From: Toxonevra muliebris
Taxonomy: Eukaryota > Arthropoda > Insecta > Diptera > Pallopteridae
Assembly: GCA_963691655.1 (NCBI GenBank)
Contig: OY829327.1
Coordinates: forward strand, 63,314,079 to 63,378,078
DNA: 64,000 nucleotides
Direction: 5' to 3'
Positions within the stretch are counted from its first letter, which is position 1; the number at the start of each line of letters is the position of its first letter. The notes beneath the pieces are model-generated. The model was given only the letters and a program-made list of their open reading frames with translations, ran no database searches and had not been told where the DNA came from. Shown piece by piece: positions 1 to 64,000 of the stretch. The translations under genes were made by a program, and so were the position numbers.

Positions 1-651
1 AAACAAAAAATATTTTTTTCTTTCCATCAGGAACAAATTTATCTCACACATCAACTCTCTGTCTCTTGAATTACATATGAGTACTTGTATGCTGCCAAAA
101 AAAAAAAAAACGGGTGTGCGGGACTAAAACTTTTTACAGTAAAAATTTACAGCAGTATACCACAATTACTCTGCTGCAAAAACTAATATGATATATTAGT
201 CCTGTTATTAAAGAGATCTTGTCAAAACGAAAAAAAAAATATAACGATTTTTAAAATTAGTATCCAGTTCGATTCGTATTAAGAAATAAACAAACACGTA
301 TTTTTTTGTTTTTGTAAATTTGTTCATAAAAAGGTTTTATTTAAAAAAATTTGGTTGTTACTTATTCAAACACACGATTTTTGTTGTTGTTTGTTCATAA
401 TTATCACAATTTATCTATTGATATCGATTATTTGGAAATTTAGCAATCACATTTTTAGAAAAAACTACAGTAAAAAATATAAATATATGAGTAAACTAAG
501 CTTTTTTAAAGTTATTACTTTTTCATTTGTAACCGAAAATGTCAAGTGAGTGCATTTTTTTATTGGTTGCAAAAAACATTATATTAGCAGCTGTCAATGT
601 CTTTCAAATAACATAAAATAGTTTCACCAGTTTCTATTTAATCAGTTATGA
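1..651. other. AT-rich, no gene seen
   Basis: Low-complexity A/T-rich sequence with homopolymer runs. No open frame resembles a known protein and no RNA gene or clear repeat is visible. Confidence 0.5.
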
Positions 652-1583
652 TTATGGAGATTCTGCTTTCTGGCTTTCTAATTGTTTCTCCAAAATGGCA
701 GTTTGCAAAGTCAATTTCTTTAATTCCAATTGATTTGCCAATTTCAAATGGTCAATCTCCAAATTTAGCTTTAGTAATTTAGCATCGCTTTCTTTCTTTA
801 AGTAGCTGAGTTCCAAAATAGCTTTCTCCGATTTTACAGCTGCTACATCAGCCATGCATCCCGCACTAGCTTCTTTAAGTACGGTATGGCATGTAGTTTT
901 TAATAAGTTGAGTGTGTACTTAGCCCACGACGTACCGCAGTTTTTGTCATTACCTGAAACAGTAACCAGGAAAATTATTTCAATGCATACATACATGCGA
1001 TAATATGCATGTATGTATATGTGAAAACATTACCAGAGCCATTATTCTTGGTGAATCCTCATCGTCATCTGCAATTATCTCCTGCAACAAACATTCACCG
1101 TAATCGTCTTCTTGGTTGACATCTGCATAAATATAATTTATGAAACAATTTACAACTTTAAACTAATTTTTCAGTACCTTTTTCAACGGCAGCATCGTCG
1201 TCGTAGATACCTTCGTTACCCATTTGTTCAGATTGGCAGATTTTTAAAATGCTATTATCTACATCTGTTACTTTTGCTGACGCTTTTTGGCCGCCACCTG
1301 TGGCATACAACTGCCTTTTGTCTGGAGCAAAGCTTCTTTTAGCTACCTTTTTTAAATTTTCATATTTAGTTTTTAATGTGTTTGCACTCCTAAAATTGTC
1401 TCCATATAGAACATTGAACTCTTTTTCAATTTCGCGCCATGCTTTTGACTTTTTTTCCGCACTTGCCCTGTCCGTTTGCTTACACGCTATTACTTTGTGC
1501 TTCTCTACAACTTCTAGTAAGAAAGAAATCTCCGCGGAGCTAAGATTAAAACTCCTTTTAGTACTTTTTTCTTTTAAATTCAT
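652..1583 (-). pseudogene. Myb/SANT-like DNA-binding protein, three exon-like blocks
   Basis: Block 1 (1583-1178) encodes a protein starting MNLKEKSTKRSFNLS with a Myb/SANT-like (Myb_DNA-bind_5/zeste-type) domain: helices around SFLLEVVEKHK, KSKAWREIEKEFN and TLKTKYENLKK. A donor, AAAAAG then gtactg, follows. Block 2 (1122-1034) continues in phase as VNQEDDYGECLLQEIIADDDED after an acceptor (tgcag) and ends CTG before gtaatg. Block 3 (953-652) encodes a coiled coil (EKAILELSYLKK to EKQLESQ) with a stop at 652. The first junction is in phase. The second gives a frame one base off and would stop early, so this is either a decayed gene or has a splice I missed. Such proteins occur as host genes and as accessory proteins of Harbinger-type transposons; I cannot tell which applies. 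Confidence 0.5.
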
Positions 1584-1857
1584 TATTTAATTTTAAACTT
1601 AAATTTTTTTCTGTCGGCAAAAACAAGATCAGCTGGTAGAAATAATCAAAAATATTAATAATTATTTGTCATTTCTCGGTGTTGCCATACACAAAAAGCA
1701 GTTGGTGAGTTGAAGTTAAACTCACACTGAAAAACTGCTTCTATAGTTAAACGTAGATCGTAGTTAAACGGCGTTTAAGCAAACTTAGTTTAAACCGAGT
1801 TTAAACTCGCACTGAAAAACTGGCCCTGAGAACGGATCATTTAAAATGGCGAATTTT

Positions 1858-2160
1858 CTAAACAACAGCACGGAGGGCAATGAAAGTTTGTGTGTGAAAG
1901 TGGCATGTTGGTAGTTTGTGGTTATTGGGAAGCCATAGCATTAACTTGACACTATTGAACAAGTAGAAGTGGAAAAACCAATGTAAACGATTTGAATGAT
2001 AAATGCAATAATTTGATTTAGATTGGAGATTACCACGATCATATGATATCTTTTTTAAAAAAGTTTTTTCTCGTTGTAATTTTTGTATTACCCAAACTTT
2101 ATCAGGGCCAGACAGCGAAGCTGGGTCAAGCCCAGCTAATTTGTTATAAATCATTTTGAC
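1858..2160 (-). repeat. Dispersed repeat, copy A
   Basis: Read on the - strand this matches a second copy on the + strand at about 49866-50100. Shared strings include GCTGGGCTT, CAAAAATTACAAC and TCCACTTC. An open frame of 98 codons exists here but the other copy does not keep it, so I treat the unit as non-coding mobile or repetitive DNA of unknown class. Confidence 0.5.
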
Positions 2161-2586
2161 TAAAGTTGTTTTATTTTTTTATTTGCTGGTTATCTTCTGT
2201 ATGAGCGCAGTGAGTTAACTCAATTGCGCCATTACAGAGTATTTTTTAAATTAATTTTTTTTTGTTGAAATTTATATAAACAATTCGCTGTGTATTTCAG
2301 CCTCATCTGTTCCTTGTGAGCTAATATTTTCTCATGCTGGACAGACGGCGAGAATCGAGAAATATTGGAAAAACATAAAATGTTTCTCTTAAAATGTGAT
2401 TTTTAATGATTTTATTTTTTTATAAATTTTATTCATACATACAGTATGTAACAAAATTGAAAAAATGTAGGTACATTTTTGGAACATAAAAAATAGCTGG
2501 TAAGTTTTAAAAAATTCAGCAAAAATTGTACGAAAAGTATAAATTATAGTCGAAATTTCGGAACTTTGAACCTTTTGTGGCACCAA
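2161..2586. other. No gene seen
   Basis: AT-rich intergenic sequence between the dispersed repeat and the LINE 3' end. The short frame at 2389-2586 (-) is low-complexity and unlike any known protein. Confidence 0.4.
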
Positions 2587-3403
2587 TGGGTTAGGTTAGG
2601 TTGGAGTGGCAGCCTTCTGCTTGAAAGCACATTTAGGCTCATTGTGATACCACAGTACGGCGCGACTCCCCCATTTACGGATTGGAGAACCATGAGGATT
2701 CCATAATGAATCTGGCTATGTCCTTAATATTTACGGATGATAGCTCGGACAGACTAGTGAAGAAAGGTGAGCCCAGGAGTTTTAGTCTCCTCCTGGCCAG
2801 GGATGGGCATTCGCACATGAAATGGAGGACTGTTTCTTCCTCCTCCTCAGAGCCGCAGCCCCGACAGAAGTCATTGAATGGCAGTCCTAGTCGTGCAGCA
2901 TATCTCCCCATTATGCAGTGTCCCGTGAGCACCGAAGTCGTAATGCTGATGGAGTTTCTGCTAAGGTTGAGTAGCGGTCTGGTCCGTCTATTGTCCATAG
3001 TGGTCCATGTTAGCCTGGTAACACCACTGGTATGCTCCGCTACCCAGGATCTTTTTGCTTCCTTAAGGTAGTTTTGCTTAATGGCTAATTTAATAGACGT
3101 AAGAGGGACACCAATGGTGCAGGAAGGTGATATATCTGTAAGCTGCGAACACTGTTTTGCTAATTCGTCGGCATAGCAGTTACCTGAAATATCCATATGT
3201 CCAGGCAACCAATATAGGTGGACCTGCGAGTGACTCGACAAAATGTTGAGTGAAGATCGGCAGTCAAGAACAAGCTTTGATGTAGTGAAAACACCGGCAA
3301 GGGACTTGATTGCAGCTTGGCTGTCCGTGTAGACGCGGATATTCGTATTGCATCTTTTTTGTTGGAAAAACATAGTTGCAGATAAAAGAATTAAAAATAG
3401 CAT
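2587..3403 (-). mobile_element. LINE 3' part: RNase H domain and C-terminus
   Basis: The open frame at 3403-2675 reads RVYTDSQAAIKSL, LYWLPGHMDISGN.YADELAKQ and the Cys-rich C-terminal CRGCGSEEEEETVLHFMCECP. These are the RNase H domain (catalytic D of TDSQ; H of GH; D of ADELA) and the CCHC-type tail of an RNase H-bearing non-LTR retrotransposon (I/LOA/R1-like). The family's 3' UTR follows to 2587 and ends in CCTAACCTAACC on the - strand. The first 30 codons of the frame are not recognisable. The RT upstream is lost or rearranged, so this is a truncated copy. Confidence 0.85.
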
Positions 3404-3589
3404 TCAGCAAAAAACTGATAGTGTAACAGGGCGATGAAAAGAGAGTAAAAACAGAAAACACTGGCAGCAAAACATTGACCGTGTAACATCAGCCTAAGTG
3501 ATTCGATAGCCTGCTATAGTTATTGGCAAGTACACAATGTAATGAACTCTGTAGTCTTTCTGTTGACTCTCTTTCGTTTTTACCAATTG

Positions 3590-3720
3590 CTAGAATTCGT
3601 AGGAGATGGCGATTGAGGTGAAATTGCTATTCATAGGAGATGGCATATCGCTGGTAAAAAGTACGTACAGGATTGGTGCCAGTATGCTACCTTGAGGCAC
3701 TCCGCGTTTAATTGGTTGCA
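3590..3720 (-). mobile_element. LINE reverse-transcriptase fragment
   Basis: On the - strand it reads [20 protein letters not shown] then TSDMPSPMNSNF, the RT block containing the GVPQGS motif of non-LTR retrotransposons. The frame breaks before the YADD box. It lies in the same orientation as the RNase H piece at 2587-3403, so both may derive from one rearranged copy. Confidence 0.75.
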
Positions 3721-4091
3721 ATTTGGAGTATTCTTACTCTTGCTTTATTATAAATAATCTATTTACTATATTTAGCTCTCAACCTTGACTTCTACATACA
3801 AAATGTATACAAATTCGACAGCCTGTTCCTATTGAAATTCTGCAACTTTATTTCCTTGATTATTCTTGATGGTATTCTTCCAAAATGTGATTGATTTCAA
3901 ATTGTTCAGCAAAACGCGCATGCTATATAACAGTTGGTAAAATTTTACCATTGGGAGAAGGCAAATTATCGATAGTAAACGATACATTTACTTTGTGTGA
4001 TATAAGCTTTCTCTAGAAAATTTGTTTGGATTGAAAGTTATGCGTAGCCATCTTAAACTGTGTTTCCAAATTTAGTTGTTCGATTAAAAAT
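3721..4091 (+). promoter_or_regulatory. Upstream region of vtd (promoter/5' UTR, unresolved)
   Basis: About 370 bp between the LINE fragment and the vtd start codon. It contains the TATCGATA motif and a TATATAA-like string near 3922 but no coding sequence. It must contain at least part of the 5' UTR or the last 5' intron, though the start site cannot be set from sequence alone. Confidence 0.4.
3967..3974 (+). promoter_or_regulatory. DRE-like TATCGATA motif upstream of vtd
   Basis: A perfect TATCGATA sits 118 bp upstream of the vtd start codon. In Drosophila this core is the DREF binding element of many housekeeping and cell-cycle promoters, which would fit a cohesin gene. Only the motif is seen. 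The transcription start is unknown and chance occurrence is possible in AT-rich DNA. Confidence 0.4.
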
Positions 4092-4349
4092 ATGTTTTAT
4101 GCTCATATTATATTAGCTAAAAAGGGGCCGTTAGCCCGAGTTTGGCTTGCCGCTCATTGGGATAAAAAGATAACAAAAGCGCATGTTTTTGAAACGAATA
4201 TTGAAAAATCTGTGGAAGGAATAATGCAGCCAAAAGTAAAACTAGCTTTGCGGACTTCAGGACATTTGCTATTGGGCGTCGTTCGAATATATTCAAGAAA
4301 AGCAAAGTATCTACTAGCAGATTGCAATGAAGCATTCGTTAAAATTAAG
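4092..4349 (+). CDS. vtd: vtd coding exon 1 (SMC3-binding N-terminus)
   Basis: It encodes residues 1-86, the helical N-terminal kleisin domain that contacts the SMC3 neck. The start ATG follows an AT-rich context (aaaaatATG). The sequence starts exactly like other Rad21 proteins ([14 protein letters not shown]), so the start is secure. The exon ends at AAG followed by the donor gtacgt, phase 0. Confidence 0.95.
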
Positions 4350-7300
4350 GTACGTTACAATACGAGAAATTATATTACGTATTTGTAGGTATTCCCAGCT
4401 TTGTATCTGATACGTTTGGGCGCCTTGCATAAAAATGATTCGAAGTACTGCATTTATTGATAATCATGTACACTTTGAAGATTATTTTAATTCGGTATTG
4501 AATGAAATTTTATTGGGCATTGGATTGTAAGGGATGTGTATCGTAGCCTGAATAAATTGTATATTTCATTCGATATTTTGTTTAACATTAATTTCTCAAA
4601 ATTAATTTGGTAAAATTTTCTTTAAATCTGTGGTCACAAATCAAATACATAAGGTCTGCTTACACGGTCGCAAGCATGAACGCCTGTCTGGAAGAGAGAG
4701 CTAGAAAAAATAGGTAGAAAAAGGCAGAAACTTGCCTGTCTTTTTCTAACTTCCTATTTTTCAAGCTCTCTCTCTCTCAGAGCGGCGTTCATGCTTGCGC
4801 CCGTGTGAACAGCTATTAAGAAAATAAGTTGTTAAAATCTCTAACCCTCACCGATCCCAAATTTTTGTGCACCATATCGGTTCCATTTGTATACGCGCGC
4901 GTATATGTGGCAAATACTGATCAAAGTTGTAAATAGAGTGAAAATATTTGTTTTCGTTTTGTTTGTTTGCAATCTTTATTGAATAAGAAATTGATTTTAT
5001 ACTGAAAATATAAAAAGAAAAATAAATTATGTAAAAAACAATGCAAAATAAAGAATATTCGGCAAACGTATGCACTTGATAGTAAAAAAATAATTTCATG
5101 CTTAATTAGTGATACATCTGGAGCAAATAGAGTATTGATGTTTGGGACGAAATATTACAAGAACTGCAAAAAACGAAGAACTTTTATTTGTGGCTGCGTT
5201 TTATTCGCCAGTCAGTTTAACATGTGCGAATAAAACGACCAAGTTGTTAAGTCTCTTCTTCGTTATAATGTAATTCACAATGAAACTGCTCAGCAGCTAG
5301 AGCTGAAACATTTTAATAGATCCCAGTCTTTGCCGTCAATCGAAGGCATTGTTTTTAGTTTTTACTCTTTATAAGAATATTTAACGATAATTTTAACTTA
5401 TTTTCACCGCCAGACATTTCAAATATTTTCCTTTTCTGTTTTTTGCCAAACTGTCACGCTTCTTGTTTCGCTATTAGCAGTTCACAATAGAATTTGATGT
5501 AGTTAAACAACTTGTTAAGTATAGAACCAAGTGGCGAATAAAACGCAGCTAATAATACACAAAGAAAAAACATAGGTTTTCTAAGCTTGCATACGTGCGT
5601 ATACAATAAGGTCCGAATATGGATCTAATGAAATTGGTGTTTTGATTATCACCACAAATAAAGCTATTTTTGAAATTTTCATAAAAATATAAATAAAACA
5701 CATTTGTATGCGCGGGTATACAAATAGTCCAAGAATAGAACAGGTGGCACAGGTGAGCTTTCAAACATGTCGAAAATACGAGGTAAGTGCAACGGTTTTC
5801 TAAAAGCTGAAATATTATATTATACAGGTTATGTATTTAATAAAAAAAATTATTCCGGGAGTCAGTCAGATTTTCGTTAGAACGGAGCCCGACAGTCTGG
5901 CTCCAAGTTTGTATGAAAAAAATTTTTTTGCAACGTTTTTCTAAAATCTGAAAATATTTTTTTTAAGTAGTTTATCAATAATAAAACATGAAAAAGTTAG
6001 TCAGTCAAATTTTGATAGAACAACGCTCGTCAGTCATGGCATATAAGACCAGTCGGTAGAGTAAAAAATGCACCAAAAGTTCATAAAAAATATTATCTAA
6101 GATTCAGTAATTGTTAGTCGGGGTATGATAGATGGAAAAACCACAAAAAACAGTTCTGGGGCTCCAGTGCGACTCTCCCATTTCCTGCAATTATCATTGT
6201 CGGCTAGTTTTAATTTAAGCGCGTGCGTTGCCACCAAACAATGGCCAGTTAGTACTCCAATTACTGTTCTGCAGTCCCTCCGATTGAACGATATAACGAT
6301 TTGCGTACCTCTCGCTATAGGTGTCACACATGACTTTAGCGATTTTACATGTGGGTATATTTCTCCACCTAGCTATAGCTTTCTTCCACATGCGTGCTTC
6401 TAGGTTACAATTAGCTACTTGCAGAGGCATCAGTACTTCGTTGATTTCTCCGGCAGCTTAGTTCCTTTTTTCGCGATTTTGTCGACAATCTCATTTCCAT
6501 CTATGCCTTTGTGACTAGATACCCAATAGATACACAGCCTTCGCTTGGTAGTCAGTTTCTCCATTGCTGCCCTGCACTGAAGAACTCTTTTGGATGACGT
6601 GCAGTGTGATGTCAACGCTTTTATAGCTGATTGACTATCTATATATATGTTTATTGTTGAGTTGATCGTGGCAACTCTGTTTGCAAACTCCGCAGCCTTC
6701 CTAGCGGCAAATATTTCTGCCTGGAATATGCTGCAGTAATCGGGAAGCTTGAAGGGCTTTCTGATGTTTAGCTCACCACAGTAAAGACCAGCGCCCACCC
6801 CCTCAACCATTTTTGAGCCATCCGTGAAAATATTGAATTATTTGCGTTCTAGTTCCATACCCTTACGCCAGCCTTCCTGTTCAATAACAACTTTTATCCT
6901 CTTTCCAGAGCTCAATTTAGGGATCACGTAATCTGAATCAGATGTGTTCCGACTAATTGAGCTATGTCCGACGGATCTATAGCATAGTTGTCCAGTAACC
7001 CGTAGTCTTTCTGCCGATTTTCTACGAAGAGATCAATTTGAGGCAAGTTGAGAATAGCTTCAAGAGCTGCTGTTGGAGTTGTTTTCATAGCTCCCGTGAT
7101 ACATAGCGCGGACAGCCGCTGAACGTTTTCCGAAGGCTTGATATACGTTTTCTTTCTAGTTATAGTCCATCTTACCAAAACACCGTAGAGCAGTATAGGT
7201 CTATCATATCTGCATATGCTACTAATTTTGGGACTTTGCCATCGAAGTGAGTTAGAATTTTGTTGACAACTAACAACCAAAGAAACTGGTATAAGACGTT

Positions 7301-10300
7301 TCCCTGAGGGGTTCCTATACACGCTACCTTGGTTACTGTAGCCTCATTCCGCTCTTATCTGCCTACAGCTTAGAAGACTTTTTATCCACAGATATATGGC
7401 GGTATTAATTTCTAGAGCATTGAGACTATCTAATATAGCTTCCGTCGGCACATTATTAAAGGCACCAGCAATATCTAGAAACACCTCTAGGGCATATTCT
7501 TTATATTCTAGTGCTTTCTCTATGTTCAATACTAACGGAGTGCAGTTTCGGTGGACTTGCCTTTCGTATATGCGTGTTGTGCTTTTGACAGATAATCGGG
7601 ATTAATTGTGTCCCCTATATAAGCTGTCAATATTTTCTCGAAAGTTTTAAGGAGAATGGAAGTAAGACTAATCAGTCTATAGTCCTTCGAGTAGAGATGG
7701 CTGCTTTTACCTGCCTTGGGTATAAACACAACTTTCGCTACTCTCCAGGCTACAGAAACGTAATTAAATCTTAAACAACTTTTATAGATATGTCTTAGCC
7801 ATGGAGTTACAAGGTTCATAGCCTTTTGTCACATGTCAGGAAATATTCCATCGTGTACAGGTGATTTAAATGGCTCGAAAGAGCTTATTGCCCATTCTAA
7901 CCTGCTTTTAGTTTATTATTGATAAACTACTTAAAAAACAAAAAACAAAAAAAACTACTACTTAACAAATTTTTTTTTTCAGATTTTAGAAAAAAAAGTT
8001 TTTTTCATACAAACTTGGAGCCTGACTGACGGGCCCCGTTTTAAATCTAACTGACTCCCGGAATAATGTTTTTTATTAAATACATAACCTGTATATAAAG
8101 TTTCAGCCTTTAGAAAACGTGTGCCACCTGTTCTAACTAAAACCTGACTGACCAGAGTATGTTCATGTATTTCACTAGTATAATAACATATTACAAAACT
8201 AGCCTTTAGAACTTCCAAAAATCAAGAAAAATGCGTTTTGTTATGCAACGTAATTTTATTCACTATTACATTAGAAATTGCATTGGAGCTAACCCCTCTG
8301 CATCGGGACTCGAATCCGATTTAAAATTTGAAATAGCTAACGTTAAGTCTTCTGTAGTAATAATGAAGCAAGAAATCGTAAATTAAAAAATTATGTAGAC
8401 AAGGGCTTTATGATGAAGACTATTATTTGTAATTGGAGATAAGCATTCATCACAAGACAAGTTCAATTCGTCAGCTGCAAACACGAGATCTAGGATTCTA
8501 CCAATGCTGTTGTAGTTACAAATGATAAAACGATATCGGATTTAATATTGGATGGTAATAAATTTTTGTTGTGATATAACCATGAAATATTAAATAAATT
8601 ACAGTATGTGGCCAATGAATTATGAACGAGGAGAAAATTTTTTTAAATTAGCTTAACCGTAAATAAAATGCAAATATACAACGATAAATTTGGTTGAATT
8701 TTTTCAAATTGATATTATTGGTTAGTTTAAGGTTTTCTCAGCATTATATAAACGCACAATATTTTAAAAATAGTATTAAGTGTCCTTCCTTTGGATTTTA
8801 TAACATCTAGTATGAGCTTCGGAATATTTTCAATACATTTTTGTATCATTTGTTTCAAAGGATCGTAGTCTTTCCACACATTTTTTATGTTCTCCGTTAG
8901 CTGTTGGATTGTATTATTTCTACGATTGTAGAAACTGATTTTAGATAGATCCAGCAGCTCTCAATAGGATTTGGAGGTATAGAATTGCCAGGCCAACGCA
9001 GGACCTAAAAATTTAATGAATTTAAGCTATTGGTACCCTCTCGGGGCGTATGGCATGGCGATCCATCTTGTATAATGACGTATTCTTCTGCAGGATGCTA
9101 AAAGATGCAGGCACCTAAATATGCATTGCAAAACATTGGTCAGAACCTCCACGTACTGACTACAGTGCATTACTTCAACTGTAAAATAAATTGGATCGGG
9201 ACCTTCAGCTGTGATGCAGCTCTAAACCATCACTGATGGTGGATGCTCTGCAATTGGGCACCTAAATATGCATTGCAAAACATTGGTCAGAACCTCCACG
9301 TACTGACTACAGTGCATTACTTCAACTGTAAAATAAATTGGATCGGGACCTTCAGCTGTGATGCAGCTCTAAACCATCACTGATGGTGGATGCTCTGCAA
9401 TTGGAACCACAAACTCATCTAAATACGGCTAATGGGACCTCCTGCGGACTAATTTTTAGTCTCAGACACCGCTTCTAGCCGGTACTCATCGCTAAAAATA
9501 ACCTTTAGATTTAAAAAAATTATTGAATTACTCTGTTTTAGGATGCATTTAAAAAAAAAAAATTTCAGAGTAAAATGAACTGACTTTATTCCATTAGTCA
9601 TTGGAATAGCTCTTATGAAGTTGGACCCAATGTAGTCCGCGTTGGCATTACCTTTGCTATTTTTAGTAGTTTTCTGCTGTACTCCTGCAGGGTAGAGAAT
9701 TTTTTTGAAGCATCGGCGCAGTGTTATCAGTGATATGTCGATACCGCTATCATTTAAATATTTTAAGATAGTTCGAGCTCGTGCATTACATTGTAATAGA
9801 GCATTTCTAATAATTTTTGGATTTGTTCAGCCGTTGTTTTTCTTTTTCCGCAGCAGTTATCGCTCTTGTTGGTAGGAATACTGTTGGATGCTTTCAAATT
9901 ATCCATAGCTTTTGCTATATTTGTGACAGAACTTTTACATATTCCCACTATTTCTGAAGTTTTGGCATAGCTGAATTTCTTCTCCGTCAATAAAGCAGCA
10001 ACTTGTGCCTTTTTTCCGCGGATATCTTTTTTTTGTCAATTTTGTTAAAAATTATCAAATCAGCGCGAAGACCGAACCAACGAATAAAAATGTATTTTTT
10101 TAATATGTGAAGCCTCAGAGCAATATTTCCTTATTTAAATTTTCCGCTTTAAACTAATTTTACTTACGCCTAAAGCAATGCAACAATAGCGACGAAAATT
10201 ATGCATTCCCAATTTTTTTTAACAAGGTATGTAAACACCTGCTCGCAGAAAGTAGGAGGTGCTATGGATTCCCAATCCCTCATTATTGCTGACATAAATA

Positions 10301-13300
10301 TCCATCCAATTTATATTTGGCTCATTTGACTACAAAAATTAAGTAAAAAGGGTTTATTTATTCAAAATTTAAACATTTGTTTAATAAATGTTTGCGTTCA
10401 TAATTCAGTGGCCACATACTGTAAAATCCCCAATGATCGGACTGCTTAGAATTATTGATAACAGAATTTAAATTATCTAAATGCCCTTAATAGGTCATAA
10501 TGTCACTATTCGGAGGGATATATGACAATAGAAGTATAATCGACATATTGTTTGCACACTTAATGCTAATACAAATTTGCTCTAACTTATTTTCAGTAAT
10601 ATCTAAAGCAATAACATTGCTACATAAATCAGCTCTAACAGCAATTAAAAGACCATCACCTCTCTCAAGGCCAGTAGTCCTTGGACAGCGATTCAACCGA
10701 TATACATGGTAATAATATTCAAAAAATTCAGATGAGAAAAAGTGCCATTCAGCCATGATTCGGTAATAGCGATTACGTCATATTCATGCAATGAGACTAT
10801 TCGATGAAACTGGGAAGATTTAGTGCGCATCCCGCTCATTAGATCCAATACTTTGCTGTTGTATGTTTTCACTTATGTGATTGGTGCGCTCATACCCATC
10901 CTTGGAAAAAACTTTTACATCACCTGGCCAAAGAGTAGGATTAAACATTTTTTCATAATTGAGTGAAGAGATATCCAATTTGAAGTTAACTCGCTTCAAA
11001 GATTCAATGGGCGCATCTCTCTTAATAAGTTTAGAGCAAGAGATTTGAGTAGAGTCTATGCATGTGTGCTTAGATATGTAATCTATGATATTTTGTGCAG
11101 TAACCGAAGGCTTGAAAGACGATAGGTCGATCCATTTCATACGAATGGCAAAATCTAATTCTGCACTCAAGTTGCTCCCAACAACAACAGAATTATGTTT
11201 TCTATTGTTTCTCGCACCATTAAATTTGTTATTTTGGTTAGTTGAAGAGTTATTATAATTTTAATTAACATTATTAGATATAACATGTGTACGTGGAGCA
11301 ATAAAATCCGATGAATTTTTAACAGCAACAATGACAGTGTCAGCGTAGGAGAGAGGTATAATGTTAACTCCATCAACATCAATTACATCAGCAGCAGCCG
11401 TCACATTTTTAATAGCAGAACTAGTGGTATCAGCGAAGGAGAGGAGTGTAAAGTTAACAGCATCAACAACAGCAGCAACGCGAAGTTAGTAACCTTACGT
11501 GTATCGATGATTACAGCATTATCGATGTTATCAGTATCAGCAGCCGAAATAGACTTAACAGAAGAGCATGATTTACTCATTTGTGATTGAGAAGAAGTCA
11601 TTTGCAAATGTATTTTAGTAGATATTTTTGCTGTATTTATCGGCGGGTGGGCAGGAAATAGGCTGTTTACATTTTTATATGCGTTAATGTTTTTAACAGC
11701 TGTTTGCGCCAACGAAGGAGAGTTTAAACTTTTTCTTTTGTTGTTTGAGAGATTTTGCAGTTGGTTAGAGTTAATGACCTTAGCCTTGGAGCGCGTTAGG
11801 ATTTTATTGCTAACACTTACCCTACTACTAATGTTATTGTTTTCAGTTAATTTGTTAGAATAAGACAAATTCACATTTGCGACAGAATTCTAAAATTCAC
11901 TGAGACTATTTAGATTATTAAGACCGCCATCGATTACCGATTGGGAGAACAGTGATGAGTGAATGTTGCAATTGTCACATTTATACATCACGTTTTTATT
12001 GTTTTTTATCAAGCTCAAGGAGCTATAGTTCAATTTAGCACATTTGCACTTTAAAGTAAACATACTATTGAATAACATAAAAAATTGTGAAAAATGCTTT
12101 CTCTAACTTTAGAGCTCATGAGCAAGTTCTAAAACTACAGCAATCGGCATAAAACTTTATAGTTTTTAGTTTCACATTAAACCGAATATTTTTAGCCCTT
12201 GAGAACTAGAATTTGAATCATTAAAACGAAAAATTTCGGAACTTTGGGTCTACAGTATTATTATATATTATAAAAGTCATGAGCTTTCTTTTGAGTCTAT
12301 TTAAAAATCCCTTAGAGGGGTCGAAATTAGTAAAAAAAAAAAAAAAAAAGATAAATAAACAAGTGTTTTATTCATTATTATTTTTATTATTTGAAGCATG
12401 GGATGACGCGAAAGTCAGCCACTGCGGCCTATAAGGAAAAAAAAAAACAAAAGTTTGCCACGCCTCCACTAGACCACAGAGGCGATGATTGGACCTACAG
12501 TTTAACGCCGGTTCCAAACGGCGGTGTGGCAATTTGTTATCACTTGGTGGTTTTACCATTGCCTACCAAGATGTGTACTTGTACTCTTTCTTATAATTCC
12601 CATACAATTCATATTGATAGTGACTATAAGAAGGTTATGAGAATTAACCACCATACCAGAGGTTGTCTAAATGTTTTATACAGTGTGTCCCAAATTTATA
12701 GAGGCACCTACTTTTTCAGGGATAACTCTTTTTTCCTAAAAGCTAACTATACTCGATTTTAACAGGCTATTTCTATCTATGACTTGCAACTTCCGCCCCA
12801 TTTATTCAAGCCTACGGCAATTTAGTTGTTTATTTTTACGGTTTTTGTGAAGAAAGTGGTGTCCCACATTAATAGGGGCATTGAAAAAAAAACACATTTT
12901 TTATTACAAAAATCCACTTTATTGGTAGGGGCAGTGTCGTTATAATAATAATAAATATAACGGAGTATTTAATATACAGTATTGTTTGTCATGACGAAAG
13001 AAAACTTTTCATGTCATTTCGAATTCAGAGTGTGAAGTGTATGTGTTAAAAGAAGAAAAGTGAACGCGTTCTAATAGAAGAGTAAAAAAACTTTTTAGCA
13101 ATGCTAGAAAAAGTAACAAATAATAATAACATGCAAACACCAAAGTAAGTTAACCTAAATTGTTCGATAAGCTAACTTAAAAGGTAATAAGTGGAAATAT
13201 GTTGCATTTCATGGTGTTTGCATCGGTAGAATATACTGTAAATGATGCGATGCTTAATGACGTGTGTGGAATTATGAAGCTACCGGGAAAATGCTGTTGC

Positions 13301-16300
13301 TGAAGCTGCCTCTGCTGATAACTCTGCTGCTGTTTCACGTGATGGTTGGGTTACAGTACGTAACGAAAAGACTTCGAGATCGAATAATGTTGATTTTGGT
13401 CAAAATGATGACACTGAGCTTGATGTTATCGTAAAAAATAAGTGGGTTCACATCTTATCTTTTAAACCCACAGTAACTGAACAGAATATAATTTCTAACG
13501 TTAATAAGTTATCTGCAATAAGCTTGTTAAGAAGGATGTTTCACTGGATAACCTACGAAGACTAACCTTCAAACTTGGAGTCCCTGCTCGCTATTATGGG
13601 AAACTTTTTGACTTTGCGCTCAATGTCAAAAGTCAAACCTTTTAAGTTTTTTCGAAATACGGCAATAGAACCTGTCATTCAATGATGAATGATATGCGCT
13701 GCACAAGAATTGGGAGTGTACATTCAACTAATCGCTCTCTAAAAATGTACTACTAAAATGTTTCCGGATTATGAACAAAATCAAACTGTATTCGCACTGC
13801 TACATTTTATTATGGCTACGATATTCTTGGCTTTGTTGAATCTTGTTTGAATTTGGATTTTTATGATGAAGAATTTTTTTATCCCAATCTTTACCAAATC
13901 TTTCGGAAAGACAGAGACGCTCTTAAAACTGATTGCGTAGTCTACGTTTGACGTTTTCCCCGCTTTTGAATGCGGACTCTTTATATGATCAACTATGTGT
14001 CTGTGTACATAGCTCCTCTGGTCAACTGTTCATATGTGCTTCCTACATCCCTCTTGAAAGTTCTGAAGAATTATACGCCGCTCATGTCGATAATATCATA
14101 AGTCTTGCTAATGACTCAAGCAACTAAGCATTCTCGGTGATTTTAATTTAAATAACATAATCTGGTCACTTATAGGTAGTAATAATGTTCCCACTCCTAT
14201 TAATGTTAACCGGAACAGTGAAATTTATCTGCGTAATGGTTTTTTTTAGCTTGGACCTTAGTCAAATTAATTGTTTCTTCAATAAGCTATCTCGGATTTT
14301 AGATCTTGTGTTTGTTAGCGATAGTTTGAAATTTGAATTAACTTAGTGTACATTTCCGCTTACTTCTTCTGATATGTATCATGTCCCTTTAGTTCTAATT
14401 GTGGAGTTTTATGAATTTGCTGAGTCTAACTGAGCCTACTAACTCAGACCATGCAATTTTTAATTATCGTCTTGGTGATTATGATAACATTAACTTTGTT
14501 CTTGAAACTCTTGATTGGGGTTGCCTTCTCAAAGAAACTTCGACCACAATTTGTTTTAATTTATTTGCATCTAAGTTATTTGAGCTTTGTTCTCATAATA
14601 TACCATTTTTACCGCCTAAAGTTCATAAATTACCGTGGTACACTAAAGATCTCAAAAAATTAAAAAATTTACGAAATAGAGCCTTCAAGAAATTCAAGGC
14701 CACAAATGATATCGTTCACAAACATATTCAATATATGAAAGAATTTAATATGTTAAATAAATTTCTCTACAATCAATATATCCTTAGTGTTGAGCAAAAT
14801 ATAAAATCCTCTCCAAAAAGCTTTTGGACCTTTATTCGTTCAAAAAAAGGGTCCTCGCATATACCAACGCATCTTTTCTACAAAGACATCTCCTCTAATT
14901 CACTTCAAGACTCAGCAAATCGTTTTGCAGATTACATCAAGTCTAATTTTTCAGAGGTAGTTGACTTCGATGATTCCATTCTCGGTAATCTTGAATCTCT
15001 GCGACTTCGGTTCATTATCTATATCAGAAGATGATGTTGCTCAAGGTATTTTGAGCTTAAAACTCTCTCTGAAAAGAGACATTGATGGTTTCTCAGCTTT
15101 TTTATTCAAAAAATGTTCCTCTGCAATTTGTAACCCACTGTGCCTAATCTTTAATAATTCCCTAAAAAATGGTGATTTTATAGATCGATGGAAAATCGTT
15201 CATATCACCCCGATTTTTAAGTCCGGTAATAAAAATGACATTCTTAATTACAGACCAATTTCTAAATTATCTAAAGTATCTAAATTGTTCGAAAAAGTTG
15301 TAAAGGAGAAGTTGTTCTTTGCTGTTAAAAGAATAATTTCTCCATATCAGCATGGTTTTGTACCTGGTCGATCAACGATAACTAATTTGGCCTTATTTTC
15401 TCAATCTTGCATATCAGTTTTTGAAAATGGTTCTTAGGTTCATGCTATTTACACAGACTTTTCCAAAGCCTTCGATAAAGTAAGTCACAAAATTTTACTT
15501 CATAAGCTTCAGTTACTTGGATTTCATTCAGCTTTCCTTCAATGGATTAAATCATACCTTATGAATCGTATATGCTATGTAGTCATAGAAAATGTCCATT
15601 CTGTCTCTTTTCAAGCTTCATCTGGTGTCCCTCAAGGAAGTATATTGGGACCCATATTTTTATTTTGTTCATAAATGACATTGGTACATGTTTCGATTTT
15701 TCTAAGTATCTGATTTATGCAGACGATTTAAAGATTTTTGCAGAAGTGCGCGATATATCTGATGTGATTTCGTTACAATCAGACCTTAATAATTTAGTTA
15801 ATTGGACCTCTCGTAACGGACTTGCTTTAAACATTAAAAAGTGTTTTCATGTAACTTATTCTAAATCTCACAACCCAATTCCTTCCCCGTATAATATTTG
15901 TGGCGGTACCCTTAGGACGCTATCTGAGATTTCGGACTTAGGAGTAGTTTTTGACACAAAGCTTACTTTTGCAAGTCATATTAATTGTATTATTCCTAAG
16001 GCCTACTCTCTTTTAGCTTTCGTTAAACGCAATAGCAGCGATTTTTCCGATCCCTATACAAAAAAACTATTATATAATTCTTTTGTAAGATCCTTTCTAT
16101 GAAATCCATTCACAACGCCTGGAAAAAGTTCAAAAGAGATTTTTTAGGTACGCTCTTTCCTCTTTAAGATTCGAAGAACCAATTCCATCTTATTATTCCC
16201 GATGCCTGCTTATTAGCTTAAACTCTTTAGTAAATCGGAGAATGATACAATCGTTAATGTTTGTGTACGATATCATTTGTGGTATCATAGACTCTTATCA

Positions 16301-19300
16301 GCTGTTAGAACTGATTTTCTTCAACATACCTGGAAGAAGTTTACGGAATTTCAAATACTTTCTACATAAAATTACATAGATCTTATTATGCTTATGTAAC
16401 AATCTAATAACTAGAACCTTAAGAGTATATAATTCACTGTCCAATAATCACTTTATTGATTTTTCCGTGTCCAGAACTGAATTTTATAAACTTATTTGTA
16501 GTATATTTTTATAATTATATGCATTCATAACATACTATTTTTAAAATTTTTTTAATTGTATTTCTAGTCAGTAAGATTATTATCTATTTGGCTTAATAAA
16601 CTAAACTTAACTAAACTAAAATAGCAAAAGATCATAGATAATATTAAAATTAAAGATCATAGATGATTAAAATTGTTTTTTAATAAAGCAAATTTTTGTT
16701 CAAACTTTGACACAAAAAACCGAAAATACTTTTTATATGACTCAATATTTTGTATCTTTCATATCTTTAGGTACAGTACTTAAGTTAAAAACTTTGTTGT
16801 CTAGTCTCTAGGGATATTATATGGTCCATTGTTTTAAATGAAATGAAATTTGCTTGGAAAACCCAAAATTTGTGCATCATTTTCTCTGAAAAAGTACACA
16901 TACACACATATGTGTAATTAAGGTTTTGGGCATTTTTTTTTTTAATTGTAATTTTTTTCTTAAATTCCAGAGATATAATGAGAGTTAATAAGCATTAGGT
17001 TTTCTCATAAATTCATTAGAATTTTGAAAAATTAACTAAAATGAATTCTAAAACTGCGAAAACTTGACCTTGGAGGGAGAAGAGCTTATAGGTTAAAAAA
17101 AAAAATAAGTTGTTTTTTGTAAATAAAATTTTTGTTTTTGCAACACTTTGAAACAAAGTGGTACGTCTATCATTATTATGAGTAGTAATATGTTTAATGG
17201 TTTGTGCGTTTGATTACAAATTATAGATGGCGTTTCGTCCCGGAATGGTGGACTTACCGGAAGGGCATCGAGAAGCAAATGTCAATGCAATTACGCTGCC
17301 TGAGGTCTTTCACGACTTTGATACAGCTCTTCCAGAATTGAATGATATCGACATTGAAGCCCAGTTTTCAATTAATCAATCAAGAGCGGACGAAATTACT
17401 ATGCGTGAGGATTACGGTAGCCTATCTTTATCAATGCAAGACGATGGTTTTGGTGATATTGGGTTTGAAGGGGACACGCCAGACTTAATACGTGGAGCAT
17501 TAGACTCAAGCATAAATGTAAGTATTTATATATCAAAAGTAAAAAAATAAAAAATTCCTGAAACAGCTTTGTGTCTCAATTTGCCCATTTTGTATGGAAA
17601 AAAGGCAGAAAGGACTAATTAAAAGTAGAAGTTAAATTACTCCTGAATAATATTTCGCGAGGAAATTTATCATCTAAGAGGTTTTGGGATAAAGATATAT
17701 AAATTATTTACCCCACTTTAAAAATGATATATCTTTTTTCTACATTGACAATTTATAGAATTTTTGTTAAATGACAAATTTTCTACGTTTAAAGATCTGG
17801 TTTTGGCAGATTCTAATTAATCGTAAATCTGCCAATCCGACTTTGAAAAATGTTATGGCCTTTCCGATCTAAGGTATCGATGTAATACAAAATTTATCGT
17901 TTTTAAAACTTGAGATGATTTTCGGTAGCCTATTTATAAAAAATAATGAAAATTAAAAAACACATTTCACATTTGGAGCTCAAAACAGTGTTGAACTTGA
18001 AGGTGAAAAACATATATTATTTTGAAAATTCGTTTGAAACACTATCCAAATCAACTATTATTACGAAAACACAGAGCTTTTAAATTCAGTAATAAGGTTT
18101 ATTAAGTTCAATGATTAAAGTTAGTAGATTAAATAGTAAAGTACAGAAGTAAACGCAAGTGCGTTGCGTTTGACAGAAAGCTATTGAAAATAGTTTGACA
18201 TATCGAATATGATTTAACAAACATAATAAGAACAAATGCTAAAAACAGAGTTGTATGCAATGTTACTTTAAGGAATGTATCGATCAAAAATGACTGAAAA
18301 TATAGAGGTTCACGAAAACGTGTCCAATATGTGATCACATATATCGAATTGTTTAAACAATTGTTATTCCTACAGAAATCGGCAACTCTGTTATCAATCC
18401 CAATATTATCAATTGCTCTTAATATTAAATTGGATATAATCTCATAAGTTTCTCTCTCTTCCGAAGGCAAGTCTAGAATTTTAATACTGAATCGCAGTCT
18501 GACGATCTCAAACTGTAGTTTTCCTTAATTGTGCCGTAAGCCCATATATCTTCACAACCCGATAGAGTCAGTCGTGACAGGGATAAATTTAAAACACAAT
18601 CGAAGACGAAGGAATTTCTGTTTCCTTATGTCGTTTCCCTCGTTAGCAATATGAAAGCATCGATTGCATTTTTCGCAATGAATATCGTTCTCCTACTGCA
18701 TTTGCAGATTAGAATTAAAAAGTTTTTTCCAACGCTTTGGCATTGTGCACTGAAAAAACAAAATATTCTTAATTCTTTGAGAGTAAAAGCAATGTTCCCT
18801 TTTTTTTAGGTTTTTTAAAAATTTGGATGGGGAAACAAAAAACAGTACAAAGTGATGGGTTCATTCACAAACACTAGGAACCATTTTATTCGCAAAGCCC
18901 ATTTAGCGCAGTAGTAGTGGATCAGCTCCAAAGTTCTAGGAAACAATCTTAAAATGTAATTAATTCTTTAGAAATTATTGGTCAGTAACTGCACGAATTT
19001 TGGGAATATAAGCCAACCTCATCCTGATTCCTTATCATGACACGAATTCTCACTGATAATCATTTGAAAAAAATGAGCCTCTGACTCTTTAGTATTTTTG
19101 ATAATTGTTTTGAGGTCGGGCTCATCATCAGTAATGGCAAGTCACTGTCAATTTTCTTCGAATGAAACCAATTTTGGAGTCTGTAATATTAGCACCAAAA
19201 AATGATGATTGTTCTTTTTATCAACGGTGTGAAGATAGCCACGCGTGGCTATCTTAGCAAATACACAAACCACAAAATGTAAAAATTTCTATGTTAACTT

Positions 19301-22300
19301 AACAGAAAAAATGTTAACCAAAAAATGTTATGTTAAGCACAACATAGAATATTCGTTCGGATCCTGATGACCATTTGGAGAACTGACTGTGACCACCAGA
19401 CATACCATTCCATAGGTATTGAACTACTGTCTTATCCTGCATACACAAATTTCACATATTTATCTCAGATTATTTTTAATTAATTTCTAAAATATATCAT
19501 TTTGTAAACTGAGTTGGAGGAATCTGGTGGTTATATGGAGCACTTCTACATATGTGCCAGATATGACATGGGTATCAGTGGATAGGTATTGAGGAGTAGA
19601 TCAATCCTGCATTTCCCAAATATCTAACATTAATTTCGGTCTACTAGTAACGGCTGTTTGAAAATTTGCATATTGGGTGGAGGAACTGGTGGCCATATGG
19701 AGCACTTCTACATATGTGCCAGATATGACATGGGTATCAGTGGATTGGTATTGAGGAGTGGATCAATCCTGCATTTCCCAAATATCTAACATTAATTTCG
19801 GTCTACTAGTAACGGCTGTTTGAAAATTTACATATTGGGTGCAAATGGGTGGAGGAACTGGTGGCCATATGGAGCACTTCTACATATGTGCCAGATATGA
19901 CATGGGTATCAGTGGATTGGTATTGAGGAGTAGATCAATCCTGCATTTCCCAAATATCTAACATTAATTTCGGTCTACTAGTAACGGCTGTTTGAAAATT
20001 TGCATATTGGGTGGAGGAACTGGTGGCCATATGGAGCACTTGTACATATGTGCCAGACATGACATGGGTATCAGTGGATTGGTATTGAGGAGTAGATCAA
20101 TCCTGCATTTCCCAAATATCTAACATTAATTTCGGTCTACTAGTAACGGCTGTTTGAAAATTTACATATTGGGTGCAAATGGGTGGAGGAACTGGTGGCC
20201 ATATGGAGCACTTCTACATATGTGCCAGACATGACATGGGTATCAGTGGATTGGTATTGAGGAGTAGATCAATCCTGCATTTCCCAAATATCTAACATTA
20301 ATTTCGGTCTACTAGTAACGGCTGTTTGAAAATTTACATATTGGGTGCAAATGGGCGGAGGAACAGGTGGCCATATGGAGCACTTCTACATATGTGCCAG
20401 ATATGACATGGGTATCAGTGGATAGGTATTGAGGAGTAGATCAATCTTGCATTTCCCAAATATCTAACATTAATTTCGGTCTACTAGTAACGGCTGTTTG
20501 AAAATTTGCATGTTGGGTGCAAATGGGTGGAGGAACTGGTGGCTATATGGAGCACTTCTACATATGTGCCAGATATGACATGGGTATCAGTAGATAGGTA
20601 TTGAGGAGTAGATCAATCCTGCGTTTCCCAAATATCTAACATTAATTTCGGTCTACTAGTAACGGCTGTTTGAAAATTTGCATGTTAGGTGCAAATGGGC
20701 GGAGGAACTGGTGGACATATGGAGCACTTCTACATATGTGCCAGATATGACATGGGTATCAGTGGATAGGTATTGAGGAGTAGATCAATCCTGCATTTCC
20801 CAAATATCTAACATTAATTTCGGTCTACTAGTAACGGCTGTTTGAAAATTTGCATGTTGGGTGCAAATGGGCGGAGGAACTGGTGGCCATATGGAGCACT
20901 TCTACATATGTGCCAGATATGACATGGGTATCAGTGGATAGGTATTGAGGAGTAGATCAATCCTGCATTTCCCAAATATCTAACATTAATTTCGGTCTAC
21001 TAGTAACGGCTGTTTGAAAATTTGCATATTGGGTGGAGGAACTGGTGGCCATATGGAGCACTTCTACATATGTGCCAGATATGACATGGGTATCAGTGGA
21101 TAGGTATTGAGGAATAGATCAATCCTGCATTTCCCAAATATCTAACATTAATTTCGGTCTACTAGTAACGGCTGTTTGAAAATTTGCATGTTGGGTGCAA
21201 ATGGGCGGTGGAACTGGTGGCCATATGGAGCACTTCTACATATGTGCCAGATATGACATGGGTATCAGTGGATAGGTATTGAGGAGTAGATCAATCCTGC
21301 ATTTCCCAAATATCTAACATTAATTTCGGTCTACTAGTAACGGCTGTTTGAAAATTTGCATATTGGGTGGAGGAACTGGTGGCCATATGGAGCACTTCTA
21401 CATATGTGCCAGATATGACATGGGTATCAGTGGATAGGTATTGAGGAATAGATCAATCCTGCATTTCCCAAATATCTAACATTAATTTCGGTCTACTAGT
21501 AACGGCTGTTTGAAAATTTGCATGTTAGGTGCAAATGGGCGGAGGAACTGGTGGTCATATGGAGCACTTCTACATATGTGCCAGATATGACATGGGTATC
21601 AGTGGATTGGTATTGAGGAGTGGATCAATCCTGCATTTCCCAAATATCTAACATTAATTTCGGTCTACTAGTAACGGCTGTTTGAAAATTTACATATTGG
21701 GTGCAAATGGGTGGAGGAACTGGTGGCCATATGGAGCACTTCTACATATGTGCCAGATATGACATGGGTATCAGTGGATTGGTATTGAGGAGTAGATCAA
21801 TCCTGCATTTCCCAAATATCTAACATTAATTTCGGTCTACTAGTAACGGCTGTTTGAAAATTTGCATGTTGGGTGCAAATGGGCGGTGGAACTGGTGGCC
21901 ATATGGAGCACTTCTACATATGTGCCAGATATGACATGGGTATCAGTGGTTAGGTATTGAGGAGTAGATCAATCCTGCATTTCCCAAATATCTAACATTA
22001 ATTTCGGTCTACTAGTAACGGCTGTTTGAAAATTTGCATATTGGGTGGAGGAACTGGTGGCCATATGGAACACTTGTACATATGTGCCAGACATGACATG
22101 GGTATCAGTGGATTGGTATTGAGGAGTAGATCAATCCTGCATTTCCCAAATATCTAACATTAATTTCGGTCTACTAGTAACGGCTGTTTGAAAATTTGCA
22201 TGTTGGGTGCAAATGGGCGGTGGAACTGGTGGCCATATGGAGCACTTCTACATATGTGCCAGATATGACATGGGTATCAGTGGATAGGTATTGAGGAATA

Positions 22301-25300
22301 GATCAATCCTGCATTTCCCAAATATCTAACATTAATTTCGGTCTACTAGTAACGGCTGTTTGAAAATTTGCATGTTAGGTGCAAATGGGCGGAGGAACTG
22401 GTGGTCATATGGAGCACTTCTACATATGTGCCAGATATGACATGGGTATCAGTGGATTGGTATTGAGGAGTGGATCAATCCTGCATTTCCCAAATATCTA
22501 ACATTAATTTCGGTCTACTAGTAACGGCTGTTTGAAAATTTACATATTGGGTGCAAATGGGTGGAGGAACTGGTGGCCATATGGAGCACTTCTACATATG
22601 TGCCAGATATGACATGGGTATCAGTGGGTTGGTATTGAGGAGTAGATCAATCCTGCATTTCCCAAATATCTAACATTAATTTCGGTCTACTAGTAACGGC
22701 TGTTTGAAAATTTGTATGTTGGGTGCAAATGGGCGTAGGAACTGGTGGTCATATGGAGCACTTGTACATATGTGCCAGATATCACATGGGTATCAGTGGA
22801 TAGGTATTGAGGAGTAGATCAATCCTGCATTTCCCAAATATCTAACATTAATTTCGGTCTACTAGTAACGGCTGTTTGAAAATTTGCATGTTGGGTGCAA
22901 ATGGGCGGAGGAACTGGTGGCTATATGGAGCACTTCTACATATGTGCCAGATATGACATGGGTATCAGTGGATAGGTATTGAGGAGTAGATCAATATTGC
23001 ATTTCCCAAATATCTAACATTAATTTCGGTCTACTAGTAACGGCTGTTTGAAAATTTGCATGTTGGGTGCAAATGGGTGGAGGAACTGGTGGCTATATGG
23101 AGCACTTCTACATATGTGCCAGATATGACATGGGTATCAGTGGATAGGTATTGTGGAGTAGATCAATCTTGCATTTCCCAAATATCTAACATTAATTTCG
23201 GTCTACTAGTAACGGCTGTTTGAAAATTTGCATGTTAGGTGCAAATGGGCGGAGGAACTGGTGGACATATGGAGCACTTCTACATATGTGCCAGATATGA
23301 CATGGGTATCAGTGGATAGGTATTGAGGAGTAGATCAATCCTGCATTTCCCAAATATCTAACATTAATTTCGGTCTACTAGTAACGGCTGTTTGAAAATT
23401 CGCATATTGGGTGGAGGAACTGGTGGTCATATGGAGCACTTGTACATATGTGCCAGACATGACATGGGTATCTGTGGATAGGTATTGAGGAGTAGATCAA
23501 TACTGCATTTCCCAAATATCTAACATTAATTTCGGTCTACTAGTAACGGCTGTTTGAAAATTTGGATGTTGGGTGCAAATGGGTGGAGGAACTGGTGGCC
23601 ATATGGAGCACTTCTACATATGTGCCAGATATGACATGGGTATCAGTGGATAGGTATTGAGGAGTAGATCAATCCTGCATTTCCCAAATATCTAACATTA
23701 ATTTCGGTCTACTAGTAACGGCTGTTTGAAAATTTGTATGTTGGGTGCAAATGGGCGGAGGAACTGGTGGTCATATGGAGCACTTGTACATATGTGCCAG
23801 ATATCACATGGGTATCAGTGGATAGGTATTGAGGAGTAGATCAATCCTGCATTTCCCAAATATCTAACATTAATTTCGGTCTACTAGTAACGGCTGTTTG
23901 AAAATTTGCATGTTGGGTGCAAATGGGCGGAGGAACTGGTGGCTATATGGAGCACTTCTACATATGTGCCAGATATGACATGGGTATCAGTGGATAGGTA
24001 TTGAGGAGTAGATCAATCCTGCATTTCCCAAATATCTAACATTAATTTCGGTCTACTAGTAACGGCTGTTTGAAAATTCGCATATTGGGTGGAGGAACTG
24101 GTGGTCATATGGAGCACTTGTACATATGTGCCAGACATGACATGGGTATCTGTGGATAGGTATTGAGGAGTAGATCAATCCTGCGTTTCCCAAATATCTA
24201 ACATTAATTTCGGTCTACTAGTAACGGCTGTTTGAAAATTTGCATATTGGGTGGAGGAATTGGTGGCCATATGGAGCACTTCTACATATGTGCCAGATAT
24301 GACATGGGTATCAGTGGATAGGTATTGAGGAATAGATCAATCCTGCATTTCCCAAATATCTAACATTAATTTCGGTCTACTAGTAACGGCTGTTTGAAAA
24401 TTTGCATGTTGGGTGCAAATGGGCGGTGGAACTGGTGGCCATATGGAGCACTTCTACATATGTGCCAGATATGACATGGGTATCAGTGGATAGGTATTGA
24501 GGAGTAGATCAATCCTGCATTTCCCAAATATCTAACATTAATTTCGGTCTACTAGTAACGGCTGTTTGAAAATTCGCATATTGGGTGGAGGAACTGGTGG
24601 TCATATGGAGCACTTGTACATATGTGCCAGACATGACATGGGTATCTGTGGATAGGTATTGAGGAGTAGATCAATCCTGCGTTTCCCAAATATCTAACAT
24701 TAATTTCGGTCTACTAGTAACGGCTGTTTGAAAATTTGCATATTGGGTGGAGGAATTGGTGGCCATATGGAGCACTTCTACATATGTGCCAGATATGACA
24801 TGGGTATCAGTGGATAGGTATTGAGGAGTAGATCAATCCTGCATTTCCAAAATATCTAACATTAATTTCGGTCTACTAGTAACGGCTGTTTGAAAATTTG
24901 GATGTTGGGTGCAAATGGGTGGAGGAACTGGTGGCCATATGGAGCACTTCTACATATGTGCCAGATATGACATGGGTATCAGTGGATAGGTATTGAGGAG
25001 TAGATCAATCCTGCATTTCCCAAATATCTAACATTAATTTCGGTCTACTAGTAACGGCTGTTTGAAAATTCGCATATTGGGTGGAGGAACTGGTGGTCAT
25101 ATGGAGCACTTGTACATATGTGCCAGACATGACATGGGTATCTGTGGATAGGTATTGAGAAGTAGGGATTAGACTATCTTAGTTGTATCGTTTCGCGTTT
25201 TTATTTTATTTTTTGGTCTTAAGCGATCTAGGCATCGATTTTCTTTTATGCGGTCTTGTCGAATCTCTTGTTATATGGAAGCAGTAGTCAGTAGTCAAAA

Positions 25301-28300
25301 GCGCTAAATTTTTATTCTTCCTTGAAGTTGGTTAATTTTTCAGGGAAGCAGTCTTTGTGTGAGTCTAAGGAGTGGACCTTCAGACGCCCTATATTTATTT
25401 GCTGCAATTTTCATGTTTAGCTGTCCGAAGTACGTAAAAGAAAAATAGTAGAATCCTTACCACAGAAAAATTTTGCAAAATTTGTGTAGGGAAAAGCGAA
25501 AGTTACATCAAACTTTAAAAAATAAATTAAAAAATTATTTTCTTTATCAACTTTGTGCATGATTATATTGGTGTTCGCTGTTCGACGAATATATCACATT
25601 TCTATGGTAAAGACTCTCTCTTTGTGTTGGATGCAATAACAATTTCATGGTGTTCGCCGAGCACAAATTGAAATATAATCACTCACTTATTGGCGTTATC
25701 TCGCATTTTAACATTCTTGGTGAAGAGTGTAGAGCAGGTGAGCGTTGAGCGCAAGATGATTGCAGATTATGTAAATGTAGTGGTGCAAGCCAATGGTTTA
25801 AAAGATCGTGAGTGGAGAGTTGGCATTTTATTCTTGAGCGACTGAATAAATGCAAGTGATGAAGGAGACTTGATTGAATCAATTGATGGTGAGAGAAGTG
25901 GTGAACGTGAGTACGACAATGTTGATTATGAAAAGCGAAGAGATGATGAGAAAGCTGAGATGACCATAGAAAATGAATCAGAAATAGTGGTGTAGGTGAC
26001 GAAGAAATTTGAGTAATATAATGTTGGCACACAATTGGAACGACGGAGACAACAATTCATTTTTTATACACATAACATTATGCGAGAAAAAAAGAAATGG
26101 TGACGATTTGGTTTTTTCCTCCACTTAACTAGTTGTTTATTCCCATAACTTTTTTATATTTGTTTAAATCGTAAAAATCTTTTCATATTTCTAGATATGT
26201 TTACTAAAATAAATATCAAATTTTCCATTGAAATTTAGGATGAAGCTATTTTTAAGACCATAAAAAATCATCCCAATATCGTTTACAATTGCTCTAATTG
26301 AGCTACCATCACAAGCGAATTAATTTCCGTTATTGGTGTTTTAATACCGACGTTGAATCGCAAAAAACTGCTTTCGTGATTTAGCTATAAATGACTCAAA
26401 ATAAAGAAAGATAATAATTTTTCCCAACTTATCAATTCTTATGAAATTTCTGCCTCTTAAGGAAATCGATTAAGCCTCAGTGATTGAAACAGAAATAACG
26501 CAAATTAAATAACTGGTGGTGTTAGCGCAATTAAAGAAGTTTTAGATTGAATTGGGATGATTTTTTATGGTCTCAATAATAGCTTCATCCTCAATTTTAA
26601 TAATTGATATTTGTTGTTGTTTTTCGCTGTGACCCACTTCTCTCTTAACTCCTCTTCGTCTACAAAATTATACAAATTTCTGGCAATGAGAGGACTATCT
26701 CATTGGAAATTTTACTGCTCATCATTGCACTTTTGTCCTTTAATGGTCACAGTTGAAATATTTGGGTGCCCTTTGCTTGTTTAAAGTCATTTTAAAAGTT
26801 TTATACCGTGTGAAAAAAAATATATAAAAATGAAACGAGACAAATTTTTTAATATATTTGTTAAATTGTCTTTAATTAATAAAAAAGAAATTTTTAAAAT
26901 TCATATAAGTAACGAAGAATGTAGTGACATTATTAAAAATTACAACAACTGCATGGAGTTCTTAAAATATAAAAAACGGTGCCATCCTGTGGCGGATAAC
27001 ACGCGTAATAAAAAGCGGATAATAAATCGGTGGAAACCAATTGTAAGTAGAAAAGTTAGCAATACTAATTAAAAATACATTTTTTAACTTTTTTTGGGGA
27101 TGCATTTAATTTTCGTTTTATTAGGACGTGAAGTAAGCAGGTAGTAGGGCAAATCAATAAACAAAAAAAAATGCCTCTAAAAGCACGGAATTTCGTTTCT
27201 CTTTCTTCGTTCCTTTTTTTTTAATTTTTGCTTGACGTTATGGTGTTTTCTAGCCACTCATTTCCATAAGTGTTCTTTTAGGTTAGACAATTGTTGCTAG
27301 CAATTTTTTGGATTTTGTAGGCGAAGTAGGTAAGAAGGAGATACAAACTTGCCTGTCTTTTTCTATATACCAATTTTTTCTATCTCCCTCTTTGAGGCAG
27401 GCGTTCATGATTGCGCCCGTGTGAACAGCCACATTAATCGCTATATAATCTTGTAATAAATGAAAATCCATTTAATTTTTGCATTTAAGATGTTGTAAAT
27501 ACATTCAGTAGTAAGTATATCATGATCACCGTATCGGAAAGCGTAGTTTTGAGAAAAACGCATAAAAGGGTAAATTAATTATCAGATCAATTTTAAATAT
27601 TTACAAAATACTCTTGGAATATTGTAGCGGTATAACTAAAAAATTAAAAATCAGATTGATTGATTAACTCCGAAAATGTATTTTCATGCAATGTGTTTTT
27701 GAACGCCCTCACTTCTACCCAAAACTCAATTGCTGAGACTAGATTTGTCCAATCTTCAGTTAAAAGATTTCTTCATTGAATTTTGAACAATGTTATCATA
27801 TTTTCAGTATACTTTAACGTTTTATTATCAAAATGAGCATAAATGCTTGATTTTACTACTTTAAACTTAGAAAGCTAATCTATTTTTAAGTAGTACTTAT
27901 ATAAAAGGTAAATAAGAAAAAAGTAATAAAATTAATGATATAGAATAACTTAAGGGATGTCATGAGTTAGAAGGTTAAAAAGAAGCGTTTTTCGTGACTT
28001 TTTAGAAGTGAAAAAAAAGAAGTGAACCCATTGAACTTCAAGGTATATTTTTGTATATTTTCAAAGTATTTTGTTGAAAGTAAAATAATAAATTACAACA
28101 ATTTTATTAATGTATTTCATGAGCGTCTTGCCGCTGTAATTTTCAATCGGTGGGAAAGATCCAGCTTGTAATTCTTGACTGAAACAAAAAAAACAAAAAA
28201 AAAATTTCTTTGTTATATATTTCTTCTGGGTGAACCAAAATAAACAGAAAAAAGTGAATTTATAGTTTTCTCAGGTTTAAAAAAAAATTTAATTTTTAAA

Positions 28301-31300
28301 TTGCGACCAGATGGAATTTTGCAAGCCGAACATCCCCTGGTGAAATTTTAAACATCGAAAAACAATTAATAAGATGCTCGGTTACTATAACAGTATGGCA
28401 TGATAACTATGATTGGAGTTTTTAACTGGTCAAGATATCATTGGAATAATCCGTATCCTAATTATCAAGATCTGTCGAAGTGGCATATTGAATTTCTTAA
28501 CGCTGATTTTTATTCGATGCAAAAATTGTGATATGCTGCAGAATATTTTTCTATGTATGGAATAATGGAAGTTATATACAAATCTTACGATTATGCAAGT
28601 AAAAACAAGTATCCTCCAGTGAGCAAACCAGTGTCTAATGAAGGGATGTTTGATACTCCAAGTCGAAGAAATTGCCATGAAGAAAAACTGAAAATTAAAT
28701 TGCGACCATCTGATGACAAGATCTTCAATATCGATTATACAATTCTCAAATTTACAATGGGATTAGAGAAGATGATGAAATGAAGTGGTGAGGGGAGAAG
28801 TGTGTGATGGTTATTTCAGTAACAAAATCCGTAACAGGGATGAACCACAACCCTACAGCGTCGATAATTACAGAATTGGTAGTGATGATTATATTATCTT
28901 GGAATTGGATGCTGAGTTTCTTAATATTGATGCAATAATGTTGTCAAAAGACACCAGGCAAAAATGAAATATAAGCAATATTTAATATTAGGGATCCCGA
29001 CAAACAAAAGAAAATTAAATTGCAAACACTCGATAGCAAAATCTTCACTATTAATTCATGACAATTGAGTCAAAGCGAAGAACGCGTAAACGCGTGTTAT
29101 GTTGCTTTGACTGAACTCCGTAATACGCGTTCTATGCTTTCTGATCACTCAAAGTTGAGAATTTTTCTACGCTTTCATTTAATCATGGCTCGCAAAACGC
29201 GCAGAAAAGATGAAAATTCTCATCTTTGAACGCGCAGATTACGGAGTTACGGTTTTCGAGTGCTGTTGTATGTTGCATGACCATGCATGAATTTTGTTGC
29301 TTATATGTCGAGTTTGATGATTAAAACGCATGAGAAACTGGTGGGATACACAAACATGAATGCTAGTATGCTTTTCATCCCTCTCAATATAAGGTATTGA
29401 GTGTGAGTGAATCTGAACAATTTTTAAAGATTCTTGAAATGAATTTAAACATAAATCCTGCTTAAGCAATTATGTAGTCAATAGCCCTATTCACAATTTG
29501 GTGCAAATGGTCTTTCATCATTGCATATATATGTTATTGTGATAGCAGAAATATTTTTCATTTGTAGTGATGCAAGACCATTTGCACCAAATTGTGAATA
29601 GGACTAATATATTTGAAAAAGCTGATATCGTCTTGAATTTTTATATCGGATGACCGTGTTCTTTATTGGCGTAGCGTTAAATAGTTTGTCTAGGTGTATT
29701 CTGCTTCTGTTTACTTCACAAATGTCGAAGTCGCTATTTACAAACGGCACAAGGAATAGTCAAATCAAAACTCAATAGAATAAAATTAAACAAATTATAC
29801 GAATTTATTTTAGGAAATATAAAGAAATCATAAAAAAAAAATCCCAAAACAAAGTCACCTGATTCGAAATCCCCAAATTCAAAATCCTCAAACTTATAAT
29901 CTCCACACCCAAGATCCCCATTTTTTCAGTGAAATGCGTTGATGGTTAAAATCTACACAATTTTCAAATTCAAAACAAATTTTATTTATTGAAACATTTA
30001 ACATATGTAAGTAAGTAAAGGAAAATCAATACAAAATTAAAAAAAAAATATGACGATTTAACAAAACATTTCATATATATACATGACTTGCAAAAAAAGC
30101 TGTTGGCTTAAGCAAAACTAAATAACAAGAAAAAACAAGTCAAGTCCTACATAAATATAATTTAAACTTATTATGCGTTACAGATTATTTAAATTATTTG
30201 CGCTCAGTCAAAAGTCGATTGAGGCAGACACCGCTAACTTAAAGTTATTATAGTAAAATAACTAGGATGTGTACGAAATTATTTAACACGAATCCGTCGT
30301 TGGAATCAAATGATTTCAAATAAAAGTTTATACTCATGTTTTATAGTTCACATGAATAACTAAATAATACAACAACACAAAAATGTAAAAAAAAATTTAT
30401 TGAATAAAACTATAGAAAGGTTAATAATTCAATGAAAATAATCAGAAAAAAAATAATATTTAAAATCAGTCGGCTCTATTTTAGTTGTGGCATTATATTG
30501 TATCAAACTGATACATCAACGATTGATTTGGAAAATATGCAATACCACCTCAATACCTATAAACAAATCGAATTTGAAACGTTTTGGAAATATTAAAAAA
30601 AAATATGCGTTGCTTTATCGCATATTTTGCACTTTAATTAGAAAGTGACATAGTATATATATATAGTATATAGGATATACATCGCTTTTTTCATAGATTT
30701 TTTGTGGGTATACCTAAAGTTTAGGAAATAAAATCGGAATAAATTAAGAATAAGCCGTACAAACAACGTACTATTTTTTATTAATTGTACTACTTTAGCA
30801 CAATTTCAACTGCGTTCTACTTTCCCACTAAGCATTTCCAGTTTTCCAGTACATTTTTACAAAGATTTTCTCCATTCAATTTCATTCAGAAATGTAAATG
30901 CAACCTTTTAATATGCATTCTTGCGACTCTAATCCTTTTTTAATAGTGAAAGCTCAGAAAGTGACTCGTATAGCACGTAAACCACGAAAGCTGGGATATG
31001 TCAACTGTTCTCAATAATTTGCAAATAGTTCCACGTCTCAATTTCTGTGTTGCCTAAAAGATTTAATAAACATGGGCAATTAAGAAATTTAATCTAAGAT
31101 ACGAATCTATATTGTGTACTATACAGTATATTATAAAAGTACGTATGAGGTGACAAAAGTAAGTTTCCCAAACTTTAATATTCAAAATGTCCACATTTTA
31201 CTAAAGAAGTTTTAGTAAATTAGTCTTCAATAGCTTCAATAGTGAAAACAAGATTACCACATCGATCTAGACTATAGCCCTATTCACTTTTTAGAGTAAA

Positions 31301-34300
31301 GTGCTTCGTTTTTTTTTTTTTTTTTTAAATAATGGAGTAAAAAAAGTAATGTTTTACCCTAAAACTGAGATAGTACACTCTCTGCGATCAATGTTTCCAA
31401 TCGAATGCCCTGGCAACAAATTTTAGTGTTTTATTTTTAGTTGTCATACAAATCAAGAAATATTTTACTCAAGGGTCAAACCAGAGTAAAAGTGTAAAGT
31501 GTGGGTAAATGCAAATGCCATATATTTTGTTATTGTAGAGTAGTGGTCGGCAAAATTAAAAATGAGATTGTATTGGTGAGCGCAGAGTAATTGCCATACA
31601 CTGTATAAAAATAAACCTAAAAACTGTCATATGACAAATAAAAAACTTAAAAAACTTAAACAAAAGGTATGCTTCCAATGCATTTATTTAAATCTATTCA
31701 TTGCATGCTACCAAATACATTTGAAATCATAAATTTTTGTTGGCGTTAATTTTTAGTCATACATATAATTTCTCACCGTGAACATAAAGAAAAAATCAAC
31801 ACACCCACTGCTCATGTTGCTGTCTGAACAACTAGTGTTGATTCGATACAAGTAAATACAAGTAAAAACTCGATACTTTTCATTCGATTCAAGTACTTTT
31901 TTTACTCGATGCTATACCATAAGTATTTTACTTGGTATCGAAACAAAGGGTCAATATCGGATACTCGATTCTTTTGGGAAATATTTATTTAAAAAACTGA
32001 AATATTGCTTTACAATATTTAAAATTGTGGACGATTTTACAATATTTTGCAGCAATCAATAATATATTGTATCACAATGAGTCGTTCTGCCCTGAATGTT
32101 TTCCTAGACAGCCACTAAAAAAAATTGTAATTTGTCTCTTTAAACGAGTATTCGATACAAGTACATATTCGATACTTTTCCGCGATATTTTCGGAACATC
32201 GATACTTTTATTCGATACAAGCAATGAGAAAAAGTATCGATACAATGTGGGTATCGATTCAACACTATGAACAACGACTAATTGCAAGAGCGTCAGAATG
32301 CGTGTGATGAGCGTACTGCTCGTTTGAGTAAGGAAATGCCGACCACTGTTGTAGAGTAATTTTGTGTTACACTTTTAACCTGTTACTTCGTTAACCAGCA
32401 CTACACTCTAAAGCGTGAACAGGGCTTATGTTTCCACAAACTATTTATTCCAATTTTTCTCAATTTGCTCTTGCATTACTATTTGGTTACGGGTCAGAGC
32501 TTAGTGATAATCATAAGAAAAAGATTTCTTTGTCATTATGAACACATTTCAATATATTTTTAGGTACATTCCCTATTAAGTTTTTCTCTTCAGAAACTGC
32601 TAAGTTTTTTGAGGGAATAAAGACTATATTAGTGTTGGACTTGATTTTAAAGGACACAATTTTGTTTCATGTACAAATATTTTAAAACTTCTTTCCTCTT
32701 TTAGTGGAAAGAAATGGTCTATGAGCATTTCCCTTTTTTTATCATGGCTTCGTCTCTCTGGAAAGTAGCTTTGACCTAAAATCTTTTTAGTTTTAATTTT
32801 TTATCTCTGTAGAATAAAAATCAAAAAACAGTTTTCGTACAAAATTTGACAGTTCTATTGTAAGCTTATAAATTTATACGGTTTGCGAGGCATTTGCGTG
32901 ATTTAATGAATAGCAATAATGTGTGTAGTTATGAAATTTTTCATTGTTTTTGTTTTTATAATAAAATTTCTTTCCATAAAAAATTGTTTTTTTTCTTAAC
33001 ATTTTAAAATTTCAGCAATTTTTCTAGCTGAGAATATTTTTTTATTTAAATTCTTAAACTCACGATTGCCACTCTCAAAAATTTTTGCCTACCAAAAATT
33101 CTAAAAAATGTTACCAAATGTTAACAAATTTTTTTAAATGTATTTTTTATTGAAAAAAAAGCAAAAACAAACTAAATGGAAATAAATTTCAATTTTCAAT
33201 AAATATTTAAGATAACTTAAAAATAAAATTTTAAATTGCTTTGAACATAGATATGCATTAAAGTATTGTATTTAAGTAAATACATTTGTTGCTGACCAAA
33301 CATAGTATGTACTTGTGCAATCAGTCAATTCTTTGGCATTTCAAGTTGAAATATCTCAAAAACATTACGTAAAGGCGAAAAACTGAGTACGCCATCGTGA
33401 TCAGAGAAATGATGTACGAGGTGCCTGACGCCAAATTTGGGCATTTTTTAGACGAGTTTTCGATACAAGTACACACTCGATACTTTTTTCCGATATTTTC
33501 GGTGGCATCGATACTTTTATTCGTTTCAAGAAATGAGTAAAAGTATCGATACTATGAGGGTACCGAATCAACACTAGCTAAATATTTATTTAACTCTTTG
33601 TGTTTGTCCCCAAACGTTATATCCGATTGCATCTTTGCCAAATAGGACTTTATCAAAATCATTTCTTTCCCCAGCTCTTTAAGAGTTTCGTGTAGACTAC
33701 AGTTTTTTTTCCGACAAAGACTTTAAGTCTACGATGTCAAGCCTGAATTGAATTTGGCGCTTATGTGATTGGGAATTTAAAATTTTGGGATTATAAGATT
33801 GAGACTTTTTTTTGTGGGGATTTCGTCGCTCTCTAAAAAAAAATTTTGCTTTTTTACAGAACAAAGAGAACCCCTCATTCACTGATGAATTTGAAAAAAT
33901 GAAAGAGTGGTGTGTTGAAAATAATGAACTAGAATATTTGAGTAAGATGAGTGAAGTTTTTCAACACACCACCACACACACGATGATTCCCACAAACTTC
34001 AATGAATCGGAAATTCAAATCCAAACGTTGGAAGAATATCTATTTGGATCGACAAAAGAGGAGCTTGCATTGTTCGGAATAGCTGAGTCGACGGCAAAGG
34101 AGGATGCTATCGAGTATGTGGCAGATGCCCCGTTGTCTTCGACACAGTTGTCGGAAACAACGGAGGTAACTGCCACAAACTTAAATTGTATTGAAATAGA
34201 AGTCACGGCAAAAACAATAGATGCTGATGACCTAAAAGCAACTCGGAAAGGCGTTAAAATTAATAAAAGCGCTAACCGGAAAGTGCATATGTTTAAAATT

Positions 34301-37300
34301 AGAAAGTCATTTGACCAATTAAAACGAAAAATTGTTTCTAATTTTCCATACGAAGACGCTGAAATAGATATTTCCGAAACTGAACTTAAATATATGCGTG
34401 AGCAATATTTTGAAAACAAAGAAACCACTAAAATCCCCTTTTCTAAATATATGGAAGATTTTGTAAGGGAGAAATATAAGGAATTTAACAATGTTTGTCC
34501 TGTTAATTTTAAAAGCTACAATATTAATAAAACTGAGCCAATTATACGGTTATATGCAAAGTGCATATATCAGAGTTATGGTTGCAGAAAACTGAAATTT
34601 TTTATAAATTTCACAGAGCAGGAACCAAAAATAAGAGTATTTTCTAATAAAAAGGACATAAGGCATCCAATAAACTTAAAAAAAAGGCAACAATTGCGAG
34701 GTGCCCAAAGAATGGTGGCAAAGGAGGAAATTTCGCACCAATTTGCGACTAACTGGAGAGATTTTAAGCTTCGACAACAATGCAGGGAGCTGCGGAAAGT
34801 TGGAAACATCCAAGGAGTGACCACAAAAGAAGTTGCTCGAAAAATAAAATCAGAAGGTATGAGAGCCTTAGATAGGGATAATGACAGATTTATTGATGTC
34901 ATAAAAATGAGGAGAGAAAAAAATTGGAAAAGCTTCATTCAAAGGGTAGCTGAGCCACAAGAAATCTACTTGTGGTCAACAAAACAATTGCAAATAATAC
35001 AAAAAAAAGCCCGCTTAATTTTAAAAAAAAGCCGAAATACCATTTTCATGGACGCCACTGGCGGCATAATAGAAAAATTTGATTTAACTTCAAAAAGAGT
35101 ATTTTTGTATAGCTTGATAGTACATGTTAAAGAACAGCAAACAGAAGCAGGGATTCTTTATCCAATAGCTGAAGCTCTTTTATGCAATCACTTTTCTGAA
35201 GACATTGAACGATTTTTAATGAGTCTTAAAGTGTATTGCATAAGCAATAAAATTCAGTGGCCATTGGCGAAAAGGATATGCTTAGACTGGAGCTATGCAT
35301 GCATAAATGCATGCATACGTGTTTTTAATAAGCATGCGGGTATTCACTCTCTCAAATTGTATTTAAATAGTTGTTATACATTTTGCAAGAGTGTTCAAAC
35401 AAAAACAAAATACAAATTAAAATTTGTGGTTATACAAATTTGTTGCAGTCATTTTATAAAAATTGCATTTAAGGATATAGACGAAAATATTTCTGCAAAT
35501 GATGAACTCAGTGTATTTTTGAAGAAAAATATTGCTAATGCAGTAAATATTTGTTTTTATAACGATTTTTTGTTATGGTTTAGCGCAATGTGCCAAGTTT
35601 TACTTTCACCTTCATTATCGAAGGGGGTGGAACGCGCCCAATTAAGATTAAAAAAATTTATGTATGCAACGGAAGCTAATCCACAAACAGAAAGTGTAAA
35701 ACATATGAAGGATGCGGAAAAACATAAAAACATCGGACGCGGTAGTCCATTTTATACAGAATGTCTCAATATTTTGACAAAAACGAAATTAAATGTTTTG
35801 CAAAATACAACACAAAATTGTTTTTTTAATGAAAATATGGCACACATAATTTTAAATAAATATTGTCCATACATACCGATGTGGACAAACATAATGGGTT
35901 ACCACATTGACCCAACGGAAAAGCATCGAGTATCAAATGGGCCAGTCGAAAGCTATTTTTCCAAACAAAAAGTTATTCTTTTACAAGGGAAAAAGAATGT
36001 AAGACCCTCGGAATATATAAGAATAACACAGAACTATATAAAAGCAAAAACAATAGAATTAGAGGGTCTATATTTGGATGATATAAAAAGTCCTAAACGA
36101 AAACAAAAGAATATTGTTTTAGAGGAAGATGTTTGGGGAAGGGTACCTCAAGCAGAGAAGAAGAAAATAAATAAAAATTATATGCATTCTGAAAAAGTTT
36201 TTAAGGAATTAGATTCTAAATTTTCAATTGTGAAAAAATTTGAATCCGATTATTATTCTATAAATAAATTACCAAGGCAGTTAAGAGACGTACGGTATTT
36301 TATAAGTAACTATAATTATATTTATGAAGAGCTCTATAAAGATGAAATTGATAGATTCCACTCAGTGGATTTAAATGAATTATGTACTTTAGACAGGCCG
36401 GTTGAAATTTTTAACAACTTGATAGAAATATATATACACCTAATAATATTTCGAATTAAAAAAGAAAAAGTTTTCGTCACTACATGTGCTCAGGGTGAAG
36501 GTATATTTTATAACACCGGAAAAAATTCAGAAATGATAAAATATTTGCAAATTTCTAACAACGATATTGTAATAATACCAATAATACATAATGCACATTT
36601 TACAATGGCATATGTAAATTTCAAAAATAAACAATTCACTTACCTTGACCCTCTTGGAGAAGATCGCAAAAAAACAGAAAAATTATTTAAAACTTTTTCT
36701 GAACTGATAACTAACCATGTTGATATTTCTAACTTCGAGAACATAACAATTGAACATGACCTTCAAAAAGACAATCACAATTGTGGCATTTTTATATCCC
36801 AATTTGCGGAGGCTTTGCTAACAGGGAAACCTCTGCTTAATTTAGAAAGTCCCCTAAACTACAGAAAGAAAATGAAAGATATTTTACTTGAACACGCTAC
36901 TATAGACAAAGATACTTGCATGCATTGTGAATGCTCAACGACAACTTCAAACGCAGAGTGCAGTAATTGCTTTAGAAAAGTAGACAATTACTGCTTCAAA
37001 AAATATTACAAAAAAGAAAACGATAAAAAATTTATTTGCCTTCTATGCAAACACCAAAATGTGGAAAATTATTAAAAACTAAGTATAAAGCAATTACTGT
37101 ACTCGTCCTATGAAGTTGTCGTAGCGCATTTACAATGCATGCAGTATCTTTGTTTATACAGTGGATGCTCTCAATTCTAGGTAACTTTCTAAAATCTTAT
37201 GATTTCATTTAAGTTTTCTGAATAGGATTGGAAATAATTTTTTTTCGACTGTTTTTCTTGCTTTTATTGCTAATAAAATGCTGCTGTGAAAAACGTAGAT

Positions 37301-40300
37301 ACATAATGTAAATGTATGTTACATATCTATTTCTGAAATATTTTACGCTTATAATTATTTAAAACGACTATGAAGCTTAGAAAAATAATTAATAAATGCA
37401 ATGGCTATGTAGCATTGTAAAAAAAAAGTACTTTTATTAAAAAAAATTTATTTTAAAAACCGTCCAAAAATTTTAAAAATTCAAGAGCAAACTACTTAAG
37501 AATTCAGAGCGTCCACTGTAGTAATGTGTTCAAGTAAAATAGTTTTCAATATTTTATCCCTGTATTTTAAAGGCCATGCTCAATTATTATATTCGCGAAG
37601 TCAGAAATATCAAAATGGTTAGTTATAAATTTAGAAAAAGTTTTTAATAATTTTTCTGTCTTTTTTTTAAAATTTTTTCCAAGAGGCTCTGGAAAGTGGA
37701 TTGTTTATTTTTAAAATTTGCGTATAACATTTTAAATGCATTATGTGTTTTTGGAATTATTACAATATCGTTGTTAGAAATTTGTCTATTTTAGTTTATT
37801 TTTTCGGTTTTGTAATTTAGTTTCATCCTGAGCACTAAAACTTTCTCTATTTTAATTTAAAATATTATCAGGTGTGTATACATATATAGGATCTGTGCGA
37901 AATGTGACTAAATTTTAACAACTAGCTAAATATTCCAGAACTGCTTTACAGATTTCAAAGCTGTGCGAAATGTTTCCAATATTAAATTGGTGGTAAATGC
38001 TAAATTGATAAATAGCTGTGTTGAAAGTTATCAAAAGAAGAAGAAGAAGAAGACAAGTTTTTTTAAACTCAATATATTTATTTTTTAACATTTTGCCTTT
38101 GGTTGTGAAATAAAACATGGATCAATGCACAAAAATAGTTACATTTTATATTTTCTAACATTTTAATAATTATTCATTCTGCGACCTTATCAATTCATAA
38201 ACTAAATTTCATTTACATCTTTCTTCGAGTTTGTTCTTTTGATCAATTTTCTTTATTGCCTCCATTCTAAAAGCTAGATAATATATTTTCTGGCAACAGC
38301 TGATTAGATTTAGCACGCTCAAAAAATGCTAAATTTTAGAAACATTCAACGTTGCGATATAGCAAAATATTTTAAATACATTATCGACGACATTTTCGAC
38401 ATTTCCAGCAATTTAGCCAATTGCTCAAATTTAGTCATATTTCGCACAGGCCCATAGTTCTATTTAATTATTACAAATTTCATTCGACCTGCCTAATGTA
38501 CATAATTATTTTAAATCAAAAAGTGGAATTGATCAACGTCATCTTTATGGAGCTTTTAAAAATTATGGTTATAATTGCTAATAACATATCGTACGCCCCT
38601 TAATTGCCTATGTAGTTTATCTATTAAATAATAGTTTGGTTAAAACGTGCTCACTATTGAAAATTTGAAATCTAATTTTTTACAACTTTTTCCAGAATCC
38701 ATAAAACTTTTATTTGTTTTCCTTTTCACTACTTGTGATACTCTTTCTCAAACATTTTCAAAAAACTATTTTTTTTGTCACGGACCATTTGAATAGAGTC
38801 CCTCTAATTCTAATGTTTTGATTTTATATAGATTTGTCTAATTCTTATGTATTAAGAGAGTCTTATATTTTTTCTTGTAAAAGAATGCGTTTTTGTATGA
38901 AAAATAAATTTCTACTGACCTATTTGACATTTGATGTTTTTCAGTTAATGCATTGTGGTATTTCTGTCTATATCGGTATTTACGGATATCATTTTTTAAT
39001 ATAATTTGTGACACATTTTCATTAAAAATAACTACTTTTTGTACTTAGCAATATATTTGATTTGGTTTTTCTTAAGATGTTGAGACATTTCATGTAGAAC
39101 GGACCTTCTTTGTTTGTTTTGCATTTTGTATTTGTGAACTAACTTAGGTTGTATACATAAATGGTTTTTAAGGCATCATCCTTCTCAGCTTTGATAACGA
39201 AAAAGACAGTAAACTTTGGTATATTGCGCCAAACCATGAAGTAAAATCTTTATTAAAAAAATATGTTTACTGCAGCTTCAATACTTTCTTTAAAAAAACC
39301 GGAGATCATAATTGATAGAAATATTTATTTTAAGTATCTTTAAATCCTAATTTTTTAAAAATAATTGAGACAGATTTGAAACCACAAATTTCAGTTTGCA
39401 TTTTTATTTTATTTCCAAACTTCTGCAAATTATGAAACAACTATTTAAATATAGTTTGATGGCATGAATTCCTGCATGTTTACATAAAATTAGTATGCAT
39501 GCATAGCTTCTATCTAGTCATATTTTTCAGCCAGCGACCACTGGATTTTATTTCTTAAGCAACACACTTGTGGGCTGCACATAAAAATCTTTCTATATCT
39601 TCTGAAAAGTGTTTGCAGAAAAGAGATTGTGCAATTGGATAATATATATTTCTGCTTCTGTTTGCTTTTCTTTAACATGTTTTATTTTTGTATTAATTGC
39701 AGCTGTTTTGCAGACCACAAGTTTATCTTTTATGGTTTGCTACCCTTTGTATAAAGTTTTCCAATTTTGTGTTTTCCTCATTTTTACTACAACAGCATCT
39801 TTTCATTTTCCCTATCAGCGGCCTCGTACCTTCAGACCTTATTTTTCGAACAACGTTCATTGTCCTTCTTTGGATATTTTCAACATTCCACAGTTCTTTA
39901 CGTTGTTGTCAAAGTTTACATCGCTTCAGTTACAATAGTCGCAAATTACTGCGAAATTTCCCACTTTTTTTTTTTTAATTTATCGAATGCTTCTGTCAAT
40001 TTTATTAGAAAATATTTTTATTTGTGGTTCAATTTTGTGAAATTTAGCACAAATTTAAAAATTTTTCAACCATAACACTGTATGCATTTTGCGAACTGTA
40101 TAAATTTCTTAGTTTTGTTAATGTTGCAGCTTTTAAAATTAAATGGGCAAACATAATTGAATTGTTTATATTTTTCCCTTATAAAATCCTCCTCATTTTT
40201 GGAAAATGGATTTCAGCTTTCAAAATATTGCTCACGCAAATACTTAAATTCAGAAATATTTATTTCAGCACTTTCGTATGGAAAACTTACTGACATTTTT

Positions 40301-43300
40301 CGTTTTTAATTGGCCAATTGACTTACTCATTTTAAACATGTGATCTTTTCTTTTCGCGTTTTTATTATTTTAACTCCTTTGCTTGTTGCTTTCAACATCT
40401 ATTATTTTTGACGTGGCTTCTATTTCAATGAGCAAACTATGGTTTTAAGTACCAAAGCACACTTTGTGATTCCTATTTATATCCTTTTTTTGACACATAT
40501 TGTACATATCAAACATAATAACAATGTGATATTACCTTATAATAAAGCTATGTAGAAATTAATTAACGTAATTTATATTATTTATATTAATATATGTTTT
40601 ATTTGAATTGAAAAATCATACGAAACCATTTGCTTAAAAAATAATCAAAAAATTTTGGTTTTAAGTATTTTATATATGTATTCTTTGACATATACTGTGT
40701 CAAACATATCAAACATGTGATATTTTCTCTTAATAAACCTACAAGGTAGTAATATAAAATTAAAAAACAAATTAAACAAATTGAAATTTATTTTAGTTTC
40801 ATTTTAAGCAAGTACAAAACCAAAAATATCAAAAAAAGACTCTAAGTCCATTTCCATTAGTACAGCAAACTAACAATACTTGCCTGTATATAAATGTTTC
40901 TGGTTGAAATTCTAATCATCGAGTGCCTCTACATGTAAGTATGTATATATTTATGTATAACAAGTTAAATATTTTATAATCGCTTTTATTTAATGTCAAC
41001 CAGAAGCTAACATCCAAAGACATATTCGGAGTAAGTACATTCACATAAGAGGTATTCCACTACCCAGTAGCTTCCACCAGATTTCTTATCAAAATATTTA
41101 AAAATTGATTAACAATCAGATTTCAGATTCAGAGATTCATATTTTTTGACCAACAAAGCTTACACATAATACAGAGTTGAGAAATTTTCTTAGGAATATA
41201 TAATAATATAAATATATATACAATATACATATTACAAATGTTATTAACATATACTCGTTTATGTATATTTAATCTAATAACATATAAGTCTTAACAATAG
41301 ATGATACCCATGTGATGTCGGCTAAAGTTGTACAAGTGCTCCATATGACCACCTGATTCCTCCACCCAGCTGCACCCAACATGAAAATTTTCAAACAGCC
41401 GTTACTAGTAGACCGAAATTAATGTTAGATATTTGGGAAATGCAGGATTGATCTACTCCTCAATACCTATCCACTGATACCCATGTGATATCTGGCACAT
41501 ATGTACAAGTGCTCCATATGACCACCAGTTCCTCCGCCCATTTGCACCCAACATACAAATTTTCAAACAGCCGTTACTAGTAGACCGAAATTAATGTTAG
41601 ATATTTGGGAAATGCAGGATTGATCTACTCCTCAATACCAATCCACTGATACCCATGTCATATCTGGCACATATGTAGAAGTGCTCCATATGGCCACCAG
41701 TTCCTCCGCCCATTTGCACCCAACATGCAAATTTTCAAACAGCCGTTACTAGTAGACCGAAATTAATGTTAGATATTTGGGAAATGCAGGATTGATCTAC
41801 TCCTCAATACCTATCCACAGATACCCATGTCATGTCTGGCACATATGTACAAGTGCTCCATATGTCCACCAGTTCCTCCACCCATTTGCACCCAACATGC
41901 AAATTTGCAAACAGCCGTTACTAGTAGACCGAAATTAATGTTAGATATTTGGGAAACGCAGGATTGATCTACTCCTCAATACCTATCCACTGATACCCAT
42001 GTCATATCTGGCACATATGTAGAAGTGCTCCATATGGCCACCAGTTCCTCCGCCCATTTGCACCCAACATGCAAATTTTCAAACAGCCGTTACTAGTAGA
42101 CCGAAATTAATGTTAGATATTTGGGAAATGCAGGATTGATCTACTCCTCAATACCAACCCACTGATACCCATGTCATATCTGGCACATATGTAGAAGTGC
42201 TCCATATGGCCACCAGTTCCTCCACCCATTTGCACCCAATATGTAAATTTTCAAACAGCCGTTACTAGTAGACCGAAATTAATGTTAGATATTTGGGAAA
42301 TGCAGGATTGATCTACTCCTCAATACCTATCCACTGATACCCATGTGATATCTGGCACATATGTACAAGTGCTCCATATGACCACCAGTTCCTCCGCCCA
42401 TTTGCACCCAACATACAAATTTTCAAACAGCCGTTACTAGTAGACCGAAATTAATGTTAGATATTTGGGAAATGCAGGATTGATCTACTCCTCAATACCA
42501 ATCCACTGATACCCATGTCATATCTGGCACATATGTAGAAGTGCTCCATATGGCCACCAGTTCCTCCGCCCATTTGCACCCAACATGCAAATTTTCAAAC
42601 AGCCGTTACTAGTAGACCGAAATTAATGTTAGATATTTGGGAAATGCAGGATTGATCTATTCCTCAATACCTATCCACTGATACCCATGTCATATCTGGC
42701 ACATATGTAGAAGTGCTCCATATGGCCACCAGTTCCACCGCCCATTTGCACCCAACATGCAAATTTTCAAACAGCCGTTACTAGTAGACCGAAATTAATG
42801 TTAGATATTTGGGAAATGCAGGATTGATCTATTCCTCAATACCTATCCACTGATACCCATGTCATATCTGGCACATATGTAGAAGTGCTCCATATGGCCA
42901 CCAGTTCCACCGCCCATTTGCACCCAACATGCAAATTTTCAAACAGCCGTTACTAGTAGACCGAAATTAATGTTAGATATTTGGGAAATGCAGGATTGAT
43001 CTACTCCTCAATACCAACCCACTGATACCCATGTCATATCTGGCACATATGTAGAAGTGCTCCATATGGCCACCAGTTCCTCCGCCCATTTGCACCCAAC
43101 ATGCAAATTTTCAAACAGCCGTTACTAGTAGACCGAAATTAATGTTAGATATTTGGGAAATGCAGGATTGATCTATTCCTCAATACCTATCCACTGATAC
43201 CCATGTCATATCTGGCACATATGTAGAAGTGCTCCATATGGCCACCAGTTCCACCGCCCATTTGCACCCAACATACAAATTTTCAAACAGCCGTTACTAG

Positions 43301-46300
43301 TAGACCGAAATTAATGTTAGATATTTGGGAAATGCAGGATTGATCTACTCCTCAATACCAACCCACTGATACCCATGTCATATCTGGCACATATGTAGAA
43401 GTGCTCCATATGGCCACCAGTTCCTCCACCCATTTGCACCCAATATGTAAATTTTCAAACAGCCGTTACTAGTAGACCGAAATTAATGTTAGATATTTGG
43501 GAAATGCAGGATTGATCTACTCCTCAATACCAACCCACTGATACCCATGTCATATCTGGCACATATGTAGAAGTGCTCCATATGGCCACCAGTTCCTCCG
43601 CCCATTTGCACCCAACATGCAAATTTTCAAACAGCCGTTACTAGTAGACCGAAATTAATGTTAGATATTTGGGAAATGCAGGATTGATCTATTCCTCAAT
43701 ACCTATCCACTGATACCCATGTCATATCTGGCACATATGTAGAAGTGCTCCATATGGCCACCAGTTCCACCGCCCATTTGCACCCAACATGCAAATTTTC
43801 AAACAGCCGTTACTAGTAGACCGAAATTAATGTTAGATATTTGGGAAATGCAGGATTGATCTATTCCTCAATACCTATCCACTGATACCCATGTCATATC
43901 TGGCACATATGTAGAAGTGCTCCATATGGCCACCAGTTCCTCCGCCCATTTGCACCCAACATACAAATTTTCAAACAGCCGTTACTAGTAGACCGAAATT
44001 AATGTTAGATATTTGGGAAATGCAGGATTGATCTATTCCTCAATACCTATCCACTGATACCCATGTCATATCTGGCACATATGTAGAAGTGCTCCATATG
44101 TCCACCAGTTCCTCCACCCATTTGCACCCAACATGCAAATTTGCAAACAGCCGTTACTAGTAGACCGAAATTAATGTTAGATATTTGGGAAACGCAGGAT
44201 TGATCTACTCCTCAATACCTATCCACTGATACCCATGTCATATCTGGCACATATGTAGAAGTGCTCCATATGGCCACCAGTTCCTCCGCCCATTTGCACC
44301 CAACATGCAAATTTTCAAACAGCCGTTACTAGTAGACCGAAATTAATGTTAGATATTTGGGAAATGCAGGATTGATCTACTCCTCAATACCTATCCACTG
44401 ATACCCATGTCATATCTGGCACATATGTAGAAGTGCTCCATATGGCCACCAGTTCCTCCGCCCATTTGCACCCAACATACAAATTTTCAAACAGCCGTTA
44501 CTAGTAGACCGAAATTAATGTTAGATATTTGGGAAATGCAGGATTGATCTACTCCTCAATACCAACCCACTGATACCCATGTCATATCTGGCACATATGT
44601 AGAAGTGCTCCATATGGCCACCAGTTCCTCCGCCCATTTGCACCTAACATGCAAATTTTCAAACAGCCGTTACTAGTAGACCGAAATTAATGTTAGATAT
44701 TTGGGAAATGCAGGATTGATCTATTCCTCAATACCTATCCACTGATACCCATGTCATATCTGGCACATATGTAGAAGTGCTCCATATGGCCACCAGTTCC
44801 ACCGCCCATTTGCACCCAACATGCAAATTTTCAAACAGCCGTTACTAGTAGACCGAAATTAATGTTAGATATTTGGGAAATGCAGGATTGATCTATTCCT
44901 CAATACCTATCCACTGATACCCATGTCATATCTGGCACATATGTAGAAGTGCTCCATATGGCCACCAGTTCCTCCGCCCATTTGCACCCAACATGCAAAT
45001 TTTCAAACAGCCGTTACTAGTAGACCGAAATTAATGTTAGATATTTGGGAAATGCAGGATTGATCTACTCCTCAATACCTATCCACTGATACCCATGTCA
45101 TATCTGGCACATATGTAGAAGTGCTCCATATGTCCACCAGTTCCTCCACCCATTTGCACCCAACATGCAAATTTGCAAACAGCCGTTACTAGTAGACCGA
45201 AATTAATGTTAGATATTTGGGAAATGCAGGATTGATCTACTCCTCAATACCAACCCACTGATACCCATGTCATATCTGGCACATATGTAGAAGTGCTCCA
45301 TATGGCCACCAGTTCCTCCGCCCATTTGCACCTAACATGCAAATTTTCAAACAGCCGTTACTAGTAGACCGAAATTAATGTTAGATATTTGGGAAATGCA
45401 GGATTGATCTATTCCTCAATACCTATCCACTGATACCCATGTCATATCTGGCACATATGTAGAAGTGCTCCATATGGCCACCAGTTCCACCGCCCATTTG
45501 CACCCAACATGCAAATTTTCAAACAGCCGTTACTAGTAGACCGAAATTAATGTTAGATATTTGGGAAATGCAGGATTGATCTACTCCTCAATACCAATCC
45601 ACTGATACCCATGTCATATCTGGCACATATGTAGAAGTGCTCCATATGTCCACCAGTTCCTCCACCCATTTGCACCCAACATACAAATTTGCAAACAGCC
45701 GTTACTAGTAGACCGAAATTAATGTTAGATATTTGGGAAACGCAGGATTGATCTACTCCTCAATACCTATCCACTGATACCCATGTCATATCTGGCACAT
45801 ATGTAGAAGTGCTCCATATGGCCACCAGTTCCACCGCCCATTTGCACCCAACATGCAAATTTTCAAACAGCCGTTACTAGTAGACCGAAATAAATGTTAG
45901 ATATTTGGGAAATGCAAGATTGATCTACTCCTCAATACCTATCCACTGATACCCATGTCATATCTGGCACATATGTAGAAGTGCTCCATATGTCCACCAG
46001 TTCCTCCGCCCATTTGCACCTAACATGCAAATTTTCAAACAGCCGTTACTAGTAGACCGAAATTAATGTTAGATATTTGGGAAACGCAGGATTGATCTAC
46101 TCCTCAATACCTATCTACTGATACCCATGTCATATCTGGCACATATGTAGAAGTGCTCCATATAGCCACCAGTTCCTCCACCCATTTGCACCCAACATGC
46201 AAATTTTCAAACAGCCGTTACTAGTAGACCGAAATTAATGTTAGATATTTGGGAAATGCAGGATTGATCTACTCCTCAATACCAATCCACTGATACCCAT

Positions 46301-49300
46301 GTCATGTCTGGCACATATGTACAAGTGCTCCATATGGCCACCAGTTCCTCCACCCAATATGCAAATTTTCAAACAGCCGTTACTAGTAGACCGAAATTAA
46401 TGTTAGATATTTGGGAAATGCAGGATTGATCTACTCCTCAATACCTATCCACTGATACCCATGTCATATCTGGCACATATGTAGAAGTGCTCCATATGGC
46501 CACCAGTTCCACCGCCCATTTGCACCCAACATGCAAATTTTCAAACAGCCGTTACTAGTAGACCGAAATTAATGTTAGATATTTGGGAAATGCAGGATTG
46601 ATCTACTCCTCAATACCAATCCACTGATACCCATGTCATGTCTGGCACATATGTACAAGTGCTCCATATGGCCACCAGTTCCACCGCCCATTTGCACCCA
46701 ACATGCAAATTTTCAAACAGCCGTTACTAGTAGACCGAAATTAATGTTAGATATTTGGGAAACGCAGGATTGATCTACTCCTCAATACCTATCTACTGAT
46801 ACCCATGTCATATCTGGCACATATGTAGAAGTGCTCCATATAGCCACCAGTTCCTCCACCCATTTGCACCCAACATGCAAATTTTCAAACAGCCGTTACT
46901 AGTAGACCGAAATTAATGTTAGATATTTGGGAAATGCAGGATTGATCTACTCCTCAATACCAATCCACTGATACCCATGTCATGTCTGGCACATATGTAC
47001 AAGTGCTCCATATGGCCACCAGTTCCACCGCCCATTTGCACCCAACATGCAAATTTTCAAACAGCCGTTACTAGTAGACCGAAATTAATGTTAGATATTT
47101 GGGAAACGCAGGATTGATCTACTCCTCAATACCTATCTACTGATACCCATGTCATATCTGGCACATATGTAGAAGTGCTCCATATAGCCACCAGTTCCTC
47201 CACCCATTTGCACCCAACATGCAAATTTTCAAACAGCCGTTACTAGTAGACCGAAATTAATGTTAGATATTTGGGAAATGCAGGATTGATCTACTCCTCA
47301 ATACCAATCCACTGATACCCATGTCATGTCTGGCACATATGTACAAGTGCTCCATATGGCCACCAGTTCCACCGCCCATTTGCACCCAACATGCAAATTT
47401 TCAAACAGCCGTTACTAGTAGACCGAAATTAATGTTAGATATTTGGGAAACGCAGGATTGATCTACTCCTCAATACCTATCTACTGATACCCATGTCATA
47501 TCTGGCACATATGTAGAAGTGCTCCATATAGCCACCAGTTCCTCCACCCATTTGCACCCAACATGCAAATTTTCAAACAGCCGTTACTAGTAGACCGAAA
47601 TTAATGTTAGATATTTGGGAAATGCAGGATTGATCTACTCCTCAATACCAATCCACTGATACCCATGTCATGTCTGGCACATATGTACAAGTGCTCCATA
47701 TGGCCACCAGTTCCACCGCCCATTTGCACCCAACATGCAAATTTTCAAACAGCCGTTACTAGTAGACCGAAATTAATGTTAGATATTTGGGAAATGCAAG
47801 ATTGATCTACTCCTCAATACCTATCCACTGATACCCATGTCATATCTGGCACATATGTAGAAGTGCTCCATATGTCCACCAGTTCCTCCGCCCATTTGCA
47901 CCTAACATGCAAATTTTCAAACAGCCGTTACTAGTAGACCGAAATTAATGTTAGATATTTGGGAAACGCAGGATTGATCTACTCCTCAATACCTATCTAC
48001 TGATACCCATGTGATATCTGGCACATATGTAGAAGTGCTCCATATAACCACCAGATTCCTCCAACTCAGTTTACAAAATGATATATTTTAGAAATTAATT
48101 AAAAATAATCTGAGATAAATATGTGAAATTTGTGTATGCAGGATAAGACAGTAGTTCAATACCTATGGAATGGTATGTCTGGTGGTCACAGTCAGTTCTC
48201 CAAATGGTCATTAGGATCCGATAGAATATTCTATATTCTGCTTAACATTACATTTTTTGGTTAACATTTTGTCTGTTAAGTTAACATAGAAATTTTTACA
48301 TTTTGTGGTTTGTGTATTTGCTAAGATAGCCACGCGTGGCTATCTTCACACCGTTCTTTTTATCAATAATGAAATTCTTAATCGTATGCAAGGAAAAGAA
48401 AAAGCATACTGCAGTTTTAATAAGATTGCTAAGCGGTTTTGGAAAAGAACTGTATTGTACTAGTTATATGCAATTTAAATATAAAGGATGTGTTAGTAAA
48501 TAGAACTCGAATGTGCGTGAAACAAATGCATAGATACTTAGGTTAGGTAGGTAGTACTGGCTGGCCGAAGCCACGCATAGACCTTTAGGTCCTTAGCGAT
48601 ACCAGATAGGAGTCCTAGGAATTATTTATCGCGTGTATATTTAGCAAGTGTAAACGTCATTTAAGATGCGGGTGTGATCAGTAAACTTTAAAAGACAGTT
48701 CACCCCCAGTTTAGCGACCTCGTTCAGACCTTCAAACTGTGTAGCTTCTAAATTCGTTAATCGAGGTCTAGTGAGCGCGGGGCAAGAGGATAGAAGCTGC
48801 TCTAAAATTTCCCTCACATCTTGCTCCATACATTTCCTGCAACTATCATTGTCAGTTATCTTTAGTTTAAGCACGTGCGTTGCCACCAAACAATGGCCAG
48901 TTAGTACGCCAATTACGGTGCATAGATACTTAAGATTGTGAAGTGTTAGCTGGTGGTATACGTAGGTTTATGGGCTATCCATCAGGGCACAAGTGACATA
49001 AGAATTTTAATTCCTCGAATTAATTTAACTTATTCTGGCACATTTTTACTTTGTTTTTTCCAACGTACTTAATTTCCAGTCATTCCAACTTTTTGCAAAG
49101 TGCAAATATTCTACAATGTTGGAATTTTACGACATCCTGTGATTACTCTTAGGCAATTTTATGTTGCTGCCCGTAGAGTATGATAGTTTGATGGATTGCG
49201 AGTTAACATTTTGGAAATCTCAGATCAAGGTTATTTATCTAATGACAATAGAATAGAATTCACAAAAAATATTGTTTATATACAAGTTATTGGCTCTTAA

Positions 49301-52300
49301 TTCCTAAATGCAATTATTTGGCACGTATGCTGACATGTTTGTAGTGCAAAAAGGTTATGTTGTTTACACTTTGGCAAATTGATACATAATCATGATGAGC
49401 ATCTAAAACACGAAAGTAGTTACAGTATTACCAGATGTGATTCAGTACAAGTTACGTCATTAATTTTATATCCCTCATTTTCCAGTTATACACCCAATAA
49501 ATTATCGGATAAAGGTAATGCAGAAAAAATATTTGACGGTCAAAAATAACCTACTAAATGTTTTGAAGATATGATTGATTAAACCTTACAGAATAGCCAC
49601 TGTATTTTTATACAACTGTATATTTATGCATGTTTTTTTTTTCAGGATCAACTTTTCGAAGATGAAGTTATTGGAGATGAAGCCGAAACTAATGAACCCA
49701 ATATAAGATTAAATGAAGCCGAATTATCGAGTTCACGTTTAGATGGTGATGGATTTGGTGATGAATTCGGACGTAAGTTTTTATTAATTTGCACATTTCA
49801 ACATTTTTGTTTATAATATTTTTCGAATCAATTTGCTTAAGGAACCTTATCCTTTATAATTAAATAGCTGGGCTTCGCTTCGTTGTCCGGACCTGGCAAA
49901 GTAGGAGTAATGCAAAAATTACAACTAAAACTTTTGCAAGAGATATATCTATATGAGCGTGCCAGTCTCCGATCAAAATCGAATCATTGCACTAATTCTT
50001 CATATTATTTACATAAGTAGTTCCACTTCCACGTGTTTAATGGTGTCAACATTCTTCTCAGTTATTGCTATCAACATCCCATCTTAACATACAAACCTTC
50101 ACCATCTTTCTTACTATGGCTCTCTAATAACTATCAACATATATCCTTTACAACTAAATTTTGATTGCTTGCCTTATGGTTCCCCATACCGCTGCCTTAA
50201 TTTGCTAAAGCCCTAACACGCATTTTTCAAATTTTACAGGAGAAGCAAAAAACATTTTTATATTTGGAGTACTGTTTCGAGAATTTGTAAATTAAACTAA
50301 AAAAAAAAGATTGCAAGTTTTCAGTGTTGGTTTCTAAAATTTTTTCGGTACGGGCACATTTTTTTTTTCATAATCCATCGAAAACTCTATACTGAAAAAC
50401 TGATGTTAGGGCCTTAGCAACAAAGGCAGAGATACATATATATATACCTTTTCAAGCATTCCCTTTGTATGCCAAAACACTTCTACATTCTGCCCAACAA
50501 CTACTACTAACCATCCGCCTTTACACATAAACTGCCAGTGAGTTCTTTGCAATGGTTTCTCAGGTATACGTTTCTCAGGGTCACGCATATTTTATTTATT
50601 CCATTCATTTTTTTCTTGCACTTTCCATTGGCAATCAAAGCTCTCTAACCACAAATAATTTAGTAAATATACCTTATAAAACCGAGGTGGAACAGTCACT
50701 AACTCAAGTCTACCCATACTTTACCCACCAAATTCCATTGACAAATCATTATCATTCCAAATCTTAGTACTGAACTAAAAATAGTTTCTAAGAAATATAT
50801 ATATAAAAGCATTAGAGTTGAACGGAAAAGGCCACGCCTATCCATATTTTTTCATAGAATGCCATTGACAAATAACGTTTTTTAGAGACGTGCCACAAAT
50901 GAATACTGAGATATTCCATAACTAAAACTCAGATTATATAAGAGATGCCATGTCCCCTTTTTTCAATTTCACAGACGACCTTTTTCCTGCGGAATTACAT
51001 TGCCAATTAACATCCTTGTACTAAATCTCTGGTTGTGGAGATATACCCAAAAATTATCTGAGGTATTGATGGGCAGTTTTATAATATAGTATAAAAAAAT
51101 TTAATTATTTGTATAAAAAAAATCACTTGGTCCACCTGTAGTGGGATTCGAACTCACGACACCAAAAAAACTCACAATTGCTTTGCACAAACACAATTTT
51201 ACTCTCCTTTTTAACTCACTAAGCCACAAACCTTTACAAAATAACGTGATCACATTAGTCATATATAATAATGCCTTTTGTGTGTTTGCATGTTTTATAT
51301 TCACCTTTGTCGGTATTTTGTTTTTTGTTGTATATTTTTTTTTTTTATCGATGTGGCGGAAAAAAAAAATAAATTGAAAAAAAAAATAATTTGGTCCCTC
51401 TTCAAGTAAGATTACCTTCCCTTCTAACAAACTCATCCACACCACTATGAGATATTGTGATCAAATTAGTAATATGTAGTTACATTCATGCAAATGAAAA
51501 AGAATTTCAAACGCAAAGCACATACGCATTCTTTTCTGCTTTGTGTTTGTGTGGTGGAAATCACAGCGGTCGAAGCAAAAAAATCTTTGGCTTTGATTCT
51601 AGGAAAAACATAAATATTTACAATAACAAATGTAAGGGGAACAAATTGTTATTATAAAAACGCATTTTACAGGTAAACTTTAGATATATGCCACCACTGA
51701 CTTTATTTTAACAAACGATAAGATTTATAATCTTTCTATACATAATTTTTATGTACCTCTTATAGTTTAAGCAGCATTTTGCATTAAGTAGCTAAATTTT
51801 ATAAAAAAGCTGACTTTGGTCCAAATAATGGTCTATATTAAAGAAACTATTTGAAATTAACTTCATGACAATCCGTTGTGAAATATAGAAACCTATTAGG
51901 ACTAAACATTTAACAGAGATCTATTTTATACATATAGATGGGCACTGATCTCCATGGCATATTCTGTTATTTTTAACGATATTGACATACTTGTTATGAG
52001 CACTATATGTGCCGTGGAATAGAGAAAGAAGGTTAAAGAAAAAAACGGTTTTAACAGAATGTTATGAAAAATATTATACCACACACAATGTACTGTATCT
52101 TTACCTTTTAGAGCATTTTAGTTTTATATACATATGGGGCATTATTCCTAAAAAAATCCCTAAATTTTGTCGTTGTATTCATGGATCGCTTTCATACATT
52201 ATAAACTTATCCCTCTATATGATTGCAGTTTAACCTGCAAGTATTATATTTTTAACCCCACCCCTTTCTTAGTTAGAAAGCTTGTTTTTTTTTTTTTTTT

Positions 52301-55300
52301 GCTACAAACACCCAAAAGGACGAAATGGCAAATATTTTAACAATTAATTGAACAGTAAGCAAACAAGATATGTGCATTTTAACCATAATGCGAAATTTTT
52401 TGTAAAAAAAAGAAAAGCATTTAAAAGTAACCAGTTTTGAAAGTGTTCATGCTTCAGTTGTGCCCGACCTGTATATAGATATCACCATTAAATTACTTAC
52501 ATCCATAAAAATGATGATCGTATGATCATGTAATTAAACTTATTGATAGATGTTATTATGACCATAGTCCATGCCAAAAATTATCATGATCGGTTTACTG
52601 AAATATCTACTGCCACATGTGAAATTTAAATAATTCGAAACGCTTGCAACAATTTACAAATTAAATAGAGGTTATATTAAGTTTTCGATAAAAATTACTC
52701 TAAATACCAACTGTGGGGATTAATTTTCATAAATAGATTTTTTAAAACAATTTTTTAATGAGATTAAGAAAAAAATAACACACTTTTTTAGCATTGAAAA
52801 TGTTCAGTCCTTGGGAAACTAACTAGAGAATCATTATTTTTATGAAACAAATTAATTATGTTGACTTTGTTTTTTTTTTAGAACCTGAGTTATTTGAGGA
52901 CGACCTATTTGGCGAACCACCATTACATACGAATGCCGGCAAAGTGGATATTGTTCCGATCGCACCAGAAGAATCTGATGACGGGTTAGACCATTTTGAT
53001 GATCGCGCTCCATCGCCGGAATCAAGTTGCCGTGATTCTCCTTTACCTAATGAGAATGAAGGTAACAAAAAATAGTTTCGTGTTTCCCTTATTAATTAAG
53101 ATTTATGAAAATAGACGAAAACCAGCTAAAAGAAATTTGTGAAGTTATTGGAGCCGAGAAAGCTGAAGAAACACCTTTGGATCAATCAGTTGCATTGAAA
53201 AACGATGAACGAGACGAAAGAGACGAAAATTTTGCACTTGCGCCAATAGATGCATCGGCTTATAAAGGAATAACTAAGTCTAAACGAAAGAGGAAGTTAA
53301 TTGTGGATGAAATTAAAAATATTTCTGGAGAAGAAATGAAAGCTCAATTAGCTAATACTTCTGATATAGTAACCACATTAGATCTAGCGCCTCCAACGAA
53401 GAGGTGGTGAATTATTACACGATGTTTTTGCTTCATACCAAATTATTTATTGTGATATCTTTTTAGGTTGATGTTTTGGAAAGAAACAGGTGGCGTGGAA
53501 AGATTATTTTCATTGCCATCTAGATCTATTCCTGCTCGAGCTTTGTTTGCAAATTATCAGCGGCATCTTTTGTCTCATTTCACACAACTTGAAGATTTCT
53601 CTTGTCTTGGCCCATCTGATCTTTTAGCATTAGAGAATATCCAAAATGAAAACGATTCTCCTTCAATCATTCACAACAAAAGAGGACGCAAACGGAAGCT
53701 CGATATATTACCACCTACGCTGCAGAATATTATTGAAAATGTTGCTGATACTACTTCTCAAAGTTTGGCTCCACCCGAAGCCATTCGAGAGCCAGATAAT
53801 TCTATTGCGTTATCTCGTGTATCTTTGGAAATCGGGGATACTGCCCATAACAGTCTAATACCAACAGTCGAAGGAACTATGTTTGAATCAATTCGAAGTC
53901 CTGGTGCTATGTTTTCTATAAATGATATAAATGGTATAGATCATTTAACATCACTTAATGACATTCCATTGACCCCAGGAAATGTTCATCATGGCATTGA
54001 TGGCGCTGATGATTTTAATCAAGGAGATTTAACTCCGGCAGAATTGAACCACGGACAACTTACACCTCATCATTCAGGAATTGAATCAATTGAATCCATA
54101 CCAAATCTCCCAGCTGATCAGATTTCATCTATATTAAATGAAGCGGAAAATATGCCTAGTAACGCAGAGCTAACCCAAATAACCAACGCAAACCGATCGT
54201 GTGAAATAGCATCAGATTGGAATGATTATGAATTCCCATCTTCAATAGGAATACAGGTAATATATTTTATAATCATAAGGGGAAATCTCACGAGGTGGGG
54301 ACTTTTATTTGAACAAAAATTTATTCGCAAAGCTGAATCAAATTTTTTTCTTTTACTATGCATTATCATTTTTTATCCTATTAGAAGCACCCAGATAACC
54401 GGAGATTCCATGTTTCAATGAGTGTTAGCAGAGGAAAAATTTAACCGTTGTAGGGAAATCGATCAAGTTTTGGAGGACCGTTTCTACAGACCCGTACACA
54501 TTTGGGTTGAAAAAAACTCACGTACACGCGTGCAAAAAAAAAAAAAACACCCCTACATACACATTATCCATCCTCTGCGTGAAATTTGGAGATGAGCGTT
54601 AGATGGCTTATTTGCTCCATACATTTTGCTAAAGTATTTCAGATCTTCCTTGCGACAGCCGAATATGAAAATAGGGTGCTAAAAGCCAAACAAAATGAAA
54701 AAAAAAAAATTTAATTTGCGAAAACTGGATGCGCTACTCCGAAAAGCGTGATTTAAAAGGATGTTTTAGAATGGGTTTGGAATCTTGTATGGAAAAAATA
54801 TTTATTTTGCACATAAAAGAATTTCAGATATCTAGCCCTATGTGAAATAGGTCACTTAAGCGAATGGCGTACCCAGTTTTTTGATGCAACTGAAAATAAG
54901 ACACTCCTAGCACCTAAAGTGGCCATAAGCCATCTAATGAGCATTTTTTAAACATATATGTTGGGACCGAAGCCCGAAATTACGGAAGAGTATACATATT
55001 TTTTTTGCTCTGATTAAGTGAGCACACCGAAAAAACATTCTTGCCGGAGGAGCAACGCTCGTGTAGAACCTTCTTCCTAGACGGATTTCATGGATACAGT
55101 TGTTGGCACTCTATTCTACCTTTACGCTTTCCTGACCTGAAGTTTCATTGATAAATCTGTGCATAGCATCTGTGACAGCATAAGTCAGTTTTTTGAATTT
55201 TACAGGAGAGCACTTCAAAGATTCAAATGTTAATAGAAATCACTTTGAGTTATGCTATTTTTCTTTTAATATCTCGTAAACCACTGAACAGATATTCAGA

Positions 55301-58300
55301 AAATTTTGACACAATATGAAATCACATATGAAAATTTCAATTATAATAATAACTCGAATTCGGCAAAACTCGAGTTGAGTTGTTATGCCTTGTGACCACA
55401 GAAATATTTCATATCGGCTGTCTCATTCTGTTCAATCAACGAGTAGTACAAGAGCAATCGTGAGTTTTCAATATCAGGCAAAATTGCGGTGACGAAAGTA
55501 AATAACACCGTATCTCGCGTGTGAGTACTGCTTAATATTCTAGCTTAACCCTTACAAGCACGGTGGAATATTTAATATACCACCTAGATCATCATAATTT
55601 CGAGTAGTTCTTTCTCGTTTTTTGTGGGTCTTTTTGTGATGTTACTAAAGCAACATATTAGAGAATCGGAAATTGCACGCCGTTATTTTAAGATTCTAGT
55701 GAATATTAATAAAAATTGGGCTTAAAATTAAAGATGGTGGATCTAATATAGCGAACTAAATTCGTACATTTCTGTAACAATCAGATGTAATTTTACGAAT
55801 TTAGTCCACCATATTGGGTCTGCTGTAGTAAATTTTCAGAATCTGATAACAGCTCCAAAATCAGCGACCCCTTCATACGAATTTCTATTGCAATTAGAGC
55901 TAATTTTGCAAATTCGGTCCGCCTTTGTATTGTATTCCTGATAAATCTGATAACAGATCCGTGATCAGCGACCCCAAAAACCCGCAATCATGTGAAAATA
56001 CAGTCATCAGAAAAATGTGTGCTTCAAAGGGTTAATGGAGAAAAATTTTTATGCTAGAGATTCTGGAAAGAATTGAGCCATTTCAACGTCGGTTTTTGCT
56101 AAAAAAAACATATTCTCTAATATTTAATATCTGTGATTAATATTGACAAACACGAGAGGACGGGTATTTTACTTGATAAAGGTTCTATTATAAACACGAG
56201 ATCTCGATACGCGATTTGTCCCTATATGCACTAAATAAGAACTTGATACATTTGCATGTATTAGATGTCCTTTTTAAAATTATTTTTGGAGATTCTCTTA
56301 TCCAACTTTCAGAGAATTTTACAATGCATGGATTAAATAAGGCATCTAATATGTAAACTATTCATCGCGACGATACCGCCCTAACTTGGTTAAGTTGTTT
56401 AGATATATGATTGATCAGCAAACTTATCAAGAAATTCTGTTGAAATCATAAAATTTTGTGTTTTTTAATACCAAAGATTAACGCTCTATTAATGTTCAAA
56501 TTTATTTTAACAAATTATTTTCCACATATTTTAGAATCCTTCTGATGAACAGATGGAAAATGAAACCGACGAGCAATTTGAAGAAAGAGTTTTAAACAAA
56601 CGAGCTGCACAATTGTTTTTTGCTGTAAAATCCCATATGGTGAAACAAGAGTGTCTGTATTTATCCGAATTAACAATAAGGAATTCTAGAAAACAGGTAA
56701 GTCTAGTTTGTATATATTAAAACCGAAACTTCTGATTTCATACCATATGCCGAGTTATAATGAAATCACTTGCGGAAAACGAGACCAAAAGTGAATGTGT
56801 TGCAATACATTATCCAGCATACCTTAAATCAGACTATCACGAACAACTTATTTAAAAATTCCTCGAGTCTGTATCGAATTCCTATCATCAGCGATAATAT
56901 AAGTATTGTAAAATAATAAATGTGTTTAGAGATTATGAAAATGAAGTCCAGTTCATTTCACATAGTTGGTTTTACCATATGTCTTAATTTGCTTGATTGA
57001 TTTTATCAGGTTTAATAAACGTTTGTCAAATTGACAAAGTCACAACCAGTGCATATAGGACAGGCAAATCTTTCGGACGTTTCGGAGTCCGCCACGATTT
57101 TTCATCAATTAGTGATGGTTCTTATTACTAATCCAACACACCACTTATAAGCTACTTAATATCTGAAGTTGTAACCCAGGATTAAAAGGTTATTGACAAA
57201 TACCTCCCACAATTATTCTCTATATTTAATTTTCTTTTGACAATTGTTCATTAAGCTTGATAAAATCAGTCAAAAAACTGTTTAATTAATTTTTGGTCAT
57301 ACATAATTATACATACATACATAATGCTTTTTTTTAATTATATTAGCATAAAATTTCAAATCGGTTCGGCCTATTATGGGATATCAGCTTTTGAAGCTTT
57401 TTGAACGTAGCATCGTTGTAAAAAACATTTCTTAAGCGGAAGTAAATCATAAATGAGAAAGAGCTGAAATATGTAATAAAATTTCGCAGATTCATGCAAT
57501 GAATTGCACTTTGCACCAGACATTCTGCGGGCGCAATGATTCCAATTTAGGATGAAATGAAGATAGGCCAATATAGTGAAATCTCCAAAGCTTTGGCATT
57601 CTCAGGTCAATTTTTTTATGACCTTATATATATTTTCTTTATCAGTATATTTTATTTGTTTTTCTTCGCTTTGTTTTTGAGGTATATGAGGCATTTTATG
57701 TGAAGCGGACAACGTAAAAAATTGTGAAGTTCTGAAATTCGGCCTAATTGAACTTCTTGAAAATATGAATGTGGACACACAATTTTACAACAAAATATTG
57801 AACATGGTAATATAAATAGGTAATTTACTGTTCTTTTCAATTATGGAATTAGACCGGAAATTAAAATTTTTTTATGCACCAAACTGGAAGTAAAAGTTTA
57901 AAAACGGAATTTAAATAACTTCGACCATTTAAAAAAAAAAATATTATTTTTTAAAATTTAGCTTAAAGTATTTAAATGATGTCCTTGAAATTTCAAAATG
58001 GGATCTACATTAGTTTAGGAGATACATGAATTAAATACATAGCTACCACGCTCAGTGCGACACCTATGTATCTATCTCCTAAACTAATGTAGAATTTTTT
58101 TGTTGTTGTCCGCTTCACATGAAATGCCTCTATATTGTTAGTTTTCGATTTGTCAACATGTCATTATTGGCCATTCATCGTGTCCTTAAAATTTGTAGGT
58201 CAATGTATATCATATTAAATATAATTTAATTACGTGTCTAATGCTGCCAAGTTTGTTCAAATCGGACTATAAATGACTTAAAAAAGCTGAAAGTTAAATT

Positions 58301-61232
58301 TTGGTGTGATTTTTGAGACATTTTCATACAAGTCGTGGGCTAAGTTTCCTTTCTCAAAATAAAATCACAAAATCTGAAATTTAATTTATTTAATCGATTG
58401 ACCAATTCATTACAAAAACTTTAAGCATAAAATGATAGCAATCGAATCAAAAATGACAAATCAATGATTGAGTAAAAATAAAATATTCTCGAAAATTCGA
58501 AATTTTTCTCAAAATTCATTCTGTTGTAGAAAATGATGAGTCACCACTTTAGGTTAGGTTGGGTTGTAGTGGCTGTCGAGAGACACACTTAGGCCTGAAC
58601 GGCCCATTGTGATACCACATAGTTGGACCTACAGTTTAACGCCGATTCCGAACGGCGGTGTGGCAATTTTTTATCGGCTTGGTGGTTTTGCCATTACCAA
58701 CCAATGTGTGTACTTGTACACTATCTTATAATTCTCATACACTTCATATTGATAGTGAATATAAGAAAGTAACGAAAATTAACCATCAGACGAAGACGGG
58801 AATCGAACCCAAACCTCCCAGATGAAAGTCTAGTTCACTATCCACTAGGCTATCGAGGTCGTCAGCCACCACTTTACCTTTTGCAATTTTTCGCTTTCGG
58901 GTCTTTCCTGATCAAGAACCAGCAGTAGTCTGCCATTATGCCCTCATCCCAGAAACCTTGATATCGTCTTTCGATTTCAGCCATATCTTAGTGGAACGGT
59001 TCGCCCTGCTCGTCACTTTCTGCACCCAGATTTGATGAAAAGAAGTCAAATGGCTGTGGGTGTGGAGGGGCTGAAGAATGGTTTTGTTTTTATCGACGAG
59101 TACATCGTTAATAATGGAGCTATTGCATACTTCGCCCATTCGACACTGGGTTTGATAGAAATAAACAACGTCAATTATTTTGCAATAGAGGAGAACACAC
59201 CAAATGCTTTAGAATTTCGCCCGATAGAAAGGTATTGGGTTATTGTTAAACGGAATTTGAAGAAGGATAGTCGGGTTGCAGGTGACTTCGAAGAACTAAA
59301 AAAAATAGCTTAAGATAGCCAGTGCGGTTGCAAAAGAAGTTGTGCAGGGTTTAATGAAAGGGATAAAACAAAAAAGAAAAACTGAAAAAATCTGCAACCA
59401 AAAAATAAAATAAATAAATAAAAACCGTTATTTTACAAGCAAAACAATGTGTGCAGTTTCTTTTCGATACAGTCCTTAGCATGAAATGTGTAAAACCTCC
59501 TAGTGGTCTTGAGTCGGCACCAAACAGGTGGCCCTAAAACGGCACCTTTTTTTTGTTATTTTTGTTTTATTTGTGTGTTATTTTATTATGTTGTGTTATT
59601 TTATTTTGTTGTGTTTCAGTTACATGTTGCTTATCTCTTGTCAGTTTTCGATTTTCCAGTGAAACAGATGCCTCATAATGAGCTCACAAAAACATTTTTT
59701 TAGAATAATTATATAATTTTATTAGTTATTTTGTTATGCTACATAATTTTTTTATTTTTTACAAAAAAAATTAATGTAATATAATTAATTTCTATAATTA
59801 AATATATATGGGACATTCTCCTTTGCGGCGCTTTATTAGAGTGAAAACAAAATTAATAATAAAGAATAAGTTTTTTGGGAAGTTTTCTGGTGATTTGGGA
59901 CACGTGAGACACGAAAAATTTGCCGTGGAAAATAATATTAGATTCAAGTTCATCAGTTGGAACTACACAAAAATAGTATTTTTTTCGTCGTTTTATGATG
60001 TCTTAGGTAGGCGTGAGACCCGAAAAACACCCTTTTTGGACCTTTTTTGAGGTTAGGGACAACATGTAACATTCTCGTGAGAAATTATATTGGAATCATA
60101 TTCAGCGAAAAAATATACGAAAAAAAACTTTATCTGTTTTTTTTATGATGACTTGGGTAAACTTACGCTTAATAAAACTATTATTTTTGTGGTGAGGTGG
60201 TAGGTTTGCAGCCGCCATATTGGTCTGCCATCATGCAAAATAAAAAAAGTTGTTGCATTTGAAACTAGAGATAATAAGCTTTCATTTGAGCCCAAACATG
60301 CTCTAAAATACCTTAACCAATTTTGGACAGGGGGGAGGGGTTGGGTCTCCCATTGACAGAGAATGTTCTATATATATTTCCTCAAAGTTGGCTATAAATA
60401 AATTGCGAATTTAGGCAAGAGAAATAACATGTTATTTATTTTACTGAAAAAAGACGAACGTTTGGTAGCTCATATGACCACTACAATCAATAAAAGTTGA
60501 AAGTTTTATATAAATTAGACCAAAAACTGGTAGAAAAAAATATATTAGCCATTTGGTAAACAAACAGAATTAGAGTAAAAAAACGGTTTGTAATTTCAGA
60601 CCGAAACGTTACGTGTGAATTTCCGGCACTGTTCACAGTCACCAAATACTAGAAAAAAATATTTTTTGCCAAAATTTTGATTTAATCAGCAAGATTATTC
60701 TTATGATTAAAAGTAAATTGCAATAACGAAATATCAAAATTTTGTGTTTACCTTTTTACTTAGAAATTTGGTGTTAAATTATTGAAAAATTTATGTTTAC
60801 CTAAAAATTTATTAGCAGAAGGATAATCTTATTAGCTTTCGAACAATCTCTACCTACCCCCTATTCCTCTTTTATGTTAACCATCGGGACGGAAGCAACC
60901 TGTATAAATGTAGTTATTTTTCACATTTTTACATATTAATACTAGTTCTTCATTGCCAACAAAACTTTTGAATAGTTTTGTCGCAAAGTATTATTTGTTT
61001 GTTTGTTTTTGATTTCCTAAAAATCGGTTCCACTGCAATGTAATAATTTCTATTAATCAAATATCTGAAGTTTATTTTTAAATGTTTATATTTGTTTTCT
61101 TTCTAGGCGGCACAAAAGTTTTATTCATTATTGGTTTTAAAGAAATTTCGGGCTCTTAATATATCACAATCCACACCATATGCTGACATCATTGTATCTC
61201 GAGGTCCTTTATTTGAAAATCCAAAGTTGTAA
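4092..61232 (+). CDS. vtd: Cohesin subunit Rad21/Scc1 (verthandi), whole eight-exon gene
   Basis: This is the kleisin of the cohesin ring. It bridges the SMC1 and SMC3 heads to hold sister chromatids together and shape chromatin loops in the nucleus. Eight exons join at GT..AG sites with matching phases (0,0,1,1,2,0,0) into 2223 nt, 740 aa, close to the usual fly/vertebrate Rad21 length. The N-terminal SMC3-binding domain (from [20 protein letters not shown]), the motif [15 protein letters not shown], the central [24 protein letters not shown] block and the C-terminal SMC1-binding winged helix ([18 protein letters not shown]...PYADI) all match the family as I know it. ExxR/DLIR motifs at residues about 175, 489 and 525 are candidate separase sites. 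Introns are very uneven: 12.9 kb, 32.1 kb, 3.1 kb, 53 bp, 63 bp, 2.3 kb and 4.4 kb. Non-coding 5' exons cannot be placed. Identity is near certain; exact splice sites are inferred. Confidence 0.95.
4655..4812. mobile_element. Foldback MITE (hairpin) in vtd intron 1
   Basis: A 155-bp near-palindrome. The left arm TTACACGGTCGCAAGCATGA pairs with the right arm TCATGCTTGCGCCCGTGTGA, with AG/CT-rich inner arms (GAGAGAGAGC, AGAAAAAGGCAG). A second partial copy lies at 27,330-27,427 inside the giant transposon, so this is a dispersed family. Confidence 0.65.
4813..5191. other. No gene seen
   Basis: AT-rich intron 1 sequence. The 83-codon - strand frame at 4848-5099 is Tyr/Phe/Ile-rich and typical of random AT-rich DNA. 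Confidence 0.4.
5192..5550. mobile_element. MITE with GCTGCGTTTTATTCGCCA inverted ends
   Basis: The 18-bp end GCTGCGTTTTATTCGCCA near 5193 is present inverted at the right end near 5549. Sub-terminal parts (AGTTGTTAAG, CTTAACAAGTTG) are also inverted. There is no coding capacity and no convincing target duplication, so the superfamily is unknown. Confidence 0.6.
5736..5987 (+). repeat. Inverted repeat, left arm, flanking a LINE remnant
   Basis: It contains AGAACAGGTGGCAC, TACAGGTTATGTATTTAATA, ATTCCGGGAGTCAGT, GCTCCAAGTTTGTATGAAAA and AAGTAGTTTATCAATAATAA in this order. All recur in inverted orientation at 7911-8135. The left arm carries a roughly 40-bp insertion after GGTGGCAC. Confidence 0.7.
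6097..7830 (-). mobile_element. Degraded RNase H-bearing LINE (RT plus RNase H)
   Basis: Consecutive - strand frames give RT fingers (7819-7532: [20 protein letters not shown] then [14 protein letters not shown]), RT palm (7529-7344: [15 protein letters not shown]), late RT/connector (7322-6924: [35 protein letters not shown]), RNase H (6810-6430: [28 protein letters not shown]) and the C-terminal Cys region (6430-6097). The YADD segment between the palm and connector pieces is missing and the reading frame changes several times, so it is inactive. The C-terminal part matches the 48541-48919 copy (TGCGTTGCCACCAAACAATG), so both belong to one family. Confidence 0.88.
7911..8135 (-). repeat. 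Inverted repeat, right arm
   Basis: The reverse complement of 5736-5987 with substitutions and small indels. The two arms bracket the LINE remnant, so they look like terminal repeats of a foldback or TIR element that received the LINE. No target duplication is recognised. Confidence 0.7.
8225..8601 (-). mobile_element. Jockey-like LINE, endonuclease part (downstream of Tc1 insertion)
   Basis: The - strand reads [20 protein letters not shown] then [20 protein letters not shown]. This is the last part of an apurinic-type endonuclease domain, comparable to [16 protein letters not shown] in the + strand LINE near 14290. It continues the element at 10422-12080 across the Tc1 insertion. Confidence 0.75.
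8602..10421 (-). mobile_element. Tc1/mariner element, decayed, nested in a LINE
   Basis: It is bounded by TA dinucleotides, with terminal inverted repeats CAGTATGTGGCCAATGAATT at left and the complement of CAGTATGTGGCCACTGAATT at right. The transposase lies on the - strand. The HTH part is at 9990-9763 ([20 protein letters not shown]). Downstream, frames with stops contain SDEYRLEA (first catalytic D), [10 protein letters not shown] (second D) and a degenerate [15 protein letters not shown] (third-acid region). A 147-bp segment is tandemly duplicated at 9111-9404. It is not active. Confidence 0.88.
9111..9404. repeat. 147-bp tandem duplication inside the Tc1 element
   Basis: The segment starting GCACCTAAATATGCATTGCA and ending GATGCTCTGCAATTGG occurs twice in immediate succession, at 9111 and 9258. 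The two copies appear identical, so the duplication is recent relative to the decay of the transposase. Confidence 0.85.
10422..12080 (-). mobile_element. Jockey-like LINE, ORF1 and start of endonuclease
   Basis: From 12078 leftwards are a Cys-rich finger ([15 protein letters not shown]; 12078-11890), an Asn/Ser-rich linker (11874-11401, frame-shifted onward), the ORF1 C-terminal domain (11170-10820: [20 protein letters not shown] and [13 protein letters not shown]) and the endonuclease N-terminal part (10756-10487: [15 protein letters not shown] start, [20 protein letters not shown]...[10 protein letters not shown]). The element continues past the Tc1 insertion at 8602-10421 into 8601-8225. 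ORF1 resembles [17 protein letters not shown] of the + strand LINE at 13.4 kb, so the two are relatives. It is broken by frameshifts. Confidence 0.8.
12320..12345. repeat. A-rich tract
   Basis: A run of about 18 A residues follows TTAGTAAA, just left of the SINE core. It could be a retroposon tail or simple sequence. Confidence 0.4.
12488..12658 (-). repeat. SINE core, copy without tRNA head
   Basis: It shares GGACCTACAGTTTAACGCCG, AACGGCGGTGTGGCAATTT and the ATTGATAGTGA.TATAAGAA block with the complete SINE at 58553-58866. The match stops at the point where the tRNA-like head would begin. The open frame across it (12391-12762, +) is therefore not a gene. Confidence 0.7.
12681..12930. mobile_element. 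Tc1/mariner-like terminal fragment(s)
   Basis: ACAGTGTGTCCCAAATTTAT AGAGGCAC at 12680 and GTGTCCCACATTAATAGGGGC at about 12860 look like two diverged copies of one Tc1-type terminus in direct orientation. No transposase is recognised between them. Confidence 0.35.
13270..16620 (+). mobile_element. Jockey/CR1-like LINE, near full length but broken
   Basis: The ORF1 tail (about 13320-13640: [20 protein letters not shown]) is followed by endonuclease pieces (13933-14127: [20 protein letters not shown]; about 14275-14340: [16 protein letters not shown]) and a linker (14399-15034: [20 protein letters not shown]). RT fingers (14961-15437: [35 protein letters not shown]) and RT palm with [10 protein letters not shown] at about 15630 and YADD (15572-16102: [14 protein letters not shown]) complete the order. 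The 3' end near 16620 is a TAAACTAAACTTAACTAAAC tail. A stop (tag, 15436) splits RT, and frameshifts separate the other blocks. There is no RNase H domain, as usual for the Jockey/CR1 group. Confidence 0.88.
16621..17226. other. End of vtd intron 1, nothing recognised
   Basis: AT-rich intronic sequence. It ends in the exon 2 acceptor AAATTATAG. No element boundaries are visible. Confidence 0.4.
17227..17517 (+). CDS. vtd: vtd coding exon 2
   Basis: It encodes residues 87-183, starting [14 protein letters not shown] after the acceptor ...aaattatag, and includes the conserved [13 protein letters not shown] and [12 protein letters not shown] stretches. It ends AAT followed by gtaagt, phase 0. 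The TPDLIRG motif puts Arg175 almost where the first human separase cut lies (Arg172). An ATG opens the exon, but by homology this is an internal Met. Confidence 0.95.
17518..18128. other. Start of vtd intron 2, nothing recognised
   Basis: AT-rich sequence after the gtaagt donor. No coding or repeat signature is seen. Confidence 0.4.
18129..18770 (-). mobile_element. Possible LINE ORF1 remnant
   Basis: The - strand holds CEKCNRCFH (a C-x2-C finger half) around 18690, then [36 protein letters not shown] around 18500-18400, in shifting frames. The finger plus helical segment recalls gag-like ORF1 proteins of the jockey-like LINEs in this window. I cannot align it convincingly, so the call is tentative. 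Confidence 0.3.
18771..19213. other. Intron 2 sequence up to the giant transposon
   Basis: No gene or element boundary is recognised between the tentative LINE remnant and the target duplication at 19214. Confidence 0.4.
19214..19222 (+). repeat. Target-site duplication (left), 9 bp
   Basis: CTTTTTATC immediately precedes the element's AACGGTGTG end and is repeated exactly at 48356-48364. Nine bp is the usual length for MULE-type and Foldback elements. Confidence 0.9.
19223..19510 (+). repeat. Terminal inverted repeat, left unique end
   Basis: It starts AACGGTGTGAAG and matches the reverse complement of about 48071-48355 with only scattered differences (for example the GGATCCTGATGACC versus GGATCCTAATGACC region). 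It includes the 24-bp palindrome and runs into the tandem array at GAGTTGGAGGAATCTGG. Confidence 0.9.
19232..19255. promoter_or_regulatory. Perfect 24-bp palindrome near left terminus
   Basis: AAGATAGCCACG followed directly by its own reverse complement. It begins 9 bp inside the element end and recurs at the mirror position at the other end. A dyad placed so close to a terminus is a plausible transposase binding or hairpin site; the function is inferred. Confidence 0.7.
19511..25165 (+). repeat. Left tandem array, 33 units of 162/172 bp
   Basis: Units are marked by CTAGTAACGGCTGTTTGAAA, recurring 33 times from 19651 to 25055. Of 32 spacings, 22 are 172 bp and 10 are 162 bp; the short form lacks a 10-bp block (GTGCAAATGG or similar). 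Each unit contains CCATATGG and ACATATGT palindromes. The outermost unit has a diverged edge (GGAATCTGGTGGTTATATGG). At 24063-25055 a three-unit block (496 bp) repeats twice. There are no spacers and no coding frame. Confidence 0.95.
25166..26237. other. Element interior, nothing recognised
   Basis: Sequence just inside the left array. The 117-codon - strand frame at 25679-26032 is His/Ser-rich and reflects skewed composition (GTGATG-rich on the other strand) rather than a known protein. Confidence 0.4.
26238..26590. mobile_element. Nested MITE, 353 bp
   Basis: Inverted ends GGATGAAGCTATTTTTAAGA and its partner (read inward from the right as GGATGAAGCTATTATTGAGA) continue as CCATAAAAAATCATCCCAAT on both sides. 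There is no coding content and no clear target duplication. Confidence 0.7.
26830..27042 (+). CDS. Possible 5' exon of the NOF-like transposase (or an orphan ORF)
   Basis: An 80-codon basic frame begins ATG after TATATAAAA and reads [20 protein letters not shown]. After 71 codons there is a good donor (CCAATT then gtaagt, phase 0). The main ORF has a splice acceptor (cttttttacag) at 33859 in phase 0, so joining the two would add 71 residues to the transposase. The intervening 6.8 kb would be an intron carrying nested MITEs. I recognise no domain. The 80-codon frame would stop at 27070 if unspliced. The link rests only on splice signals and matching phase. Confidence 0.35.
27073..28399. other. 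Element interior, no gene; partial foldback MITE at 27330-27427
   Basis: AT-rich. The segment ACTTGCCTGTCTTTTTCTA with AGGCAGGCGTTCATGATTGC and GCCCGTGTGAACAGC matches the right half of the foldback MITE at 4655-4812 in vtd intron 1. Confidence 0.5.
28400..29060 (+). pseudogene. Unrecognised coding-like region with diverged internal repeats
   Basis: Open stretches run nearly end to end in shifting frames: [30 protein letters not shown] (28420-28530), [20 protein letters not shown] to a stop at 28783, then [20 protein letters not shown] to 28967. A motif, AAAATTAAATTGCGACCA (with GATGACAAGATCTTCA-like continuation), recurs at about 28300, 28690 and 29010. The composition is more protein-like than the surrounding DNA. 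No family is recognised. It may be a decayed cargo gene or repeats of the element. Confidence 0.3.
29065..29240. repeat. GC-richer inverted repeat
   Basis: CTCCGTAATACGCGTTC and GAACGCGCAGATTACGGAG face each other, with further inverted words (GAGAATTTTTCT / AAAATTCTC). It looks like a MITE or hairpin, richer in CG than its surroundings. Confidence 0.45.
29485..29608. mobile_element. Short MITE, 3-bp target duplication candidate
   Basis: The 27-bp inverted ends (AGYCCTATTCACAATTTGG continuing TGCAAATGGTCTT) lie about 70 bp apart. AAT flanks both sides. The ends resemble those at 31276-32426 (AGCCCTATTCAC). Confidence 0.7.
29609..31275. other. Element interior, no gene seen
   Basis: A/T-rich with homopolymers. 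No coding or repeat structure I can define. Confidence 0.4.
31276..32426. mobile_element. MITE with AGCCCTATTCAC ends, hosting another MITE
   Basis: Left AGCCCTATTCACTTTTTAGA and right (read inward) AGCCCTGTTCACGCTTTAGA are inverted, with TAT on both sides as a candidate 3-bp duplication. The inner hAT-like MITE at 31833-32267 entered it later. Confidence 0.6.
31833..32267. mobile_element. hAT-type MITE with 8-bp target duplication
   Basis: Ends TAGTGTTGATTCGATAC and the complement of TAGTGTTGAATCGATAC are flanked by exact TGAACAAC copies (31825-31832 and 32268-32275). Eight bp is the hAT signature. The interior is rich in repeated TCGATAC words. A partial relative (right end) lies at 33452-33577. 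There is no coding sequence. Confidence 0.85.
32428..33451. other. Element interior, no gene seen
   Basis: AT-rich sequence with long A/T runs. No recognisable coding region. Confidence 0.4.
33452..33577. repeat. Partial hAT-type MITE copy
   Basis: It shares TTCGATACAAGTACA, CGATATTTTCGG, ATCGATACTTTTATTCG and the end AATCAACACTA with the MITE at 31833-32267. The left end is missing. Confidence 0.65.
33899..37075 (+). CDS. NOF-like MULE transposase fused to Ulp1-type protease and Cys-rich finger
   Basis: 1058 codons from the first in-frame ATG (33899). The frame is open further up to 33812, and an acceptor (tttttacag, ending at 33859) suggests an upstream exon. Order: an acidic/coiled N-terminus; a Cys/His cluster around CIYQSYGC...RHPIN (WRKY/FLYWCH-like candidate); and a MULE-type DDE core with D385 (IFMDATGG), D463 (CLDWSYACI) and E684 ([13 protein letters not shown]). 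A C48/Ulp1-like protease fold follows: H900 ([14 protein letters not shown]), D917 (YLDPLG), Q956 and C962 ([20 protein letters not shown]). The protein ends in a PHD-like C-x2-C cluster (CMHCECS, CSNCFRK, CLLCKH). The ORF is intact. It would act in the nucleus to move the surrounding element. The length suits the NOF protein (about 120 kDa). Domains are assigned by eye. Confidence 0.85.
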   Translation: MKEWCVENNELEYLSKMSEVFQHTTTHTMIPTNFNESEIQIQTLEEYLFGSTKEELALFGIAESTAKEDAIEYVADAPLSSTQLSETTEVTATNLNCIEIEVTAKTIDADDLKATRKGVKINKSANRKVHMFKIRKSFDQLKRKIVSNFPYEDAEIDISETELKYMREQYFENKETTKIPFSKYMEDFVREKYKEFNNVCPVNFKSYNINKTEPIIRLYAKCIYQSYGCRKLKFFINFTEQEPKIRVFSNKKDIRHPINLKKRQQLRGAQRMVAKEEISHQFATNWRDFKLRQQCRELRKVGNIQGVTTKEVARKIKSEGMRALDRDNDRFIDVIKMRREKNWKSFIQRVAEPQEIYLWSTKQLQIIQKKARLILKKSRNTIFMDATGGIIEKFDLTSKRVFLYSLIVHVKEQQTEAGILYPIAEALLCNHFSEDIERFLMSLKVYCISNKIQWPLAKRICLDWSYACINACIRVFNKHAGIHSLKLYLNSCYTFCKSVQTKTKYKLKFVVIQICCSHFIKIAFKDIDENISANDELSVFLKKNIANAVNICFYNDFLLWFSAMCQVLLSPSLSKGVERAQLRLKKFMYATEANPQTESVKHMKDAEKHKNIGRGSPFYTECLNILTKTKLNVLQNTTQNCFFNENMAHIILNKYCPYIPMWTNIMGYHIDPTEKHRVSNGPVESYFSKQKVILLQGKKNVRPSEYIRITQNYIKAKTIELEGLYLDDIKSPKRKQKNIVLEEDVWGRVPQAEKKKINKNYMHSEKVFKELDSKFSIVKKFESDYYSINKLPRQLRDVRYFISNYNYIYEELYKDEIDRFHSVDLNELCTLDRPVEIFNNLIEIYIHLIIFRIKKEKVFVTTCAQGEGIFYNTGKNSEMIKYLQISNNDIVIIPIIHNAHFTMAYVNFKNKQFTYLDPLGEDRKKTEKLFKTFSELITNHVDISNFENITIEHDLQKDNHNCGIFISQFAEALLTGKPLLNLESPLNYRKKMKDILLEHATIDKDTCMHCECSTTTSNAECSNCFRKVDNYCFKKYYKKENDKKFICLLCKHQNVENY
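37159..37518. mobile_element. Tc1/mariner-type MITE inside the transposase pseudogene
   Basis: Ends CAGTGGATGCTCTCAATTCT and the complement of CAGTGGACGCTCTGAATTCT are inverted and bounded by TA on each side. It interrupts the pseudogene at the TA of the codons matching CTACTATAGAC (near 36900). 360 bp, no coding. Confidence 0.8.
37889..38453. mobile_element. MITE with GGGCCTGTGCGAAAT ends inside the pseudogene
   Basis: Left GGATCTGTGCGAAATGTGAC and right (read inward) GGGCCTGTGCGAAATATGAC are inverted and continue as TAAATTT...TAGCTAAAT. It splits the pseudogene at the sequence matching ATAGAAATATATATACACC (36423). TAT on both sides is a possible 3-bp duplication. Confidence 0.7.
40451..41300. 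other. Element interior between pseudogene and right array
   Basis: Only about 0.85 kb, against 8.6 kb on the left side, so the right half is shortened. Two diverged copies of a roughly 185-bp segment (around TGACACATATTGTACATATC at 40490 and TGACATATACTGTGTCAAAC at 40688) lie here. No gene. Confidence 0.45.
41301..48070 (-). repeat. Right tandem array, 39 units of 172 (162) bp, inverted
   Basis: Units are marked by CAGCCGTTACTAGTAGACCG, 39 times from 41401 to 47927. Thirty-seven of 38 spacings are 172 bp and one is 162 bp. They are the reverse complement of the left array units. A 344-bp dimer repeats between about 46637 and 47669 (CATGTCTGG...GTACAAG units at 46637, 46981, 47325 and 47669). 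The inner edge unit is diverged (GATGTCGGCTAAAGTTG). The outermost unit mirrors the left one. Confidence 0.95.
48071..48355 (-). repeat. Terminal inverted repeat, right unique end
   Basis: The reverse complement of the left end. It runs from CCAACTCAGTTTACAAAATG to CTTCACACCGTT and includes the mirrored 24-bp palindrome at 48323-48346. Confidence 0.9.
48323..48346. promoter_or_regulatory. Perfect 24-bp palindrome near right terminus
   Basis: AAGATAGCCACG followed by its own complement. Sequence and distance from the end (9 bp) are identical to the left terminus. Confidence 0.7.
48356..48364 (+). repeat. Target-site duplication (right), 9 bp
   Basis: CTTTTTATC, exact copy of 19214-19222. Confidence 0.9.
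48541..48919 (-). mobile_element. 5'-truncated LINE with 13-bp target duplication
   Basis: The - strand encodes [40 protein letters not shown], the C-terminal Cys region of the RNase H-bearing LINE family seen at 6097-7830. It then ends in a 3' UTR finishing CCTACCTAACC at 48541. GCATAGATACTTA flanks both sides (48528-48540 and 48920-48932), so this is a discrete, 5'-truncated insertion in vtd intron 2. Confidence 0.88.
48933..49645. other. End of vtd intron 2, nothing recognised
   Basis: AT-rich intron ending in a long T tract and ttcag, the exon 3 acceptor. Confidence 0.4.
49646..49772 (+). CDS. vtd: vtd coding exon 3
   Basis: This short acidic exon of the disordered middle region begins GAT CAA CTT TTC after a poly-T tract and ttcag. 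It ends GGAC before gtaagt, leaving phase 1. It reads [17 protein letters not shown] and ends GDGFGDEFG, like the acidic linker in other Rad21 proteins. It lies 32.1 kb from exon 2, across the giant transposon. Confidence 0.85.
49866..50100 (+). repeat. Dispersed repeat, copy B
   Basis: It matches the - strand of 1858-2160: GCTGGGCTTCGCTTCG, GTAATGCAAAAATTACAAC, TCCGATCAAAATCGAATCAT and TTCCACTTCCACGTGTTTAA have close counterparts in order there. Class unknown. Confidence 0.5.
50101..51120. other. vtd intron 3, no gene seen
   Basis: AT-rich. The short frames at 50406-50588 (-) and 50552-50767 (+) overlap, are composition-driven and resemble no family. CTGAAAAACTG near 50393 also occurs at 1725 and 1812. 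Confidence 0.4.
51121..51240 (-). repeat. tRNA-like SINE head (A and B boxes)
   Basis: On the - strand TGTGGCTTAGTGAGTTAAAA resembles a Pol III A box (TRGCNNAGYGG with one mismatch) and GAGTTCGAATCCCACTAC a B box. They are separated by a longer than normal spacer, so this is a tRNA-derived retroposon rather than a functional tRNA. Confidence 0.5.
51241..52881. other. Rest of vtd intron 3, no gene seen
   Basis: AT-rich DNA with a T17 run near 52287. It ends in the exon 4 acceptor. No coding or element signature is recognised. Confidence 0.4.
52882..53061 (+). CDS. vtd: vtd coding exon 4
   Basis: The acceptor is a long T run ending in ttag. The split codon C/AA gives Q, followed by [13 protein letters not shown] and an acidic SPESS-rich linker ending NENEG. 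The donor is gtaaca, phase 1. The entering phase matches the exit phase of exon 3. Confidence 0.88.
53115..53403 (+). CDS. vtd: vtd coding exon 5
   Basis: It is separated from exon 4 by a 53-bp intron (gtaaca...atag). It encodes [13 protein letters not shown], the basic [13 protein letters not shown] stretch and [15 protein letters not shown], the most conserved central block of Rad21 and the region where SA/SCC3 and other regulators bind. It ends AAGAG before gtggtg, phase 2. Confidence 0.92.
53467..54256 (+). CDS. vtd: vtd coding exon 6
   Basis: This is the largest exon (790 nt), after a 63-bp intron. It starts in the codon AG/G and continues [20 protein letters not shown] basic KRGRKRKL patch is a possible nuclear localisation signal. 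A long disordered acidic/polar region with EAIR and ESIR motifs (Arg489, Arg525) offers candidate second separase sites. It ends CAG before gtaata, phase 0. Confidence 0.93.
54257..56534. other. vtd intron 6; short tandem repeat at about 55735-55985
   Basis: Mostly featureless. Around 55780-55985 a roughly 110-bp unit is repeated (AATCTGATAACAGCTCCAAAATCAGCGACCCC and a close copy 105 bp on, each truncated here). A nearby inverted word pair occurs too (GATGGTGGATCTAATATAGC / CGAATTTAGTCCACCAT). No gene is seen. Confidence 0.45.
56535..56696 (+). CDS. vtd: vtd coding exon 7
   Basis: It starts AAT CCT TCT after ttttag and encodes [15 protein letters not shown] followed by [14 protein letters not shown]. 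This is the first half of the C-terminal winged helix that docks on the SMC1 head. It ends CAG before gtaagt, phase 0. Confidence 0.93.
56697..57687. other. Start of vtd intron 7, no gene seen
   Basis: AT-rich. Short - strand frames at 57374-57571 resemble nothing known. Confidence 0.4.
57688..58130. mobile_element. Foldback MITE with GAGGCATTTYATGTGAAGCG ends
   Basis: GAGGCATTTTATGTGAAGCG at the left and the complement of GAGGCATTTCATGTGAAGCG at the right, both followed by GACAAC. Inside is a second hairpin (ACATTAGTTTAGGAGATACAT / ATCTCCTAAACTAATGTAG). TATAT flanks both sides. No coding. Confidence 0.75.
58553..58866 (-). mobile_element. tRNA-derived SINE, full length
   Basis: On the - strand the head near 58866 reads CTCGATAGCCTAGTGGATAG with a perfect A box (TAGCCTAGTGG) and a perfect B box (GGTTCGATTCC). 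CTTTCAT at the anticodon-loop position (TTC) points to a tRNA-Glu-like ancestor. The body matches 12488-12658. The tail from TGTGGTATCACAATGGGCC to CCCAACCTAACC resembles the 3' end of the LINE at 2587-3403. It would be transcribed by RNA polymerase III and mobilised by a partner LINE. Confidence 0.8.
58874..59024 (-). pseudogene. Fragment of a repetitive protein family (ESDEQGE...MADYCW)
   Basis: The - strand reads [10 protein letters not shown], a stop, then [37 protein letters not shown] and a stop. I have seen this motif as a recurrent C-terminal segment in many arthropod uncharacterised proteins but cannot name its function. An in-frame stop and the short length make it a dead fragment. 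Confidence 0.55.
59035..59340 (+). mobile_element. Tc1/mariner-like transposase C-terminal fragment
   Basis: The open frame to 59313 contains [20 protein letters not shown] and [36 protein letters not shown]. The PNAPELRPIE.YWA-like box is the segment around the third catalytic acid of IS630/Tc1/mariner transposases. The upstream catalytic part and termini are missing, so it is a remnant. Confidence 0.65.
59341..61106. other. End of vtd intron 7, no gene seen
   Basis: A/T-rich. Two loosely similar segments near 59880 and 60000 (GATTTGGGACACGTGAGAC / GATGTCTTAGGTAGGCGTGAGAC, shown truncated) suggest an old duplication. No protein family is recognised in the short frames at 59503-60050. Confidence 0.4.
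61107..61232 (+). CDS. vtd: vtd coding exon 8 (C-terminus and stop)
   Basis: It starts GCG GCA CAA AAG after ttctag. It encodes [18 protein letters not shown] and [11 protein letters not shown], the end of the SMC1-binding winged helix, and stops at TAA 61230-61232. The nearest AATAAA is at 61269. Confidence 0.95.
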
Positions 61233-61268
61233 GCTGATGATTAAATATTTGTATATCTCAATGTTTAT

Positions 61269-61274
61269 AATAAA
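61269..61274 (+). terminator. Candidate vtd polyadenylation signal
   Basis: A canonical AATAAA lies 37 bp after the vtd stop codon, followed by AT-rich sequence. Short fly 3' UTRs make it plausible. Other signals further downstream cannot be excluded. Confidence 0.45.
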
Positions 61275-62780
61275 ATTAATATATTTTTAATCTAAGAACA
61301 CATAATGTTTGTTTCATTTTATTAACTCATTAAGTCCTCATGGTACGTATACGCACAAAAAAGAACTATATTTTAATGCAGTTAAAAAAGTTACCAGAAC
61401 ATGTAATCGCTATCACAGTTGTTCTAACGCGAAGAGAGAAACTTTACAAAAAATTAAATTCAATAATACCATTTGCTGTTTGAATTTATAACGATAAAGA
61501 CTTGTGATTGAAGATTTTTTGTTTTTCAGCGGGTTTGCTCTCGAACTTAATGGGTTAATGTTATTGGTTGGAAAGTAAAGCGAGCTCTGGTAAGTAAATT
61601 TTCTCACTTTGATTTATTGCTGCCTGCAGTCAACGAAGCGAAATCATTAGATGTCAATGAAAGCTGCTGATCATGCTTAAATTCTAAAAACTTTCGAATT
61701 CAAAATACTAAGCTGTCGAATGCTGATAAATGCTTAAATGAAGAATTCTCAGCTAACTTTGCATGCTGAAAATGTTAGTCAATATTTTTTCAGTACAGCT
61801 CGCCCTCGTAATAACAGCTCTAACAATAAATTATTAAATGATGCACAAAAAATAGCTATATTTATATAAATTTATGTCATATTCTGTATCTAAAAATCAA
61901 TTTTTTTTAAACACTTATGAAAATTAGAGCAAAAGTTTCGAAATTTGTAGAATGAAGTTGTGTTGAAAACGAGCAAAACAAAAAAAAAACTGGGAATTAG
62001 CGGATAGAAAGAAACCTCCAATAAAATCTTTGTATTACTTTCTTCTTTAAGCTTGCACAACAATTTTTACAATGCACTACGATCCAGTAATCTAATTTGG
62101 CGGCATAAAATGCATGGTCGAATTTTTAATTATATTGTTTACATATCTAATGAGAACAATCTAATAACAAAAAAAAAATTTTTTTTTGTGTGACGCTTTA
62201 AAGTTGTGAAATAAGAATTCTAATTTTTTTTTGGTAATAACGGGCTTTTCAATAAGGATATAACCATTTTACATTAAAATACATGTTTATCCGACGCTAA
62301 AACCATTTTCTACCCAAAAGCGGTTTTAATTCATATGAGCAAATAATTAAAACGTTTGCATCAAAACGAATTATAAACCGTTTTGAAACAGCCAATTGTT
62401 CTTGATTTTCTTTTTTATATAGTTAACACCCACCAATATATGAAAAATGCAATATTTTTGATAATATATTTGAACTTGTTGTAAAATGTGTTTTTTCTCA
62501 GAAAAGAGTGAAAACACAGGTGTTTTTGATTGTAATAATAGATGTGTTTTAAGCAGCATGTGGCAGTATCTTGCATAACAATGAAACAGCTGATGTTCTA
62601 AACAACAGAAACGCTGTAACCGTTTGAGTTTTCAAAACAAATTGAAAATTTCAAGACGAATTAAGAATTGTTTTATGAAAGTTAAACCCGTTTTTAGCGT
62701 CAAGGTTTCCATTTTTATCATGGTGAAAATAATGAACGAGTACCGTTTCGATTAAAAGGAAGTACTGAATATATGAATCG
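61275..62780. other. Downstream of vtd, no gene seen
   Basis: AT-rich intergenic DNA. The small frames are low-complexity. Confidence 0.4.
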
Positions 62781-62839
62781 GTGGTCGCTACTTTAAGAGC
62801 GCTTACACGTCCCACCAGTTGGGCTATGCGTACTATAGT

Positions 62840-63360
62840 GGATAAATTCGAACTGACATATTTACTATTCTATGAATCTAAGAAAATATCTTGTTTAGAG
62901 TTTTATCAATCAATCTACAATATCAAGGACTTTGCTAGACTTGGAAAGATACTGTACAAAGAACACTCCAATCCGTCTTTTGCTAAAAAGTCGGATGGTG
63001 CCTGAACGGAGTCATCCAAAGAGTTGCTGGAAGTGTTAGTTAATACTCACTTCCCGGGTGATATGACTATTGTGAGCACCATGTCTCAACCGTTGACAGG
63101 TTTATTCCGTCAGAAGTCAAATAGTGGTTAATAAAGAGAGAACAGTTAGCGCAGGGGCAGCGGGCAATGAGATCATGTCCCACTAACGCTCTGAACGTGC
63201 TAATAAATCTGGTGCCCATTGATCTTTTCATTAAACGCACTGCTTCAAATAGCGCGATATGGCTAAGAGATGCTGGGCAAGTAAGACCTACGGTTACAGC
63301 AACATCCTTAACACATTACCCAATGCACTTAATGAAATTACAGACTACCTAACACCGAAA
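62840..63360 (+). mobile_element. LINE remnant with internal deletion
   Basis: ARLGKILYKEHSNPSFAKKS DGA (62935-63005), ESSKELLEVLVNTHFPGDM (63008-63070) and MRSCPTNALNVLINLVPIDL FIKRTASNSAIWLRDAGQ (63167-63280) match the linker before RT and the region after RT of RNase H-bearing LINEs (compare [20 protein letters not shown] near 7080). The RT core between them is deleted and frames shift. Confidence 0.7.
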
Positions 63361-63908
63361 GTCAACCTTGATAAGGTATGACTGGAAAGACGCCAACTAC
63401 CACAAACAATCCGACGGTTTTTTTTTTGCCCTACTCTATCTTTTTTACCTATAGGTTGGCAATAATCCCTTCCTCCCGCAAACTCCACACGTTTCGTACT
63501 ACAACGAAAAAACACAAAAACCAATTGTGAATTTCGTTCATTTTGGCCTTTTCATGTTATTATATTTTTATCAGCTGATCGATATTTTGAAAAATAAATA
63601 CGATTTGTTTAGAAATAAAGTGGAAAAAATAAGAACGAAATAGTTGTCAAAGATATAGGCATTCAAAGTTTGCCTTTTGCAGCGAATCTTTTAAAAATGA
63701 AGTGCTCATTACTCGAATGATATATGATAATTTTACTACTTTCTTCAGCGAAATGGGAACCGAAAATGTCAAAAATTTTAGTGTTATATTAGTTTTTCAT
63801 ATTAAGAAATTTAAATTATCCATTACACGATTTTGTAAAAAATAAGCATTACTATTAACAAAAATGTATAGGATTTATGAAATTTGAGTTTTGAAATTGT
63901 TGTTTTTA
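63361..63908. other. No gene seen
   Basis: AT-rich sequence with T-runs. Nothing is recognised up to the coding-like stretch at the right edge. Confidence 0.35.
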
Positions 63909-63998
63909 TTTAATTTGTTCATATTCATTGTCTGATGCAATGTAATCATCCAATAAACCATTTATATCAGGCTCTGTTACTGACTGTTCTATATCTTC
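63909..63998 (-). CDS. Possible C-terminal coding end, partial at window edge
   Basis: On the - strand an open frame enters from outside the window. It reads EDIEQSVTEPDINGLLDDYI ASDNEYEQIK and stops with TAA. The acidic, non-repetitive composition differs from surrounding AT-rich DNA, so it may be the last exon of a convergent neighbour or an acidic transposase segment. The sequence is too short to name a family. Confidence 0.3.
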
Positions 63999-64000
63999 AT

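What the first reader, a model, noticed from the sequence alone, without database searches (positions are those of the whole stretch)
19223..48355. A 29-kb Foldback-type DNA transposon of the MULE/NOF group with an intact transposase gene
Seen: inverted ends, exact 9-bp target duplication, 5.9-kb and 7.0-kb inverted arms built of tandem repeats, and a long intact ORF in the middle. Known: Drosophila FB elements have long inverted arms of tandem repeats, some carrying NOF, and belong near MULE transposons. Inferred: this is an autonomous relative that is unusually large. Giant intact members with arrays of more than 30 units per arm are not something I know from the literature.
Basis: partly seen in the sequence, partly recalled or inferred. 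Interest (0 to 1): 0.92.

Follow-up and report, generated by a model that had tools for sequence, protein, structure and literature searches.

The report
Giant foldback transposon with SUMO-protease transposase
This is a 29-kb jumping DNA element with long mirror-image arms of repeated 172-letter units and one unbroken gene, predicted to encode a transposase joined to a SUMO-protease-like domain, and it is likely the copy that drives many shorter, apparently gene-less relatives found in the same animal genome.

Summary
Window 19223-48355 (29,133 bp) lies between exact 9-bp duplications. Its inverted ends are 292 bp plus arrays of 172/162-bp units (34 left, 39 right), and it carries one intact long ORF.

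(1) The gene probably has an upstream exon, 1,142 aa in all, with a conserved D-D-E triad and C-x2-H motif, a C-terminal Ulp1/SENP protease fold and a PHD-like zinc finger. (2) A decayed second transposase copy lies tail-to-tail inside the core and is probably older than this element. (3) Siblings: 38 other scored ends (40 of 234 candidates scored) are 97% identical to the left end; 14 oppositely oriented pairs span 3.3-15.7 kb without a detectable transposase; 5 of 6 tested pairs have exact 9-bp duplications. The only intact cognate gene found is the window's. (4) Two further families here, with unrelated units, share the plan.

The closest named kind is Rehavkus (Repbase): 9-bp duplication, PHD finger, minisatellite. 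Membership is only partly tested; no Repbase or NOF sequence could be compared, and no MULE model matched. I call it a new variant of a known kind: a giant, apparently autonomous foldback element. The protease domain is the most interesting part.

The parts
19214..19222 (.). left target site duplication CTTTTTATC
19223..19514 (+). left outer inverted repeat, 292 bp, not tandemly repeated; begins AACGGTGTG
19232..19255 (.). 24-bp perfect palindrome near the tip (mirror copy 48323-48346); likely recognition site, inferred
   Evidence: inner part kept in a 72% diverged relative
19515..25165 (+). left arm array, 34 anchored units; spacing 172 bp (22 of 33) or 162 bp (11 of 33)
26830..27042 (+). 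probable exon 1 (71 codons), donor GTAAGT; homologous stretch, itself frame-broken, in the chromosome C4 relative
27043..33859 (+). probable intron, 6.8 kb; about 340 bp in the C4 relative, so expanded by insertions
31536..32356 (.). high-copy genomic repeat nested in the intron
35051..35950 (+). predicted DDE catalytic region, residues D385, D463, C515-x2-H518, E684 of the 1,058-aa ORF
36245..36901 (+). Ulp1/SENP-fold cysteine protease domain (residues 783-1001; H900, D917, Q956, C962)
36917..37048 (+). C-terminal PHD-like zinc finger, C4-D/C-C3 pattern (residues 1007-1050)
37087..40429 (-). decayed inverted second transposase copy, tail-to-tail with the intact one, 71-78% identical in DNA, many stops
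41302..48062 (-). right arm array, 39 anchored units (37 of 38 spacings 172 bp)
48064..48355 (-). right outer inverted repeat, 292 bp
48356..48364 (.). right target site duplication CTTTTTATC

Best explanation
This is a 29,133-bp foldback DNA transposon between exact 9-bp target duplications, with one intact long reading frame that likely encodes, together with a predicted upstream exon, its own DDE transposase fused to a Ulp1-like protease-fold domain, so it is probably the autonomous member that moves a family of array-bearing siblings by cut-and-paste. Shown: the anatomy, the 9-bp duplications in 5 of 6 tested pairs, the units in all 18 sibling ends read, the conserved catalytic residues, and no transposase match between 14 other end pairs. 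Inferred: the protein binds sites in the terminal palindrome and the tandem units, pairs the two ends, cuts at AACGGTGTG and inserts with a 9-bp stagger. The units resemble the inner part of the outer repeat and likely arose from it by tandem duplication. They are homogenised between arms, probably by conversion or hairpin-mediated exchange. Siblings likely arise when the core is lost and only arms remain; the one copy read in full, 3,333 bp, is nothing but ends and units. Speculative: the protease removes SUMO from the transposase or from host silencing proteins.
Against: No expression, excision or insertion was observed. The window ends differ from the sibling ends by 8 and 3 of 292 bases, so this copy is not their recent twin; another source copy, absent from the assembly, is possible. 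The RNase H region of the models has low confidence (pLDDT below 50 over residues 258-431), and neither the fold-search rows shown nor Pfam recognised a transposase there. The splice junction is predicted only. The middles of 13 of the 14 paired siblings were not read, and pairing rests on position and orientation. The core search was swamped by a high-copy repeat (40 of 7,651 candidates scored; it did not list even the known C4 relative), so it does not show that the core is unique.
Confidence: 0.8

Rival explanations
1. A former autonomous copy that is now inactive: the gene is open but no longer expressed or competent, and the recent siblings were moved by another copy missing from the assembly.
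For: The window ends differ from the sibling ends, which are mutually identical in 18 of 18 fetched. The intron has been swollen by about 6.5 kb of insertions including a high-copy repeat. Another copy at C4:53.1 Mb abuts an assembly gap.
Against: The reading frame is intact over 1,058 codons, catalytic residues are conserved and the branch is short. No other intact cognate gene was found in 491 Mb (best candidates only).
Confidence: 0.25
2. A true close relative of Drosophila NOF carried inside FB elements.
For: Foldback plan with tandem-repeat arms and a 9-bp duplication. The one relative that came with an organism name is a dipteran protein, Haematobia irritans LOC142235706.
Against: No NOF sequence was at hand, so homology is untested. 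FB units of a few tens of bases (recalled) differ from 162-172 bp here.
Confidence: 0.3
3. A composite: two separate elements or a satellite array that trapped an unrelated gene, or an assembly artefact.
For: The core holds two transposase copies and the arms differ in length.
Against: Outer repeats, arrays and 9-bp duplications recur in siblings. The tail-to-tail pair is shared with a relative at C1:95.48 Mb, whose inverted copy groups with the window's inverted copy (support 1.000 and 0.997 in two fragment trees; long branches of decayed copies could inflate this). The C4 relative carries a 72% outer repeat next to related core and gene. The window has no N.
Confidence: 0.04
4. A canonical Mutator-like (MULE) element enlarged by arrays.
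For: DDE with C-x2-H between the second D and E, and a 9-bp duplication.
Against: No MULE model was listed for any of 10 family members at E <= 10. The arthropod MULE survey reports complete elements of 1,875-9,972 bp and uses Rehavkus as outgroup (PMC13359780, passages).
Confidence: 0.15

Closest known systems
Rehavkus DNA transposons (Repbase), including Rehavkus-1_TC of Tribolium castaneum
   Same: 9-bp duplication, outer repeat within 26-400 bp, one ORF, PHD-type finger, minisatellite (PMC6446971, passages); Rehavkus-1_TC has a 164-bp unit in its inverted termini (PMC10218199, passages)
   Different: 29.1 kb against 9.5 kb; 34 and 39 units against mostly five and eight; Ulp1 fold and decayed inverted second gene not mentioned in the passages read; no Rehavkus sequence compared
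Tetris foldback element of Drosophila virilis
   Same: Foldback plan, 8-10-bp duplications, about 220-bp units likely derived from the outer repeat (PMC4079207, passages)
   Different: Tetris is non-autonomous and that paper did not find its transposase; here a likely driver gene is intact
Drosophila FB/NOF
   Same: Long inverted arms of tandem repeats around a coding core, 9-bp duplication (recalled)
   Different: Protein relation untested; unit length differs (recalled)
Galileo (P superfamily)
   Same: Long internally repeated ends; repeats hold extra transposase binding sites (PMC3688188, abstract)
   Different: P-type transposase with a THAP domain
Tm1 of Meloidogyne
   Same: Foldback-like ends, 9-bp duplication, a single transposase copy with many gene-less siblings (PMC3169594, passages)
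   Different: 496-aa Phantom-type transposase recognised by the Pfam MULE model; about 14-bp motif
Plant MULEs with a Ulp1-like gene (Kaonashi; recalled)
   Same: DDE transposon associated with a Ulp1-like protease
   Different: Plants; here the protease fold is the C-terminus of the transposase polypeptide

Membership tests
Foldback-type element (structural class) | long inverted arms built of tandem repeats around a middle domain | tested here: met
Foldback-type element (structural class) | moves as a unit, with target duplication at independent sites | tested here: met
   5 of 6 pairs exact 9 bp, sixth at an assembly gap
Rehavkus | 9-bp target duplication | tested here: met
   definition from PMC6446971
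Rehavkus | outer inverted repeat of 26-400 bp | tested here: met
   292 bp outside the arrays; with the arrays the inverted arms are far longer
Rehavkus | minisatellite next to the terminal repeat | tested here: met
   here in both arms
Rehavkus | PHD finger in the transposase | tested here: inconclusive
   Cys pattern kept in 8 of 10 (P0006 lacks several, P0007 is truncated); the His position is D or C in 8 of 10, E in one, gap in one; weak profile hits to PHD fingers (CHD4 E 1, BAZ2A E 9.7) among LIM/FYVE and other hits
Rehavkus | transposase homologous to Repbase Rehavkus proteins | not testable with these tools
   no Repbase sequence held
MULE superfamily | DDE triad with C-x2-H motif between second D and E | tested here: met
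   D, D, E and C-x2-H in 10, 10, 9 and 10 of 10 members; motif definition recalled
MULE superfamily | match to curated MULE transposase models | tested here: not met
   0 of 10 members at E <= 10; not filed as a canonical MULE
Drosophila NOF | homology to the NOF protein | not testable with these tools
   no NOF sequence returned
Ulp1/SENP cysteine protease (C48) | fold and H-D-Q-C catalytic set | tested here: met

The most novel reading that the evidence does not exclude
An animal transposon that carries its own deSUMOylase on its transposase: the protease domain strips SUMO from host silencing factors, or from the transposase itself, where the enzyme binds the repeated arms. This would shield the element family from SUMO-dependent piRNA silencing and explain both the retained domain and the burst of near-identical siblings.
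Probability: 0.2. Interest if true: 0.88.

Novelty: new variant of a known kind. Interest (0 to 1): 0.62.

Why it matters
Foldback elements cause inversions and seed satellite DNA, yet the enzyme that moves them can be missing, as for Tetris (PMC4079207, passages). Here a likely driver gene, the ends it would act on and many near-identical siblings without a detectable transposase sit in one genome, so the question of how foldback arms are cut, paired and expanded becomes testable. [quoted passage not shown]).

Tried and rejected
Assembly artefact or chance: rejected through sibling ends with clean 9-bp duplications. A single-exon gene: replaced by a two-exon model after comparison with C4, which keeps an exon-1 stretch (frame-broken) about 340 bp before exon 2. 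The degenerate copy as a later nested insertion: thought unlikely, because it is shared with C1:95.48 Mb (long branches are a caveat). Shared ancestry of units across families: unit sequences of the window family, C5 and C1a/C2 did not exceed shuffled controls convincingly against each other; only C1a and C2 clearly share units. Empty site: joined window flanks matched only their own loci fully; partial hits in two fetched loci cover a repeat in the left flank, so no empty site was found among the loci held.

Led nowhere: a full-length protein search gave no hit at 1e-3; restricting it to residues 340-760 gave seven at E <= 10; a profile search returned only P0001. Viral and prokaryote contig scans found no relative. 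No transposase fold appeared in the Foldseek or VIA rows shown, which were filled by the protease domain; that is no evidence of absence. Rfam: none at gathering scores. The core search was swamped by a repeat. Literature: no paper in the held library holds 'SUMO protease', 'transposase domain', 'transposon' and 'MULE' together, and none of the 16 papers listed held both Ulp1 and Foldback. This speaks only for that library and those terms. Host species: not determined.
Full report
What is there. The unit 19223-48355 lies between CTTTTTATC copies. From the outside in, it has a 292-bp outer inverted repeat, an array of 172-bp units (162-bp variant in 11 of 33 left and 1 of 38 right spacings), and a core from about 25.2 to 41.3 kb. 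The arms match inverted over 6,053 columns at 94.8%. Units are as similar between arms (0.967) as within them (0.967 left, 0.971 right), and identical units occur in both arms, so the arms have likely exchanged units. The nearest unit lies in the same arm for 50 of 71, so exchange is not complete. The outer repeat contains a diverged relative of the unit (local score 55 against a maximum of 32 in 200 shuffles). The units therefore likely arose by tandem duplication of the inner part of the outer repeat, as proposed for Tetris (PMC4079207, passages).

The gene. The ORF 33899-37075 is intact. In a diverged relative on C4 (outer repeat 72%, transposase pieces mostly 83-89% in DNA) an exon-1-like stretch with a GTAAGT donor ends about 340 bp before the region homologous to the ORF; in C4 that stretch is itself frame-broken. 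The same stretch, open, with donor and acceptor, exists in the window at 26830-27042 and 33860, giving a predicted 1,142-aa protein. Codon-position differences support coding in both exons. The window's intron has grown to 6.8 kb and contains a high-copy genomic repeat.

The second copy. A decayed inverted transposase copy fills 37087-40429, tail-to-tail with the intact gene. Two fragment trees group it with the inverted copy of the relative at C1:95.48 Mb (support 1.000 and 0.997), not with the forward copies. Long branches of decayed copies could draw them together. If the grouping is right, the inverted duplication is older than the split of these elements, and one copy has stayed open while the other decayed.

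The family. Searching the 491-Mb genome with the outer repeat gave 40 scored ends out of 234 candidates: the two window ends and 38 others, all 38 at 97% identity to the left end. By position and orientation they form 15 pairs, including the window's, plus 10 single ends. The other 14 pairs span 3,333-15,657 bp and none contains a transposase match among the 40 rows. Six pairs, the window's included, could be checked for duplications: five are exact, the sixth abuts Ns. All 20 fetched ends, the window's two included, carry the units; one (L049) shows only two unit matches. The 18 fetched non-window ends are identical to one another over 292 bp and differ from the window ends by 8 and 3 bases; they were the best-scoring ones, so older copies may be among the unscored candidates. 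One sibling could be read in full: 3,333 bp, one unit on one side and 15 on the other, entirely covered by ends and arrays of the window element. A search with the left core (25200-33790) had a full-length match only at the window, but a high-copy repeat in the intron filled the list (40 of 7,651 candidates scored) and even the known C4 relative was not listed, so it does not show that the core is unique.

Other families with the same plan. C5:20.25 Mb has an open 976-aa relative flanked by 324-bp units and arms 99.5% identical over 2,581 columns, running off the fetched edge. C1:29.55 Mb has an open 923-aa relative between 165-bp arrays of at least 37.7 and 9.7 copies, both cut by the fetched edges. 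A decayed copy of the latter lies at C2:48.2 Mb. Their own end duplications were not seen. Unit sequences are unrelated between the three families but have lengths near 165-172 or about twice that, and the Tribolium Rehavkus unit is 164 bp (PMC10218199). The common length suggests a constraint such as nucleosome spacing (inference).

How it likely works. The protein would bind the conserved terminal palindrome, whose inner part is kept in the 72% diverged C4 end, and secondary sites in the units, as shown for Galileo (PMC3688188, abstract). It would then pair the ends, cut at AACGGTGTG and insert with a 9-bp stagger. Long near-identical inverted arms invite hairpins, unequal exchange and conversion, which would expand and even out the arrays and drop the core, giving array-only siblings. 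The role of the protease fold is open.

What it is called. Foldback-type is met. The published features of Rehavkus are met where testable, with the PHD finger inconclusive and sequence homology untestable. I do not file it as a canonical MULE, since no MULE model matches. NOF membership cannot be judged here. Size and unit number exceed what I found in the passages read: Rehavkus-1_TC 9.5 kb with mostly five and eight units; arthropod MULEs up to 9,972 bp (PMC13359780), a survey that uses Rehavkus only as outgroup.

Noticed in passing
window 53468-54418 (+): ORF whose first 30 residues resemble the RAD21 cohesin subunit (E 3.3e-4): probably an exon of a host gene 5 kb from the element.
   Followed up: partly
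window 9110-9404: A perfect tandem duplication of 147 bp.
   Followed up: no
window 2675-3403 (-) and 14399-16102 (+): Pieces of non-LTR retrotransposons: one frame weakly matches RNase H (E 3e-5); the others look like broken reverse transcriptase frames by eye.
   Followed up: no
C5:20241400-20261400 (L033, L031, L032): Both inverted arms of the C5 element carry a copy of the transposase gene's 3' end (52 residues, 84.6% identical), as if arms can capture core sequence.
   Followed up: partly
C4:27660.6-27663.4 kb (L040, L041): The C4 relative has several partial tandem copies of the transposase 5' part, and no array match.
   Followed up: partly
window arrays: The 162-bp unit variant is in 11 of 33 left spacings but only 1 of 38 right ones, despite overall homogenisation.
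   Followed up: no
families at C1, C2, C5 and the window: Unrelated units share lengths near 165-172 bp or about double that.
   Followed up: no
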